From assembly GCF_032854445.1 (NCBI RefSeq), contig NC_088297.1, forward strand, positions 8,853,375 through 8,917,374: 64,000 nt of DNA. Direction: 5' to 3'. Position numbers and translations under genes: made by a program. This stretch comes from Liolophura sinensis. Taxonomy: Eukaryota > Mollusca > Polyplacophora > Chitonida > Chitonidae. Of this stretch, positions 1-64,000 are shown piece after piece. Position 1 is the first letter of the stretch; each line of letters begins with the position of its first letter. The notes beneath the pieces are model-generated. The model made no database searches. It saw only the letters and a list, made by a program, of their open reading frames with translations, and was not told where the DNA came from.

Positions 1-47
1 ATATATAGCAATCAACAGGGAAAATACAGGTTGTAAAGGTGGCACAT

Positions 48-53
48 TTTATT
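48..53 (-). terminator. Polyadenylation signal after gene 1 exon B
   Basis: TTTATT on the plus strand reads AATAAA on the minus strand, about 100 nt after the exon B stop at 155. The distance fits a short 3' UTR. The downstream GU-rich element was not examined because the window ends here. Confidence 0.45.
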
Positions 54-154
54 TGTATCCACACGTGCATTTTATATACGCGGTTCGTACAGAGGTGTAG
101 CGTCTGAGTCTCATCAACTGTGTGAGTGGCTTAATTATACATGGCCAGTTTTCT

Positions 155-639
155 CTAATTCTGTTTTCTTGACGCTACCCACATTTTATACTCCAGCTGA
201 CTTTGGGCGAAGGCAGGTGATTTAGAAATGGAACAAGGGTATTTGGTGGCTTCCAGGTATTTGTCAAGGTTAGACCGCAGGGACTGCATGGCTGTCACTT
301 TATATTCCAGTCCAGCGGGTGTTTTCGCAGTCCTGTAGAATTCTACCAGATAAGCGTCTAGCTCCTGTGGTGGGATTTCATGAATTCCTCTCATATCGTC
401 AAACTGCCCGCCCCACAACCAGCGTTCAAAGGAAGCCACCGCCCCTACGATGTTTCTGATGGTCGCTTCGGGCATTTTGCCGTGGTTTTGTAAACGTTCT
501 CGTCTTTTGGAATTCTGTTCGCTTATCGTCTTCTTTCTGGTCACGTGATCTCCAAACTGTCGTCTGCTTGGAATTTCAGCTCCTTCTCGGTCAGCGTCAA
601 ACAGATTACGATCCCATGAGTTGCTCACGTTGTCTCGTC
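155..639 (-). CDS. Gene 1, candidate terminal exon B: Crypton-type core-binding-like DNA-binding module
   Basis: This is a 485-nt open exon that starts after a pyrimidine-rich acceptor (ttatcgtttgcag) and ends at a stop codon. The first two bases complete a codon begun in the previous exon, so it can be joined in frame to the phase-1 donor of the gene 1 linker at 17582. The first ATG-less residues are followed by a basic stretch (SKRRERLQNHGK), then the family core: TIRNIVGAVASFERWLW, HEIPPQELDAYLVEFYRTAK, LRSNLDKYLEATKYPCSI and SQLEYK near the end. This pattern resembles the N-terminal SAM-like core-binding domain of Crypton-derived tyrosine recombinases (KIAA1958, QRICH1 and ZMYM relatives). 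The catalytic R/H/R/Y half is absent, so DNA or protein binding without recombination is the likely role. An AATAAA lies 100 nt beyond the stop on the minus strand. Joining to gene 1 is inferred. Confidence 0.78.
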
Positions 640-1125
640 CTGCAAACGATAATGAAAATACACTTATAATGTATCTTTATACCTCCTTGAGAACATTTAC
701 ACAGAAACTCACAGACAGACAAATAAAACATAACCTTTTATGCCGATAGGTAATAACCCTTCACCTCACAGTAAAACTGACTCTTTGTACCTGTATTCAA
801 GAAGTTCAGTAATATAACAAGCCTACACATATATTTAATGATTCATTAAACACAAATGTTCAAAGTTAAAGCTAATGATGCAGAAAAAGTTAAAAACATT
901 TTCCGCTTTTGGGTCATACCCTACTGAAAGTGTTATTTTGTCATTACAATCCCCGTTTATGCATATTTTCTGTCAGCGCTCGGCATTTTACGCAAAAGTG
1001 ACGTCAGGGGCGAATCGTGGTGTCCTGTTCTTCCACCAATCATGGGGAACCTTTCCCGCAAGGGGCATGGGGACCTTATTCGGGCTCTGCATGCATCAAT
1101 TCCTGTGGCCACATATCTACCGTCA

Positions 1126-1332
1126 TATATTTATATTTATCTGATTGGTGTTTTACGCCGTACTCATAACAACGGCGGCCAACATTATGGTGGGAGGAAA
1201 CCGGGCAGAGCCCGGGTGAAACTCTCGACCATCCGCAGGATGCTGGCAGGCCTCCCCGTGTACGACCGGAGAGGAAGCCAGCATTAGCTGGACTTGAACT
1301 CACAGCGATCGCATTGGTGAGATGCTCCTGTC
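1126..1332 (-). repeat. SINE family A, minus orientation
   Basis: This is a tRNA-derived SINE read in reverse. It has the ATTTAT-rich tail, GATTGGTGTTTTACGCCGT, the central GGCGGCCAACATTATGGTGGG block and the AGCTGGACTTGAACTCACAG B-box region. It lies between the two candidate last exons of gene 1. The open frames over it are chance translations of the repeat. Confidence 0.9.
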
Positions 1333-1624
1333 ACACAGTATATGTGGAATACTTCTGAGAATTCGGCGATAAGTACCCGGCTTCACATACATAGCAGAAA
1401 ACACAGCAGTTTGTAAAGCACAAATACAAACTATTTTTATTAGCGCCAAGAAAACACAATAGACATACAAACGCGTATAAGTGACATATAATATGAGTGA
1501 TAGCAAATGTTGTAAAGGCAAGCTTAACCCAACAGGCTTTCACTATCGACGTAGTACAAAACAGTCAACCTTGTTCCTTTTACTGTAGAGCCTAAATGTA
1601 CACATGCGCCTATCAGTACATTTG

Positions 1625-1893
1625 GGGGCCTCCGTGGCTCAGATGTCCAGCGCGCTAGCGCAGCGTAATGACACAGGACCCCCTCACCAATGCGGTCGCT
1701 CTGAGTCATGCTCATGCTGGCTTCCTCTCCGGAAGTGGGAAACGTGGAAGGTCTGCAGAAACCTGCGGATGGTCGTGGCTTTTCCCCGGATTCTGTCCGG
1801 TTTCCTCCCATCATAAAGCTGGCCGTCGTCGTATAAGTGAAATATTCTGGAGTGCGGCGTAAACTACCGATCAAATAAATAAATAAATAAATA
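1625..1893 (+). repeat. SINE family A, full length
   Basis: This is a complete copy. The head GGGGCCTCCGTGGCTCAG looks like a tRNA A-box region. The central block ends with GAAATATTCTGGAGTGCGGC, and the tail is a run of AAAT units. Together with the minus copy at 1126 it forms a widely spaced inverted pair. The central domain recalls metazoan SINE superfamilies with a shared core reported from bivalves, but that assignment is from memory. Confidence 0.9.
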
Positions 1894-4302
1894 TCAGTAT
1901 TGGGAGCATTTAAATCATATGAAAAAAGTGCAGTAAACCACATAGATAATGTCATGGAAGTTTTCACGAATTAATCACCCTGTCGAAATACAGTTTGGAC
2001 AGCAGAATTATTAGTTAGTCAAAATTCCATGAAAGTATAGGTAGTGCACTGCACTGGAAATCCATATGTAGCAAAATGAAAATTTGGTACTGTGTGTTAA
2101 CTGGTTGTATTAGTGTAATCTTTGGCGACGACGGATCCTCTATATAAGGTAAGGATCGTGGAATACTTACAAACTGTATGAACTTTGGATACGTTTATAA
2201 CTATATGGTAGATCACTTAGAAACCAAATGTCTTAACAGGCATCACAAAACAAAAAATATGATATGTCTAACAAGAAATGACTTCACCTAAAACCTACAT
2301 CACCTAACACGCTATCCTAATTAACATATTCTTCATATAACAAACATGAAATGACTTGATGTGATATCACTTAATTATAACGATACCGTTATATACCACT
2401 GACATAAAATACTTCAACAATATATCACCTAACATGATACCATCATACCACTGATATCAAATAGTTTTTTCATAATACGATATTCCATCAACCAGATGTC
2501 CAATTCACAAATATGGGTTTTGTCTTGCAATTACAAATATATCTTAACTGGTGACATATTAGCTACCTTTATGTTTCTTTCCACCAAAGTAAAAAAACTT
2601 TTAACAGCCGAATTTGTCCTTGGCACCACAAATGTATGTATGCTTATAAGCGCTACAACAGAGGACATGACAAGAAACTAGAACAGCAATAATATATAAC
2701 GTGGGTAAATCTTGTTTCAGACAACTTGTATGCATTCATAAAAACTCCAAATTTACTATAGCTACGACAACCATAGTGCAGGCCGTATAGGGGAATTGCG
2801 AGTTCGAACTCTTTGTTGCTATAAATATAACTGAACACCCTACTGTACCATGTAACCAGTCGAAAATCCTAGGAAACTGTTAAATGATTACATTTATTAT
2901 AATATGGGCGTTTGAAAGAAAGATTTACAAAAAAAAAGTTATTTACAGTTAACAAATGATAGACAAAATTTTGGAGCTGAGCGCTTTTTGAATTCTGGAC
3001 GTTCCTGAAGAAAACGCTTCTTTCACCTTTAACGACAAAACAGTATGAGCTAGAAAATCCCCTATTATAGAGTTACATGCACTTACACGTAATCGCAGCT
3101 AAAACTATAAATCCTTACATGCCTTATAAGTACAATGTAAAAATGATGCGTTCGATATCTGCTACATAAGAGTAGGATTTCAGCAGCTAAATAGTAAATT
3201 GTTGGCAGTATGACACGGTCAGAATGCCATTTTTTGTCACCATTTCTTTAAAAGCAATTCACAAGCATATATTTATATATACTGGTGCGCATGTGCGCCG
3301 TGGATTATTTCTTTCGATGGAAGTGGCGTTAAAGTAGTCAAATGAAGTTATGACATAATCACCATCAGAAGTCATCACCGTTCACATCAACACACTTCTA
3401 ACGCATCACGAAGAATCCTAACAATGGTCTCTCCGAGGAACAAATCTTTGATGGAATATGATTTCTCTCTGAATGTTCGTCCATAGTATAACCTTTCAAA
3501 AGACAGCTCCATGTAAAAGTCAGTTAGCCGACAAAACATCAAATATTCCAATACGGTTATGCAGGTATTGTCTGATGAGTATGCATGGATTTACACAAAA
3601 AAGGTGAACCTGTCACTGAATTTACTGTTGTCCTATATACATGTAGACTGAAGGAAATCTTACAATGAGGTTGCACAAACATAAATATATCCTGTTAATC
3701 CGAAGTTAAAGGTTTAAAACAGATCCTTCCTTTTATACATGTTCAACAAATTCAACAATCAATATGAAAGTTCACTCAGCTGGCTAGATCTGCACCAACA
3801 TCTATGTTTCTGGTACGTTCGGTGCCCACCTCTGTTTGTTGAGGTCTGTACAACTGAAAATATTCTAAAATCACAAATTATTGCCAGCTTCAAATTAATA
3901 CTCAACACATGAAATCGCTATTAATACTGGTGAAATACGGGGCAGATCGGAAAGAAGTTTTTCTCAGATCTTCTAAGAGATAAGTCGCAACAGGGGACGG
4001 CAACTAGGTCTGACTTATGCGAGACTTGACTTAAACACGATCGTTCATCGTTGCTCGCCCTATTAAAAAATCCTTTCACCTACGTGATAACGCAAATCGC
4101 AATAAAACGTGTCATCAACGTAAAATGAATTTGGTGTAAGTGTACCCTCTTTTCCCCCAAATATGTCGCCACATGCATGGTGGAATTAGAATCCGAATTA
4201 AACCAACTGATTCTTCTGGTGACAAGCTTAAATGAATGGACACACCCGCGTGTGCCTCTCTCCAAGGACGTGAAAAACTACATCTCGACCATCCCAGGTT
4301 TG
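1894..4302. other. AT-rich intronic DNA without a recognised gene
   Basis: This is about 2.4 kb between the two candidate terminal exons of gene 1. I see no open exon with splice borders, no conserved protein motif and no clear tandem array. Imperfect ATATCACCTAAC-type repeats occur around 2280-2470. Confidence 0.5.
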
Positions 4303-4308
4303 TTTATT
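4303..4308 (-). terminator. Polyadenylation signal after gene 1 exon A
   Basis: AATAAA on the minus strand lies 102 nt after the stop at 4410. Together with the signal at 48-53 this means both gene 1 end exons could be 3' termini in their own right. Confidence 0.45.
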
Positions 4309-4409
4309 TTTAGCACATGGGGATTTTGATTTGGACGTATTCAGTCAGTCATAATGAATAATAATGCTGCTCTCCACTGAGTCCAATTTCGTATATATAT
4401 TCTATTATG

Positions 4410-4855
4410 TCATATTGTGACATTTTTAAGCTGTCTTATTTTCTGGTTCAGGACTAGGTGAGTTTGGGGGAACAAACGTGGGTTGATGACGGACACAGGG
4501 TATTCGGTGTGTTTCAGGAATCTGTCGATGTAAGTCCGGAACCCACGGAGTGATTTCGGGTTGTAATCCTGACCACTCGGCGTCTTTAAGCCGAAGAAGA
4601 ATTCCGCAAGGTACGGGTCAAGTTGCTCAGGAGGGATGTTATTGATGCAGCGCGCGTCGTTATGGCAACTGCTCCACAGCCAGCGTTCGAAATATCCCAC
4701 CGCTGACACCATATTTGTCACAGATTTCTTCGGGATGCCGTCTATGTTCCTTAACCTCTGCTTTCTTCTGCGGACATCCACGGTGGAATTCGCCACACTG
4801 TCCCCTCGGCTTGACGCCCTCGGGCTGGGCACTTCCGCCCTCAATTCCGGGAACA
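4410..4855 (-). CDS. Gene 1, candidate terminal exon A: Crypton-type core-binding-like module
   Basis: This 446-nt exon follows the acceptor ctcctttcattgctag and ends at a stop. Two bases precede the first full codon, matching the phase-1 donor of the linker exon. The protein begins with a Ser/Pro-rich stretch and a basic RRRKQRLRNIDG patch. The core follows: KSVTNMVSAVGYFERWLW, NIPPEQLDPYLAEFFFGLK, LRGFRTYIDRFLKHTEYPVS and FPQTHLVLNQK. Compared with exon B it keeps every hydrophobic landmark of the family and differs widely elsewhere, which points to old duplication under selection for fold. There are no tyrosine-recombinase catalytic residues. Of the two end exons it is the one nearer the gene 1 linker, about 12.7 kb downstream of it on the minus strand. 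A DNA-binding role is inferred from the fold. Confidence 0.78.
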
Positions 4856-4949
4856 CTAGCAATGAAAGGAGCAGGCATTAGTCCAATGGCAGTATATCCA
4901 AACCATATTAGGTATATACATCTGTAGCAGTTCACAGTGACGGCATTCC

Positions 4950-6060
4950 AAAAAAAAAAAACCGACTTCTGTTCTTTAACGTGTTTACGATATGAAGATA
5001 GTTCTGTAAAGGAAAATGTTTGGTCTTTATTTCTTAATTTGCAGTTTAGGGTGTGTCCTAATATGTACAGGTCTTAGCTGTCTTCATGGGACATAAACCT
5101 GATTTTAAATGAACTACTGGTTTTCTATTACAGGACCGAGTGAGCAGTTCTAAAATTAAGTAGCCTGCACTCTTGACGTCAAAGGTCAAAACAACTCTGT
5201 GGAGAACAGGCTACATGGGGGATCTAAGTCTGTCTGTGAAGCTGGTAACTTGATCGTTGACATCACTTGTGAAAATTTTCGATAATTGACAGAAAACGTG
5301 CATAAAATAGAGGGGTAATTAAGTGATATAAAAAATAGAGAGGTAATAAACAATGCCATAATTGTTTCCTTCAAACCATGATCTTTCTAGTCATTAAAAG
5401 CTCGTTTTCGTCTATTCTTTACTCACATCACAGATAGTAAATAAAATGGCATGCAATCTGATTGGTTTCATATCCCAAAAAAGGTCCCAAGCGCCTTTCA
5501 CTAAGCGAAAGGCCCATGTTATTAAAGGAGAGTATATCAAAGGTATGACCGACTGATCGACCTATAGACAGTCACATACATAGCTGTTCGTCATCCCTAA
5601 AAACTAATGACTATCAGGCGGTATACATCCCTATCAAGTTCATTGGGATAAGGGTGCTAAGAGTATATCAGCCTGGAATGTCGATTTATAATATACAAAG
5701 GGCGTCAGGCTTTATAAGCTAACAGAAACTCTTAGCCTTCGCCAGGTTTATGCATCCTGAAAACCTCTCAACGCTGCAATCTAACATACCGTCTTATCGG
5801 TCGTCCATCTGTCCGTAGTGAGCGTGACGCTTTCGTGAAATAAGCCAGCGAAGACCCCGTTTTAGGTACTTGGTAAGTGACTGGTTGAGCATCAACCATT
5901 GTAGGGTTACTCCTGAATTCCTAGAGAATCATTTACTATGTCATCCAAAAATATGTCTGTACCTTTTGGAAAGCAAACAAGCCAAAGCCAGTTCTTTTTA
6001 AGATGTGAAGAACAAAAATCTCTGACAACCATACACATCTGCAACAATTCTTCTAACATA
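4950..6060. other. Unannotated intronic stretch
   Basis: This lies upstream of gene 1 exon A on the minus strand. There is no exon-like open frame and no obvious tandem repeat. The only marked low-complexity feature is a short A-tract at 4950-4961. Confidence 0.45.
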
Positions 6061-6061
6061 C

Positions 6062-6335
6062 TAGTAGCCTCCGCGGTCGAGGACGTTAGCACGCCGGCGC
6101 GGCGTAATAACCTAGGAGCCTCTCAACAATGGGGTCGTTGTGAGTTCAAGTCCAGATCATGCTGGCTTCCTCTATAGCCGTACGTGGGAAGCTCTACCAG
6201 CAACCTGCGGATGGTTGTGGGTTTCCGCCGGGCTCTGCCCGGTTTCCTCCCACCAAAATGCTGGCCGCCGTCGTGCAAGTGAAAATATTCTTGAGTACGG
6301 CGCAAAACATCAATCAAATAAATAAACAAATAAAT
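6062..6335 (+). repeat. SINE family A
   Basis: This is a nearly complete copy with a diverged head (GTAGCCTCCGCGGTCGAGG), the ATGCTGGCTTCCTCTATAGC block and an AAATAAATAAAC tail. The divergence from other copies in the window suggests an older insertion. Confidence 0.88.
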
Positions 6336-6339
6336 CTAA

Positions 6340-7370
6340 CATATTATCCATTCACCTGCCAACTTGGACATGCCTTTCATTTTTACTGATTTTCACATCC
6401 TCCGTGACTGCGAATGGCATAGAAATACACTGAAGAAACACACTGAAGAGATCACACTGAGATACTAGCCAGGTGAGATGTTTTTAAGATATCCCACTGT
6501 TCCCCTCCACCATAAATTACAAAAATTACACTTGACAATAATTTATTTCATGATTGTATTTTAGTGATCTGATCGAATATAAAACACTTTCAACATTTCC
6601 AGTGTTCTACCAAAGTTAAGTTTTTGGACTGAAGTGATTGAGATGTCTGTGAGGTGTTACAGCACTGTGACATAGGAGGGCCTGAGGTGTGAACACCTCA
6701 TATTTTGCTTCGAGGTATTTACATCTCATCATTTACCCTGCAATGCACCTCAAGAACAAAAGGTACATATCCAGGTGAGACAGGAAATAACCAACACAAT
6801 TCCGAACAAAACTTTACTTTATGTAATATGTTAACAGAAAACCTGAATAAATTACAACAACAACAAATAAATGAACCTAAGGAAACGTCAACAACTGAAT
6901 CAAAAAAAAAAAAAATTTTGTTATTCACTGTAATTAACTTGAAAATCTTGGGCCCTCTCTGGCCCACTCTTTTGACATACAAGTACATAACCGATTATAG
7001 GATTGGTGGTCGATTATTCTGCTGGTTGGTGTAGAGCCCTTGGATGAATCCAACTCATTTCATCAGAGTTTCTCTTGCACCTGTTAATCTCTCTTTTCCG
7101 TGCTTGTCACACTACTGGCTTGTTAGTGTTATCTCCCTTGGTATAACAGTTCTTAGCGAGGACTATTATCCTAAAAAAATTCAGGAAGGTCAGTCCACAA
7201 GAAGTCCGTAATCTTCTGCAATTGCTTTCCTAGAAATGCAATTCATTCAAGATGAGCTTCATCATTTTTCTGAATAATATTATAGCCTGTGGACTGACTC
7301 AGGTACCACACATGGTCACTCGAGGTCTCTAGGGGTCGCAGTTAAAAGCTGCTGTAGGGTAGCTGTGCCT
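6340..7370. other. Intronic DNA left of the 75-bp array
   Basis: There is no supported gene. A perfect 8-bp-arm inverted repeat (TGAGGTGT-GA-ACACCTCA) lies at about 6682-6699, and an A-tract at 6902-6914. CAACAACAACAA runs near 6857. Confidence 0.45.
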
Positions 7371-7377
7371 TAGGTGG

Positions 7378-10376
7378 GCGACGCTGTTCTACATCAGAGC
7401 AGAACACACAGGCTTTTCAGTCTCAGACATCACACGCAGCTGCACGTTCCGTGTGTACTCTTTCTACATCAGTGCAGGACGCACAAGCTTTTCAGTCTCA
7501 GACACCTCACGTGGCTGCATGTTCCGTGTGTACTCTTTCTACATCAGAGCAGGACGCACAAGCTTTTCAGTCTCAGACACCTCACGTGGCTGCATGTTCC
7601 GTGTGTACTCTTTCTACATCTGAGCAGGACACACAAGCTTTTCAGTCTCAGACACTTCACGTGGCTGCATGTTCCGTGTGTACTCTTTCTACGTCAGAGC
7701 AGGACGCACAAGCTTTTCAGTCTCAAACACCTCACGTGCCTGCATGTTCCGTGTGTACTCTTTCTACATCAGAGCAGGACGCACAAGCTTTTCAGTCTCA
7801 GACACTTCACGTGGCTGCATGTTCCGTGTGTACTCTTTCTACATCTGAGCAGGACACACAAGCTTTTCAGTCTCAGACACCTCACGCGGTTGCATGTTCC
7901 GTGTGTACTCTTTCTACATCAGAGCAGGACACACAAGCTTTTCAGTCTCAGACACCTCACGTGGCTGCATGTTCCGTGTGTACTCTTTCTACATCAGAGC
8001 AGGTCACACAAGCTTTTCAGTCTCAAACACCTCACGTGGCTGCATGTTCCGTGTGTACTCTTTCTACATCAAAGCAGGACACACAAGCTTTTCAGTCTCA
8101 GACACCTCACGCGGCTGCATGTTCCGTGTGTACTCTTTCTACATCAGTGCAGGACACACAAGCTTTTCAGTCTCAGACACCTCACGTGGCTGCATGTTCC
8201 GTGTGTACTCTTTCTACATCAGTGCAGGACACACAAGCTTTTCAGTCTCAAACACCTCACGTGGCTGCATGTTCCGTGTGTACTCTTTCTACATCAAAGC
8301 AGGACACACAAGCTTTTCAGTCTCAGACACCTCACGCGGTTGCATGTTCCGTGTGTACTCTTTCTACATCAGAGCAGGACACACAAGCTTTTCAGTCTCA
8401 GACACCTCACGTGGCTGCATGTTCCGTGTGTACTCTTTCTACATCAGAGCAGGTCACACAAGCTTTTCAGTCTCAAACACCTCACGTGGCTGCATGTTCC
8501 GTGTGTACTCTTTCTACATCAAAGCAGGACACACAAGCTTTTCAGTCTCAGACACCTCACGCGGCTGCATGTTCCGTGTGTACTCTTTCTACATCAGTGC
8601 AGGACACACAAGCTTTTCAGTCTCAGACACCTCACGTGGCTGCATGTTCCGTGTGTACTCTTTCTACATCAGTGCAGGACACACAAGCTTTTCAGTCTCA
8701 AACACCTCACGTGGCTGCATGTTCCGTGTGTACTCTTTCTACATCAAAGCAGGACACACAAGCTTTTCAGTCTCAGACACCTCACGCGGCTGCATGTTCC
8801 GTGTGTACTCTTTCTACATCAGTGCAGGACACACAAGCTTTTCAGTCTCAGACACCTCACGTGGCTGCATGTTCCGTGTGTACTCTTTCTACATCAGTGC
8901 AGGACACACAAGCTTTTCAGTCTCAGACACCTCACGCGGCTGCATGTTCCGTGTGTACTCTTTCTACATCTGAGCAGGACACACAAGCTTTTCAGTCTCA
9001 GACACCACACGTGGCTGCATGTTCCGTGTGTACTCTTTCTACATCAGAGCAGGTCACACAAGCTTTTCAGTCTCAGACACCTCACGTGGCTGCATGTTCC
9101 GTGTGTACTCTTTCTACATCAGAGCAGGACGCACAAGCTTTTCAGTCTCAGACACCTCACGTGGCTGCATGTTCCGTGTGTACTCTTTCTACATCAGAGC
9201 AGGACGCACAAGCTTTTCAGTCTCAGACACCTCACGTGGCTGCATGTTCCGTGTGTACTCTTTCTACATCAGTGCAGGACACACAAGCTTTTCAGTCTCA
9301 AACACCTCACGTGGCTGCATGTTCCGTGTGTACTCTTTCTACATCAAAGCAGGACACACAAGCTTTTCAGTCTCAGACACCTCACGTGGCTGCATGTTCC
9401 GTGTGTACTCTTTCTACATCAGTGCAGGACACACAAGCTTTTCAGTCTCAGACACCTCACGTGGCTGCATGTTCCGTGTGTACTCTTTCTACATCAGTGC
9501 AGGACGCACAAGCTTTTCAGTCTCAGACACCTCACGCGGCTGCATGTTCCGTGTGTACTCTTTCTACATCTGAGCAGGACGCACAAGCTTTTCAGTCTCA
9601 GACACCTCACGTGGCTGCATGTTCCGTGTGTACTCTTTCTACATCAGTGCAGGACGCACAAGCTTTTCAGTCTCAGACACCTCACGTGGCTGCATGTTCC
9701 GTGTGTACTCTTTCTACATCTGAGCAGGACGCACAAGCTTTTCAGTCTCAGACATCACACGTGGCTGCACGTTCCGTGTGTACTCTTTCTACATCTGAGC
9801 AGGTCACACAAGCTTTTCAGTCTCAGACACTTCACGTGGCTGCATGTTCCGTGTGTACTCTTTCTACATCAGAGCAGGACACACAAGCTTTTCAGTCTCA
9901 GACACCTCACGTGGCTGCACGTTCCGTGTGTACTCTTTCTACATCAGTGCAGGACGCACAAGCTTTTCAGTCTCAGACACCTCACGTGGCTGCATGTTCC
10001 GTGTGTACTCTTTCTACATCAGTGCAGGACACACAAGCTTTTCAGTCTCAGACACCTCACGTGGCTGCACGTTCCGTGTGTACTATTTCTACATCAGAGC
10101 AGGTCACACAAGCTTTTCAGTCTCAGACACCTCACGTGGCTGCATGTTCCGTGTGTACTCTTTCTACATCTGAGCAGGACGCACAAGCTTTTCAGTCTCA
10201 GACATCACACGTGGCTGCACGTTCCGTGTGTACTCTTTCTACATCTGAGCAGGTCACACAAGCTTTTCAGTCTCAGACATCACACGTGGCTGCACGTTCC
10301 GTGTGTACTCTTTCTACATCAAAGCAGGACACACAAGCTTTTCAGTCTCAGACACCTCACGTGGCTGCATGTTCCT
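7378..10376 (+). repeat. 75-bp minisatellite, about 40 units
   Basis: This is a tandem array of a 75-bp unit containing AAGCTTTTCAGTCTCAGACA, then CTCACGTGGCTGCATGTTCC, then GTGTACTCTTTCTACATC. Almost no length variation is visible over 3 kb; units differ by substitutions at a few recurring sites (for example GAGCAG, GTGCAG or AAGCAG, and CACGTGG or CACGCGG). Nearly every unit has a HindIII site and most have a CACGTG E-box. A 450-bp higher-order period is visible: the run starting at 7891 recurs at 8341. Because 75 is divisible by 3 and two frames lack stops, frames of about 1000 codons arise automatically. The variable sites are non-synonymous in those frames, so I do not call a gene. It lies in the second intron of gene 1. 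Confidence 0.95.
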
Positions 10377-11555
10377 CAGATCATTCTGAATACAGGCTGC
10401 AAACAAGAGGAAAATATGCAAAGAACTAAACTTATTTATTGGATCGGTGTTTAATATAAAAAATTGCAGAATGGAGAATAAAACCAGAGCAGTGACAACA
10501 GTGTGAGTATTGGCAAATGGTGTCATGTGTAACCTGAGAAATCCGACCTGCTGAAAATTTACCTCAGTTAGGGTTTCATTCCAACTGCTCAAGTTTATGC
10601 CTAAAAAGTAGCAACCCTGCCCAAATTAGAATTAGGCAAAAAAAAAAAATGCACTGGTGTAAACTGCAATTTATTAATTAATTTAATGGCACATTCAAAT
10701 TTAGTTTAAAGCTGTATACAGAATTCTGTTTTTCCTTTTTATGAAGCAGATAATATGACATGTTTCTATCAGTGGAGGAAGCCGGAGTGGTACCTCAGAC
10801 CTAAATGGTTGTTGACAAGCAGGCTGGTATGAAAATATGCTGGTCTGCAGTTGCCTGTTATTTCCTTTTAAAAGACAGCAATGCACTCACCTTGTCCAGA
10901 ACATAACGGTGGCACATGTGGCACTTTCATGCAAAATTCAGTGGCCTTCACATTCATAAAGTTTACATGTTTATTTGACTGTTGTTTACATGTAACACCA
11001 AACTGAAAAGTATTTTCTTACAGAATGGCACTCAGTTTTACATGTTGAGGAATTTGGATTGCCTGGGATAAAACCAAGAACCTTTGGCAAGTTACTGACA
11101 AACTCCCACACTCTACAGACTTGCATGTCACATTGGTGGAAGACAATTTTGTGACTTTCCTTTCCCTCGAGGGGTATAATCTTCCTAGTCGCTCACACCC
11201 ACACACACTCACATAGTCATACATACCATAAAATTGCAGATACTCTGCACCACTAGCATCCACCATCAGCTGAATGTCTCTCCACCTCAGACTGGCATGT
11301 CAATTATGGACTACTGACTAGTGCATCAGACTGTTCAGACAGACTGTTTGCAGTAAACTTTGAGGTCTCCTGACAGAAACAACAACAACAACAACCCACA
11401 ATCAATCCATAGTTTTTAGCATATATCATCATAGTGAGAAAAATTTGGTGCGTTGTTACATGTATTCCATAATAACATTAAAGACATCTAACACAGACAG
11501 AAAAACCAAAGCAGTAACGTCACAGTGTGATTGCTGGCAAATGGTCCCCTGTTGT
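10377..11555. other. Intronic DNA with no recognised gene
   Basis: This lies right of the 75-bp array. It holds an A-tract (10639-10648), a CAACAACAACAACAAC run at about 11379-11395 and no exon-like frame that I can support. Confidence 0.45.
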
Positions 11556-11559
11556 GTAA

Positions 11560-11915
11560 TAGGGCCTCTTCTCAATATTGTCGGGACCGGTAGATCCAGG
11601 ATCAATCCTTGGTCGAGTCACACCTAAGACTTTAAAAGAGGAAGTTGTAACTTCCTCGCTTGGCGTTCAGCATGAAGGGGATAGTGCAACGACTGGTTGA
11701 CCCGTATCAGTATAATGGCTCGGGCGGGGCGGCTTACTTGCCTTCGGTAAGTCGTCTCAGTGATGCAGCACTAAATAAAAGAGCGGTGGAAATCCGTCCT
11801 GCAACAAGGAGGCACATTACACGTGCATGCACCCTAATGATTCCTTCGTCGTCATATGACTGAAAAATTGTTGAGTACGACGTTAAACCCCAAGCACTCA
11901 CTCACTCACTCTCAA
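11560..11915 (+). repeat. SINE family B
   Basis: This is a second tRNA-derived SINE type. The head has a B-box-like CCAGGATCAATCCTTGG, followed by AAAAGAGGAAGTTGTAACTT, GACTGGTTGACCCGTATCAG, a CTTCGGTAAG segment, GTACGACGTTAAACCCCAAG and a CACT-repeat tail. The tail and body are those of an abundant molluscan SINE type (from memory). The 5' end is diverged here. Confidence 0.9.
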
Positions 11916-12404
11916 TATTGTATTCTAACTGTTCATGTCAATGCCTAATCAGTAGTAAATTAAACATCCGCTAGGCTCTATGGTTTACACAGAATTAGTT
12001 CATCAAAAATGCAGTTATGTTAAGAGCAATTTATTAGACGTCAAAAGCCTGGAATCACTCCAAATGCTGAGCTGTCATCACATTTAACACACAAAGTACT
12101 TTTGCTGTTTCTTGGGAGTCAATGGGTAACAGTACAAAAATGCTAGAGCAAGACTGTAGGCCAATGCTAATATACCTCCAATATGGCTGACAAGCCATTG
12201 TTCCGCCATTAACCATAGCAAAATGACAATTTCGCCAGATGTACCTACATCAGTTTGGAAAAAAGTAATTACCGTAGCTCGTTTTCCACTTGAAAGCCAA
12301 ACCTCATATGTAAAAAATTACAATTACACAATCTGAAATAACCATGGCAACTGGAGTTACAAAGAAACATATCTACGCATAAGTGTTTACATTTAAGTTC
12401 TTAC

Positions 12405-13682
12405 CTGCTCCCAGACGACCACTTTCTTGCAATCTCCTCAAAAATTTTATGTTCCAATTTTTCCACTGTTTCTTCTTGCAGCCTTTCCCTAGATGTTTTA
12501 ACTCCCATCTCTTAGTGTCCAAAACAAGCCTTGAATAACTGAATTCCGGGTCACTTTTTATGTTTATCAGGGAGTTTTTAAGTCACAAATGTCTATCAAT
12601 GCTGTTCTGAAAACAGTTGATACTGTCTGGTTCATATTCAGAACCATCCTTCTTGTGAGCAGCTAAAAACAAACAAAAACTGCAATCAGTTCTACCAATT
12701 CTAGGTGTTTTTCTTACTTCATTCTCTTCACTATATTGTTTTTTGAACTATTTACAAATTTGGAGTTAAAAAAATTTAGAATAGATCTCAAGATTATTTC
12801 ACTCATATGTGTATAACAGCACCAAGGTTTGTTGATGGAGGAAGTTGGACAGAGATCACAAGAAACCAGACAGAGATCACAAGAAACCAAACAGAGAGCA
12901 CAAGAAACCAGACAGAGATCACAAGAAACCAAACAGAGAGCACAAAAAACCAGACAAGCTCAGAAGAAACCAAACAGAGCCCAAAGAGGTTTCCTTTGCC
13001 CAGTGAAAGCCACCGGCACAACTGATAGTCAATTCTACAATTTTTAGGCCAACCTCTTTTAACTATAATATTGTAAGAAGACTAAAAACAAAGGCCCTCC
13101 TGGAAAACTTGCATCAAGTGTCATAAACGGGCCATTAGTAGTAAAACCGCCCAAGGATCATTATTCCTCCCTAACAAAACACTAAATGCAAAGTTTGAAA
13201 ATTAAAAAATCTTAAAAAGAAACAACACCAGACCTGTGCACGAATACACTGTATATACAGCCACAATGAAGAGTTAATGAATAACTGACAAATGAATACG
13301 TTGGAATATTTTTACTATAAAAGACCACAGCACACAGAGTAAAACCAGAGCAGCAATAACAGTTTGGTTGTTGGCAAATGCTCGCACGTAATGCTCGCAT
13401 TGCCTAAAATCCAACAAATCAGCTACAGTTCTTCAACCAAAGAAACTGTGCAGAAACCAATATACTCACTGAGGTAGAAACTTAGCCAGCACATTATCTA
13501 GCTCTGGGGTGGGAATGTCTTCCAATTCATGCTCCTCGCCATTCGCTTTCGCAGACTCCTTGAAGTTTCTCACCCTTGGTATTATGGGCTGTGCTTTTTG
13601 GGGGGGAAAGGTCTTTCCCAGGTACAAATACTCTGCTGTCTGGTCCTTGCCTGAGAGGTCACTGATCATAGCAGTGTGCATG
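12405..13682 (-). pseudogene. Broken Crypton/KIAA1958-like gene fragment, two exons
   Basis: Two minus-strand exon-like blocks encode successive parts of one family. Block 1 (13682 to 13470) follows acceptor gcttctgtcag, contains LEDIPTPELDNVLAKFL and ends at a GTGAGT donor. Block 2 (12662 to 12405) follows acceptor gtttgtttttag and reads KKDGSEYEPDSINCFQ, then PEFSYSRLVLDTKRWELK, then GKGCKKK, and ends at a strong GTAAGA donor. Order and spacing match the N-terminal half of KIAA1958-like Crypton-derived proteins. Block 2 has an in-frame TGA after DRHL, and the two blocks do not join in a common frame. No catalytic part was found further along. It is therefore a decayed element or host-gene relic inside intron 2 of gene 1, in the same orientation as gene 1. 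The entry phase of block 1 is also incompatible with the gene 1 linker. Confidence 0.68.
12838..12990 (+). repeat. 21-bp minisatellite, about 7 units
   Basis: The unit AGAAACCAGACAGAGATCACA repeats with single-base changes (CAGAGATCA alternating with CAGAGAGCA). It lies inside the pseudogene intron. The open frames on both strands here result from a period divisible by 3. Confidence 0.9.
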
Positions 13683-13689
13683 CTGACAG

Positions 13690-15920
13690 AAGCAATCCCT
13701 ATAGCAGTAACGACTTTTGTGTCCTCATGTTTGACATTTATAGTACGCGTCTGTCTATTCCTCTCACTCTACATGACCGTATTCTCTGACACATCCTCCG
13801 GTTCAGTCTTAATCTAATCACCGGCCTGGTCTGTAGAAATTCCGAGGTATGAAATAAAAATATGTGAAAACTGAGTCCATAGAGTGATGAAGATTTTCCG
13901 CGGATTTTCAAGCTTTCCCTAGGGTTTCCAAGTTGTAAGTCACTTTCGCATTTCAGAAGGCCGTCATTTTTTTAACAGACGTTGTGGAATCTGGCACGAC
14001 ACGGGAGTTGGGTGCTAATTTTCACTCAACAGCCTATGCTTTAAAATAGTGCCAGCATGCTTGCTACATTAAATATCTGCTTCATTGAAATTCTGCATTG
14101 GAAATTGTGTCCCTGTTGGCAGTAACTTATGGTAAAAACAATGGAAAACACCATGTAAAAAGTGTTACTTTTGAAGCTTGCCATATATTGGCCATGAAAG
14201 GCACTCCTATCTGCGAATGGGTGTTAATTTTAACCAGCTGCTTTGTTGTGGTGAGTGTAGTGGTAAGTATCCTGACACGCAAATGTCCCCTATTCTCACA
14301 CTTCCAAGGTTTTGCAATTTTTTCCTGGATTTCGGAGGTTTTCAGAGTCTTTCCGGCATAAATGGACGTGTATTCTAAGCTATCCTAAGGATCAGCTATA
14401 AGAAAATTATTTTTAATTTCTTCTTTATTTTGTAAATGTGGAAAATTAATCTTGTAAACATTTTATCAAAATGTTCCAAGGTATCTCCAGAGTCCATGGG
14501 GTGGCCATGAGATTTCCAGGAAAAATCAAGGCATTTCTACAGACGAGTCCAGCCTTGGATATATCATCTCCTGCTGATTGGTCATATTGAAAGAAAGCAC
14601 GACCTTAAATGCCTAGGAAGAGGATCATCTTTTTTTTTTACCTCTCCGTTTATTTCGCTCTGACATATCTGACATTTCTCAGAAATGCGGGTTAACAAGC
14701 CAATTCATTATGAGTCTATTTGTATCTAATATTCTAGCACATCTACCATGCACTCAGTGTTTTATCTGCCAAACGTTATTAAAGGGTATTAAAATTTAAC
14801 AGATCAAACTTTAAATGAAACCACAACTGTAAACTTGTTACCAGATTTAAATATATGAAATGAATGTGAACGCAACCAGGACAAATCAGTTAAAAACTGT
14901 GGAATTTTGAACACAACAGTACCAGGGGATGTATATTAGCATAATATCACACTAATTACTAATTTATTCACAATTAAATGTCAACTGAAAGAGAATGTGA
15001 AAATTGTTGAATATTTATGGTACATATGGCTGAGATGATTATCAAATCAGGAGAGGGCAGCAAATGGCATTTCATCTTTTCCTTTTTTCTTCTCAGTAAA
15101 AATGGTCTCATCCAAAATATTTCTTTGGGAGCCAAAAGTTAACCTATGTTTAACAATGGATTAAAATTCACTTTTCACAGCTTTATTAAAAAGATCCATG
15201 AAAAGTGGAGAATTTGTGATATGCTGGAACAGACAAGAACAGTTATGTTGTTCATAAATCACACTGATGTGTATGAAACTCTTGAAGGCGTGCACTACCT
15301 GAGCTCTCCGTCGCCTTTCAGTCTGCGATCTTGTGCTCAAATATTTAACCAGCAAGATTTGTTATAACTACGACTCAAAATTAACTTTCTTGCCCAGTTG
15401 CTCCAAGAGCAACTGTTATAAAATGCAGTACACCCACGCGCAACGAAGACAGATAAACCACTTCCCCTGAAGACATTTAACGTACCAGGGGTTTATAACA
15501 GCCCCTTTAATAACGACCTGATTTTAAAAATCATATGAGAGTAACGTTGATAAGCTCGAACTCGAAAACTGTGTTGAACAACAATGAAATAAATACGTAC
15601 ATTCCATATGTTACCAAAGTCATGAAGATCACATCTGACCTCAACGAATTGCTTAAATTGTAAAATATTTATATTTCCACTTGATCAAACAATATATCCT
15701 AAATGATCATGAATTTCATCTGTGACTAACTTGCCCATGTTTTCTGATTCTGAGAGTTTTATTGATTCTAGAAAGGTGGTTTGATGTTTGCTTGGAACAT
15801 GACATGATATTCTACTGGAAAATTTTATGTTTCGGCACCAAAAATAATATTACGTGAAATTTATTTACCTCTGAAAATGCACTTTTGTGGGCAAAATTTT
15901 TTAGGGTACCTGTACATATA
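13690..15920. other. Gene 1 intron, no recognised gene
   Basis: This is 2.2 kb with scattered short open frames but no supported exon. It has a T-tract at 14631-14639 and a small hairpin (AGTTGCTCCAAGAGCAACT) at about 15397-15415. Nothing else stands out. Confidence 0.45.
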
Positions 15921-15924
15921 TTTG

Positions 15925-16493
15925 GAAGTTTTCTCAACATGATTGAGGCAACATTTTGGGAAGTTTTCTCAACATGACTGAGGCAACAAGTTGGGAAATT
16001 TTCTCAACATGACTGAGGCAACAAGTTGGGAAGTTTTCTCAACATGACTGAGGCAACAAGTTGGGAAGTTTTCTCAACATGACTGAGGCAACAAGTTGGG
16101 AAATTTTCTCAACATGACTGAGGCAACAAGTTGGGGAGTTTTCTCAACATGACTGAGGCAACAAGTTGGGAAGTTTTCTCAACATGACTGAGGCAACAAG
16201 TTGGGAAGTTTTCTCAACATGACTGAGGCAACAAGTTGGGAAGTTTTCTCAACATGACTGAGGCAACAAGTTGGGAAATTTTCTCAACATGACTGAGGCA
16301 ACAAGTTGGGAAATTTTCTCAACATGACTGAGGCAACAAGTTGGGAAGTTTTCTCAACATGACTGAGGCAACAAGTTGGGAAATTTTCTCAACATGACTG
16401 AGGCAACAAGTTGGGAAGTTTTCTCAACATGACTGAGGCAACAAGTTGGGAAGTTTTCTCAACATGACTGTGGCAACAAGTTGGGAAATTTTA
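15925..16493 (+). repeat. 35-bp minisatellite, about 16 units
   Basis: The unit TTCTCAACATGACTGAGGCA plus ACAAGTTGGGAAGTT repeats with almost no variation. The main difference is AAGTT versus AAATT at the unit end. The first and last units are the most diverged (GATTGAGG, GACTGTGG), as expected for an array homogenised from the centre. Confidence 0.95.
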
Positions 16494-16857
16494 AGTCCTC
16501 AATATAATGATGCCACCAGGATTTTAGGTTACCAAAAACGAAAAATTGTAGGCATACCCTCATTCTTTTAGTAGCACTGAAAGCAGAATATTATGTTCTT
16601 TTCCCAGCTTTTTTGAGAGTATGTTGTTCATCAGAAAGCCCAACTATGTGGAAAAAAAAAACAAAGAGACTAAATATTCCTGTTACAGCTACATGTTTCT
16701 TGTCCCAACCAAGTGTCCCAAAAACGAGAACAAATAGGGTATCCTTCTTATATTATAATATGCATTAAGTTACCGTAACAAAGAAAGGAGCAGGGGAGAT
16801 AACTCTAAACATCAAATCTAAATGAATGTGTCCACACCAGAGGATTCTCTCACCGGT

Positions 16858-17128
16858 GGGGCCTCTGTGGTTCAGTTGGTTAGCGCCCTAGCGCAGTGTA
16901 ATGAACCAGGAGTCTCTCATCAATGCGGTCGCTGTGAGTTCAAGTCCAGCTCATGCTGGCTTCCTCTCCGGCCGTATGTGGGAAGGTTTGCCAGCAACCT
17001 GCGGATGGTCGTGGGTTTCCCCGGAGCTCTGCCCGGTTTCCTCCCACCATAATGCTGGCCGCTGTCGTATAAGTGAAATATTCTTGAGTACAGCGTAAAA
17101 CACCGATGAAGAAAATAAATAAATAAAT
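16858..17128 (+). repeat. SINE family A, full length
   Basis: This is a complete, little-diverged copy with A-box-like GGTTCAGTTGGTTAGCGC, B-box region GTGAGTTCAAGTCCAGCTC and an AAATAAATAAAT tail. It lies within 500 bp of the gene 1 linker exon donor. Confidence 0.92.
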
Positions 17129-17581
17129 CTCTCAATGGTACGAGGTATGACAAAATCACACAAACTTTATACTATATTTTAGAGCCATCTCTACATCCAT
17201 CAAGCCTGCAAATAAGTAACCTGCCAAGGACATTGTCATGGATCAAATCCCATCTATTTTGTGCCTGATAAAGTTCATAAAAATACCATAAGAACTTACA
17301 TGTATGTCCTTTAGAACACAACTGGATTGAATGGCTTTTGAATTTGTCAGCCACACCTCATGAAGTTATTTGCAGGTCTGTACATGTAGAGGCACTAAAT
17401 TTTTACATTTCAGAAAGAATATGTTCAAAGGACATCCGTTTTGTCCTGCCAGTCAAAATGATGCCTTAAGGGGAAATTTCGCTGGTTAGACATGTTTTAA
17501 GGTCAAACATTTTGACCCTGAAGCATGACTGCAGCTATAAATCTATAAAATGTACAGTGTAGAAATCATATAGAAACCTAC

Positions 17582-18205
17582 CAGCAATTGATGATGCTTG
17601 TATCCCCTGATCAAGAACTGCTGACTGTGAATCATTGTGACAGAGGGGTGACACTGTAAACTGTGACTCTGTTGACTGACCACTATTAAGATCCTCATTT
17701 CTGGGGGGTAGGGGCGATGTATCAAGGCCACTGACAGATTCTATCACAAATCTCCCACCGCTGCCCTCACTGTCATTTGAGCCCTCTGCCATCTCACCCA
17801 GCACAGACATGAGGCTTTGATTAGTGGGAGGTTCCCCAGGGGAAATCCGTTGTTGTTTTGGGGGTGTACTGTGGGCAGGAATTTCCTCTGGAAAGCTGTC
17901 CAAGCCAGCTGGTTCTGCAGAAAGGCGTTTCCGCGGAACTGTGCTCTCTGCAGCAAAGTTGTTGTGAATGTGTAGGCTGACTGGAAACACCTCAGTGGGC
18001 TCATCTTTCACAACGATGGGGGAAAGTGGGTGAGACTGAGAAGGGGAGAAGTCATTAACGGATGAAACCACCTGGTGTACTTTCCTCTGTGGGGACAGAG
18101 TCCTTGGATGTGATGGACTACTAGAAAGTGTTCGTTTTGCATGTTTGCGTTTACTTCTGTACAGGCCTTTCAACCACAAAGGATCGGGTTCCTGCCCTGA
18201 ACACA
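17582..18205 (-). CDS. Gene 1, linker exon (exon 2)
   Basis: This 624-nt internal exon follows acceptor tttgattttgtag and ends at donor GCTG|gtaggt; both borders are in phase 1. It starts with VCSGQEPDPLWLKG, matching DCSGEEPNPLWLKG in gene 2. The rest is Ser/Pro-rich and probably disordered: a basic RSKRKHAKR patch, the psi-K-x-E sumoylation-type motif in IVVKDEPTEVFPV, a possible nuclear signal at PRKRLSAEP, and NQSLMSVLGEM near the C-terminal third. These elements recur in the same order in gene 2, while the spacer sequence has diverged. It probably links the N-terminal module to the DNA-binding ends and acts in the nucleus. No enzymatic motif is visible. Confidence 0.85.
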
Positions 18206-18300
18206 CTACAAAATCAAACAAAATGAATGTTAAATTAGAAGTGTTTTAGCCGAAAAACAAAAGACTGTACCTGCATTGTCTGTATAACAAATGACAATTG

Positions 18301-18527
18301 ATTTATTTATTTATTTGATTGGTGTTTTACGCAGTACTCAAGAATATTTCACTTCTGCGACGGCGGCCAGCATTATAGTGGGAGGAAACCGCAGGTTGCG
18401 TCAGACCTTCCCACTTATGGACGGAGAGGAAGCCAGCAGGAGCTGGACTTGAACTCACAACGACCACATTGCTGAGAGACTCCTGGGTCATTACCCTGCG
18501 CCAGCGCCCTAACCAAATGAGCCAAAC
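18301..18527 (-). repeat. SINE family A with internal deletion, minus orientation
   Basis: The tail starts at TTTATTTATTTATTTGATTGG. The copy lacks the GGGCAGAGCCCGGGGGAAACC part of the central domain, passing directly from GGGAGGAAACCG to CAGGTTGCG. It sits in intron 1 of gene 1, 100 bp upstream of the linker exon. Confidence 0.88.
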
Positions 18528-18730
18528 TGACAATTGAAATAATTACATGTATCAACTGTGTATGTACATGCATACAGTTCATTTATTATATTAACATTAC
18601 ATGCAGTGATTAAAATGGCTTATCAAACTGAATGGCGTTCAGCAGTGAAATACAACTGCAATTTAAGTGAGGAGTCTTGTCTGGTACCAGGCAAAGGTGT
18701 ACTCCAGTTTCCTCCACCCACAAACCTACC

Positions 18731-19064
18731 GGCCCTGATAGCACAGTTGGTAGAGCGTCCGCTTCGGGAGCGATGGACCAGGTTCAATCCTGGGTAGACT
18801 CACACCTACATGTAAGACCTTAAAAGAGGAAGTTGTAATTTCCTCGCTTGGCGTTTAGCACGAAGTGGATAGTGCAACCACTGATTGACCCGTAGCGATA
18901 TAATGGATTGGGCGGGCGGCTTACTCGCCTTCGGTAAGGAGTCTCAGTAAAGTAGCACTAGATAAAAGAGCGGTGGATATCCATCCTGCAACAAGGAGGC
19001 ACATTACATGCACTCTAAGAATTCCTTCGTTGCCATATGACTGAAAAATTGTTAAGTACGAGTG
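18731..19064 (+). repeat. SINE family B with intact tRNA-like head
   Basis: This is the clearest tRNA-like head of the family: GATAGCACAGTTGGTAGAGC (A box), CCGCTTCGGGAGCG (anticodon-arm-like) and GGTTCAATCCTGG (B box). The body follows as in the copy at 11560. The 3' end is truncated near GTTAAGTACGAG without the CACT tail. It is not a tRNA gene: the acceptor stem does not pair convincingly and the SINE body follows directly. Confidence 0.9.
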
Positions 19065-19513
19065 CTGTCATTTAAGTGAAAATGCTTCAGTACAGCAGTG
19101 AACACAGATGCATGTAAATATTAAGATACTTTAAGAAACTTCTGGGCTTCTCATACATGTACATGTAGGTCAATCCACCTTGGATAAGCAGCCACACTTG
19201 GCAACCAGGGAAAGAATACACATTCATGCGTTGAATATTTTTTCTGAATATCTGACACACATGCCCGTCGATAGCAACGCTCAGTGACAATGTGCTAGAC
19301 AGAAACTCTTCTTGTATTTATTTTCCAAACATTTCTTATGACATAGGAGCTAACAACAACAGTATGTGAAATAAATTCTCAGAACGTCTCTCTGAGACAG
19401 TTGAAGTCCTCACCCTTGCAAACTGAGTCAAGAATGGCTATCTAGTAGTTCATATAAGCCAAGTATTTTCTCTCAGTGTAATTTATACATTATATACTTA
19501 TACATGTACTTAC

Positions 19514-19667
19514 CCAGAGACACTGCTCCTCTTAACTTGTACTCTGCCAGCCGAAGGTCCAACCACACTGCGAACTGTGACAACACATCTGGGTCGCTAC
19601 AGAGTTCTCCAATTATTGCCGCAAATTTCAACTGCACTCTCTCCAGTGACACACCCATCTTGGACTC
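19514..19667 (-). CDS. Gene 1, first coding exon (N-terminal module)
   Basis: The ATG is at 19658-19656 and 145 coding nt run to donor CTGG|gtaagt at 19514, ending in phase 1. A plausible acceptor (gcaaatgacag) just upstream leaves a 9-nt 5' UTR in this exon, so a noncoding first exon is expected further right. The encoded module begins MGVSLERVQLKFAAIIGELC and continues VLSQFAVWLDLRLAEYK. By eye it matches 44 of 48 residues of gene 2 and is close to gene 3. I do not recognise the family. It looks helical and amphipathic, so an interaction or oligomerisation platform is possible, but that is inference. High conservation next to a fast-diverging linker argues for strong selection. Confidence 0.85.
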
Positions 19668-19867
19668 CTGTCATTTGCAGAACAAGTGAAGAAACTCAAA
19701 ATTTAAGCTAAAAATTAAAACTTGAACGGACTTAAAACATTACAATATATTGAACATGCATGACTACAAATTTCTAATATAACCAATGCACGTGCTGTAC
19801 CTGTAATTGCCTGTTCGTGTACAAATCAAATACAAACATGTACATTTGCCAACAGATATACATGTAT

Positions 19868-20062
19868 AGTACCATAATTCCTCAATCTTTTGGCATACGA
19901 GAGAGCAACTTTCAGTGGAATTAAAATGCACCATTTTCATTTGATTTTGAAGACAAAACTACCATGCATGAGATGGCCAGCTTCAGGGCTTCTAACACAG
20001 TATAATTGTATCAGTTAACACAGAATAATTCTGTCAAAATTACTTGCATAAACACCTTGCAA
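19868..20062 (+). repeat. Interspersed repeat family E
   Basis: A segment from ATAATTCCTCAATCTTTTGG through GCAACTTTCAGTGGAATT and GAAGACAAAACTACC to TTGCAAACAGGCGAAAA recurs at 38341 (same strand) and, in part, at 39284-39412 (opposite strand). No terminal inverted repeat or coding capacity was found. It is an unclassified short element. Confidence 0.65.
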
Positions 20063-20716
20063 ACAGGCGAAAAATTCACAGTACTTGCTGTTTACATTGT
20101 ATGCATATATTATTTATATTATTTAGGTGTTTAAAGCCCAAATTTGGTTTTCACATCTTTTTCAGTCATCAAATTGAGGAAAAACTAACTCTACATACAT
20201 GTATATGATGTTGGTTATTTTCATGGGTTGAGGAAATCGGATTGCCGGGATAAAACCACCAAACCACCGTCAAGTATTGATACATGTATAAACACCATAT
20301 TGGTTGGAAGACAGATGATCTTTGATGAATGTTAGATTGTGAAAGTAAAGGGAAATCTACGAATTCCCTGTCCAAGGGCCTATTGCATGATCTACCCTAG
20401 ATTGCTTAATAAGCAACATGCAACACAGTATAAATCATTTCACTTTTAAAAGACACTCATATGTATGATGACAACATGAAGGCATGTTTGCTCCAATAAT
20501 CTAAGGTGGTATATAGTTAAATTAAAAAAGCCGAATCGGTATTCCAGGAGTCTCACAAGTTCACGCAGATTTGGACAAGACGGTGCAAACATGGCAAATT
20601 TACATGGCTAAAAAGTGTGACTTCACCTGCTAGACTGTATACATCTTGCACAGTCGGTTCTATTAATTGGTTCTGTGCCATTAACAGCAGTAGTGTAAAC
20701 CTGCGCTAGTTTCCAA

Positions 20717-21040
20717 CAGACCCCACCTTATCTCATCTGATCAAGAGACCCCACCTTATCTCATCTTATCATCTTATCAAGACCCCACCTTATCTCATCT
20801 TATCAACACCCCACATAATCTCATGTTATAAAGAGACCCCACCTTATCTCACCTTATCAAGAGACCCCACGTCACCTCATCAAGAGACCTCACCTTATCT
20901 CATTTTATCAAGATATCTCACCATATCAAGAGACCCCACATTATCTAATTTTATTCATAGACCCCACCTCATCTCATCTTATCACGGAACCCCACCTTAT
21001 CTCATCCTATGAAGAAACCCCACATTATCTCACCTAAATC
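20717..21040 (+). repeat. Degenerate tandem repeat of a CCCCACCTTATCTCATCTTA unit
   Basis: About a dozen imperfect copies of GACCCCACCTTATCTCATCT with variable spacers (AAGA, CAAGAGA, ACAC). Unit length varies from roughly 20 to 32 bp, unlike the exact arrays elsewhere in the window. Confidence 0.8.
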
Positions 21041-21302
21041 TGCATAATCCTGAGAGACTCCTGAAATAATGATTTGGCTTATTAAACATTGAGGTCTATT
21101 TTCAACTATTTCAGATATTTCGTTCAGGTAGGTTCTCACAATGACAACATTTAATTTAAATGAACTATGGTCCAATGTAGTTTACACATTTCTGACTGTT
21201 GCTTTCTCCCTTTTCTTTTCTTTCTACTTGTTCTATAAATTCTGTATCTCAAAGAGACATGAGTGATATCCACCATATCTATGTCCTATTACACTCAAAC
21301 GA

Positions 21303-21559
21303 TGCCTCTGTGACCGAGGTGGTTAATGTGCCAACGCAGTACAATATGACCAAGGAGCCTCTCACCAATGCAGGTCTTGTGAATTCAAGTCCAGCTCATG
21401 CTGGGTTCCTCTCCGGCCGTACATGGGACATGTGGGAAGATCTGCCTGCAGCCTGCTGATGGTCGTGGATTTCCTCCCACCATAATGCTGGCTGCAGCCG
21501 TACAAGTGAAATATTCTTGAGTCTGGCGTAAAACACCAATCAATCCAATAAATAAATAA
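21303..21559 (+). repeat. SINE family A, diverged
   Basis: The head GATGCCTCTGTGACCGAGGTG is diverged. The central block GTGAATTCAAGTCCAGCTC is followed by a short duplication (ACATGGGACATGTGGGA). The 3' end is GTCTGGCGTAAAACACC with an AAATAAATAA tail. Confidence 0.85.
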
Positions 21560-22671
21560 TCAAACAGGGGGGTAACTTTTCACACTTGTGCTGTCCCTAC
21601 GTGCACACGCAGTTTAGTCAGACTGATCTCACTGTTTTCACAATAGTTGTCAGCATTATGACACAAATAATGAATAAATGTAGCAGATTACTCTCGTGAT
21701 CTTCCAGATCTATGCCGTCCCATTTCCGTGTCTTCGATTTATCGAGGGGAGTGGGGACGAAAGCGGGGACTTGGAGGCATGGACTGCGCGTAGACTAGCC
21801 CTCGATGACTACGCCACGCTGTTTTATATGCGTGGCGTAGCCATCCAGGGCTGTGCATAGTCATGTTAACTGGATAACAAGATGGAAGCAACTGACAATG
21901 ATTCCTATAAAGGTTAGCTTACGAAAATACACGTTTTCCTTTGGCACTGACCTTCCAGTCAAATCAAGCCTCCATGAGATTAAATCATCACAACGAAACA
22001 TTAGCACATAAATTGCCCGATTTTCAAACGGATATGCTTTTTACCCTTCAACACAAAAGATCGCAAACAGTGCTGCTTTTGTTGTATCAGCGATATTAGA
22101 CACATCTGTTCGTTTCTGCGTCAGATGTATTTCTTCAGCAAATTTCTACGTTAACGAACAAGAAAACTGCTTTATTTTCCTAGATAAACAAGATTACTGC
22201 AATCCACGAAGAACCAATTACAGAGTGCTCCCTTATTAAAGTTTCTTGTAGTGGAGGAAGGAAAGGACGCTAAATAACAAATGTAGATGCTTCGGAGGGA
22301 TGTGGCAATCTGTAGTTTTTGTGTGCAAGATATCCGCCAAATAGCATCTGTTTTAAGGGTGAGTTGTTGTCAGACATCTCATTTAACGGAAGGATGTTTT
22401 AATGAGTGAATGAAAAAGCCTGCATCCCGCTTATTTTACGATCGTTTATTGGTGTTCTATCAGTCGGACTCGGGCCACTAGACTGCAAATTCTGTCGCGG
22501 TGTCAACAGTCGCTTGTGCACGTGGATCTAATCTTCCCACGAGTAAGGTTGTGTTGTTTTCAGTTTACTCACAAAAACAGACATTAGTTACGTTAAACCA
22601 GTCTTACTATCTTTGCACTCTTGTTTGGCACCCAAAGTCAAACACACCTTCACATGTACATTGAATTCGAG
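21560..22671. other. Intergenic region between divergent genes 1 and 2, promoter candidate
   Basis: No coding exon is visible between gene 1 (minus) and gene 2 (plus). The segment 21.7-22.5 kb is richer in GC and CpG than its surroundings (for example 21720-21850) and would be a reasonable place for start sites and noncoding first exons of both genes. I cannot fix a start site. An imperfect palindrome is listed separately. Confidence 0.3.
21797..21852. other. Imperfect palindrome in the divergent intergenic region
   Basis: The 11-bp arms CTACGCCACGC and GCGTGGCGTAG flank a 10-nt loop. Outer 6-bp arms AGCCCT and AGGGCT pair beyond a 6-by-6 internal mismatch. The total is about 56 bp. Confidence 0.8.
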
Positions 22672-23008
22672 TGAGTGAGTGAGTGCTTAGGGTTTAAAGT
22701 CGTACTTAACAATTTTTTGGTCATATGACGACGAAGGAATCCTTGGAGTGCATTTGATGTGCCTCCTTGTCGCAGGACGGATTTCCACGTTTTCTTTTAT
22801 CTAGTGCTGCTTCGCTGAGATGCCTTACCGAAGGCAAGTAAGCCACCCCAACCGAGCCATTATACTGATACGGTTCAACCAGTCGTTGCACTATCCCCTT
22901 CATGCTGAATGCCAAGCAAGGAATTTACAACTTCCTCTTTTAAAGTCTTAGGTGTGATTCGACCAAGGATTGACACTGGATATACCGCTCCCGAAGCGGA
23001 CCATTGAT
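22672..23008 (-). repeat. SINE family B, minus orientation
   Basis: It starts with the reversed tail GAGTGAGTGAGTGAGTGC and runs through GTCGTACTTAAC, CTTACCGAAGGCAAGTAAGC and ACAACTTCCTCTTTTAAAG to the head CCGCTCCCGAAGCGG. It lies between gene 1 and gene 2. Confidence 0.9.
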
Positions 23009-23305
23009 TTTGAGGTCATTGCTACAGTAGGTCCATGTACTAGATGAACTTGTTGTGCTATTTTTAAATTTCGAGCAAATAATATCAAGTGGTTCAGCAA
23101 ATAGTCAGAAATTGCTCTAAAGTTACATTTGGCAAATGTTTGTTTGGCACTCAAAAGGGCTTATTATCCGTACCATTTTGTCTGTGAATTTACTGCAAAC
23201 ACCACTTTGAGTGTGGTCCTAACAAGTGTTTTAGCCAGTATTCATGGTGTTTGGTGGACAGAGAGTGCACATATATACCCTCTGAGCTTACAGTGTCTTA
23301 CACAG

Positions 23306-23552
23306 GTGGGGCTTCCGTGGCTGAAGAGGTTAGCACGCTAGCACAGTGCAATGGCCGAGTAGCCTCCCACCATTGCGGTCGCTGTGAGCTCAAGTCCAAC
23401 TCATGCTGGCCTACGTGGGAAGGTCTGCCAGCAACCTGCAGATTTCCCCCGGGCTCTGCTCGGTTTCCGTCCACCATAATGCGGGCTGATTTCGTAAATG
23501 TAAAATATTCTTGAGCACGGTGTGAAATACCAAACACAAAAAATAAATAAAT
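23306..23552 (+). repeat. SINE family A, diverged
   Basis: The head GGGGCTTCCGTGGCTGAAG is followed by GTGAGCTCAAGTCCAACTC. There are internal deletions around the GCCGTACG block (CTGGCCTACGTGGGAAGG). The 3' end is diverged (GAGCACGGTGTGAAATACC). Confidence 0.86.
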
Positions 23553-23787
23553 CTGACATAGGTCACTTTCTAAAGGGATGCGTATTTTCATATCTGCACT
23601 CCTACAATTTCCTATCTGACATTTGCTCAATTGGCTATCATTAGCTGAGGGATCCCATGTTAGCTGACCCACAAGTGGCTCGTGTTAAGCTCATATCAAC
23701 CTTTTCTGTTGTTACACACTGCAAACGCCAGCACTCTAGGAATCGGTGCTACAGCCTACTTTAAGGATAGGGAATGAGAGTGATATT

Positions 23788-24134
23788 GCATGGAATGACA
23801 CTGATATCGCCTGTCATTTCGGCCTATACAACAATCTCATGACTCTAGGAACCAAAGCTACCCAGGGGATATGAAGTGACGAGAGATGTCAGTCTCATTC
23901 CATGTGATATCACTGTCATTCCATCCTACACAACACTCTCATGACTCTAGGAACCAAAGCTAACCCTGGGGATATGAAGTGACAAGAGATGTCAGTCTCA
24001 TTCCATGTGATATCACTGTCATTCCATCCTACACAAAACTCTCATGACTCCAGGAACCAAAGCTACCCAGGGGATAGGAAGTGCAAGAGATGTCAGTCTC
24101 ATTCCATGTGATATCACTGTCATTCCATGTTCCT
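23788..24134 (+). repeat. About 102-bp tandem repeat, roughly 3 units
   Basis: The block ATGACTCTAGGAACCAAAGC through GATGTCAGTCTCATTCCATG and GATATCACTGTCATTCCATC is repeated from about 23839, 23941 and 24044, with a partial leading unit. It abuts a SINE A tail fragment at 24135. Confidence 0.85.
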
Positions 24135-24208
24135 AGAGTGGCCGCCATGATATAAGTGAAATATTCTTGAGTACAGCGTAAAAACACCAACCAAATATAA
24201 TAAGTAAA
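24135..24208 (+). repeat. SINE family A, 3' fragment
   Basis: Only the 3' part is present: GTGGCCGCCATGATATAAGT, GAAATATTCTTGAGTACAGC and a degenerate A-rich tail. It joins directly to the 102-bp array. Confidence 0.8.
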
Positions 24209-24426
24209 TCATATTCGTAGAGTACGTGTACAATTAGCATTGGTTCCTAAAGTGTTGTGTAGTGTTGAATGACAGGTGATATCAGTGTCATTCCTTATGA
24301 TATTCTATGTCTTTCTATATCCCTGCATGGTTCGATGGCTAAAAAAGTGTTCCTGACATACGTTGATTGACTCGTAGTGCTCATAGTGAACTTAGAACTC
24401 CAGTAATGTATAAACTTGTGTGTTAA

Positions 24427-25002
24427 AGGAGAAGAAAACTTAAATATCAAACAGATACCATTGAAAAGAGTATGTATTTTCTCTCAGGTGCATGCCATAA
24501 AGAAAATTCTAATTTGTACCTCAAGTTGATAAAGCATAAATAAAGTCAGCGCCAAAATCCGCTGTGGGTGACTCCATTTTGCCTAAGAACAAGTCCTGAA
24601 GTCTTCTGTGTTTGGAGGAGAATTGCAATCGGAAACCGCCGAAGTGCAGTTCGTACATTTCCGGTAGAACTCTTCTTCCCAGAAGGTAGGGAACAGTACA
24701 GTTCGTTTTCCGCTTGACGATTGGCAAACCGGAATGTTGGACATAGGTTCCGAGTTTACATGTACAAGCCGGCAGTTTTAACCACTCTCATTGGCTGAGA
24801 GGCAACACACCCTCAGCATAAATTACAGGGTGTTAAAGATGGAGGATGCGATGGACTCAGCAATTTATGCCAGCTTTGCCGTTTTCAGGCTTTATGTATA
24901 TGGTGAGGAAAAATCGCAAAATTATGCAGCAGGCACCACCAGATAGAAAAAAAATGTGCGCTTTTCAGCCTATAGTGTCACAATTTTAAGTTCTCTTCTC
25001 CT
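24427..25002. mobile_element. TTAA-flanked MITE (piggyBac-like, non-autonomous)
   Basis: This 576-bp element has terminal inverted repeats AGGAGAAGAAAACTTAAAT on the left and ATTTTAAGTTCTCTTCTCCT on the right, flanked on both sides by TTAA (24423-24426 and 25003-25006). TTAA target duplication with short inverted repeats is typical of piggyBac-type elements. No transposase is encoded; a 68-codon minus frame inside is not recognisable. It lies about 200 bp upstream of the gene 2 first coding exon. Piggybac affiliation is an inference from the target site. Confidence 0.72.
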
Positions 25003-25209
25003 TTAACTTTCTGATCGAACTTTATCTATAAATGAAATTCAACATTAACGACATGAAGTTGAAGAAAGAAGAATGAACATACACTACATGTATACATGTA
25101 TGTGTAGAGAAATAGTGTTGTTGATGATGAATGCTTCCATTGTTTTTTGTTATTTGAAATCTTCCAGATGATTGTCTGATTTTTATTTTTTGTCATGTTT
25201 TATTGGCAG

Positions 25210-25407
25210 GATTCATCGAATGACTAGGACCCACTTTTACGCAGACTGCGCACATAGCTAACATGGGGGTATCACTAGAGAGGGTGCAGTTCAAATTTGC
25301 CTCCATCATTGGAGAGCTCTGCAGTGATCCAGATGTATTGTCACAGTTTGCAGTGTGGTTAGATCTCAGACTAGCAGAGTACAAGTTAAAAGGGGCCATA
25401 TCACTGG
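25210..25407 (+). CDS. Gene 2, first coding exon (N-terminal module)
   Basis: The exon starts after acceptor gttttattggcag, with 53 nt of 5' UTR. The ATG is at 25263, and 145 coding nt end at donor CTGG|gtgagt in phase 1. The product begins MGVSLERVQFKFASIIGELC and contains VLSQFAVWLDLRLAEYKLKG. It has the same coding length and the same donor phase as genes 1 and 3. The 5' UTR acceptor implies at least one noncoding upstream exon. The family is unrecognised; the module would be shared by all gene 2 isoforms. Confidence 0.86.
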
Positions 25408-25485
25408 GTGAGTGAAAATATTATGTACACGTAACAGAGGTGATTCTACTAAGATAACTATTTACAGATTTCAAATATGAAAGTA

Positions 25486-25612
25486 AAGGTAAGGGAAAGG
25501 TACATGTACATGTAAGGGAAAGGTACATGTGCATGTAAGGGAAAGGTACATGTGCATGTAAGGGAAAGGTACATGTACAGGTAAGGGATAGGTACATGTA
25601 CAGGTAAACTAC
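25486..25612 (+). repeat. 23-bp minisatellite, about 5 units
   Basis: The unit AAGGGAAAGGTACATGTGCA plus TGT repeats with small variants in gene 2 intron 1, about 80 bp past the donor. Confidence 0.88.
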
Positions 25613-26301
25613 ATGTACATTATGAAATTAAGCCACATTTATATGTATATGTTCAGATGTACGCCACATGTACATTGCATGTAGAATGTAAGCCACAGTT
25701 ACGTATAAAATGTACTTGTCGCGGAAGTATATCTCGAGACGAGAAAATACTGGCTGGAGTGAGACTCAAACTCTCCATTTGGGTGTCTAGCCTGACCCCT
25801 TTATTAGTTGAGCTACAAAGCCAGATGGGAACGACTCATTAGATAGAATAACTATAATAGCTGTTCATACAGACATGTTCCCCTTTATACTACTACAAGG
25901 TACCAGTTTTTTGAATTTTTGGCCCAGTCAGTGTTCAGAAAGCACCTGCGATCATCATCAGGGAATGTATCAGTATATACTGAATTGCCACATTCATGTG
26001 TCAGAGTATTACAGGGGGCTGTTCCCTGCCATCACCCTTGATTGGGGCTACATATAGGTGACAAAAAGCATTGAGGCTGTTTTTGAGATTGTTGTCATAC
26101 ATCTGTCAATTGAAAACCATTTCTGAGAATGTGATGTGCATATCTGGCATGAAAAAGTATGTCAGTAACCTGCCAAGGTTCTCTGGTGTTCTCTACGAAT
26201 GAAACTTACAGCTATGCATTGTGCATATGGACAATCCTTCAGTAGGCTTGACATTTTTAAAACAATCCTGAAATATATTAATAAATTCTTTCTCTGGCCA
26301 G
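25613..26301. other. Gene 2 intron 1, remainder
   Basis: A segment at about 25735-25830 looks like a reversed tRNA-like head (GAGACTCAAACTCTCCATTT, TTAGTTGAGCTACAAAG) and may be a SINE fragment, with low confidence. The rest shows nothing recognisable up to the acceptor tttctctggccag at 26301. Confidence 0.35.
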
Positions 26302-26991
26302 ATTGTTCCGGTGAAGAGCCAAACCCATTATGGCTGAAAGGGATCAACAAAGGGAAAAATAAAGCGGTAGATGATCCTGTCACCCCCCACAGATCTAATA
26401 GGACAAGCCGAGAGCGAGCGAGGGACCCCTTCCCTCATCACATGACCTCCCCCAGTCAGACAGAAGCAAATCCAAGCCCCATGGAAAGAATGTCACCGGA
26501 AGTGGTCATCAAGGAAGAGCCATCTGACATTTACCCAATACAGGTTCATGCTCATCAAAATGTGAACGCATCATTCTCTTCTGGCAGCAGACGCAAACGT
26601 TCAGCAGCCGAGACATTAACAGGTGACAGCTGGTCGCAAGAAATTCATGACATTTCCTCATTATCATCATCTTCGTCTCCCAAACACAAACGACTTTCAT
26701 CCACAGGTGATTCCCCATCAAATCAAAGTCTCATGTCAGTTATTGGTGGTTTCCATGACAATGCAGAAGAGAGCACCAGTAAGGGAGATAACTCTTATAA
26801 TCCTCTTGAAAGCAGTGGCAACTCTGCTAGCAATGCTACTGCTATGTACCAAAGTGACATATCACCTGACTTTACTGCTGAGCCTTCATGCAGTTTCAAC
26901 CAACCATCCTCTTCTCAGGACTATGACATAAGCATTCAGGACCCAGCGCAGCAAATTCAATCAGAGTCCTCCGAAAATAGCTCAGCAAATG
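26302..26991 (+). CDS. Gene 2, linker exon (exon 2)
   Basis: This 690-nt internal exon has both borders in phase 1 (acceptor tctctggccag; donor AATG|gtaggt). It begins DCSGEEPNPLWLKGINKGK, then a basic SNRTSRERARD region, the psi-K-x-E motif in VVIKEEPSDIYPI, a nuclear-signal-like SRRKRSAAET, a Ser run followed by KHKRLSS, and NQSLMSVIGG. The C-terminal part is Ser/Asn/Gln-rich and looks disordered. The order of conserved islands is the same as in gene 1. Its donor is the branch point of the locus: each of the eight downstream modules begins with an acceptor of the matching phase. If the donor is not used, translation ends at the stop at 27051. Confidence 0.87.
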
Positions 26992-27077
26992 GTAGGTTTT
27001 GTTCATTTTTTACTCATCATTGTCAAAGTAAGTCTTGCAAAGTTCTAGATTAGCCAGCTTCCGTATTACATATTGTA

Positions 27078-27385
27078 TACTTTAATAAAGCACTTAAATT
27101 TTAAACATAAATGTCCGGTTCCACTCACCATAATGCTGGCCACCATCGTATAAGTGAAATATTCTTGAGTACGGCGTAAAACACCAATCAAATAAATAAA
27201 TAAATAAATAAATAAACATAAACACATGCTGTACATATTGTAGGCCCAATTTCAGAAATAAATTATTTGATCTGGTGTTTTATGCCATGCTCAAGAATAT
27301 TTCACTTGTATGACAACGGCTTGCATTATGGTGAGTGGAACCGGACATTTATGTTTAAAATTTAATTGCTTTATTAAAGTGGAAA
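27078..27385. repeat. Inverted duplication containing a SINE A 3' end
   Basis: The left arm (about 27078-27205) and right arm (about 27260-27385) are reverse complements. Both carry the SINE A tail and, beyond it, the same non-SINE flank (left TAAACATAAATGTCCGGTTC; right GAACCGGACATTTATGTTTA). Arms this similar can form a hairpin of well over 100 bp. It starts about 90 bp after the gene 2 linker donor. Confidence 0.85.
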
Positions 27386-28010
27386 GTTAGCAGGAAAGTG
27401 GGCAGAGTCCAAGGGAAGCCCCTGACCATCTGCAGGTTACTGGTAGATCTTCCGATGTATAGATGTGAGAAAATATCATATGTAATGTATTTCAGCTAAG
27501 TTTTGGTATGTAAAAATGCAAATTCAGAAATACATAAAGACTTTAAAATGACATTTTGATGCCAAATAGTTACAAATGGCCCAATACGTACATGTACATG
27601 TGGGTGGAGGAATTAATCTAGTCTGATGTTGTCATGAACGTCTTTCTGCTAGTTGTGGCTGTTTTATGAACCTTCTTTTTAGAACAGTTGCTGATGCTGT
27701 TTCGAATTACAGGTACATGTAGTGAATGGAGACATCTTGAACTTTGCAAGACTTACATGTTTACATTAATGTCCATTTCTGGCAGATTCAGATTGAGTGG
27801 GTCTGTTATGACTACCAGAACTCCGTATATATATGTAGTATCTTTGTTTAATGAGGCTAGTGCTGTCCACCATCATTTACTTTTATTTACTGAGCCATAC
27901 ATGCCAAATACACATGTACATCATGATGACATGATGACAACTTCGAGAAAAATTACGTCCTCAACATGGACATGTGCCTTCAGGTCTTTGTTCTAATACC
28001 ACAACATCTC

Positions 28011-28148
28011 CGTCTGTAGGCGGGAAGGTCTGCAGCAGTTTGCAGATGGTCGTGGGTTTCTCCCGGCCTCTGCCCGGTTTCCTCCAACCATAATGCTGCC
28101 TGACGTTGTATAAGTGAAATATTCTTGAGTACAGTGTAAATACCCCAA
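28011..28148 (+). repeat. SINE family A, 3' half
   Basis: The fragment begins inside the GGGAAGGTCTGC block and runs through GATGGTCGTGGGTTTCTCCC to GTATAAGTGAAATATTCTTG. There is no A-rich tail. Confidence 0.83.
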
Positions 28149-29650
28149 TGAGAACTTCTTGAAATGTCTGGTGAAATATCTGCTCCATGTCCTCAGTAGA
28201 CATGATAAACTAGATTACATGCTTACAATCTCATAATTATATGTGAACTTGATTGAGCATGACTTTTCTTTAGGAGAACTTAGAACACAATCGTTCAAAA
28301 ATGTTTATGATTTGAAACACCCGACTTAAATCGGGGTACATCTAACTGATGTGGCCCTCAGATACAATATCTTTTAACTTAGATAATTTTCGTACAGTTT
28401 CTCTGATGTAACATGCATATAAATGTATATATACATGTATATATATATGTATTTATCTCATATCAAACGAAATACTCCGCTTTTCATTGGATAACAACTG
28501 GGGTACAGATATGTTCTCTAATCCTTCAGGCGAGGTCTAATGTGTCTGCTGAGTAGGTTATCTCTCTTTGTTGGGCTGTGAATACAATGGTCACATTGCT
28601 GAAGCGATTCACCTATACATCAGCCTTCTGCACTGAACTGATGGGTCTTTGCAGGATAGGTTTGTTTACGTGGTAGGATACAGAAATATATGGTTTTTCA
28701 TATACGCCATATATATCCGTATCCTGTCGCTGAGTAACCGTGTAACAAATAACATCCCTGTTCAGTTGATATGACATGAAATAATCATGGGCATATCATG
28801 TAATACAGTTTGAGTTTAATTTTGCAGGAGTGATGAAGTTAGTAAGGACATATATATCCATGTCATTTGTGGCCATTGTCCATGTGTCATTTATGAACAC
28901 AAAGTATATACAAGACTTACATGTATGCCACCTGCTGCTAACTGTAGAATTTAAAGTTTAATTATGTGGGAATCAAGTCTGAAGTTTTATAAGAATATGG
29001 TCATTTGTGACCAAACTTCATGAATGCAAAGTACATACACTGTGTATATACAATGCCTACATCACCTAATGGGGTGACCATGGAATTTAAAACACAACTC
29101 TAAACTTTTGAAGTTAACTTCATGTAGCTCTATTTAGTGGTGTGTTCACAACTGTTGAACAATTCATGTTGAGTGTATGTTTAGTTGTCTGATGTTTGAT
29201 TAGTAATTGATACTGGAAGAGTTGTTTGCCTGTTGTTTGAGGTGAAAATATGAACGTGGTTGTGCATGTATATAGATGATTGTACACTATACATGAAGAA
29301 GTGTGCAATATACGTACATATTTGGACTAGATGTAATATGTGCTGAATTTTTGTACCAGTACACAAAGCCACATGTACATGTATTAACCCTTTATATCCT
29401 GTTCCAAAACAAAGCAGCTTGAACTGTTGAAGCATATTTACTAATAGGGCGAGTTGTGTGTGACGGAACAAGGGCTTAACTGTGGATTTTCAAATATGAA
29501 TCTTAGCACAGTGACCAAGTACAGGGGAATGAAATACAGCAGTTTGGCTGTTGTTTAAAAGTGACATTTGTACGGTATGTATATGAACTTGTACTTGCTC
29601 ATTACTCACAATTCATACAGGTGTGTTTTTAACTAATTACCTGATTAGAC
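28149..29650. other. Gene 2 intron, no recognised gene
   Basis: AT-rich DNA with ACATGTATATATACATGTAT-type simple sequence near 28425-28455 and imperfect duplicates of a CATTTGTGGCCATTGTCCAT-like segment near 28860 and 29000. No exon is supported. Confidence 0.4.
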
Positions 29651-29990
29651 TGGCCCTGTTGGCTCAGTTGGTAGAGGGTCTGCTTTGGGGGCGGAAGATT
29701 TTAAGACTTTAAAAGAGGACGTTTTTACATGTAGCTTCCTCGTTTGGCATTCAGCATTAAGGGGAAGTACAACGACTGGTTGACCCGTATCAGTATAATG
29801 GCTAGGGTGGGACGGCTCACTTGCCTTGAGTAAGTCGTCTCAGTGAAGCAGCACTAGATAAAAGAGCGGTGGAAATCTGCCCTGCTATAAGGAGGCACAT
29901 TAAGTGCACTCTAAGGACTCCCTTCTTTGTCATATGGCTTAAGAATGGTTAAGTACGACATTAAACCCCCAACAATCACTCACTTACCTG
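29651..29990 (+). repeat. SINE family B
   Basis: The head GGCCCTGTTGGCTCAGTTGG retains the A box but has lost the B-box region (it jumps to GGAAGATTTTAAGACTTT). The body and CTCACT tail are present. Confidence 0.88.
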
Positions 29991-30044
29991 ATTACCTGTA
30001 CACATACTTACATGTAATAATCAGGCACGTACTGTATGTTCACA

Positions 30045-30150
30045 ACCCACAAATGGTCGTGGGTTTCCCTCCCGCTATAATTGTTGCTGTCATATAAGAG
30101 AAACACTCTCGTGTATAGTGTAAAACACCAGTCAAACAAATTAAATACAA
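30045..30150 (+). repeat. SINE family A, 3' fragment
   Basis: Diverged remnant: AAATGGTCGTGGGTTTCCCT to GTGTAAAACACCAGTC. Confidence 0.7.
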
Positions 30151-30431
30151 ACCTACAGTCTGTATGTATGTGATGATTCCACATGCAGGGAGGCCTGCTA
30201 CATGTAGCATTAAAAACAAATCAAGGATGATGTACAATGTACATCTTTCCCTTTGATATCATGTAACAGCAGTTTAATGAACAGTGCTTCTAACTTGAAA
30301 CATATTACTGTGTAGTATAACTTGTATATGTATGTGTTGTGGGATTGGGATTTATGTTGAGTGACTTTGCCTCGTTTCTGTAGCACTACTTTTATGACAT
30401 AAATGGAAAGTGGTTACATGTAATCTCCAGA

Positions 30432-30693
30432 GACATCGCGGGGCTCAGTTGGGTAGCGTAATGACCCAGGAGTCTCTCACCAATGCAGTCGCTGTGTGTT
30501 CAAGTCCAGCTCATGCTGGTTTCCCTCTCCGGTCATATGTGGGACGGTCTGGTAGCAACTTGCGGATGGTCGTGGATTTCCCCCAGGCACTGTCCGGTTT
30601 CCACCAACCATAATGCTGGCCGCAGTTGTATAAGTGAAATATTTTTGAGTACAGCATAAAACACCAATCAAATAAATAAATAAATAAATAAAT
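30432..30693 (+). repeat. SINE family A with 5' deletion
   Basis: The head GACATCGCGGGGCTCAGTTG is shortened (part of the A-box-to-anticodon region is missing). The body and an AAATAAATAAATAAATAAAT tail are intact. It is followed directly by a 250-bp unit that is also found after the SINE at 39926. Confidence 0.88.
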
Positions 30694-30946
30694 CGACAAA
30701 AGACATCACTGATGCCACTTGCAAATTTTATGCAGAAAAAGATGTAGATCGACATTCAGTAGTAGTGGTGCTACGCCTAAATAAGTCTGCTCATGTCGCC
30801 CATTTTTTAGAAATGGCAGACTTGTCGACTGGTGGCAGTGGTGTACATACAAGTGGTGCATGCATAATATAAGGAATATGGCCATTGCTGTGGCAGCCAT
30901 CTTGGCTGGCAGGAAAATTTCCACCCGTGAAACTGCTAAGCCTTTT
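30694..30946 (+). repeat. Unit F, copy 1 (SINE-linked duplicate)
   Basis: The segment from GACATCACTGATGCCACTTG to GCAGGAAAATTTCCACCCGT recurs at 40196-40436, about 90% identical by eye, in both cases immediately after a SINE A tail. It has no recognised coding capacity. Confidence 0.85.
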
Positions 30947-31152
30947 GTTTTTATAGACCACAAATTCGTAACACCAAGAAAAAATCCTTCATGATAGGAA
31001 ATGGTAAAGCGTCTCTTTCATTGGATAAGTTGTCTTTATGTCCGGACCTGACAAATCAATGCAGAATTAGCGGTTCAAATGTTCAAACAACGAAGCATAC
31101 AACACACTCTTGAGCAGAACTACAAGTGCATGCATACTGATTACTGTGTACG

Positions 31153-31270
31153 TTGTTCATGTCAGTGACTTAAATGGCTGTCATTTAAGTCATTGTTCAT
31201 GTCAGTGACTTAAATGGCTGTCATTTAAGTCATGGTTCATGTCAGTGACTTAAATGGATGTCAGTTAAGT
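31153..31270 (+). repeat. 40-bp tandem repeat, 3 units
   Basis: GTTCATGTCAGTGACTTAAA followed by TGGCTGTCATTTAAGTCATT repeats three times, just upstream of the first CENP-B-like exon. Confidence 0.9.
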
Positions 31271-31603
31271 GGTAGAAATATGGTCAGTCCTATTCATGCA
31301 TATCTTAAGGATCTTGTTCTAGGAGTTGGTATTTTTTTTTTTTTTTGCTCCCCCCTTATCTTCTTGTGGAAATATAAAGGCCTGAGAAGAGCGTGGTTTG
31401 TGTTTTAATATAATTTAATTCTATGTTGTGGGAGATTCAAACTGATTTCTTGAGTCTGTTGATTTGATTAGCTCATGGTCAATATTTGATAAAGGGACTT
31501 GATTCTTACCCCATGTTCGTATGTGGAACTGGTGCCTATTTTGGCAATAAAATGTTGCTTTTTTTTTCATGTGCAGCATTTTGTTTTCACATTTATTGCA
31601 CAG

Positions 31604-32100
31604 CGATCGATGTGCCTGATCTGAGTGGAGGCGCTGAGTGGAACAAAAGACGGCGTGTTAGCCTGTCAGGTGCACAAAAGCGAGAAATTTGTGCGTACAG
31701 TGATGCCCAGAGGAAGGCAAGTCAGCAGAATATTGCTGACCATTTCACCGTGAAGTGGGGATTTGAAATGAAAAGAAGAACTGTTGGTGACATTTTGTCT
31801 GAACGCGAAAAGTGGGTAGCAAATGATGACACCAACAATAAAGGCCGACGTGCCCAGCAGGAAAAAATGGAGAAGGCACTGTTTTCGTGGTTTTTGGGTG
31901 AAGCTGCGCGCAGTCGTACAGTTACTGAGGGTGACCTGAAGACCAAAGCTAAAGAAATTGGTAAAAAAGGTGGAATAGGCAAGTTTTCTTACTCAAACGG
32001 ATGGCTACAACGATTCCAGAAACATTCCAGGTTCATCTTAAGAAACCCAGATGTAAGACGCAGAAGCGAAAAGGGCTGGAGTCAATCCAAAAACAATTAA
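31604..32100 (+). CDS. Gene 2, candidate terminal exon: CENP-B-like DNA-binding module 1
   Basis: This 497-nt exon follows acceptor catttattgcacag, enters in phase 1 and ends at a TAA. After a short leader (AIDVPDLSGGAEWN) it has a basic start, KRRRVSLSGAQKREICAY, and a first helix-turn-helix continuing to RRTVGDILSEREKW. A second helical unit follows: KALFSWFLGEAARSRTVTEG, LKTKAKEIG and SNGWLQRFQKH. This is the two-part CENP-B/pogo/jerky DNA-binding domain (CENP-B_N plus HTH_Tnp_Tc5). The DDE transposase domain is absent, so it would be a DNA reader only. An upstream in-frame ATG at 31486 lies before the acceptor and is not needed. No AATAAA was seen close downstream, so its 3' end is uncertain. 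Confidence 0.82.
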
Positions 32101-34602
32101 TGATGGGCGTAAGATGTCAGAAGAAACCATCGCAAAATACTGCCTGTCGTGGATATTGTATGCTTTTCACGTCACTGCACTTTTCCGTTACAACAGCAAC
32201 AGTTAGTATGAGGAAGTCTGGTAGAGGTATCTCATCCAAAATAGTACTGGGAAAATTTGGTGATTGGCTGCACGATAAAGCTCCATTCCTAACTTCATAC
32301 CATTGTAACGAAAAAAGCATGCAACAACAGCAGTTATTTTTTTAAGTTTGGCTCAGTGGAAAAGAATATAGGGTAACAGTAACCTTGCCAGGGTGCAAGG
32401 CAACAGGTTAGCTATCACTAACATTAGAGGATGCTAAGTGGTAGGTAAATAACTGACACAAACACAAAAATCAGAGTGAGTGATATGTATTGCTGCCATC
32501 TGGGTGACCAACCAGGCTGAAGACTGCAGTGGTGACCTCAACTCCTCGCTACCCTGTTCACATTTGAACCAGACTTTTATAGCCCCTGCCGGCCCTTGGA
32601 GAAAGACCTTAGATTAATTACCCAGCTGTGGGTACAATGACTTAACTAAGATTTTGTTTCCAAAACACTGGAAACACTGCACTTAAAGGCAGTCTAAAAG
32701 GTACACGTAAAAATATTTAACTGCTACTTAATAAGCTATTTATACTCCAAAGGTAAGCATAATATGAAAAGCCACAACCTCCACTTTTATAACTACGTCA
32801 CAATAACTTTTTAAATATTATTCCACCTGCAAACTAATGACTATGATGATAAAGTACAAGTTAATACCAACACAGTCATACGCAATATCCCTACCTAACA
32901 TGACTCACTAATAATGAATTTCTTCCCCAAAGTCTTTAAACCTAACACATCAGTGTTGCCAAAAAGGCGCTAAGCCAAATCCTAACTACAGTCTTAATAC
33001 ATAATTCTACAAGTTACATTATTTTGCAGAAATGATGCTTATAGATATTTATGGATATTTATAGTTGCTTATAAACATTGATGTTCAGTTTTTGCACCCA
33101 TCAGCACCGTCATTTACAATGAGAAGGTCAGTTTTGATGATTTCTGTAGCAGGTTTGTCATATACCATGTATGCTGTGTGAAAAAGGCACTGACGAGCTC
33201 CACCATAGGGGAGTTTCAAGTTCAGACCCTTTTATCGCCACAGGTAAAACAGTCTTACTGTATCACGTGACATGTTAAAAATGTGAGGCAACCACATGCA
33301 GTTTTGATCATATTTATCATAACATGGGCGCCTGGACAAAGTTTCAGAAAAGGTAATTTAGGGTAGACTATTAATGGAGAAGGCTAAGGAGCTACTTGGT
33401 ACGTGTTTTCCACCAGAAATGTGACCCTTTATTCCCGCACTACTGTCATGACCGAAACAAAGTCTTCATTTATACACAGTGTGGGTTATGAGGTTTTCCT
33501 CACTGAAAACAAGTTATCCACACCCATGTAGGCTATGATGGCATGGACAATGAATAATCCTGTACACATTTCAATACTCAAACATCAGTGCAGCATAATG
33601 AAGTGCTTTTAAGCCATTGCCTGTACAATATGTTCATCAAAGATTTCTTGACCTCTTGTGTATTTATAGGTTTTTTAAAGTTCAATAACATGAAAAGGTA
33701 TTTTTCCATTTTGTCAGGATTTTGTTACACTTGCTTACTCTGTTGAGAGCTATTTAAGACATATATGTACATACATGTATATATATATGTAAAATCACTT
33801 GGAATTTGAAGCAAGTTTTTCCTCACTCAATACTGTAGATAGTCATGGCAATAGAGAACTTGTTGAAGTCTACTAGAAATGCAAATTTATCACACTGGCT
33901 TTCTTTGTTTGTGCTAATTGCAAACATGAGAAATTTTTAACTCTGTCTTCAAGACTGTCAGTGGGAAGGTCCTTAACAAAACATGTTAAAACATATTTGG
34001 TCATTTTAACACTTGACAGTCGTCAAAAGAGCCAGATTGGTTAGATATTACTGATCAGTGTGGTCTATGTGTCCTGGGACGAGATACCGTTTCTAGTCTG
34101 GTGTCTTTGGTGGTGTCATGTCTGGTGTCTTTAGCGTCATGGCTTGCCAGTGAGGCAAAATGTCTGGTACAAAATATGACATCATTTATGGTGGAAATAC
34201 ACTGGAAATGACATAAAAAAAGGAAAAGAAGTAAATAACATGAATATAATTAGTAAGTAGGGCTTTTTTCTGGAAATTTTGTACTTATATCTACACAGAA
34301 AAATGCCATCAAAATATGCTTGATTTAACACGGAAACATGCAAAAAGGTTGAGGAATTACAGTAGTAATAAATATTACACATACATGTAGCACCTTGCTG
34401 TTCTGTGTTTCTCTACAAGTGTTCAGCAGTGGGGAAAAAAATCCATAAATCTCTTACTGCGGGTAAGAACTTGTTTCTGTCTATCTGGTGCACCCCCCCC
34501 CCCCCCCCAGTATTTAGCTTTTTTTGTTGTTATTGTTGTTGTTTTTTTGACAATAAAGTTTAATACAGATAAGTCTGAGACATTTGTTTTGTCTGTTGTC
34601 AG
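32101..34602. other. Gene 2 intron between the CENP-B-like exons
   Basis: 2.5 kb without a supported exon. A segment near 34085-34170 (GGTGTCATGTCTGGTGTCTT) resembles the middle of SINE family C and may be a remnant. A 34183-34375 segment ending GGTTGAGGAATTACAGTAGT resembles family E. A C-tract lies at about 34493-34508. Confidence 0.4.
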
Positions 34603-35099
34603 ATGACTTTAGTGTAAGCCACTGTGCCTTGACCTCGTCCAAAAAACGGAAAGTTCTCACCCTTCAAGAACGCATGAAGGTGATTCAAATGGCAGAGAAA
34701 TGGAAAAAAAGCACAAGAAAAATTGCAAGGGAACTTGGCGTCGGCAAATCTCAAATCCAGATGATTCTGAAACGACGAGACAAAATGTTGGAGAGTTTCA
34801 ATAGCAATGTGCCTGGCCACCGTAAGCGACATCGCTTCTCTTGCAACAATGACATGAACCAAATGTGTTGGGAATGGTTCCACAAGTTGCAAAGTCGAGG
34901 TGTTCGCATCACAGGCCCACAGCTACAGGTCAAAGCCTTGGAACTTGCCAACAAACTCGGGAACAAGTCATTCAAGGCCTCCAGTGGCTGGTTGGAATGT
35001 TTCGTGAAGCGCAATAACATATCGTTGGGAAAAAAACCAACACCACAAACTCCATCGGTAAGGATCAGACATCAGTCTTACGATCGCCGAAAGGTTTGA
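34603..35099 (+). CDS. Gene 2, candidate terminal exon: CENP-B-like DNA-binding module 2
   Basis: This 497-nt exon follows acceptor tttgtctgttgtcag, enters in phase 1 and ends in TGA. The leader DDFSVSHCALTSS precedes a textbook first helix-turn-helix: KKRKVLTLQERMKVIQMAEK, then RKIARELGVGKSQIQMILKR. The second unit reads MCWEWFHKLQSRGVRITGPQ, LQVKALELANKLGN and ASSGWLECFVKRNNI. It is closer to canonical CENP-B, jerky and TIGD proteins than module 1. There is no DDE catalytic part. Its coding length equals that of module 1, although the sequences are far apart. ATTAAA at 35318 is a possible polyadenylation signal. Confidence 0.85.
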
Positions 35100-35317
35100 G
35101 CGCAACCAGTGTGGATGCCAGCAGCTGAACAGATAATGCGAACACGGCCAAGGCTTGCTTGTTCAGCAGACATTTTAATTGCAATGAATGCAGTGGATAT
35201 TGAAAATTCTTCGGACACGGTGATTTCCATGGATTCCACAAATGCTGAAAATACAGTGGATACCTTGGATAAGTTTCCTTCCAGAAATACCATATGATGG
35301 ATACTGTTCATGATTTT

Positions 35318-35323
35318 ATTAAA
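35318..35323 (+). terminator. Possible polyadenylation signal (ATTAAA) after CENP-B-like module 2
   Basis: ATTAAA lies 219 nt after the stop. It is a common variant signal in a plausible position. Confidence 0.35.
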
Positions 35324-38300
35324 GAAATCTAAATGAACACACACCAGAATACACGTGGAACCCAATAATCTGTTTTTTTGTTAATCATTTTTGACTTGAT
35401 TTGCTTCTGTGAGAATGATGGAAGATATGCATGCAGCTGTGGTTTGACCATGCATCTACAAGTGGTTCGACCATGCATCTACAAGTGATTTGACCACGCG
35501 TTTCTGAAGTTATAAGTACAGTGCACAGTTTTCAATCTTGCCACATTCCAAAGAATCTTCAATAGAATGTCATGATTGGAACCTTTTAACTGGCATGCAT
35601 TTTACCTTTTAAAATGAAAGTAAAATTCAAAATTGTTCTTATACAGTTGTATGCATGCATATACATGTGTGCAGGAAATTCTGAGGGTGCTGAAAGTTTG
35701 AACTTTTTTTTTTACAGAAAAGTGTATTTATAATGTGAAAAAATTAGCTTCATGTTAATTCCTGGTACTGTTTGTGAGGGATGTTTTGGTAAATTTTTAC
35801 TGTATACCCTTGATTTATACTGGCATTTGCACCACAAGGTATTGATGCTTGTGTCTAACCTATTGCTGTTTTATTGATAAACCTATTAAGTTTCATATCC
35901 TCTATATTTTTGTATGTGTTTATACATAACATGTGTAGTGATTCTGAAGGTGCTAAGTTATGTGGCTATAATACATTCCTGTGGTGGCGGAATGGAGAGA
36001 GCGGGGTGTTTAAACAGCATCTATATTTTTAGTCTGGTTAGTTTCCTCCAGTCAGAAACATGGTTGATGTCGTGGAAATGATCAGAAATAAGATTGATTA
36101 TAGCTTAAAACAGCAGACAAATAAATGAATATATCTCTATATAATATATTAACTGGTATTGAACTTGTAGTAGTTTTGTGCGATGAGGTACTTCAGTTCT
36201 TAAGCCCAAGATACATTTGCACTGTAAAAAGTGGCAAGAAAAAAGCATCCGTTAGAACCAGCGGACTTGAGCTATGGGATTGAATCCCATTTTAAATACA
36301 TGGCACCAGGGAATACCTGTAACACTGTAATGTACAGGTACTAAGGAATAATTGAATGTTCACACCCTTTTTTTTTTCCTACAAGGTTTTTTTTTTCTCC
36401 TCTTTCTGTAAGAGTAATTTTGATTACTTTATTTTTTACAACTAAATGTTACAGTATTTCATATGAACTTCAGCATTTTTTCAAGCGACAAATTTTAGCT
36501 GATTCTGGTTAGTTCAACCACTTTACAAAGGCCATTTAAGAGATTTTTGAGTTAATTTTGATTAGTGTGTTAGGAGATAAACTTAAGTTTTGGCAAAATT
36601 TGGCATCGCAAAAATCCTACTAAGGCCTTTGTGTGCTGCTGAAAGTGCGTTTGTACTCACATGAACCAAAGATCAGGTGAATAACAGCAATTCAGTGTCT
36701 GATGTAAACAAAAATGTTTGAATTTGTCATTTTACATAATTGAATAAAGTTTGCTCCATTAATGTGCAATGATATGTTTTGTTTGCTATTCTCATTCTTT
36801 CTTTACAAATGATTAAAGTAGAAGTAGGGAGAAGTAAATGTGGATGGATAGATTGATAGATGGATAAAAACAATTTTTCATGCAGAATAATTTTGTTTTT
36901 TGAAAATAACTTGCAGGATTGATATGCATTGTAACAACTTTGCATTTTAATCTGTGGGAATATTTCAAAATGTGTCTCAAACCATATGAGGATCATGAGG
37001 CCTTTGTTCTGGGGCCTAGGCAGCTCTTAGGACATTCGTACACCCTTTTGATCATCAGTTGAAAACTTTCCCTCCCTCATCCCATCCTACCGGCATGTAG
37101 ACTTGTATGCAAGCATGGTGACTTGCCAATCCCTGTATGACTAGCCCCGACAACAGAGATGTTTCGTAAGGACAGTTTTCTATCTTGAAGATAATTAACA
37201 ATCGGCAAGACCCATGAGAAGTATGAAGTACAAGGCGAATGAACCGAACAACACGCTGAAAATGGCAAGCTTTCCAGAAAACGCAAGATGCAGGATCAAA
37301 GAAATGTGTTCAAATGATGATTTTGAGCAAATAAAGGGTTTGTATCTTTGTACTTCTTCTTTGCTTGTTTGTCTTTAGTACTATAATTTTTTTTTAAAAC
37401 TTTTCACACGTAAAACTGTAGTATGAAATTTACATGTAGGTTTATTGATGTTGTAAAATTTAAACATGGAGAATGATGTTCATATTTTTATTTAACACCC
37501 AGTGAGGTCATCTTCAAGGCTTCACAAAAGAAAAACAAAAAACACAGAATTTTTTAGAGTTTCCTGAGAAGCATGAGCTGCAAGACCCTCAGAGAGATTT
37601 CATTTTGAGGGCCTTAAGGAAAGGGCATTCCTGGGCCTAAAAAACAAAGGCATGATAATGGCCTCAAAATACAAATAAGCGATCATGCAAGAGTGAAAAG
37701 GTCGAAAAATTACAGTACTTCAGGAGTGACCATTGTATTTGTTAAAGAAATGTTTGTCAAAACAGCCCATTGTTTATATAGTAGATTATTACCAGTACAA
37801 TTTCAGTTGTCTGCAATGTGTGTAATTTGTGAAAATCTGCCTCCTAATGAAAAAAAAAAAAAACATTGAGGCAAATTAAACCTATGTGAAAGGCTTTTTC
37901 GAAATGATAAGGTTTGATGTGTGTATGAAGTCAGCAAAGGGTTTTAAGGCCTAGAATTTGAGTTGAGCTGATGGTAACTCATTTTGTGCTTCAGTAACTC
38001 ATAACCTTTGTTTGTGAATAATTTTGTGCTTCGGTTACTCAAAACCTTTGTTTGTGAATAATATATGTGCATCATGTAAGCATGCATTTATTTAAGCAAG
38101 TGCTACTCCTCCTGCTTTAGTATTTAACACCAACCTACATTTTAACATACTTAAATTTTCTAGATTAAAATGCTGATAAATTTACTAATTCATTTACTAC
38201 AGGTCTAAGAGGTATTGGTTACAGGCTTCTTTCAAATGAAAGCTATTGAAAGATTGTCTAGTCTAGCAGCTCTATATATTCTATATTCTGCTCCCTTTAC

Positions 38301-38340
38301 TGACTTGTCTCTAACTAGAGCTGAAGAAATTCTGTTCCTA
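35324..38340. other. Gene 2 intron, no recognised gene
   Basis: About 3 kb of AT-rich DNA. Three imperfect copies of a TTTGACCATGCATCTACAAG segment occur near 35440-35505. T-tracts occur around 36370-36400. No supported exon. Confidence 0.4.
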
Positions 38341-38482
38341 GCCTAGTTCCTCAAGCTTTTCACATATGAAAGAGCAGCTTTCAGTGCGATATAAGCAGAT
38401 TTCTGATCAGATTTTGGAGACAAAACTACTTTGTTAAAATGGTTCAGTTTCAGGGCTGCACAAAGACTATAATGTATATGTA
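38341..38482 (+). repeat. Interspersed repeat family E, copy 2
   Basis: From CCTAGTTCCTCAAGCTTTTC through GCAGCTTTCAGTGCGATATA and GGAGACAAAACTACTTTG to TTTCAGGGCTGC it is colinear with 19868-19993. The 3' end leads into the 53-bp array that follows. Confidence 0.65.
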
Positions 38483-38486
38483 TACG

Positions 38487-38646
38487 TATATTATAAGAAA
38501 ATGCTGACAACATCTTGCAAACTTGCAAAAAGGTTCAAGTATATTATAAGAAAATGCTGACAACATCTTGCAAACTTGCAAAAAGGTTCAAGTATATTAT
38601 AAGAAAATGCTGACAACATCTTGCAAACTTGCAAAAAGGTTCAAGA
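38487..38646 (+). repeat. 53-bp tandem repeat, 3 units
   Basis: GTATATTATAAGAAAATGCT plus GACAACATCTTGCAAACTTG plus CAAAAAGGTTCAA repeats three times with no difference seen. The CTTGCAAACTTGC part matches the 3' end of family E. Confidence 0.92.
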
Positions 38647-39283
38647 CTTTCATTACTCCTAGGTTAGATGCTCGTCAATCAGTTGAATTCTTGCTTCGGT
38701 ATTTTGGAAATTCGCCTGTGATTTACAAGCGCATGGTACACGTATCAGTGTTGCCCTCGGGGGAAATCTTTCCCACCTGAAGGAACATGGGCGTAATCTG
38801 TGTAGTCTATGATTTGTGTGTGAATTTGCCATGTCATTTTGTGAGGAAACTGGTAACTTGGTACCCATTCATTTTAAAGTCCAGTCTGATTGACACAAAT
38901 CTTTGACTGGACAGGTGTTTCTTCAGGTTAAATTTAGCGTCAAGTCAGTAATCTGAATTGCATGCTCATGTCCCCAAAATCCTCAACAAAATCGACCAGT
39001 AAATTAGAACTTGAGCTGTAGTTGGAAATCAGTTACGAATTTGAAGACTAAAATGTATTTTTCAGGTAGCAGTACCCAAGATAAACTACAAGGTGACCTG
39101 TAAAGACCAGATATCATTCCTCTAAAACGCGCACAGTTTGTTGTCAGATGCGTGGCGAATTAATGGTACTTCACATGTACCTTTACTGTAATCTTTGAAC
39201 CTATTCGCATGTTTACAAGTGGTTTATTCAGGCCTATTCTGAAGGCAGTATTCTGTGTAGACTGATGAAATTATACTTTCTAT

Positions 39284-39412
39284 GAAGCCCTGAAATTGGA
39301 TATTTCAGCCAATGTAGTTTTGTCTCCAAAATCAGATTTAAAATGCGCATAAATTGCACTGAAAATTTGCTCTCTCCTGTGCGAAAAGGTTGAGGAATTG
39401 TGGTACTGTGAG
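39284..39412 (-). repeat. Interspersed repeat family E, partial, minus orientation
   Basis: Reversed landmarks are present: GTAGTTTTGTCTCCAAAATC, TTGCACTGAAAATTTGCTCT and AAAAGGTTGAGGAATTGTGG. Confidence 0.6.
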
Positions 39413-39552
39413 GTTAAAATCATATGTATGACAATGTTGATAGTATTCGAATAGGTCTCATTTAGTATTACTGGTATTTTCTGCATATAAACGTTCAATT
39501 CTTTACTCATTGTATACAGCTATGTACGACAATTGTTTTCTGTGTTTTACAG

Positions 39553-39650
39553 AGGTGATTCAGATTCCTATGCAGACAGACATCACAGATCTGAAGTCAC
39601 GTCCACCTCGTGCGGGAATTATGTCAGCGTCTCTAGCTGAAAGGTATAGT
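39553..39650 (+). CDS. Gene 2, BEN module exon a
   Basis: This 98-nt exon follows acceptor tctgtgttttacag in phase 1 and ends at donor TATAGT|gtaagt in phase 0. It encodes a 33-residue segment beginning EVIQIPMQTDITDLKSR and ending SASLAERYS, which leads into the BEN domain. An alternative donor 8 nt earlier (AG|gtatag) would put a TGA/TAG stop at the start of the next exon, so the GTAAGT site is preferred. This is the only gene 2 C-terminal module built from more than one exon. Confidence 0.72.
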
Positions 39651-39925
39651 GTAAGTATTTTCTTTGAATTTCCTCTTCCAGAACAAGCAAAAACTTTCAT
39701 GTTTGCAAATAATTAATGCAACCTTGACCCCATGTTAAGTGACTGCCCCATATTAAAACATAGGACACGAACAATACCTGATTGAACGACAGACTTGTAT
39801 GCATGTAAGTTTCATAGTCGAATCCATATTTTGGTAAAATAGTCCGGCTGTAAATAAACATCACTGTCTGGAATTAACATACCAGTTGTGTAAATTTAAG
39901 TATAACAGAAACGTAAGAAAGAAGA

Positions 39926-40195
39926 GGGGCCTCCGTCTCTCAGTTGGTTACCGCGCTAGCACAGCGTAATGACCCAGGAGTCTCTCACCAATGCGGTCGC
40001 TATGAGTTCAAGTCCAGCTCATGCTGGCTTCCTCTCCGGCCGTACGTGGGAAGGTCTGCCAGCAACCTGCGGATGGTCGTGGGTTTCCCGCGGGCTGTGC
40101 CCGGTTTCCACCCACCATAATGCTGTCCGCCGTTGTATAAGTGAAATCTTCTTGCGTAAAACACCAATGAAATAAATAAATAAATAAATAAATAA
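39926..40195 (+). repeat. SINE family A
   Basis: Nearly complete copy from GGGGCCTCCGTCTCTCAGTT to the AAATAAATAAATAAATAAAT tail. It is shortened at the 3' end (GAAATCTTCTTGCGTAAAAC). It sits in the intron between BEN exons a and b. Confidence 0.92.
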
Positions 40196-40436
40196 ACCAA
40201 AGACATCACTGATGCCACTCGCAAATTTTTATGCAGAAAAAGATGTAGATCCTCATTCAGTAGTAGTGGCGCTACGCCTAAACAAGTCTGCTTATGTCGC
40301 CCATTTTTCAAAAAGGGCAGACTTGTCGACTGGTGGCAGTGGTGTACATACAAGTGGTGCATGCATAATATAAGGAATATGGCCCATGCTTTGGCAGCCA
40401 TCTTGGCTGGCAGGAAAATTTCCATCCATGAAACTG
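40196..40436 (+). repeat. Unit F, copy 2
   Basis: The same unit as at 30694, starting GACATCACTGATGCCACTCG and ending GGAAAATTTCCATCCATGAA. It again follows a SINE A tail directly. Confidence 0.85.
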
Positions 40437-40537
40437 CTGTACGTGGGAAGGTTTTCCAGCAACCTGCGGTATAAGTGAAATATTCTTGAGTACGTCGTAA
40501 AACACCAATCAAATAAATAAATAAATAAATAAATAAA
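40437..40537 (+). repeat. SINE family A with large internal deletion
   Basis: GTACGTGGGAAGGTTTTCCA to CAACCTGCGG is fused directly to TATAAGTGAAATATTCTTGA, with an AAAT-repeat tail. It stands at the 3' end of unit F, so this copy of unit F is bracketed by two SINE A pieces. Confidence 0.88.
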
Positions 40538-40568
40538 TCATTATTCCATGTTGACCATCAAATTTCAT

Positions 40569-40815
40569 AAACCGGGCCCAGTTGTTCGAAAGAGTATTAG
40601 CTAAAACTGGTATTAAGTCAATTTTATAATTAAGAATTTTAGACAAATTTAGCAGCCAATAAAGCTGACCAAAGTCTAAAGTTTAACAGCTGCAGGCTTA
40701 GTCCATATTTAATATACTGTTATGCAATTATTTTTGGGCTAAGTACAAAATAGAAGACTTGGTTTAAAGTCTGGTATTAGGTCTTCAAACAATTTTGAAT
40801 AACCGGAACCAGGTA
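40569..40815. mobile_element. Possible MITE with weak terminal inverted repeats
   Basis: The left end CCGGGCCCAGTTGTTCGAAA and the reversed right end CCTGGTTCCGGTTATTCAAA match imperfectly. The interior is AT-rich with TTAGACAAATTTAGC and TTAAAGTCTGGTATTAGGTC. There is no coding capacity. Target duplication was not resolved. Confidence 0.4.
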
Positions 40816-41391
40816 TTTAATTATGTGGTGGATTTTAGTTTTCAAATTCATATGTAAAAACATATTACCTGAGGTTTGTTGTTTAAATATGCACTTTCAG
40901 AAGAACATTAAGACCCAATAATGATATAATGATTTTAGATGCCAACATCTATGTTTTTCTGACTAAGAAATTAATCATTCTTAACAAAAATCACTCAAGT
41001 GGCCCTATAAGGAAAACACTTAAGTGACCCCATAAGGAAAAACACTTAAGTGTACCTATAAGGAAAAAAACGCTTAAGTGGCCCTATAAGGTGGGTGGAT
41101 GAATCCAGCAAAATGTGTCACTTGAAATATGTTAAACTATATTGCAATATTTCTGTTTTGCAAATTTTGATAAATATATGGTACTGTGTTGTGGCTTCCT
41201 TTTATAGACTCCTTGGCTACCTATAAAGCTAACCTGTTTGTTTAGTAATGATAACCTGAGTGTGGTGGGAGACAACAGTCATATCAACAAATGAAACTGA
41301 CATTAAACCATTCCTTTGTTTTTTGGTAATTTTAACGTACTTAAAAAAAACTGTCATCACTTCCCACAGTTTTCATTGAATTCTTTCACAG
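40816..41391. other. Intron before BEN exon b
   Basis: Four imperfect copies of a CACTTAAGTGNCCCTATAAGGAAAA-type unit occur at about 40990-41090. Otherwise nothing is recognised. Confidence 0.5.
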
Positions 41392-41644
41392 ATGGTAGAA
41401 CTGGTCACTGGCACAGGGGTGTATCTGGACCAAGGTTCCTATAACCTGGCCTTAACCAAGTGTTGTCTGCCACCCAGAAAGACACGCCCAAAGAAAGTAG
41501 AACAAGTTAAGCACAACGATGGGCGGCCCGCGGCCCGTTACCTCTTGGGTATTTTCTTCTCTGCTGAAGATTTGGCCAACAGCACTACCTCGCACAAGTC
41601 TGGACGACCAAAACTAGATGATAGAATAATACAGGCTATCAAAG
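41392..41644 (+). CDS. Gene 2, BEN module exon b (main part of BEN domain)
   Basis: This 253-nt exon follows acceptor gaattctttcacag in phase 0 and ends at donor AAAG|gtatgt in phase 1. Its product has the BEN-domain pattern in order: MVELVTGTGVYLDQGSYNLA at the start, ARYLLGIFFSAEDLANST in the middle, then SHKSGRPKLDDRIIQAIK. BEN domains bind DNA or chromatin partners in insulator and repressor proteins (Insensitive, BEND family, NAC1). The ATG at 41392 is simply the first codon of the exon and is not a gene start. Confidence 0.85.
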
Positions 41645-42028
41645 GTATGTGATTGTACTGTTTATGCACGCTTTGTTGTCAGGTTTAGCAAAATAGACAA
41701 GCTGGAGGCTTCTAAAGCCAGTCTACACTGGTACAATAACTGTCTTTTGCAGTCAGTCTACTGTGGATTCTATCAGCCTAAGTAGCCTTTGGCTAGAGTT
41801 AATTTGTTGTGACCAACCAACAGTGAATACTGTACAGATTCTGAGACTGTGATTAAGTCCACAAGCAAGTTCCATACAGTGGAATCTCTATGGAATACTA
41901 TAGAAATGTTCCAACTGGATGGTACTCATATTCATATACAACAGTAACTGATGCCTTGTCGGTACTGTATGAAGCATAGGGTTTCAGTTCATGTTTCAGC
42001 TAGTTTGTACATGTTTGCGCAGCTGTAG

Positions 42029-42296
42029 GGGCCTCCGCGGCTCAGTTGGTTAGCGCGCAAGGGCAGCGTAATGACCCAGGAGCCTCTCACCAATGCGGTC
42101 GCTGTGAGTTCAAGTCCAGCTCAAGCTGGCTTCCTCTCCGGCTGTATGTGGGAAGGTCTGCCAGCGGCCTTCAGATGTTTGTAGGTTTCCCGCGGGCTTT
42201 GCCTGGTTTCCACCCACCATAATGCTGGCCGCCGTAAAAATAAGTGAAATATTCTTGAATACAGCGTAGAACACCAGTCAAATAAATAAATAAATA
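42029..42296 (+). repeat. SINE family A, full length
   Basis: GGGGCCTCCGCGGCTCAGTT to the AAATAAATAAATAAAT tail. It inserted in the intron between BEN exons b and c. Confidence 0.92.
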
Positions 42297-42970
42297 CAGC
42301 ACTATTTTGTGATTGATGCTTGAATGCTGCAATTCCATAACTTTACGACACACAGGTCATACGTTTGAGTTCGTGACTAAACCCTTTCATAAGCCAGGTC
42401 AACAAAGCACCCTTGCTTTTTTGTATGAATTAGCAGTTCTGAAATCCTGTTTACAATCATGACAAAGGTCTACTCTTTGTGCTGCCCATATTCACTTTGA
42501 CCACTTTCATTTAGTTTGAGATATTTTTGTAAAATGTTCTTACACAAAGCCTTCTGGTTTCGGTCAAAAGCACCACGTGAAAATAATTAATTGATATAGA
42601 GTGAAGTTTGTTCTAATTGCTCTACTGTGCTATTTTAGGCATGATAATGAAAATGATGATTTCTTAACATTATGTGTTGTGATAAGTGTGTGAGCATCAA
42701 TCTCATCCGCATGGGAATAATGAAACCAATGACTAATTTTAGACCTTTTTAAATCACATTTTCTTAGCTAAAAGTTCTCCGTTGAACAATGCATTTATTG
42801 CTGTATATATAGGGTCATAGTTATGATGTTCCAATATCTGTTCTGTTGAATTTGAAGCATTGTGAGCATCACCTGTTGTATTAAAACCATGGCCTTGTGA
42901 GTTGTCATCAGTGTATTATATTATTTAAACGCCAGTTATACTTTATCCGCTGTATGCATCTTTTTTGCAG

Positions 42971-43122
42971 TTTTCTGTGTGAAGAATTCCTCCTGTACAC
43001 TTTCTGAGATCAGCATCGCCATCCGCTGTAAACTCACAGGCTTCAGAAGCAGGAGGCTACAAAAAGCTTATGCAGGCAGATCTGAGGGATATGACCACTG
43101 CCAGAATATATCACACACGTGA
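42971..43122 (+). CDS. Gene 2, BEN module exon c (end of BEN domain, stop)
   Basis: This exon is too short for a standard ORF scan. It follows acceptor atcttttttgcag, enters in phase 1 and runs 152 nt to a TGA. Joined to exon b it continues the BEN domain with VFCVKNSSCTLSEISIAIRC and KLTGFRSRRLQKAYAGRSEG. The run ITSEI/AIRCK-like (SEISIAIRCKL) fits the last BEN helix. The tail ends in ISHT. AATAAA at 43289 gives a 3' UTR of about 190 nt, the cleanest gene end in the window. Confidence 0.8.
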
Positions 43123-43288
43123 GGACAAAATTCAGGTGGCCTTAGGACAAAAAGCAAAGACCAATTTTCAGTAACGAATCCAAGAACGGACATGGGAAAG
43201 ATTGATGTGACTTGGATATGAAGTGTGGATATACCATAGACAATACAGGATGGAGCTTGTGGCTTTAGCAATGAGAAGACATTGTGAA

Positions 43289-43294
43289 AATAAA
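43289..43294 (+). terminator. Polyadenylation signal after the BEN module
   Basis: AATAAA lies 167 nt after the BEN stop, followed by TG/GT-rich sequence (GTTGTCCTGTTATTTTATAG). Confidence 0.55.
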
Positions 43295-43924
43295 GAATAT
43301 ATTACTCAAGCCGTTGTCCTGTTATTTTATAGGGACTACATTTGATTAGTAGGCCACGCATGGAGTAGGTGTTCGTCTAAAGCCAACTACCAAGAAACAA
43401 AATATTGAAGAGCATGTAGTCTTGTTGGGGTAGTAATAAGGGCAGGAAATTTAGGGTCAGTGGTATAAGATCCACATCACACCTTACGAAAATAGGTGCC
43501 AGATAGCACCTTTAAAGGTTTCTAGGGGTTTCTATATTTTTTATATAATAGAGGAATTTCAGTGTTTACACCAGTTGTTTCAAGGGTTAAGTGCAAAATG
43601 TCTGTGCCGTGCAAACCGCTATATACCATTGAGAACTGTTGTCACTGTGAGTTAGCCGGAGAGCTTTTGACAGTTCAGTGGGGCGTAGTCATTTGAAGTC
43701 ATTATCAACATCATATACTTGATGTTACAGGACCTTTGTTGAGGTTGTATAGGGAATGACTGCATCGAGGAATGAAGTGAATCTCTGAAGAGACACTGTA
43801 ATTAACAACCTTATTTAGCTTGAAACTACATGAAGGCCTGAACCAGCTGGAAGAGAAAATCGGTAACTGCCACGGGAAAGATCATCCGACTACATCAACA
43901 ATGTGCCTTTTATTACATCAGCAT

Positions 43925-44215
43925 GGCCCTGGTGTTAAGACCTGGGATCAAACCCGGGCCATGCCAAAGACTTCAAAATGATACTCGTTGCTCCCTCGCT
44001 TGGCGCTCATCATTGGGAGGTTAGAACAAGTCAACACGACTGATTGGTCCGGTGTTTGTATAATGTGACTCAGTAGGGTGTCATGTCTGGTGTCTGAAGC
44101 GTGATACATGTACTTCAGTGGCGGCATGACCTTTGCGGCATGAACTCGCCATGCCACAATGAGACACATAACTGAAAAATTAATTATTCGACGGGAAATT
44201 CCAAGCACACATACA
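43925..44215 (+). repeat. SINE-like family C
   Basis: It starts with a B-box-like GGGATCAAACCCGGGCC, runs through CTCGCTTGGCGCTCATCATT, GTCATGTCTGGTGTCTGAAG and GGCGGCATGACC, and ends ATTATTCGACGGGAAATTCC. It is related to the segment at 56815. Confidence 0.6.
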
Positions 44216-44807
44216 TAATATATAAACCTCCTGTTTTTTTGGTGTAAAATTCCTATATTTCTTATATGTTTTTGTCATCTCTAGCCAGATAAGCTCACAG
44301 TCAAACTCTCTGTCTGGTGATTTATCGCAATTGTTTTCATTAAAGGTCAGATCTAGCAATTATCTGCGATGTTATGCCACAATTCCCGTAGAAATGCAAA
44401 CGACTAGAGAGCAAAACTAAAGGCAGTGTAATAGATTGCATATGGTCACACGTATTTGCCAGTAAATTCCGGCCCTTTGTCAGTTTACGTCAGGGTTTTA
44501 TTCCAATGCATTTGGAACAATAGATACCCAAACTCACAGTAAAAATGTCAAGAGGTTATTTTTCAGAGCTAGTTATTTGTGATAAAATTGAAGTGGTCAC
44601 AATGTAGCCTGTAATGTGGTTTTGCCAACTTAGCATAACGTCTTGTCCGGTATCCAGCCATTCATCCATGACTTAACTAACCCGTGGATATCGAAAATGA
44701 GTCGTGGTGGGCGCGTAAGCTTTCCAAAAATGTAAATTTGTATCTCGAATATGGAAATTGGTCTGTCTTTCTCCCTCTCTCACGTTGCTCATTGGTTTCT
44801 TCGCCAG

Positions 44808-45328
44808 ACCGTTGCGGTGATTCTTCCATCCGCCAAGTGTCTCCACTTCGACAGACGACAGGAGGACCTATCACGTGGTATCGTGAGGGCGGGTTTTACC
44901 ACAGCCTTGAGGACAAAGCGGAAAGTAACAGGTTTCGTCGATCCAGGATAAAGAACCCAGAGACCTACCCTAAAGCGCGACTCAGTAATTTGGTGTACGC
45001 TGTGTCAGGATTCGAAACCTGGCTATGGTCCGGGCCTTACAACGACAAGCGCTGGATCTTTGAAATACCTCCAAAAACATTGGACAACTACCTGACGGAG
45101 TTCTTCACCACTATTAAGAGACCGTCCGGTGCTGATTACAAAATAGACTCATTCCGATCGCTTCGTTCCAACATCGAACGCTACCTTAAAGAATGCGATT
45201 ATCCCGAATCCATCACTCGTTCCCACCTGTTTTCGCAGAGTCAGAATGCTTACGCCAACAGAACGGCACAGCTCTCTGAGAAAAGCAGAGAAGTTCAAGA
45301 ATCGACACTCAGTGATATACAACTCTAG
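44808..45328 (+). CDS. Gene 2, candidate terminal exon CB1: Crypton-type core-binding-like module
   Basis: This 521-nt exon follows acceptor cattggtttcttcgccag, enters in phase 1 and ends in TAG. Leader: RCGDSSIRQVSPLRQTTGG; basic patch: RFRRSRIKNPETYPK. Core: RLSNLVYAVSGFETWLW, FEIPPKTLDNYLTEFFTTIK, SLRSNIERYLKECDYPESIT and FSQSQNAYANR. It keeps the aromatic and leucine landmarks seen in all seven core-binding-like exons. The PS-G-x-x-YK turn (RPSGADYK) is present. No catalytic domain follows. Open frame continues upstream of the acceptor to 44684 by chance; the phase match and the family start argue for the acceptor at 44807. Confidence 0.82.
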
Positions 45329-45344
45329 CCTTTCTGTTAGTAGT

Positions 45345-45605
45345 GCCTGTAAACTCGGCTGTTTTAAGCTTTGGTGACGATAAGCGGTCTGCATAGTTCG
45401 TGGGGATGTTTACAATGTCTTTCTTTTCTTGAAGATGACTCTTCTTCCACCAAAAATGATATGCTGCTACAAGTCTGTATACTACGCTTTTGTTTTCTAA
45501 ATCTGGACAAAGTTACGTGATTTAAATTTCCTCCACCCTAAAAAGTGGCCACTCTCAGATAGGCAAATAGTTCTTGAATAGGGCGTTAAATATGACTAAA
45601 CAAGT
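45345..45605 (+). repeat. Possible remnant of SINE family D
   Basis: TTTTAAGCTTTGGTGACGAT and CATAGTTCGTGGGGA resemble the middle of the element at 53858. The 3' part GCAAATAGTTCTTGAATAGG GCGTTAAAT looks like a SINE end. Heavily diverged; low confidence. Confidence 0.3.
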
Positions 45606-47243
45606 ACATTCATTTGTATTCGTATACATGTAGATAGATATCCCACTCGCCATTTTTGTGGCGAAAGTTAAGATGACAGTCGTGTCAGGGTGACGCGTGT
45701 GTGGTCACTAGATGCGCTATAGCAGTGCAATGAAATCCATATACTGTATCGCTTCAGGACAGGTAATGTTGAACTTCACATTCAACCGTTGGTTGACCAG
45801 ATCGAACGCATTGAACGGTTGTGAAAAATCATTAAAACTGAGACAGCCTTTGAAAGAAAGCGTGACCATGGGAGGGTGACAGTGAGTTGTTGGTCACGTG
45901 AAAAGGTTGTCGACAATTAGCCTGTTATTATTGGCTATTAGGCGCCATGTATACATGTACGCTGAACTCCCTCATATATGTAGAGTTGTATTACATATTA
46001 CGGGAACTACTGCAAATGGTCTAAAATTTAAATAAATGTAGCTGTTTCTGAAAGGGTTATTGATCTGGGAAAGGTTTTCTTGGAAAGTAGTTTGATATCG
46101 TATTCTGGAAAAAATGTAACTTTCGTGACTAACGATATATTTTATTAGCGTTGTTTGTTCATAAAAATGCGCTGTCTGAAGCCATTCTTTAATTCAAATA
46201 CAGATGATGTGTGATGCAATGGTGCTGACCGTTACGCTAGCGAACAGAAGTAGTCATGGTCATGAAGGGAGCATGGAAAAGTGACGGACACATGTTCTGT
46301 TGCATACTTTTTTATTTATTTACCGTTGTATTTATTTCAAATACATTCCTTGGAATGGGATGTGAATTAGCTGTTTTTTTTTAATATAGTGAGCTGTCAA
46401 TTACAGCGAAGGAGTCTTTGAGCCCAATGTTTGTTGTTTCGTAATAATTGACAATATTTGACACTTTGATTTATGTTTTTGAATGACTGATGTTTTAACC
46501 TAGATAAATAAATGTCCATTGTGTTACCTTAGCAGTTTAGTATTTTCATTGATTTTACACGCTGTATATGTTATCTTAATCTTCGTAAGCTGGATCTCGC
46601 GCCGTTGTCAACGTATTTGTGCCGTATGACTGACTGGCTGCCCAAGGTGTAATAATATGCATATTTACAAATGTGTAAAATGAGCATGTGTCGCAGCTTG
46701 CATTGCATTCCACCCCCAACCCAGACCCCGAATGCCCATCCCGTCCAGGACATGCCTTTGTAGCGGGTTTTTGCGAAAATATCTTATAGACTAAACAGCT
46801 CTATAATAACTCCTAATAGCTGTTTTGTAACAAAGCTTACGGGACGGTTGGACAACGATAGCTCTGTGAGAACGTTCACCATGAAGCTTGTTTTTAATGA
46901 CATGAACATACAGTTGAAGTGATAATTGCAGAACATCACAAGAACTGCATATATGTTTCGTTAAGAACAACGAATTGAAAACAACATTCTTGAGAAACAA
47001 AATCCCTCACAGCAATGTGTCTATTTTTACTGAAAAAAAAGTGTTTGTTATGTATTGAGTCCGCGCTGCGGCTAAACAGGATAAAATCAGCGTATTTGGC
47101 ATTTTCTTTTCGTCCTTTTACTTTGCCCTGACGGAGGTAACTTAAGGTTCCGAAACCATTGTTCTATAATTCAAACTTTCAACACTTTTTGTCCGATATA
47201 CTAGATTTGACACGTAAAATAAATCTTCGGACTTCTGTTCCAG
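45606..47243. other. DNA between CB1 and CB2, no recognised gene
   Basis: 1.6 kb. AATAAA occurs at 46507 (about 1.2 kb after the CB1 stop) and could serve CB1 transcripts. Nothing else is identified. Confidence 0.4.
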
Positions 47244-47743
47244 TGATATCAGGACTTGGTCAGAGAAGCGATGACGTGATGTTCGCTCTGTCCACAGCTT
47301 TTCGGGTGAACCGCACTAGCGAGAGGCCCGGAACAGGGAACGACTCGAAAACCGCCGACTCGGTGTCTTGTAAACAAGCCAGGAGGCTCCGCATCCGGCG
47401 CATCAATGAAATCCCGAAGAAATCCGTGGTGAATATGGTCAACGCTGCCACGACGTTTGAACGTTGGCTTTGGACGCAGCCTTACAACGACCTTAGGCCA
47501 GTCAACGAGATCCCAGCGGATGAGCTGGACGCGTACCTTTCGGAGTTCTTCGCAAATATTAAAACGGAGTCCGGGAGTGATTTTAAGTATGACTCCTTCC
47601 TGACCCTACGCTCTCATCTCGAACGATTTCTGAAGGAGACGGGATATCCCTGTTCCATTATCACTGATCAAGAGTTTCGCAGTAGCCAAGCCGTGTACAA
47701 GTCCAGAACATCGTATCTAAGCTCGAAGCATAGCAACACCTGA
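47244..47743 (+). CDS. Gene 2, candidate terminal exon CB2: Crypton-type core-binding-like module
   Basis: This 500-nt exon follows acceptor ggacttctgttccag in phase 1 and ends in TGA. After a Ser/Thr-rich leader comes the basic KQARRLRIRRINEIPKK, then VVNMVNAATTFERWLW, NEIPADELDAYLSEFFANIK, TLRSHLERFLKETGYPCSI and FRSSQAVYKSR. GC content and third-position C/G use are higher than in the flanking introns, consistent with selected coding sequence. A degenerate GCTAGCAACACC array begins right after the stop and would fall in the 3' UTR. AATAAA at 48366 follows the array. Confidence 0.83.
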
Positions 47744-47749
47744 ACTAAA

Positions 47750-48362
47750 AGTGAAGGGCTAGCAACACAACAAAGTGAAAAGCTGGCGACACCTGTGCGT
47801 GGAAGTGGAAGACTAGCAACACCTGAAAGGAAAAGGCTAGCATTGTAAGACACTAGCACAGCGACCTCAACACCTGGACGTGAACGTGAAAAGCTAGCAA
47901 CACCTGGATGTGGAAGCGAAAAGCTAGCAACACCAGAAAGGAAAGGGTTAGCAATATAAGAGACATGCAGCACAGAGACAGCAACACCTGCATGTGAAAG
48001 TGAAAAGCTAGCAACACTTGTGGGTGGAAGTCAAAGGCTAGCAACACCTAAAAGGGAAAGACTAGCAACACCTAAAAGGGAAAGACTAGCAATATACGAG
48101 ACTTGCAGCACAGAGACAGCAACACCAGCACGTGAAAGTGAAAAGCAAGAAACACCGGAATGAGGAAGCGAAAAGCTAGTAACACCTCAAAGGAAAGGGC
48201 TAACAATATAAAATGCATGCAGCCCAGAGACGCAACACCTGCGCGTGGAAGTGAAAGGCTAGCAACACCTGAAAGGGAAAGACTAGCAATATACGAGACA
48301 TGCAGCACATAAACAGAAACACGTGGACGTGAAAGACCAGCAACACCTGAAGTGAAAGTTAA
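47750..48362 (+). repeat. Degenerate tandem array in the putative CB2 3' UTR
   Basis: About 20 imperfect copies of GAAAGTGAAAAGCTAGCAAC ACCTG-like units, with longer blocks (AATATAAGAGACATGCAGCA) recurring about every 100-160 bp. NheI-type GCTAGC is frequent. Confidence 0.82.
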
Positions 48363-48365
48363 GGA

Positions 48366-48371
48366 AATAAA
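48366..48371 (+). terminator. Possible polyadenylation signal for CB2
   Basis: AATAAA follows the end of the array, about 620 nt after the CB2 stop. Confidence 0.35.
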
Positions 48372-48646
48372 CACAAATTTGAAAAGAAAGACAATAGGCG
48401 TAACTACATTAAAATGAAATGGAAAAGCGGAAAAGTGTCGATAAAAAAAAAACAAATCATTTTATGATGTTCTTACTGAGAAAATACAGACAATATCGTG
48501 TAAATTCGTTCTTTCATCTGCATTTTATGACATTAAAAAGGCGGAAAATGGTATGAGAATAAGCCACAGGTATTAGTATTTAATATATTCCATTGAGACG
48601 TGATGAAGAAGGTGATCTACTACATGTAACTTTAGACGTGGTTTAA

Positions 48647-48890
48647 CCAGTCAAATGTGTTTGAAACTGACAAGTTTGATGACAGCATCAAAGCTGCACC
48701 CAAACCCCATTCATGTGTATATCTTGCTAAATCCAAAGAGGTTATTGGTGGGTTTTGTGAATTATCACGACCCGCCACGAGCAGCCTTTACCTTATTTCT
48801 TATTTATTCCCATTTATTACAATGCAGTAAAGGTTTAGTGCCAGTCAAATGTGTTTGAAACTGACAAGTTTGATGACAGCATCAAAGCTG
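48647..48890 (+). repeat. 50-bp direct duplication
   Basis: CCAGTCAAATGTGTTTGAAA through TTTGATGACAGCATCAAAGC TG is present at 48647-48696 and again at 48841-48890, identical by eye, with 144 bp between. Confidence 0.9.
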
Positions 48891-49013
48891 AGTTCAGATT
48901 CATTGAAATTTTATAGATAGAATCACAAGTCAAAGGTCAGTAAGATTGACATTTTGACCTGCTATGTCAGTTCATATTTAGAGTGTTGCTATTATGCAGA
49001 TATCTTTAAATCC

Positions 49014-49053
49014 GCTACCTGAGTACGGCGTAAAGCACCAGTCAAATTAAATT
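49014..49053 (+). repeat. SINE family A tail fragment
   Basis: Only CCTGAGTACGGCGTAAAGCA and CCAGTCAAATTAAATT remain. It adjoins a MITE at 49076. Confidence 0.6.
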
Positions 49054-49075
49054 CACTGATATACAGTGCGCTGGT

Positions 49076-49290
49076 CCCCGGATCACGAAGAAATCTTACA
49101 CTTACGTCATAATTTCAAATCACTTGTGTATTGTTATTTCTTACGTAACAAGGTCAAAATATTGCTTGACGACGTTAAATCTGGGTAAGTTATTGTAAAA
49201 TGAATTTCAGCTAAAATAACGGAAAGGAACGTATCATGTTTAACGACTGAAATTTTGACTTAAGTCTAAGATCGCCTTGTGATCTCGGGG
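49076..49290. mobile_element. Short MITE with about 30-bp terminal inverted repeats
   Basis: The left end CCCCGGATCACGAAGAAATC TTACACTTA pairs with the reversed right end CCCCGAGATCACAAGGCGAT CTTAGACTTA. The total is 215 bp, AT-rich inside, with no coding capacity. A single end of the same type occurs at 61598. Confidence 0.75.
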
Positions 49291-49687
49291 CTTAATTCAT
49301 ACTGGTTAAGGTTTCAAATAGAGCGCAAATGACTTTTGACCTATTCTTACCTGTACAAAAATGAGTTCATATTTGAATATTTAGCTGGTTTTAGCGGAGA
49401 GGTTTTACTCACGAAAGTTCCTGGTCAATCGAATCGTATCCTTATGAGATTTAATGTACAGATTGTATGTTGCACTATATACATAGTGTATAGGCAATAT
49501 TAAGATCCTGTGGTTAAGTAGAATTTGCCTAACTATCGAAAGTTTTTAAGCGCTTGAAACGGATTTACAAAACTGAAGTACATTGTGTACAGTAATTGCG
49601 TTATCAAATATGTATGTAATAGGTTGTTCATGTGAACAAGGCAGAGTGGGTATGACCAGCTGCAGAGAGTACAATTATGAAATTATG

Positions 49688-49707
49688 ATATATATATATA
49701 TAAGAAG

Positions 49708-49776
<69 letters not shown>
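49688..49776. repeat. (TA)n microsatellite
   Basis: A run of about 40 TA units with a short interruption (AAGAAGTAA) near its start. Confidence 0.97.
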
Positions 49777-49777
<1 letters not shown>

Positions 49778-50397
49778 TTCTTGTACAAGAATTCAGTAGC
49801 TTAGCCCAAGAATAAGGAAAGGATCACAAAAGCGCTCTTTCTATCTCTCCGACATCATTAAATACTACATGATGCTTTGTTGGTGTGATCGCGTATGTCA
49901 ATGCAAAGCAATTCACTTTACTGCATTCTTGAATCGTTCAATTTGGCGGTACTTAGCTATCCTCACAGCAGTTTCGTTGCGCTCCTTCCATTATCCTAAC
50001 GGTAATTTAAAGGACCATCAGGATTTAGTGGAGTTATGACATAATCATTATCATTTATTCATTCTGTCCGAGGATTTATGTATAGCAGGCTGTTGTGGAA
50101 TTTAGTCTGAGTACCATTGACCGCGTATCTGTATTTGGCAAAGGTCGCCAAGATTGTCTGATTTCGAAATATGGGCGTTCTGCGTTCCAGATTACAGCTT
50201 TGTGGTGTGAGCAAAGGCTCACATCCCCGTAGTGATATCAGGATATGATGATTATGACTTGTGTAATGGTATGTAATTGTTGCTGTTCTGCGGATACAGT
50301 GAATGCGCAATCCAATCAGGCATGTTAATTGACATAATTCTCAAAACAAAACACTTTGTTTACCTAAGTTGCTGTGAAGTATGAAAGAATGATTATG

Positions 50398-50455
50398 GCT
50401 TAAAGCCACATCGGCAATATTTCAGCCATATCGTGGCGACTGTGCAATACGAGAA
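50398..50455 (+). repeat. Fragment of an interspersed molluscan-type repeat
   Basis: TTAAAGCCACATCGGCAATA TTTCAGCCATATCGTGGCG resembles a repeat I associate with gastropod and bivalve genomes (a GGCAATATTCCAGC-type motif). This is recalled, not searched. Confidence 0.4.
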
Positions 50456-50667
50456 ACTGAGAGTAAGTAACTTCACTTAGAAATAGGTGAGAAATTGGAA
50501 ATAAGTGCTGATCAATTACTAGCATTTCAGCATTTTGTATGATTTAAAGCCTTTTCCATCTCGTATATCAGCAAAGTAGTTGCATGGTGTCAGTGTGTAA
50601 GATGCAAAACAATGGTCAGATCAACAAATGGAACGTGTACATGTTGACTGTAGAAACGTTGAGTTTC

Positions 50668-50695
50668 GTACGTACGTACGCACGCACGCACGTAC
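50668..50695. repeat. (CGTA/CGCA)n simple sequence
   Basis: CGTACGTACGTACGCACGCA CGCACGTAC. Confidence 0.9.
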
Positions 50696-50910
50696 AGTAT
50701 TTTTAGACTTTCATATTTCATCAGGACAGGTTAACGGCACAGGTATTCAGGATAGTCCCAGGGTGTATCGGTACTTAACATTTCGGCACAAACTTTAAAA
50801 GCAACATTTCGACACATGATGATAAGATTGGGTTATCATCATAAAGTTATGTTTTATTGATAATTTCACCCAAACATTCCGGGCCTGATCCATCCGAAGA
50901 AAAAGTTCTT

Positions 50911-50917
<7 letters not shown>

Positions 50918-50963
<46 letters not shown>
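50918..50963. repeat. (TA)n microsatellite
   Basis: An uninterrupted run of about 23 TA units. It creates short Tyr/Ile open frames on both strands that are not genes. Confidence 0.97.
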
Positions 50964-50967
<4 letters not shown>

Positions 50968-51237
50968 TCACCATCCCTCTATACCAGGGTATACTCATCC
51001 ATTTTGTTGGGTCACGTTTCTGCATGGTGTCTGTGCTTAGTCCACCATCTGGATCCTTGTTACCTCCTTTGATTTAGAACACAGGGTCAGGTACTGGCCA
51101 CCCCCAGTGTGCAACTTGCAGGTGTTTCATTGGCTGAGATATTCTCAGGGCTGTGGCGCTGAATTCAAAAGTAAGAACTGCTAGGAGAACATTTTCTTCA
51201 ATTTTAGGGGAAGAAAAGTCTTTAATGCCTTTGTCTT

Positions 51238-51365
51238 GGTGTTTGTTGTGTAACTGAATACTGCTGAGTCTTGTTTCGTACCGAGTGAAATCCCGAGAAT
51301 GCACACTCGGGATTTGACTCGGTAGGAAACAAAGTTCAGTGGTATCGGATTACACAACAAACACC
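51238..51365. other. Foldback sequence with 59-bp arms
   Basis: The left arm (51239-51297) starts GTGTTTGTTGTGTAA and ends ACCGAGTGAAATCCCGAG. The right arm is its reverse complement at about 48 of 59 positions. The loop is only 7 nt. The ends (15 bp) and the centre (more than 16 bp) match best. It may be a short foldback transposon or a transcribed hairpin. Confidence 0.8.
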
Positions 51366-52108
51366 GCTACGGCTACGGTGTTACACCCTTAAACCACAGC
51401 TTGTACTCATAAAAAGTTACCATTTAAATGGAAGAATGATTTGAAAGGTAGTAATTCGGTGCGGCCCAATTGCAGTATAATGTCAAAACTTCGGTACATA
51501 AGCTACTTTATTATTATTCATATAAACTGGAATGGTGAAAACAATGACCTAATCGCCATGTGCTGAAATCTACTGGGCCGAAATCTACTGGGCCGAAATT
51601 TCGTGGGCTCCTTCACTCAGGGTTCAGTATTGCCATAACCTCAGTCAGCCTTGTTAGACTTGCTCGTACACATTGTATTGAGGTTTCAATCACCAAAATC
51701 GTGGTCAAGGTACAGCAGTAAGTTCTACGTACCACATTCCAAAAAATAATCCCTTAAATTTAACTAAGTCTGTTATCTGAGTGATGCTAGAATGTATACT
51801 GTTATTGTGGCAGAGTGTAGTTAAACATAACGCACATATTCTATTAATTCAACATAACCATTGTATTAGGCTAACATGATATTATTTTGAATATCACAAA
51901 AAATTGTGTTATAATAACAGAATACATTCTCCCATCAGTCGGACAACAGACTTTCTGGTAAATTTAACAGATTAATTTTTTGAGTGCACAATTTATGCCA
52001 GTCAATACAAATGACAACATCTTTATTGTGTGATTATCAGTTATGTACATGTAACGATATAAAATACATCTCCAACAGTCAAACTTCCTCATTCCTTTCA
52101 TTTGTTAG

Positions 52109-52728
52109 CGGACGAGTCTTCTCGTGGCGATGTTCGGCGCTCTTCCTTGGGTGGTCACAGAGGACCCTGGACGTCAGGAGCACCTGTCAATCCTCGGAGA
52201 GTTGATGGTGCTTCCATCCGGCGCAGCTATATCGTCAACGTCGAGGATATTCCCAAGCAAACTGTCACCAACATGATCTCAGCCGCCGGCAACTTCGAGC
52301 GCTGGCTTCAGGCGAGCCGTCACGGAGATGGCCGGAGTATCACGACCATTCCACCGGCGATGCTTGACTCGTACCTTGTGGAGTTCTTCACCGCCGTGAA
52401 GCGACCGAGTGGTGAAGACTATAAACTCCAGTCACTGCAGACGCTGCGCTCGCACCTTGATCGTTATCTAAAGGAATGTAAATACCCAGAGTCCATCACC
52501 TCATCGCAGGTGTTTTTTCGAAGCCAAAAAGCATTTGCGTCCAGAAAACATGAGCTGATGAGCCAAACGACATCAAATGAGGGAGAGACGCGCGTTAACC
52601 ATATGTTCATGGAACGTGCTTTGGTGGCTGATATAAATTCGCGCCAACGTGACAGCCGAGCCAAGCTCAGTGATGCAGACGTAACTTTTGCAGGAATCAG
52701 TGAGAACTCCACATGGCCCAGCCTTTGA
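52109..52728 (+). CDS. Gene 2, candidate terminal exon CB3: core-binding-like module with long tail
   Basis: This 620-nt exon is the longest of the set. It follows acceptor cctttcatttgttag in phase 1 and ends in TGA. The leader ADESSRGDVRRSSLGGHRGP resembles the SRGDSV leader of gene 1 exon A. Core: TVTNMISAAGNFERWLQ, TTIPPAMLDSYLVEFFTAVK, RPSGEDYK, LRSHLDRYLKECKYPESITS and FFRSQKAFASRK. The last Trp of the usual RWLW is Gln here. After the core it has about 55 extra residues (MSQTTSNEGETRVNHMFMER onward) not seen in the other modules. Coding GC is clearly above the flanks. No catalytic domain. Confidence 0.82.
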
Positions 52729-53190
52729 GGATTTTGAAACTACATTCAAACACTCAAACATTTTACCTCAAGAAGCGTTCTTCACATTCCATGGCTATGT
52801 ATTGTGTGAAAAACAAATTGTGTCATATAAATTACACATAAATGAGTCGAAATAATATACCAGCTCATCGTCTTAATTTCTGGTTTGTGTAAAGTAAGTC
52901 ATTGTAATTGAAATGTCGGTGGAGCTTATGCATGCTGCTGTATAAAGTGTGTGATCGAATCTACTCTTAGCCTTAAATTAGGAATGTGTTGAATGGCGAC
53001 AGTGTACCCCGGGGGCTCTACATCGTTCCTTCTACTCAAAAGGGCCTTTGTGTAACTGAATATACTGTTGAAAACAGCATTAAATATAAAGCACTCCGGC
53101 ATGTAAATAGAAATTAAACCCAGAGTAGAAACGACATTGTGATAATTGGCAACTGATCAGCATACTTACATCATATCTTACACTGAGGAT
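52729..53190. other. DNA after CB3
   Basis: No canonical AATAAA is seen within 400 nt of the CB3 stop. Nothing else is recognised. Confidence 0.35.
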
Positions 53191-53303
53191 TTATTTATTT
53201 ATTTATTTGATTGGTGTTTTACGCCGTACTCAAGAATATTTCACTCATACGACGGCGGCCAGCATTATGGTGGGAGGAAACCGGGCTGAGCCCGGGGGAA
53301 GCC
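53191..53303 (-). repeat. SINE family A, 3' half, minus orientation
   Basis: From the TTTATTTATTTATTTATTTG tail through CGGCGGCCAGCATTATGGTG to GAGCCCGGGGGAAGCC, then cut off. Confidence 0.9.
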
Positions 53304-53857
53304 AACGACCCTTACACTGAGAAAGCTCTGTAACTAAGGCTTGACTGAGATGCAGTTTTATACATTGTTAAGTACATGCATCAGTCGGTTATGTGCGTAG
53401 AAGATCAAGTATTACAGTAAATCTAATGACCAAGAAGTGTATCCCGGAAGAAGCAACATTGTTCAGAGACGACATGTTCGGTGAAATGATTGTTTCTAAC
53501 AAAACTGAAATTTTGAATTGTTGACAGTTCCTCAGCAGGCATATGACACCAATACAAAGTTGAATTTTGTTACATTTGTTTTGTTACTGTGCTCTTTGGT
53601 ATTGACCGTTCTTGTGGAATCAGGGGCTAACAATCAAATGGGTGGACTGAAATACTGGTTGCATACACAATACATGTGAATTAAATGACGCAGATATAAC
53701 ATGTATTCTGGTATGTCGAGGGCAGTGTTCGTGTGACGCGGAGAGATATAAGATTACTGCAAATTTGACGTCAAGTTCCCTGAAAAATTATCACGCTTTG
53801 CAGAGTTTTATATCGCATAAAATTACAGCATTTATGGTGTATTAGTGACGAGCGGGT

Positions 53858-54085
53858 ATACGGGTCTTTACTTTCAATCGCTAGGACGCACGAGGTGTGG
53901 GTTCAAATCCGGTCTTAGTCTGACCGGGAATTTGTAGACTCGCTCGCTTTTACTGTTCTTCGGGCCTTGGTGATAATAACCGGTCATATCGCTCGTGGAA
54001 AGGTTTGTCAGTAACTTTCCAAGTACCTGTGGTTTTGCACTGGTCATTCCGGTTTCCTTTACCCATGAAACTTATCCAGTGAAAA
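53858..54085 (+). repeat. tRNA-derived SINE, family D
   Basis: The tRNA-like head has GGGTTCAAATCCGG (B box) after a GACGAGCGGGTATACGGGTC A-box region. The body reads CTCGCTCGCTTTTACTGTTC, CCTTGGTGATAATAACCGGT and TTGTCAGTAACTTTCC. Partial relatives lie at 45345 and 57790. Confidence 0.6.
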
Positions 54086-54227
54086 AAGTTTCAGTAACAA
54101 TAAACAACAATAGAAAAAAATACGTCGTAAGGGCCAAATGGTAAATCTCAAGACGCAGTGTAGATGTACACAATTAAGAGAGTGGTGTATGTGGTAAGCT
54201 ATACATGTTGCATTGTCAGATCAGAAT

Positions 54228-54566
54228 TTTTAGAGCGTCCGCTTCAGGAGCGGTAGATCCAGGATCAGTCCTGAGTCGAGTCACACCTAAGACCTTAAAA
54301 GAGGAAGTTGTAACTTCCTCGCTGGGCGTTCAGCATGATGGTGATAGTGCAATGATTGGTTGACCCGTATCAGTATACCGGCTCGGGCTGGGCGGCTTAC
54401 TTGCCTTCGGTAAGCCGGCTCAGTGAGGCAGCACTAGATAAAAGAGCGGTGGAAATCCGTCCTGCAACAAGAAGGCACATCACATGCACTCTTAAGAATT
54501 CCTTTGTCGTCATATGACTGAAAAAGTGCTGAGTACGACGTTAAACCCCAAGCACTCACTCACTCA
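54228..54566 (+). repeat. SINE family B, head-truncated
   Basis: It begins inside the head at TAGAGCGTCCGCTTCAGGAG and is complete from there to the CACTCACTCACTCA tail. It ends about 120 bp before the CB4 exon. Confidence 0.92.
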
Positions 54567-54685
54567 TTTAATGAGAGAGCTTTTTGGGGGCTGTTTCAGG
54601 TAGTTTGAATTTGCTCTTGTTTTCATCGAAACATATCCACCCAGGACACGTCCCCTCAGCATGATTTGTTCGTTTATGATTGCAG

Positions 54686-55179
54686 ACACGGGTTTTAGAG
54701 AAGGGCCGTCACCCCTGGTTAAACCAACGACGTCTGGACAGGGTGGGGATACAGAATTGCAGCCAATTCGCTGGCAGAACTCGTTCTCTCTGATCACAAA
54801 CAAAAGGAACATGAATGAGCTGAGACGAAGCAGGATCCGAAACAGACACAGCCTGTCTCAGAACACCGTGGATAATTCCGTGAGCGCCGTCAGGACGCTG
54901 GAACACTGGATCTGGCAGCGACCCAAGTGGAAGGAGAACCGATGCGTCAACGATATTCCACCGGAGGAGTTGGACAAGTATCTAGTAGAGTTCTTCTCCT
55001 CGTTGTCCCACTACAAGACCTACTCCTTCAGCGTTCTGCGCAGCAACCTGAAGCGGTATCTGGAGATCACGGGCTATCCGGCCTGTATCAAAAGCTCTCC
55101 CGTATTCGAAAACAGTCGAAGGGCATGCTCGGAAATGCTGCGCAAATTTAATATGGTCAAAGAGTCGGGTTTCCATTGA
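54686..55179 (+). CDS. Gene 2, candidate terminal exon CB4: core-binding-like module with shortened loop
   Basis: This 494-nt exon follows acceptor tttatgattgcag in phase 1 and ends in TGA. Basic patch: NKRNMNELRRSRIRNRHS; core: TVDNSVSAVRTLEHWIW, NDIPPEELDKYLVEFFSSL, SVLRSNLKRYLEITGYPACI and FENSRRACSEMLRK. The usual turn between FF...IK and YK (K-T/R-P-S-G-x-x) is missing: the chain passes directly from FFSSL to SHYKTYSF, about five residues shorter than the others. FERWLW is replaced by LEHWIW. It is the most diverged copy but has an intact frame and borders. AATAAA at 55326 gives a short 3' UTR. Confidence 0.8.
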
Positions 55180-55325
55180 TGTATTGTAAAGGCAGTGTTA
55201 TGACATTCGGACTTTCTTTTTCTCCGTACTGTAGATAATCCGTAGCAACACTAAACTACTTGCTCATCCTGAAACAGATCGACCGAATTTACTGTTCGTT
55301 TACTGAAACGTCGACCCGAACATGC

Positions 55326-55331
55326 AATAAA
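55326..55331 (+). terminator. Polyadenylation signal for CB4
   Basis: AATAAA lies 147 nt after the CB4 stop, with a T-rich stretch following within 15 nt. Confidence 0.5.
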
Positions 55332-55448
55332 GCCATCTAGTTTTTTTTTTTCAACATAAGGAATTTATCCTTTAGAGCCCTGTGCCATGTGTTCAATGTC
55401 AAACGTACGTTCCTGCAATGAAGTAGATCTGACTACAGAAAGCCATAA

Positions 55449-55480
55449 CGTGGTTAGCGTGCTAGTGCAGCTCAATGCCA
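55449..55480 (+). repeat. Very short SINE A head remnant
   Basis: CGTGGTTAGCGTGCTAGTGC AGCTCAATG resembles the GGTTAGCGCGCTAGCGCAGC segment of the SINE A head. Isolated; low confidence. Confidence 0.35.
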
Positions 55481-56814
55481 CTATATATGGAATTGTAGCA
55501 GGAATATTGAGTTTCTTTTTTTTCTCACATGGTTAGACCGTCTAATGAAGAACATACTCCTATCTTCACTTTTCCAAAAAGCTGGTAAAGAAATTCTACT
55601 TTCAACACTACCAGTATCTGTCCTCAAAATAAGAAAAAATAGAGTAAATGTTAATTAATTTGTGGCGTACAAATCAAAACAAATCTTCCCGTGAAAGATA
55701 TATGGGCTTAGAAGTTCCTACCACCAAAATCGAGTGGAAAATCTCATCAAAGTGACCACCAAGACATCGCAAGCCCAGAGATACCCGCTGAGCACAGGGG
55801 GCATGCTTGGACAGGGCATTTGTACCGTCCCCACCGAAGTGCTTCCATATGAATAATGTGTTTTTGTTTTCAAGTTATCAAATTATTACAATACTTGAAG
55901 CGATTCCTTTTGTTGATATTCGCTGTACCCTTTTTTCGGAAACCAGTTGTGCATCATACACTGCCAAAACAATCCACCACCCATTTACTGTTACTGCCTG
56001 CGGATGTAGTACGCGTTGTGCAGGAGAAAAACCAACGTGTGACCAGTGGAAGATTTCTCATGCATATCTTTAAACAGCTCTATATCAAGCAATACCTTTT
56101 TGGAATGACATTTCGAAATTTGACTTTCTGATATACAATTCTAAGACTCTCCACTTTTTTTGTGTTTGGTTAATTTTTATGTCGATTCTGGAGTCTGTAT
56201 GAAGCCAGCTATTGTTTTTGCAGAAAAGCGAAGAACACATTAAGAAAAAATCAAAAGTGCGCCATTGCAATTCCTGTCGTTATTCGTTAAGATCATTTTG
56301 AATTATATCAACCTATTGGTAAACATTACCATGACATCAAACATTAAACGTGTATTTATTGTAGGAGTCAGATAGAGAAAAACAGCAAACTGTTGTTTTA
56401 GTGCATACTGTTTAGTTTAATATAATGCTGTATGATAGGAACAGTTCAGTTGAAGTTACGGTTGCTCAGTGTCCATACAACTATTAAGTTGCTAACATGG
56501 AACTTGTGTGTGATTTATCACATGTAATAATTTACACGGGCTTTACAACTATTCTATCCTCATCTGTTTTGATTAATTTTCCTTTCTTGTAACTTTGATT
56601 AAATTTTTTGTAACCAATATATTCGGATATTATTGGTGTTCTTTTTTAGTGTATGTGTTTAGTACAATTACCCTATTGCCCAATTTCACGTATGATTGTT
56701 TCATTTAACGTTAGCATATATCCACTCTATGTCATGCCATAAATGGAATGACCCCATCTATGTAGCACGAGACATCTTATCTCGTTTTATTTTTCTCCTG
56801 TATGCAGTGGGTCG
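55481..56814. other. DNA between CB4 and the family C element
   Basis: An 88-codon frame (55807-56073) has no recognisable motif, no matching splice borders in the locus phase and low coding bias. It is not called as a gene. No repeats are evident. Confidence 0.4.
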
Positions 56815-57112
56815 GGTCATACGAAATGGTACTTGTCGCTGCCTCCCTTGTCGCGCTGCAGTGAGACCTTAGGGCAAGGAAACAGGGCTGGTTGTCCCGG
56901 TGTTAGTATAATGTGACAGGGTGGTGTGTCATACCTGGTGTCTTGGGGACGATATCTCAGTGTGCTTGAGCATGATGTCTCAGTGTCGGCAGCACTTTGG
57001 GGGCATGACTCACTGTATGTACATACAAGTAGACACAATACAGGTACACACCCCTAATGGCTCCTCGTCCTCATATGCCGTACTTCGTTGGTTACGACGT
57101 AAAACCACATGC
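56815..57112 (+). repeat. SINE-like family C, copy 2
   Basis: CTTGTCGCTGCCTCCCTTGT, TCCCGGTGTTAGTATAATGT, GGTGTGTCATACCTGGTGTC and GGTTACGACGTAAAACCAC match the element at 43925 in order. Confidence 0.6.
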
Positions 57113-57789
57113 GTATATATAATACTTGTTGTGTTACTGAATGTTGTAACAAGGTCTGCAAAGAAAGGAAGTGTTACATCCGATTTTCCGAAGACTGTAC
57201 ATGTCTATGTAATAATCAAGGTTATTAGACATCCAGGTTAGGAACTAAAATAGAAAACTGTAAAAGTGGTCTACTGGTAAATAGTGTATTTGACACCAAC
57301 GTTGCGGTTATAATCTATCAGCTTTAACTGTGTAAAAGGTTATACCTAGGAGCAAGCTATACACACACCAGGACCTACTTAACTGGCATCTTTTCAATAA
57401 TTTTGCATGAATAAAATGTGAGGACCGCGACGTTAGTGTCAAATACACTATTTCTCAATACACCAGTGTTACAGTTTTCTATTTTATACCTGTATGTATT
57501 ATCAAGTGCCCAACAGCACACAGCAATCAATATAGGCACAAACCCTACACAAGCTAACTGTCCCTGCAACATGGCGATCATCTAAACTTTTTGACTACCT
57601 AGATTGTCATACGCCACATTTCCTACAAGTTACATTTTGTATGGATACACATGTATATACGCATTAATTTTTTCCGTCCCATTTTCGGACAGCGAAGTCT
57701 TCTAGATTACCTTGCTTAATTACTCTTTTGGTCTGGGTAGGATTAGACGGCGCTGTCTTGTGTGGTTTTACATGAAATTCGTCCGAGAT

Positions 57790-57950
57790 CACCGTCCACC
57801 AATATGATATATGTCACGTGGGAGAGTTTTCCAGTAACTAACCGACACACTGGTTTTCTCCACCCACGCATAAAACTGATCTCTGTAGGAGACAAATACT
57901 GATGTACGGCGTAAAAATAAATCAAAACAGTCAAATAAATCAATAAATCA
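57790..57950 (+). repeat. Possible SINE family D 3' part
   Basis: GTCACGTGGGAGAGTTTTCC AGTAACTAACC and GATGTACGGCGTAAAAATAA followed by AAATAAATCAATAAATCA. It adjoins the 27-bp array directly. Confidence 0.45.
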
Positions 57951-57954
57951 TACA

Positions 57955-58412
57955 CATTCCCCTTTGTGACCACTCCATACACATTCCCCTATGTGACCAC
58001 TCCATACACATACCCCTATGTGACCACTCCATACACATTCCTCTATGTGACCACTCCAGACACATACCCCTATGTGACCACTCCATACATATTCCCCTAT
58101 GTGACCACTCCATACACATTCCCCTATGTGACCACTCCATACACATTCCTCTATGTGACCACTCCATACACATTCCCCTATGCGACCACTCCAGACACAT
58201 ACCCCTATGTGACCACTCCATACACATTCCCCTATGTGACCACTCCATACACATTCCTCTATGTGACCACTCCAGACACATACCCCTATGTGACCACTCC
58301 ATACACATTCCCCTATGTGACCACTCCATACACATTCCCTTACGTGACCACTCCATACACATTCCCCTATGTGACCACTCCATACACATTCCCCTATGTG
58401 ACCACTCCATAC
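57955..58412 (+). repeat. 27-bp minisatellite, about 17 units
   Basis: The unit CCATACACATTCCCCTATGT GACCACT varies at a few sites (ATTCCTCT, ATACCCCT, CAGACAC). It is open on both strands because the period is divisible by 3, so the 156- and 187-codon frames here are not evidence of genes. Confidence 0.95.
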
Positions 58413-58499
58413 GTGTTATGTATGATCACTTCAGACAGTCATCTGTATATGAGATCACTTTATACAGTCTTCTTTGCGACCATTTTATGTAGTCTTCTA

Positions 58500-59705
58500 T
58501 GTGACCACTCCATACAGTTATGTATGTGAACACTCCATACAGTTATGTATGTGAACACTCCATAGAGATTTTGTAGGAACTTCATACAGTTATCTATGTG
58601 GCCACTTCATACAGGTTTCGTGTGAACATTACTTACATTCGTCTATGTGACCACTCCATACAGTTATGTATGTGAACACTCCATACAGTTATGTATGTGA
58701 ACACTCCATAGAGATTTTGTAGGAACTTCATACAGTTATCTATGTGGCCACTTCATACAGGTTTCGTGTGAACATTACTTACATTCGTCTATGTGACCAC
58801 TCCATACAGTTATGTATGTGAACACTCCATACAGTTATGTATGTGACCACTCCATACAGTTATGTATGTGAACACTCCATACAGTTATGTATGTGAACAC
58901 TCCATAGAGATTTTGTAGGAACTTCATACAGTTATCTATGTGGCCACTTCATACAGGTTTCGTGTGAACATTTCTTACATTCGTCTATGTGACCACTCCA
59001 TACAGTTATGTATGTGAACACTCCATACAGTTATGTATGTGAACACTCCATACAGTTATGTATGTGAACACTCCATAGAGATTTTGTAGGAACTTCATAC
59101 AGTTATCTATGTGGCCACTTCATACAGGTTTCGTGAGAACATTTCTTACATTCGTCTATGTGACCACTCCATACAGTTATGTATGTGAACACTCCATAGA
59201 GATTTTGTAGGAACTTCATACAGTTATCTATGTGGCCACTTCATACAGGTTTCGTGTGAACATTTCTTACATTCGTCTATGTGACCACTCCATACAGTTA
59301 TGTATGTGAACACTCCATACAGTTATGTATGTGAACACTCCATAGAGATTTTGTAGGAATTTCATACAGTTATCTATGTGGCCACTTCATACAGGTTTCG
59401 TGTGAACATTTCTTACATTCGTCTATGTGACCACTCCATACAGTTATGTATGTGAACACTCCATAGAGATTTTGTAGGAACTTCATACAGTTATCTATGT
59501 GGCCACTTCATACAGGTTTCGTGTGAACATTTCTTACATTCGTCTATGTGACCACTCCATACAGTTATGTATGTGAACACTCCATACAGTTATGTATGTG
59601 AACACTCCATAGAGATTTTGTAGGAACTTCATACAGTTATCTAGGTGGCCACTTCATACAGGTTTCGTGTGAACATTTCTTACATTCGTCTATGTGACCA
59701 CTCCA
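58500..59705 (+). repeat. Nested higher-order repeat (121 bp plus n x 25 bp)
   Basis: A composite unit with ATAGAGATTTTGTAGGAACT, CAGTTATCTATGTGGCCACT, GGTTTCGTGTGAACATTTCT and TACATTCGTCTATGTGACCA recurs eight times. Distances between successive ATAGAGATTT starts are 146, 196, 171, 121, 146, 121 and 146 bp. All equal 121 plus a multiple of 25, the extra being copies of CCATACAGTTATGTATGTGA ACACT. Confidence 0.95.
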
Positions 59706-59749
59706 TAAACAATTTGTGTGGTCACTTCATACAGCTGTCTGTGTGACCA

Positions 59750-59842
59750 ATTCCCGGGGGAAACCCATAACCAGGAGTGAGTGGCTCCTGGGTCATTGCG
59801 CCACGCTGGTACGCTAACCACCTCGACCACGGAGGCCCCCAT
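59750..59842 (-). repeat. SINE family A head fragment, minus orientation
   Basis: Reversed head: GGCTCCTGGGTCATTGCGCC to ACCACGGAGGCCCCC, with most of the body missing. Confidence 0.85.
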
Positions 59843-60082
59843 GCACCGTTATACATGTACGTGACAGGCGGTGTTGTGAATATGGATCTGCATATGTATG
59901 TGACATATGGGAGGCGATATAGAATACGAATGGCTTTGTATTTCAACACATATACAATTATTTAACAACCAACAGTTAATAAGTACTTAGATATGAATGT
60001 TAAAAAAAAAAATCCATGCAAGGCTTACCAAATCACATAACTCACTTAAAAAAACTTGACATATTTTCGTTATTATTTGCAG

Positions 60083-60522
60083 ACAGTTCGGTGTGGAGAC
60101 CAACAGAACCCATCCGTGTGACATGCGGCCTATACACTGATCACGCCATCACCAGGCGACAGGAAATAGAACGCCGGAACTTTATACGATCCCGGATTCG
60201 GAACGCCGACCAACTGCCCATCGCCACCATTCGGAACATTGTCACTTGCGTCCGAACATTCGAACGTTGGTTGTCTGAGGGCCCATACGGTGACAACAGG
60301 CCAATGGTGGAGATTCCCCCGGCGGAACTCGATCAGTTCTTGGCGGACTTCTACAGGAGCATAAAAACTCCACAAGGAACCGAGTACAAACTCCAGTCCA
60401 AACTCTGTTTACGATCTAATTTAGATCGTTATCTTAAACACAATGAGTATCCGTCCATAGTTTCTTCGTCCGTTTTCCACAAGAGTCAGAATGCCTTTCG
60501 TGGATGGAAGGGTCAGTCGTGA
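60083..60522 (+). CDS. Gene 2, candidate terminal exon CB5: Crypton-type core-binding-like module
   Basis: This 440-nt exon is the shortest of the set. It follows acceptor cgttattatttgcag in phase 1 and ends in TGA. The basic region ERRNFIRSRIRNADQLP precedes ATIRNIVTCVRTFERWL, VEIPPAELDQFLADFYRSIK, TPQGTEYK, LRSNLDRYLKHNEYPS and FHKSQNAFRGWK. It resembles gene 1 exon B in details (ATIRNIV, FYR, K-TP-G-EYK), suggesting these two are closest relatives across the two genes. AATAAA at 60576 follows within 60 nt. It is the last module before gene 3. Confidence 0.83.
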
Positions 60523-60575
60523 ATGAACATTTCTCTTAAAACATTTGTTTCACAGCAAGGAAGAGATCGCCTTCA

Positions 60576-60581
60576 AATAAA
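60576..60581 (+). terminator. Polyadenylation signal for CB5
   Basis: AATAAA lies 54 nt after the CB5 stop; another AATAAA lies about 95 nt further on (near 60670). Confidence 0.5.
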
Positions 60582-60679
60582 GTACGCAGAGTACAGGCGA
60601 CATCATGCGTATTCCAAATATGGTCTGTATAATGCCCCTTTACATTTTTGGTACAGTAATGAAACTCAAATAAAATATT

Positions 60680-61597
60680 GAGTTTCTGGACATACATATT
60701 GAACAAAGTGAATCGCAATGACGTCACCGACTATTTTTGGCTGCAAAACAGACAGTTGCATGTAGAAATATGGCGATCAGACGATGTTAAATTTTTAAAA
60801 AAGCTGAAATATGAAGTAGATCTAAGGTTCATAATACAGACAACTGAAACTATGAGGAAAAATACTTTTTTTTTTAAAAGAGTGTTTTCAAAGGCATTCA
60901 AATATTTGAATACTATGGTGGACTTCATGAGCCTTCCTGACAGCATCTAAGAACTCTGACATAACATCACCTTTTTTTCCCTGATGTTCACCAGAAGGAA
61001 GCAATTTTTTGGGAACATGATTTCAGTCATCTTTTACACATAGGTAAGAAGGTTTATCCCAGCATTCAGTGTCGTGATGACAAGTTGCATTAAGTTCATG
61101 TGACGTCAGAGTTCCTAACCTCTGATAGGATGGTCTATAAAGCCCACCTTAAAATTCAAATGTTTGGAATGTTTTAAACTCTTTTCCAAAAAATCTAAAA
61201 AAGAAATAAATGAAAGTATATTTAGGTATTGTTTCAAGTAGTCTATTTAGTGATGGCTACTTCGATTTTTAGAGGTCTTTTCCTTTATGTATTCTTTCCT
61301 TAAAGAATTGGTGACATTACTCTGCATTTTCTTGCTCATCATCCAAAATGTTCACCCCTGGCCTGTTGAAAAAATGGTTCATAGCATGATGATGTTCCGT
61401 GGCTGACAAGGTAGACAGGCTACCCAACTTTAAATGATCATTTTTTATGGACATCGTCTAGAGGTTTCATCTGACATGTACTTCACGTTAGTGTGTTCTA
61501 TGCTTTTAAGGATTTTTATGCACTTGGCTTAGATCTTCGTGATAAAAATGAAATTAAGCTTTTTTTTATTCAAAAGCACGCTAGGAATAATACCGCA
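60680..61597. other. Intergenic DNA between gene 2 and gene 3
   Basis: A 90-codon plus frame at 60678 has no motif and no splice logic; it is not called. No repeats are recognised. Confidence 0.4.
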
Positions 61598-61645
61598 GGT
61601 TAAGACTAAGTCTGACTTAAGTCTAAGACAGCTTTGTGATCCTGG
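61598..61645. mobile_element. Solo MITE end
   Basis: TTAAGACTAAGTCTGACTTA AGTCTAAGACAGCTTTGTGATC matches the right end of the MITE at 49076-49290 without a partner end nearby. Confidence 0.5.
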
Positions 61646-61783
61646 TACCAAGGCGATGCCTGCCCCTCGGGTCGTGAATAACGGTACCTCTTAGACAACC
61701 ACTACCACGCATGCACAAGGCCCGCTCCCCGAGACGTGGAGCTCTTCACACATGGAGGTAATATCTGACGCTAGCGTGGACAG

Positions 61784-61854
61784 ATATATATGCAAATTTG
61801 GGCAACAAGGGCGGCTTCTTTATGTCGCTGGATAAACACTGGGATCTGTCGGAG
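61784..61854 (+). promoter_or_regulatory. Candidate gene 3 promoter and noncoding first exon
   Basis: A TATA-like ATATATATGCAAAT at 61784 is followed about 65 bp on by a strong donor, CGGAG|gtaagc at 61854. The next coding exon of gene 3 (63461) begins with a 5' UTR acceptor, so a noncoding first exon is required upstream. This is the best candidate I see. The 61660-61760 segment is GC-richer than its surroundings. Confidence 0.35.
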
Positions 61855-62664
61855 GTAAGCTTTTCTGGTGTTATCTGGACATAAATCACACTTGTGCCAA
61901 ATGTGGGTTGAATGTATTGCGTATCTTTGTTGTCAATTTTCTATCGCATGTCGGCGGAAGAAGTTTTGACCTACTTTTGCGGTTCCGTTCGTCGTCTGTG
62001 ATGGAAGGAGCAGATAGTGAATAATTCACTGAATATTCACAATGGATGAAAAGTGGTGCTATCTGCGCCGTAGTTAAGGGTCAGTAGTACTGTATCTGAA
62101 TTCATCGTGTTAGAGTTTGCGTGATAAAACCACTGTAGTAATCAGTCCAGAATCCGTGTCTATAGTTGGGAAAGTTTTGAAAGAGAGGAAACATCAAATT
62201 CAACATCATGATTTGGATGATAATTTATACGGGCCGAGGGATAGAACGTCCGCCATATTGAATATCGTGGATAATAGATATATATTCATTTTCAATTCAC
62301 TATTGAATATTTGTAATTCTGAACAATTGCAGTTTTAACAGTATTTGAATCTGACTGAGAAGACACACCTTGACAGTCAGGTATCTAAATGAAATCAGTG
62401 TTTTCACTTATTAGTTAATGGTTCTGGAAAACAGGTAATTTCGTGTCATGAACAACCACACACCACATTTATAAATGTAAATATATATATTTGTCTGTCC
62501 ACTTTTTTTGTTAAAAGCACATTTTGTGGGTGACGATTGTTGAAAAGTAAAGATGCAGAAAAAAAGGGTCCTAAACATATTAATAGGTACATGTAGTTTT
62601 CACTGACTCATTGAAAGGTACATGTATTAGCTTCACCTTGACACAGCTGAGTACTGTAGCAGTA
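61855..62664. other. Candidate gene 3 first intron
   Basis: No recognised exon. A 73-codon frame at 62117 has no motif. Confidence 0.35.
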
Positions 62665-62850
62665 TTTTATTTATTTATTTGATTGGGGTTTCACGCCAGA
62701 CTCAAGAATATTTCACTTATACGGTGGTGGGCAGCATTATGATGGGAAGAAAATGGACTCATCACGGGGGAAACCCACAACCATCCGCAAGTTGCTGCCA
62801 GACCTACCTACGTATGCCCGGAGAGGAAGCCAGCATGAGCTCGACTTGCT
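62665..62850 (-). repeat. SINE family A, minus orientation, head-truncated
   Basis: Reversed tail TTTATTTATTTATTTGATTG to GGAGAGGAAGCCAGCATGAG CTCGACTTG. It ends before the B box. Confidence 0.9.
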
Positions 62851-63460
62851 GTAGTAGTACTTAGCTGTGCACATACAACACCTCATGTACTAACCCACTA
62901 TATATGTATATACAGTATACAAATCCAGCATGCTTTGTAATGCTTCAGCAAGTATTCATTAAGTTCTTCCTTTTTAACATACATGTATATTCATATGTCT
63001 GTTTATCATTCTACTGCATGCCCAGTAGCTATGCTTATATGTATATTGAATACATTGTCACCTGACTAAAATGCTTTAAATATAACTTATCCAGCTCAGA
63101 TTTGAGGGGTATTCAACAGATACTCTATCCGTTACACCTATATTATATGTACATTTGTACATGGACATCTCGTGTTTATAGTTAAATGTATGCTATATGT
63201 ACCCTGTTGAAAGGGTCACACACTGTATAAATGTATTTGCCTGTATATGATACCCTGTGAACTTGACTTTCCACAGTCATCTACTTGTACACTTTTTGTA
63301 TAATTGCTCACAAACAAAAACATGTATGCTCTGCATGTATACATTTACATATTCACTGTATGCTTGTATACTGAATATATAAAAGTGTAACAAGCCTAAT
63401 GCTAATGTAAGTGACATCGGAGATTTGAATCATTTTTCCTTTACTTTCATTCTTCTGTAG

Positions 63461-63702
63461 GTGTGAATCAATCCTCATCTCAGACAGGCAGTCTTGGGAC
63501 TTGAAATCAGGCTGACACTTTCTGTCTACCAAGAGATTTCATGTGTGCTTATTAAAAATGGGAGTGACCCTGGAGAGAGTACAGAACAAATTTGCCTGTA
63601 TCATCGGAGAACTCTGCAATGAGCCATACGTTTTGTCCCAGTTTGCCATATGGGTTGACTTGAGAATTGCAGAATACAAGGCTAAAGGCTCCATTGCTCT
63701 AG
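63461..63702 (+). CDS. Gene 3, first coding exon (N-terminal module)
   Basis: The exon follows a long pyrimidine tract and acceptor tttcattcttctgtag at 63460, has 97 nt of 5' UTR, an ATG at 63558 and 145 coding nt to donor CTAG|gtattg in phase 1. The product begins MGVTLERVQNKFACIIGELC and contains VLSQFAVWIDLRIAEYKAKG. By eye it matches 37 of 48 residues of gene 2. Coding length and donor phase are identical to genes 1 and 2. The linker and C-terminal modules would lie to the right of the window. It marks a third member of the cluster, in tandem with gene 2. Confidence 0.84.
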
Positions 63703-64000
63703 GTATTGTATGCATATAGTTTTATCTACTGTAATTTCACCCAAAGTCTGGCCTGTAAAAATGCTCTTCACAAGCACATAAGGCCTTAAAATGATACTTT
63801 TGAGGCCAACACATTAAGTTTTTCACATTGGCAAACGCTTTTAAAGGGATACAGAATCAAAACTGATTGGCTGAGAGTGGAGATAGGGTTTTCTGGGTTA
63901 AATCTATGCAGCGTCGGTCATGCTTAAATATAAATGTACCATACCTAAAATTCAGCTTAGGCAAGGCATTGCCAGAACTTGCCTATCCATCACACCAGCC
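63703..64000. other. Start of gene 3 intron
   Basis: No exon or repeat is recognised up to the window end. Confidence 0.5.

Follow-up and report, generated by a model that had tools for sequence, protein, structure and literature searches.

The window analyzed here is a stretch of 64,000 nucleotides of chiton DNA (C3:8853375-8917374), and its main feature is gene 2 (Table 1), in which a first coding exon, called the platform below, and a linker exon are followed on a single strand by eight C-terminal modules. This plan, put forward in the initial annotation, was borne out, as was the proposed mix of modules: two of the Tc5/CENP-B type, five Crypton core-binding-like and one, BEN-like, divided among three exons. 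All eight module acceptors match the phase of the linker donor, and each of the seven single-exon modules has its own stop codon. Module 1 has an alternative exon start at 31577, likewise in phase 1, and exon a of module 3 is followed by a GTAAGT donor at 39651.

Table 1. Coding features of genes 1 to 3 within the window (window coordinates)
Feature	Position	Strand	Remarks
Gene 1 Crypton core-binding module	155..639	-	last one found on the gene 1 side
Gene 1 Crypton core-binding module	4410..4855	-	
Gene 1 linker exon	17582..18205	-	phase-1 donor, G followed by GTAGGT, as in gene 2
Gene 1 platform exon	19514..19658	-	paralog of gene 2, head-to-head
Gene 2 platform exon (E1)	25263..25407	+	48 aa; begins at ATG (coding part only); phase-1 donor
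Gene 2 linker exon	26302..26991	+	phase 1-1
Gene 2 module 1, Tc5/CENP-B-type HTH	31604..32100	+	own stop
Gene 2 module 2, CENP-B_N plus Tc5 HTH	34603..35099	+	own stop
Gene 2 module 3, BEN-like, exon a	39553..39650	+	phase 1 to 0; placed by eye
Gene 2 module 3, BEN-like, exon b	41392..41644	+	phase 0 to 1; placed by eye
Gene 2 module 3, BEN-like, exon c	42971..43122	+	carries stop; placed by eye
Gene 2 module 4, Crypton core-binding-like	44808..45328	+	own stop
Gene 2 module 5, Crypton core-binding-like	47244..47743	+	own stop
Gene 2 module 6, Crypton core-binding-like	52109..52728	+	own stop
Gene 2 module 7, Crypton core-binding-like	54686..55179	+	own stop
Gene 2 module 8, Crypton core-binding-like	60083..60522	+	own stop
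Gene 3 platform exon	63558..63702	+	

The platforms of genes 1 and 2 are identical at 44 of 48 residues. The platform, linker and module queries used gave no hit in the 100 kb to the left of gene 1, and the linker and seven Crypton modules of gene 3 lie beyond the window, at approximately 65.8-96.5 kb. Seven platform exons, accompanied by linkers, lie in the extended locus, i.e., the window plus 100 kb on either side, together with 19 intact Crypton modules, distributed over genes 1 to 7 as 2, 5, 7, 2, 2, 0 and 1; those at window positions 72396, 75364, 116085 and 159228 were found only by local HMM and stand outside the genome-wide set of 193 described below. Gene 6, which has no Crypton module, instead carries a pipsqueak (psq) HTH (PF05225, 39.8 bits against a cut-off of 20.4) and a C2H2 finger pair, and gene 5 has an additional HTH module, unclassified, at window positions 138674-138955 (L026:4674-4955, +).

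Repeats are also present in the window. In gene 2, modules 7 and 8 are separated by tandem-repeat arrays with 27-bp and 121-267-bp periods (57949-59707), and a SINE-like interspersed repeat with an AAAT tail occurs in six copies (6287, 18305, 27161, 30641, 40482 and 53197), the chance expectation being none. The window gave no match in Rfam. Within the gene 1 intron after the linker, positions 12383-13585 (minus strand) hold what may be a decayed Crypton-like sequence, which differs from the modules and contains stops; the resemblance is weak (tblastn E 0.16-0.38), and no Pfam match was obtained for 13466-13768. At 7387-10375, an intron of gene 1 also contains a 75-bp tandem repeat of approximately 40 copies with several frames open, and the long ORFs in this repeat are probably artifacts of it.

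Domains of the platform, the linker and the modules

The 48-aa platform is modeled as a two-helix hairpin (pLDDT 88.6). For the platform plus linker of genes 2 and 4, a Pfam comparison with E up to 10 gave no family, and the platform alignment matched no Protein Data Bank sequence at the same threshold. The platform probably dimerizes or recruits partners. All eight linkers compared have a (D/E/V)(C/S)(S/T)GxxPxPxWL-like start and RKR at some position, and six of the eight show [VI]KxE at the same place (followed by P in five), with a NQSLxSVIG-like motif likewise in six. In the gene 2 linker these elements appear as a VIKEEP stretch, which we take to be SUMO-consensus-like, an RRKR basic stretch and a NQSLMSVIG motif. 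Such motifs would suit a nuclear regulator.

Among the modules of gene 2, the two of the Tc5/CENP-B type match HTH_Tnp_Tc5 (PF03221) at 43.4 and 61.9 bits, over the curated cut-off; module 2 additionally matches CENP-B_N (38.2 bits), whereas module 1 matches HTH_ABP1_N instead (26.8 bits). Domains of the Tc5/CENP-B type derive from mobile elements. The three-exon arrangement of module 3 held up; its BEN label stays under the Pfam cut-off, with 20.6 bits over 39 residues of the hand-joined exons against 23.2 (PF10523).

A Crypton module of gene 2 is modeled as a Cre-type core-binding (SAM-like) domain, and the structure alignment lists N-terminal domains of phage or archaeal integrases in rows 22-23 and 25, the unclassified protein Phi3T SroF in row 21 and an unrelated entry in row 24. 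The only Pfam family matching Crypton modules at E<0.01 is QRICH1, under its cut-off, and the Crypton alignment matched no Protein Data Bank sequence at E up to 10. When the five Crypton modules of gene 2 were compared with Pfam, no catalytic family was matched, and in all five the stop codon falls 9-168 nt past the end of the matched domain. Crypton domains derive from mobile elements (PMC3212892). Across the family as a whole, the terminal modules show similarity to five or more types of DNA-binding domain.

Splice phase and selection

Acceptors were ranked with a simple generic frequency matrix, with the BEN-like module outside the ranking. In the extended locus, 19 of 21 modules have a phase-1 acceptor as the best one, a count from which the psq, C2H2 and HTH modules are left out because they were noticed partly through a phase-1 filter (22 of 24 with them), and the same holds for 17 of 19 modules of a distant array, the 19 being those fetched of 23 assigned to its platform. 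The corresponding figure for control ORFs is 122 of 312. On the donor side, GT is found one base past the last full codon in 45 of 45 platforms. Since the linker is in phase 1-1, a platform joined directly to a module would be in frame too.

Codon patterns point in the same direction for platforms and modules. Differences at the three codon positions amount to 0.21, 0.08 and 0.48 among 40 platforms and to 0.46, 0.39 and 0.67 among 38 modules. Platform dN/dS has a median of 0.06 and a maximum of 0.21 over 371 of 780 pairs, namely those with fewer than 40 differences and positive dS in the last 44 codons of the 40 platforms, a selection that favors closer pairs. Thirteen platform pairs encode an identical protein over 44 codons despite 2-21 nucleotide differences, and the three closest module pairs of the distant array are 68-69% identical, with dN of 0.21-0.24 and dS of 1.7 or undefined (saturated). 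These codon patterns show purifying selection, and platforms and modules are coding sequence maintained over a long time, not debris. Positional entropy was also computed (n = 38 modules), and no arms-race claim on hypervariable DNA-facing positions is drawn from it.

A genome-wide family of platforms and modules

The initial annotation viewed gene 2 as a single locus built on three module families, a view that proved too narrow on both counts. In the genome searched (609 Mb, 632 contigs), gene 2 is one among 45 stop-free platform-exon matches (E up to 1), of which 35 are on C3, seven on C7, two on C1 and one on C6, and sister platforms add psq HTH, C2H2 and unclassified HTH modules. Two genome queries, in which the best 150 of 280 and the best 150 of 282 candidates were scored, together gave at least 193 Crypton modules without stops, so that the counts are lower bounds. 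Among the matches listed, 193 of 193 agree in strand with the first platform upstream, at a distance of at most 94 kb (median 19 kb), and no Crypton module lies away from a platform. For 112 of these modules a reversed orientation would have broken the rule; given that tandem duplicates are non-independent, no probability is attached to the agreement.

Still among the matches listed, at least one Crypton module follows 35 of the 45 platforms, at least two follow 29, at least five follow 14 and at least ten follow seven, the largest array comprising 26 at one platform. As for the ten platforms outside the 35, one (gene 7) has the module found by local HMM, psq modules occur at two and an HTH module at one, and at six of the 45 no module was identified. 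There are 46 psq domains in the genome, eight of them within 150 kb of platforms and all eight downstream on the same strand. By comparison, the genome holds 16 Tc5 domains, with two within 150 kb of platforms, both in gene 2. The genome contains four matches to the gene 5 HTH, and two lie downstream of platforms: itself and a relative at C3:2007692, which follows the platform at C3:2002188, one without a Crypton module among the matches listed.

Nine head-to-head platform pairs less than 20 kb apart occur on C3 and C7 (e.g., genes 1/2 and genes 6/7), which suggests shared promoter regions. Approximately 2.8 kb past the linker of a platform gene at 19.67 Mb, in the corresponding intron, there is an open Crypton-like ORF of 164 aa (L029:3-494, -) that is longer than the modules and scores 27.5 bits against QRICH1 (cut-off 30.8). 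A search for platform relatives in viral contigs gave 90 pattern matches, none of which was confirmed.

Proposed terminal-exon choice, rival readings and related systems

The reading of the locus as isoform-generating, already advanced in the initial annotation, is the best fit to the phase, the orientation, the selection and the repetition of the plan at many loci, and gene 2 is likely a transcription-regulator locus that yields alternative proteins through terminal-exon choice. The platform exon and the phase-1 linker would be spliced to one of the eight downstream modules; the platform would provide dimerization or partner recruitment, the linker would contribute SUMO-like and basic motifs, and the module, a putative DNA-binding domain with its own stop, would set the DNA specificity. 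Most modules correspond to a Crypton-type tyrosine recombinase reduced to its core-binding half, with no catalytic half, and the overall design is probably repeated at most of the 45 platform exons. Counting against splice choice are the lack of enrichment of poly(A) hexamers after module stops, the internal ATG present in many modules and the few possible donors before module stops.

The same proteins could be made by trans-splicing, if modules expressed from their own promoters were joined to platform RNA. The distances given above, up to 94 kb with a median of 19 kb, would favor such a mechanism, which in Drosophila makes mod(mdg4) and some lola isoforms (PMC12692577). The same paper places some mod(mdg4) alternative exons on the opposite strand (PMC12692577), whereas all 193 listed chiton modules are on the platform strand, an agreement that trans-splicing would not require. 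With none of the 193 on the opposite strand, the arrangement does not call for trans-splicing, which we regard as improbable; a choice among alternative terminal exons offers the simplest mechanism.

Considerably less probable is that the modules are single-exon genes in their own right, or transposon fragments kept in the genome, beside platform genes. The origin of Crypton domains (PMC3212892) and of Tc5/CENP-B domains in mobile elements fits such a view, as do the decayed Crypton-like stretch in the gene 1 intron, the longer ORF at the 19.67 Mb gene and the internal ATGs. Against it stand the absence of internal stops in the best 150 modules of either search, the orientation of all 193 modules with a platform, the absence of modules away from one among the matches listed, the common acceptor phase and the third-position bias. 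The least credible reading, one or a few long multidomain proteins with the modules as consecutive internal exons, would draw on the single phase in which all modules begin and on phase-1 donors scoring 0.5-2.2 before the stop in three of 21 modules (window 60083, 72340 and 109242), no weaker than some real platform donors, but in gene 2 all seven single-exon modules end at a stop of their own, and 18 of the 21 have no phase-1 donor above 0 before it (best two donors of each).

Terminal-exon choice recalls lola and mod(mdg4), which carry a BTB domain in the common part and C2H2 or FLYWCH modules. In these two, shared constitutive exons are combined with one of many alternative 3' exons, with more than 30 isoforms at mod(mdg4) (PMC12692577). 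What the chiton sequence has in common with both is an N-terminal unit upstream of multiple terminal exons that agree in phase and have individual stops. In contrast, the chiton platform has only 48 aa without a BTB or other Pfam match, its modules are mostly Crypton core-binding-like, no opposite-strand module occurs among the 193 listed, and the family comprises 45 platforms, as opposed to one or two loci. Because the BTB feature fails, the chiton loci fall outside the lola/mod(mdg4) group, though they would work alike; the best reading of the sequence is a similar splice choice on an unrelated, non-BTB platform with largely transposon-derived domains.

For the type of module, the closest precedent is vertebrate KIAA1958, whose isoforms a and b use different Crypton-derived DUF3504 exons, each intron-free, in alternative splicing that its authors describe as without experimental confirmation (PMC3212892). 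There, the alternative exons number two, compared with up to 26 per chiton platform among the matches listed, and DUF3504 is a domesticated recombinase domain, whereas the chiton modules end soon after the core-binding half. Other host genes with domesticated Crypton recombinase sequence are KCTD1, ZMYM2-4, QRICH1 and WOC, for which the consulted passages describe no interchangeable terminal-exon arrays (PMC3212892). A literature search over titles and the beginnings of abstracts found no paper describing such a module array.

A broader reading, which we advance tentatively and hold at somewhat short of an even chance, is that approximately 45 related dimerizing platforms, most of them with a choice of several and up to 26 modules, give more than 200 isoforms able to heterodimerize across loci through the platform under a genome-wide splice choice, with the recombinase half-domain serving without catalysis and some head-to-head loci perhaps sharing promoters and being chosen cell by cell. 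To our knowledge, lola-type loci are known from insects, where they are tied to BTB domains, and the chiton family, were this broader reading true, would be the largest lola-type system. So large a family would indicate that the design evolved independently and can scale up on an unrelated platform in a chiton, and that a domesticated recombinase half-domain joins the larger animal DNA-binding repertoires. The approximately 200 related core-binding domains are a natural set for measuring DNA specificity.

The arrays probably grew through tandem duplication, both of single modules and of entire loci. A tree of 19 modules is weakly resolved, a star marking a single inner branch out of 16, the one that unites g1_m2 with g2_m5; it is consistent with a block duplication involving genes 1 and 2 but does not prove it.
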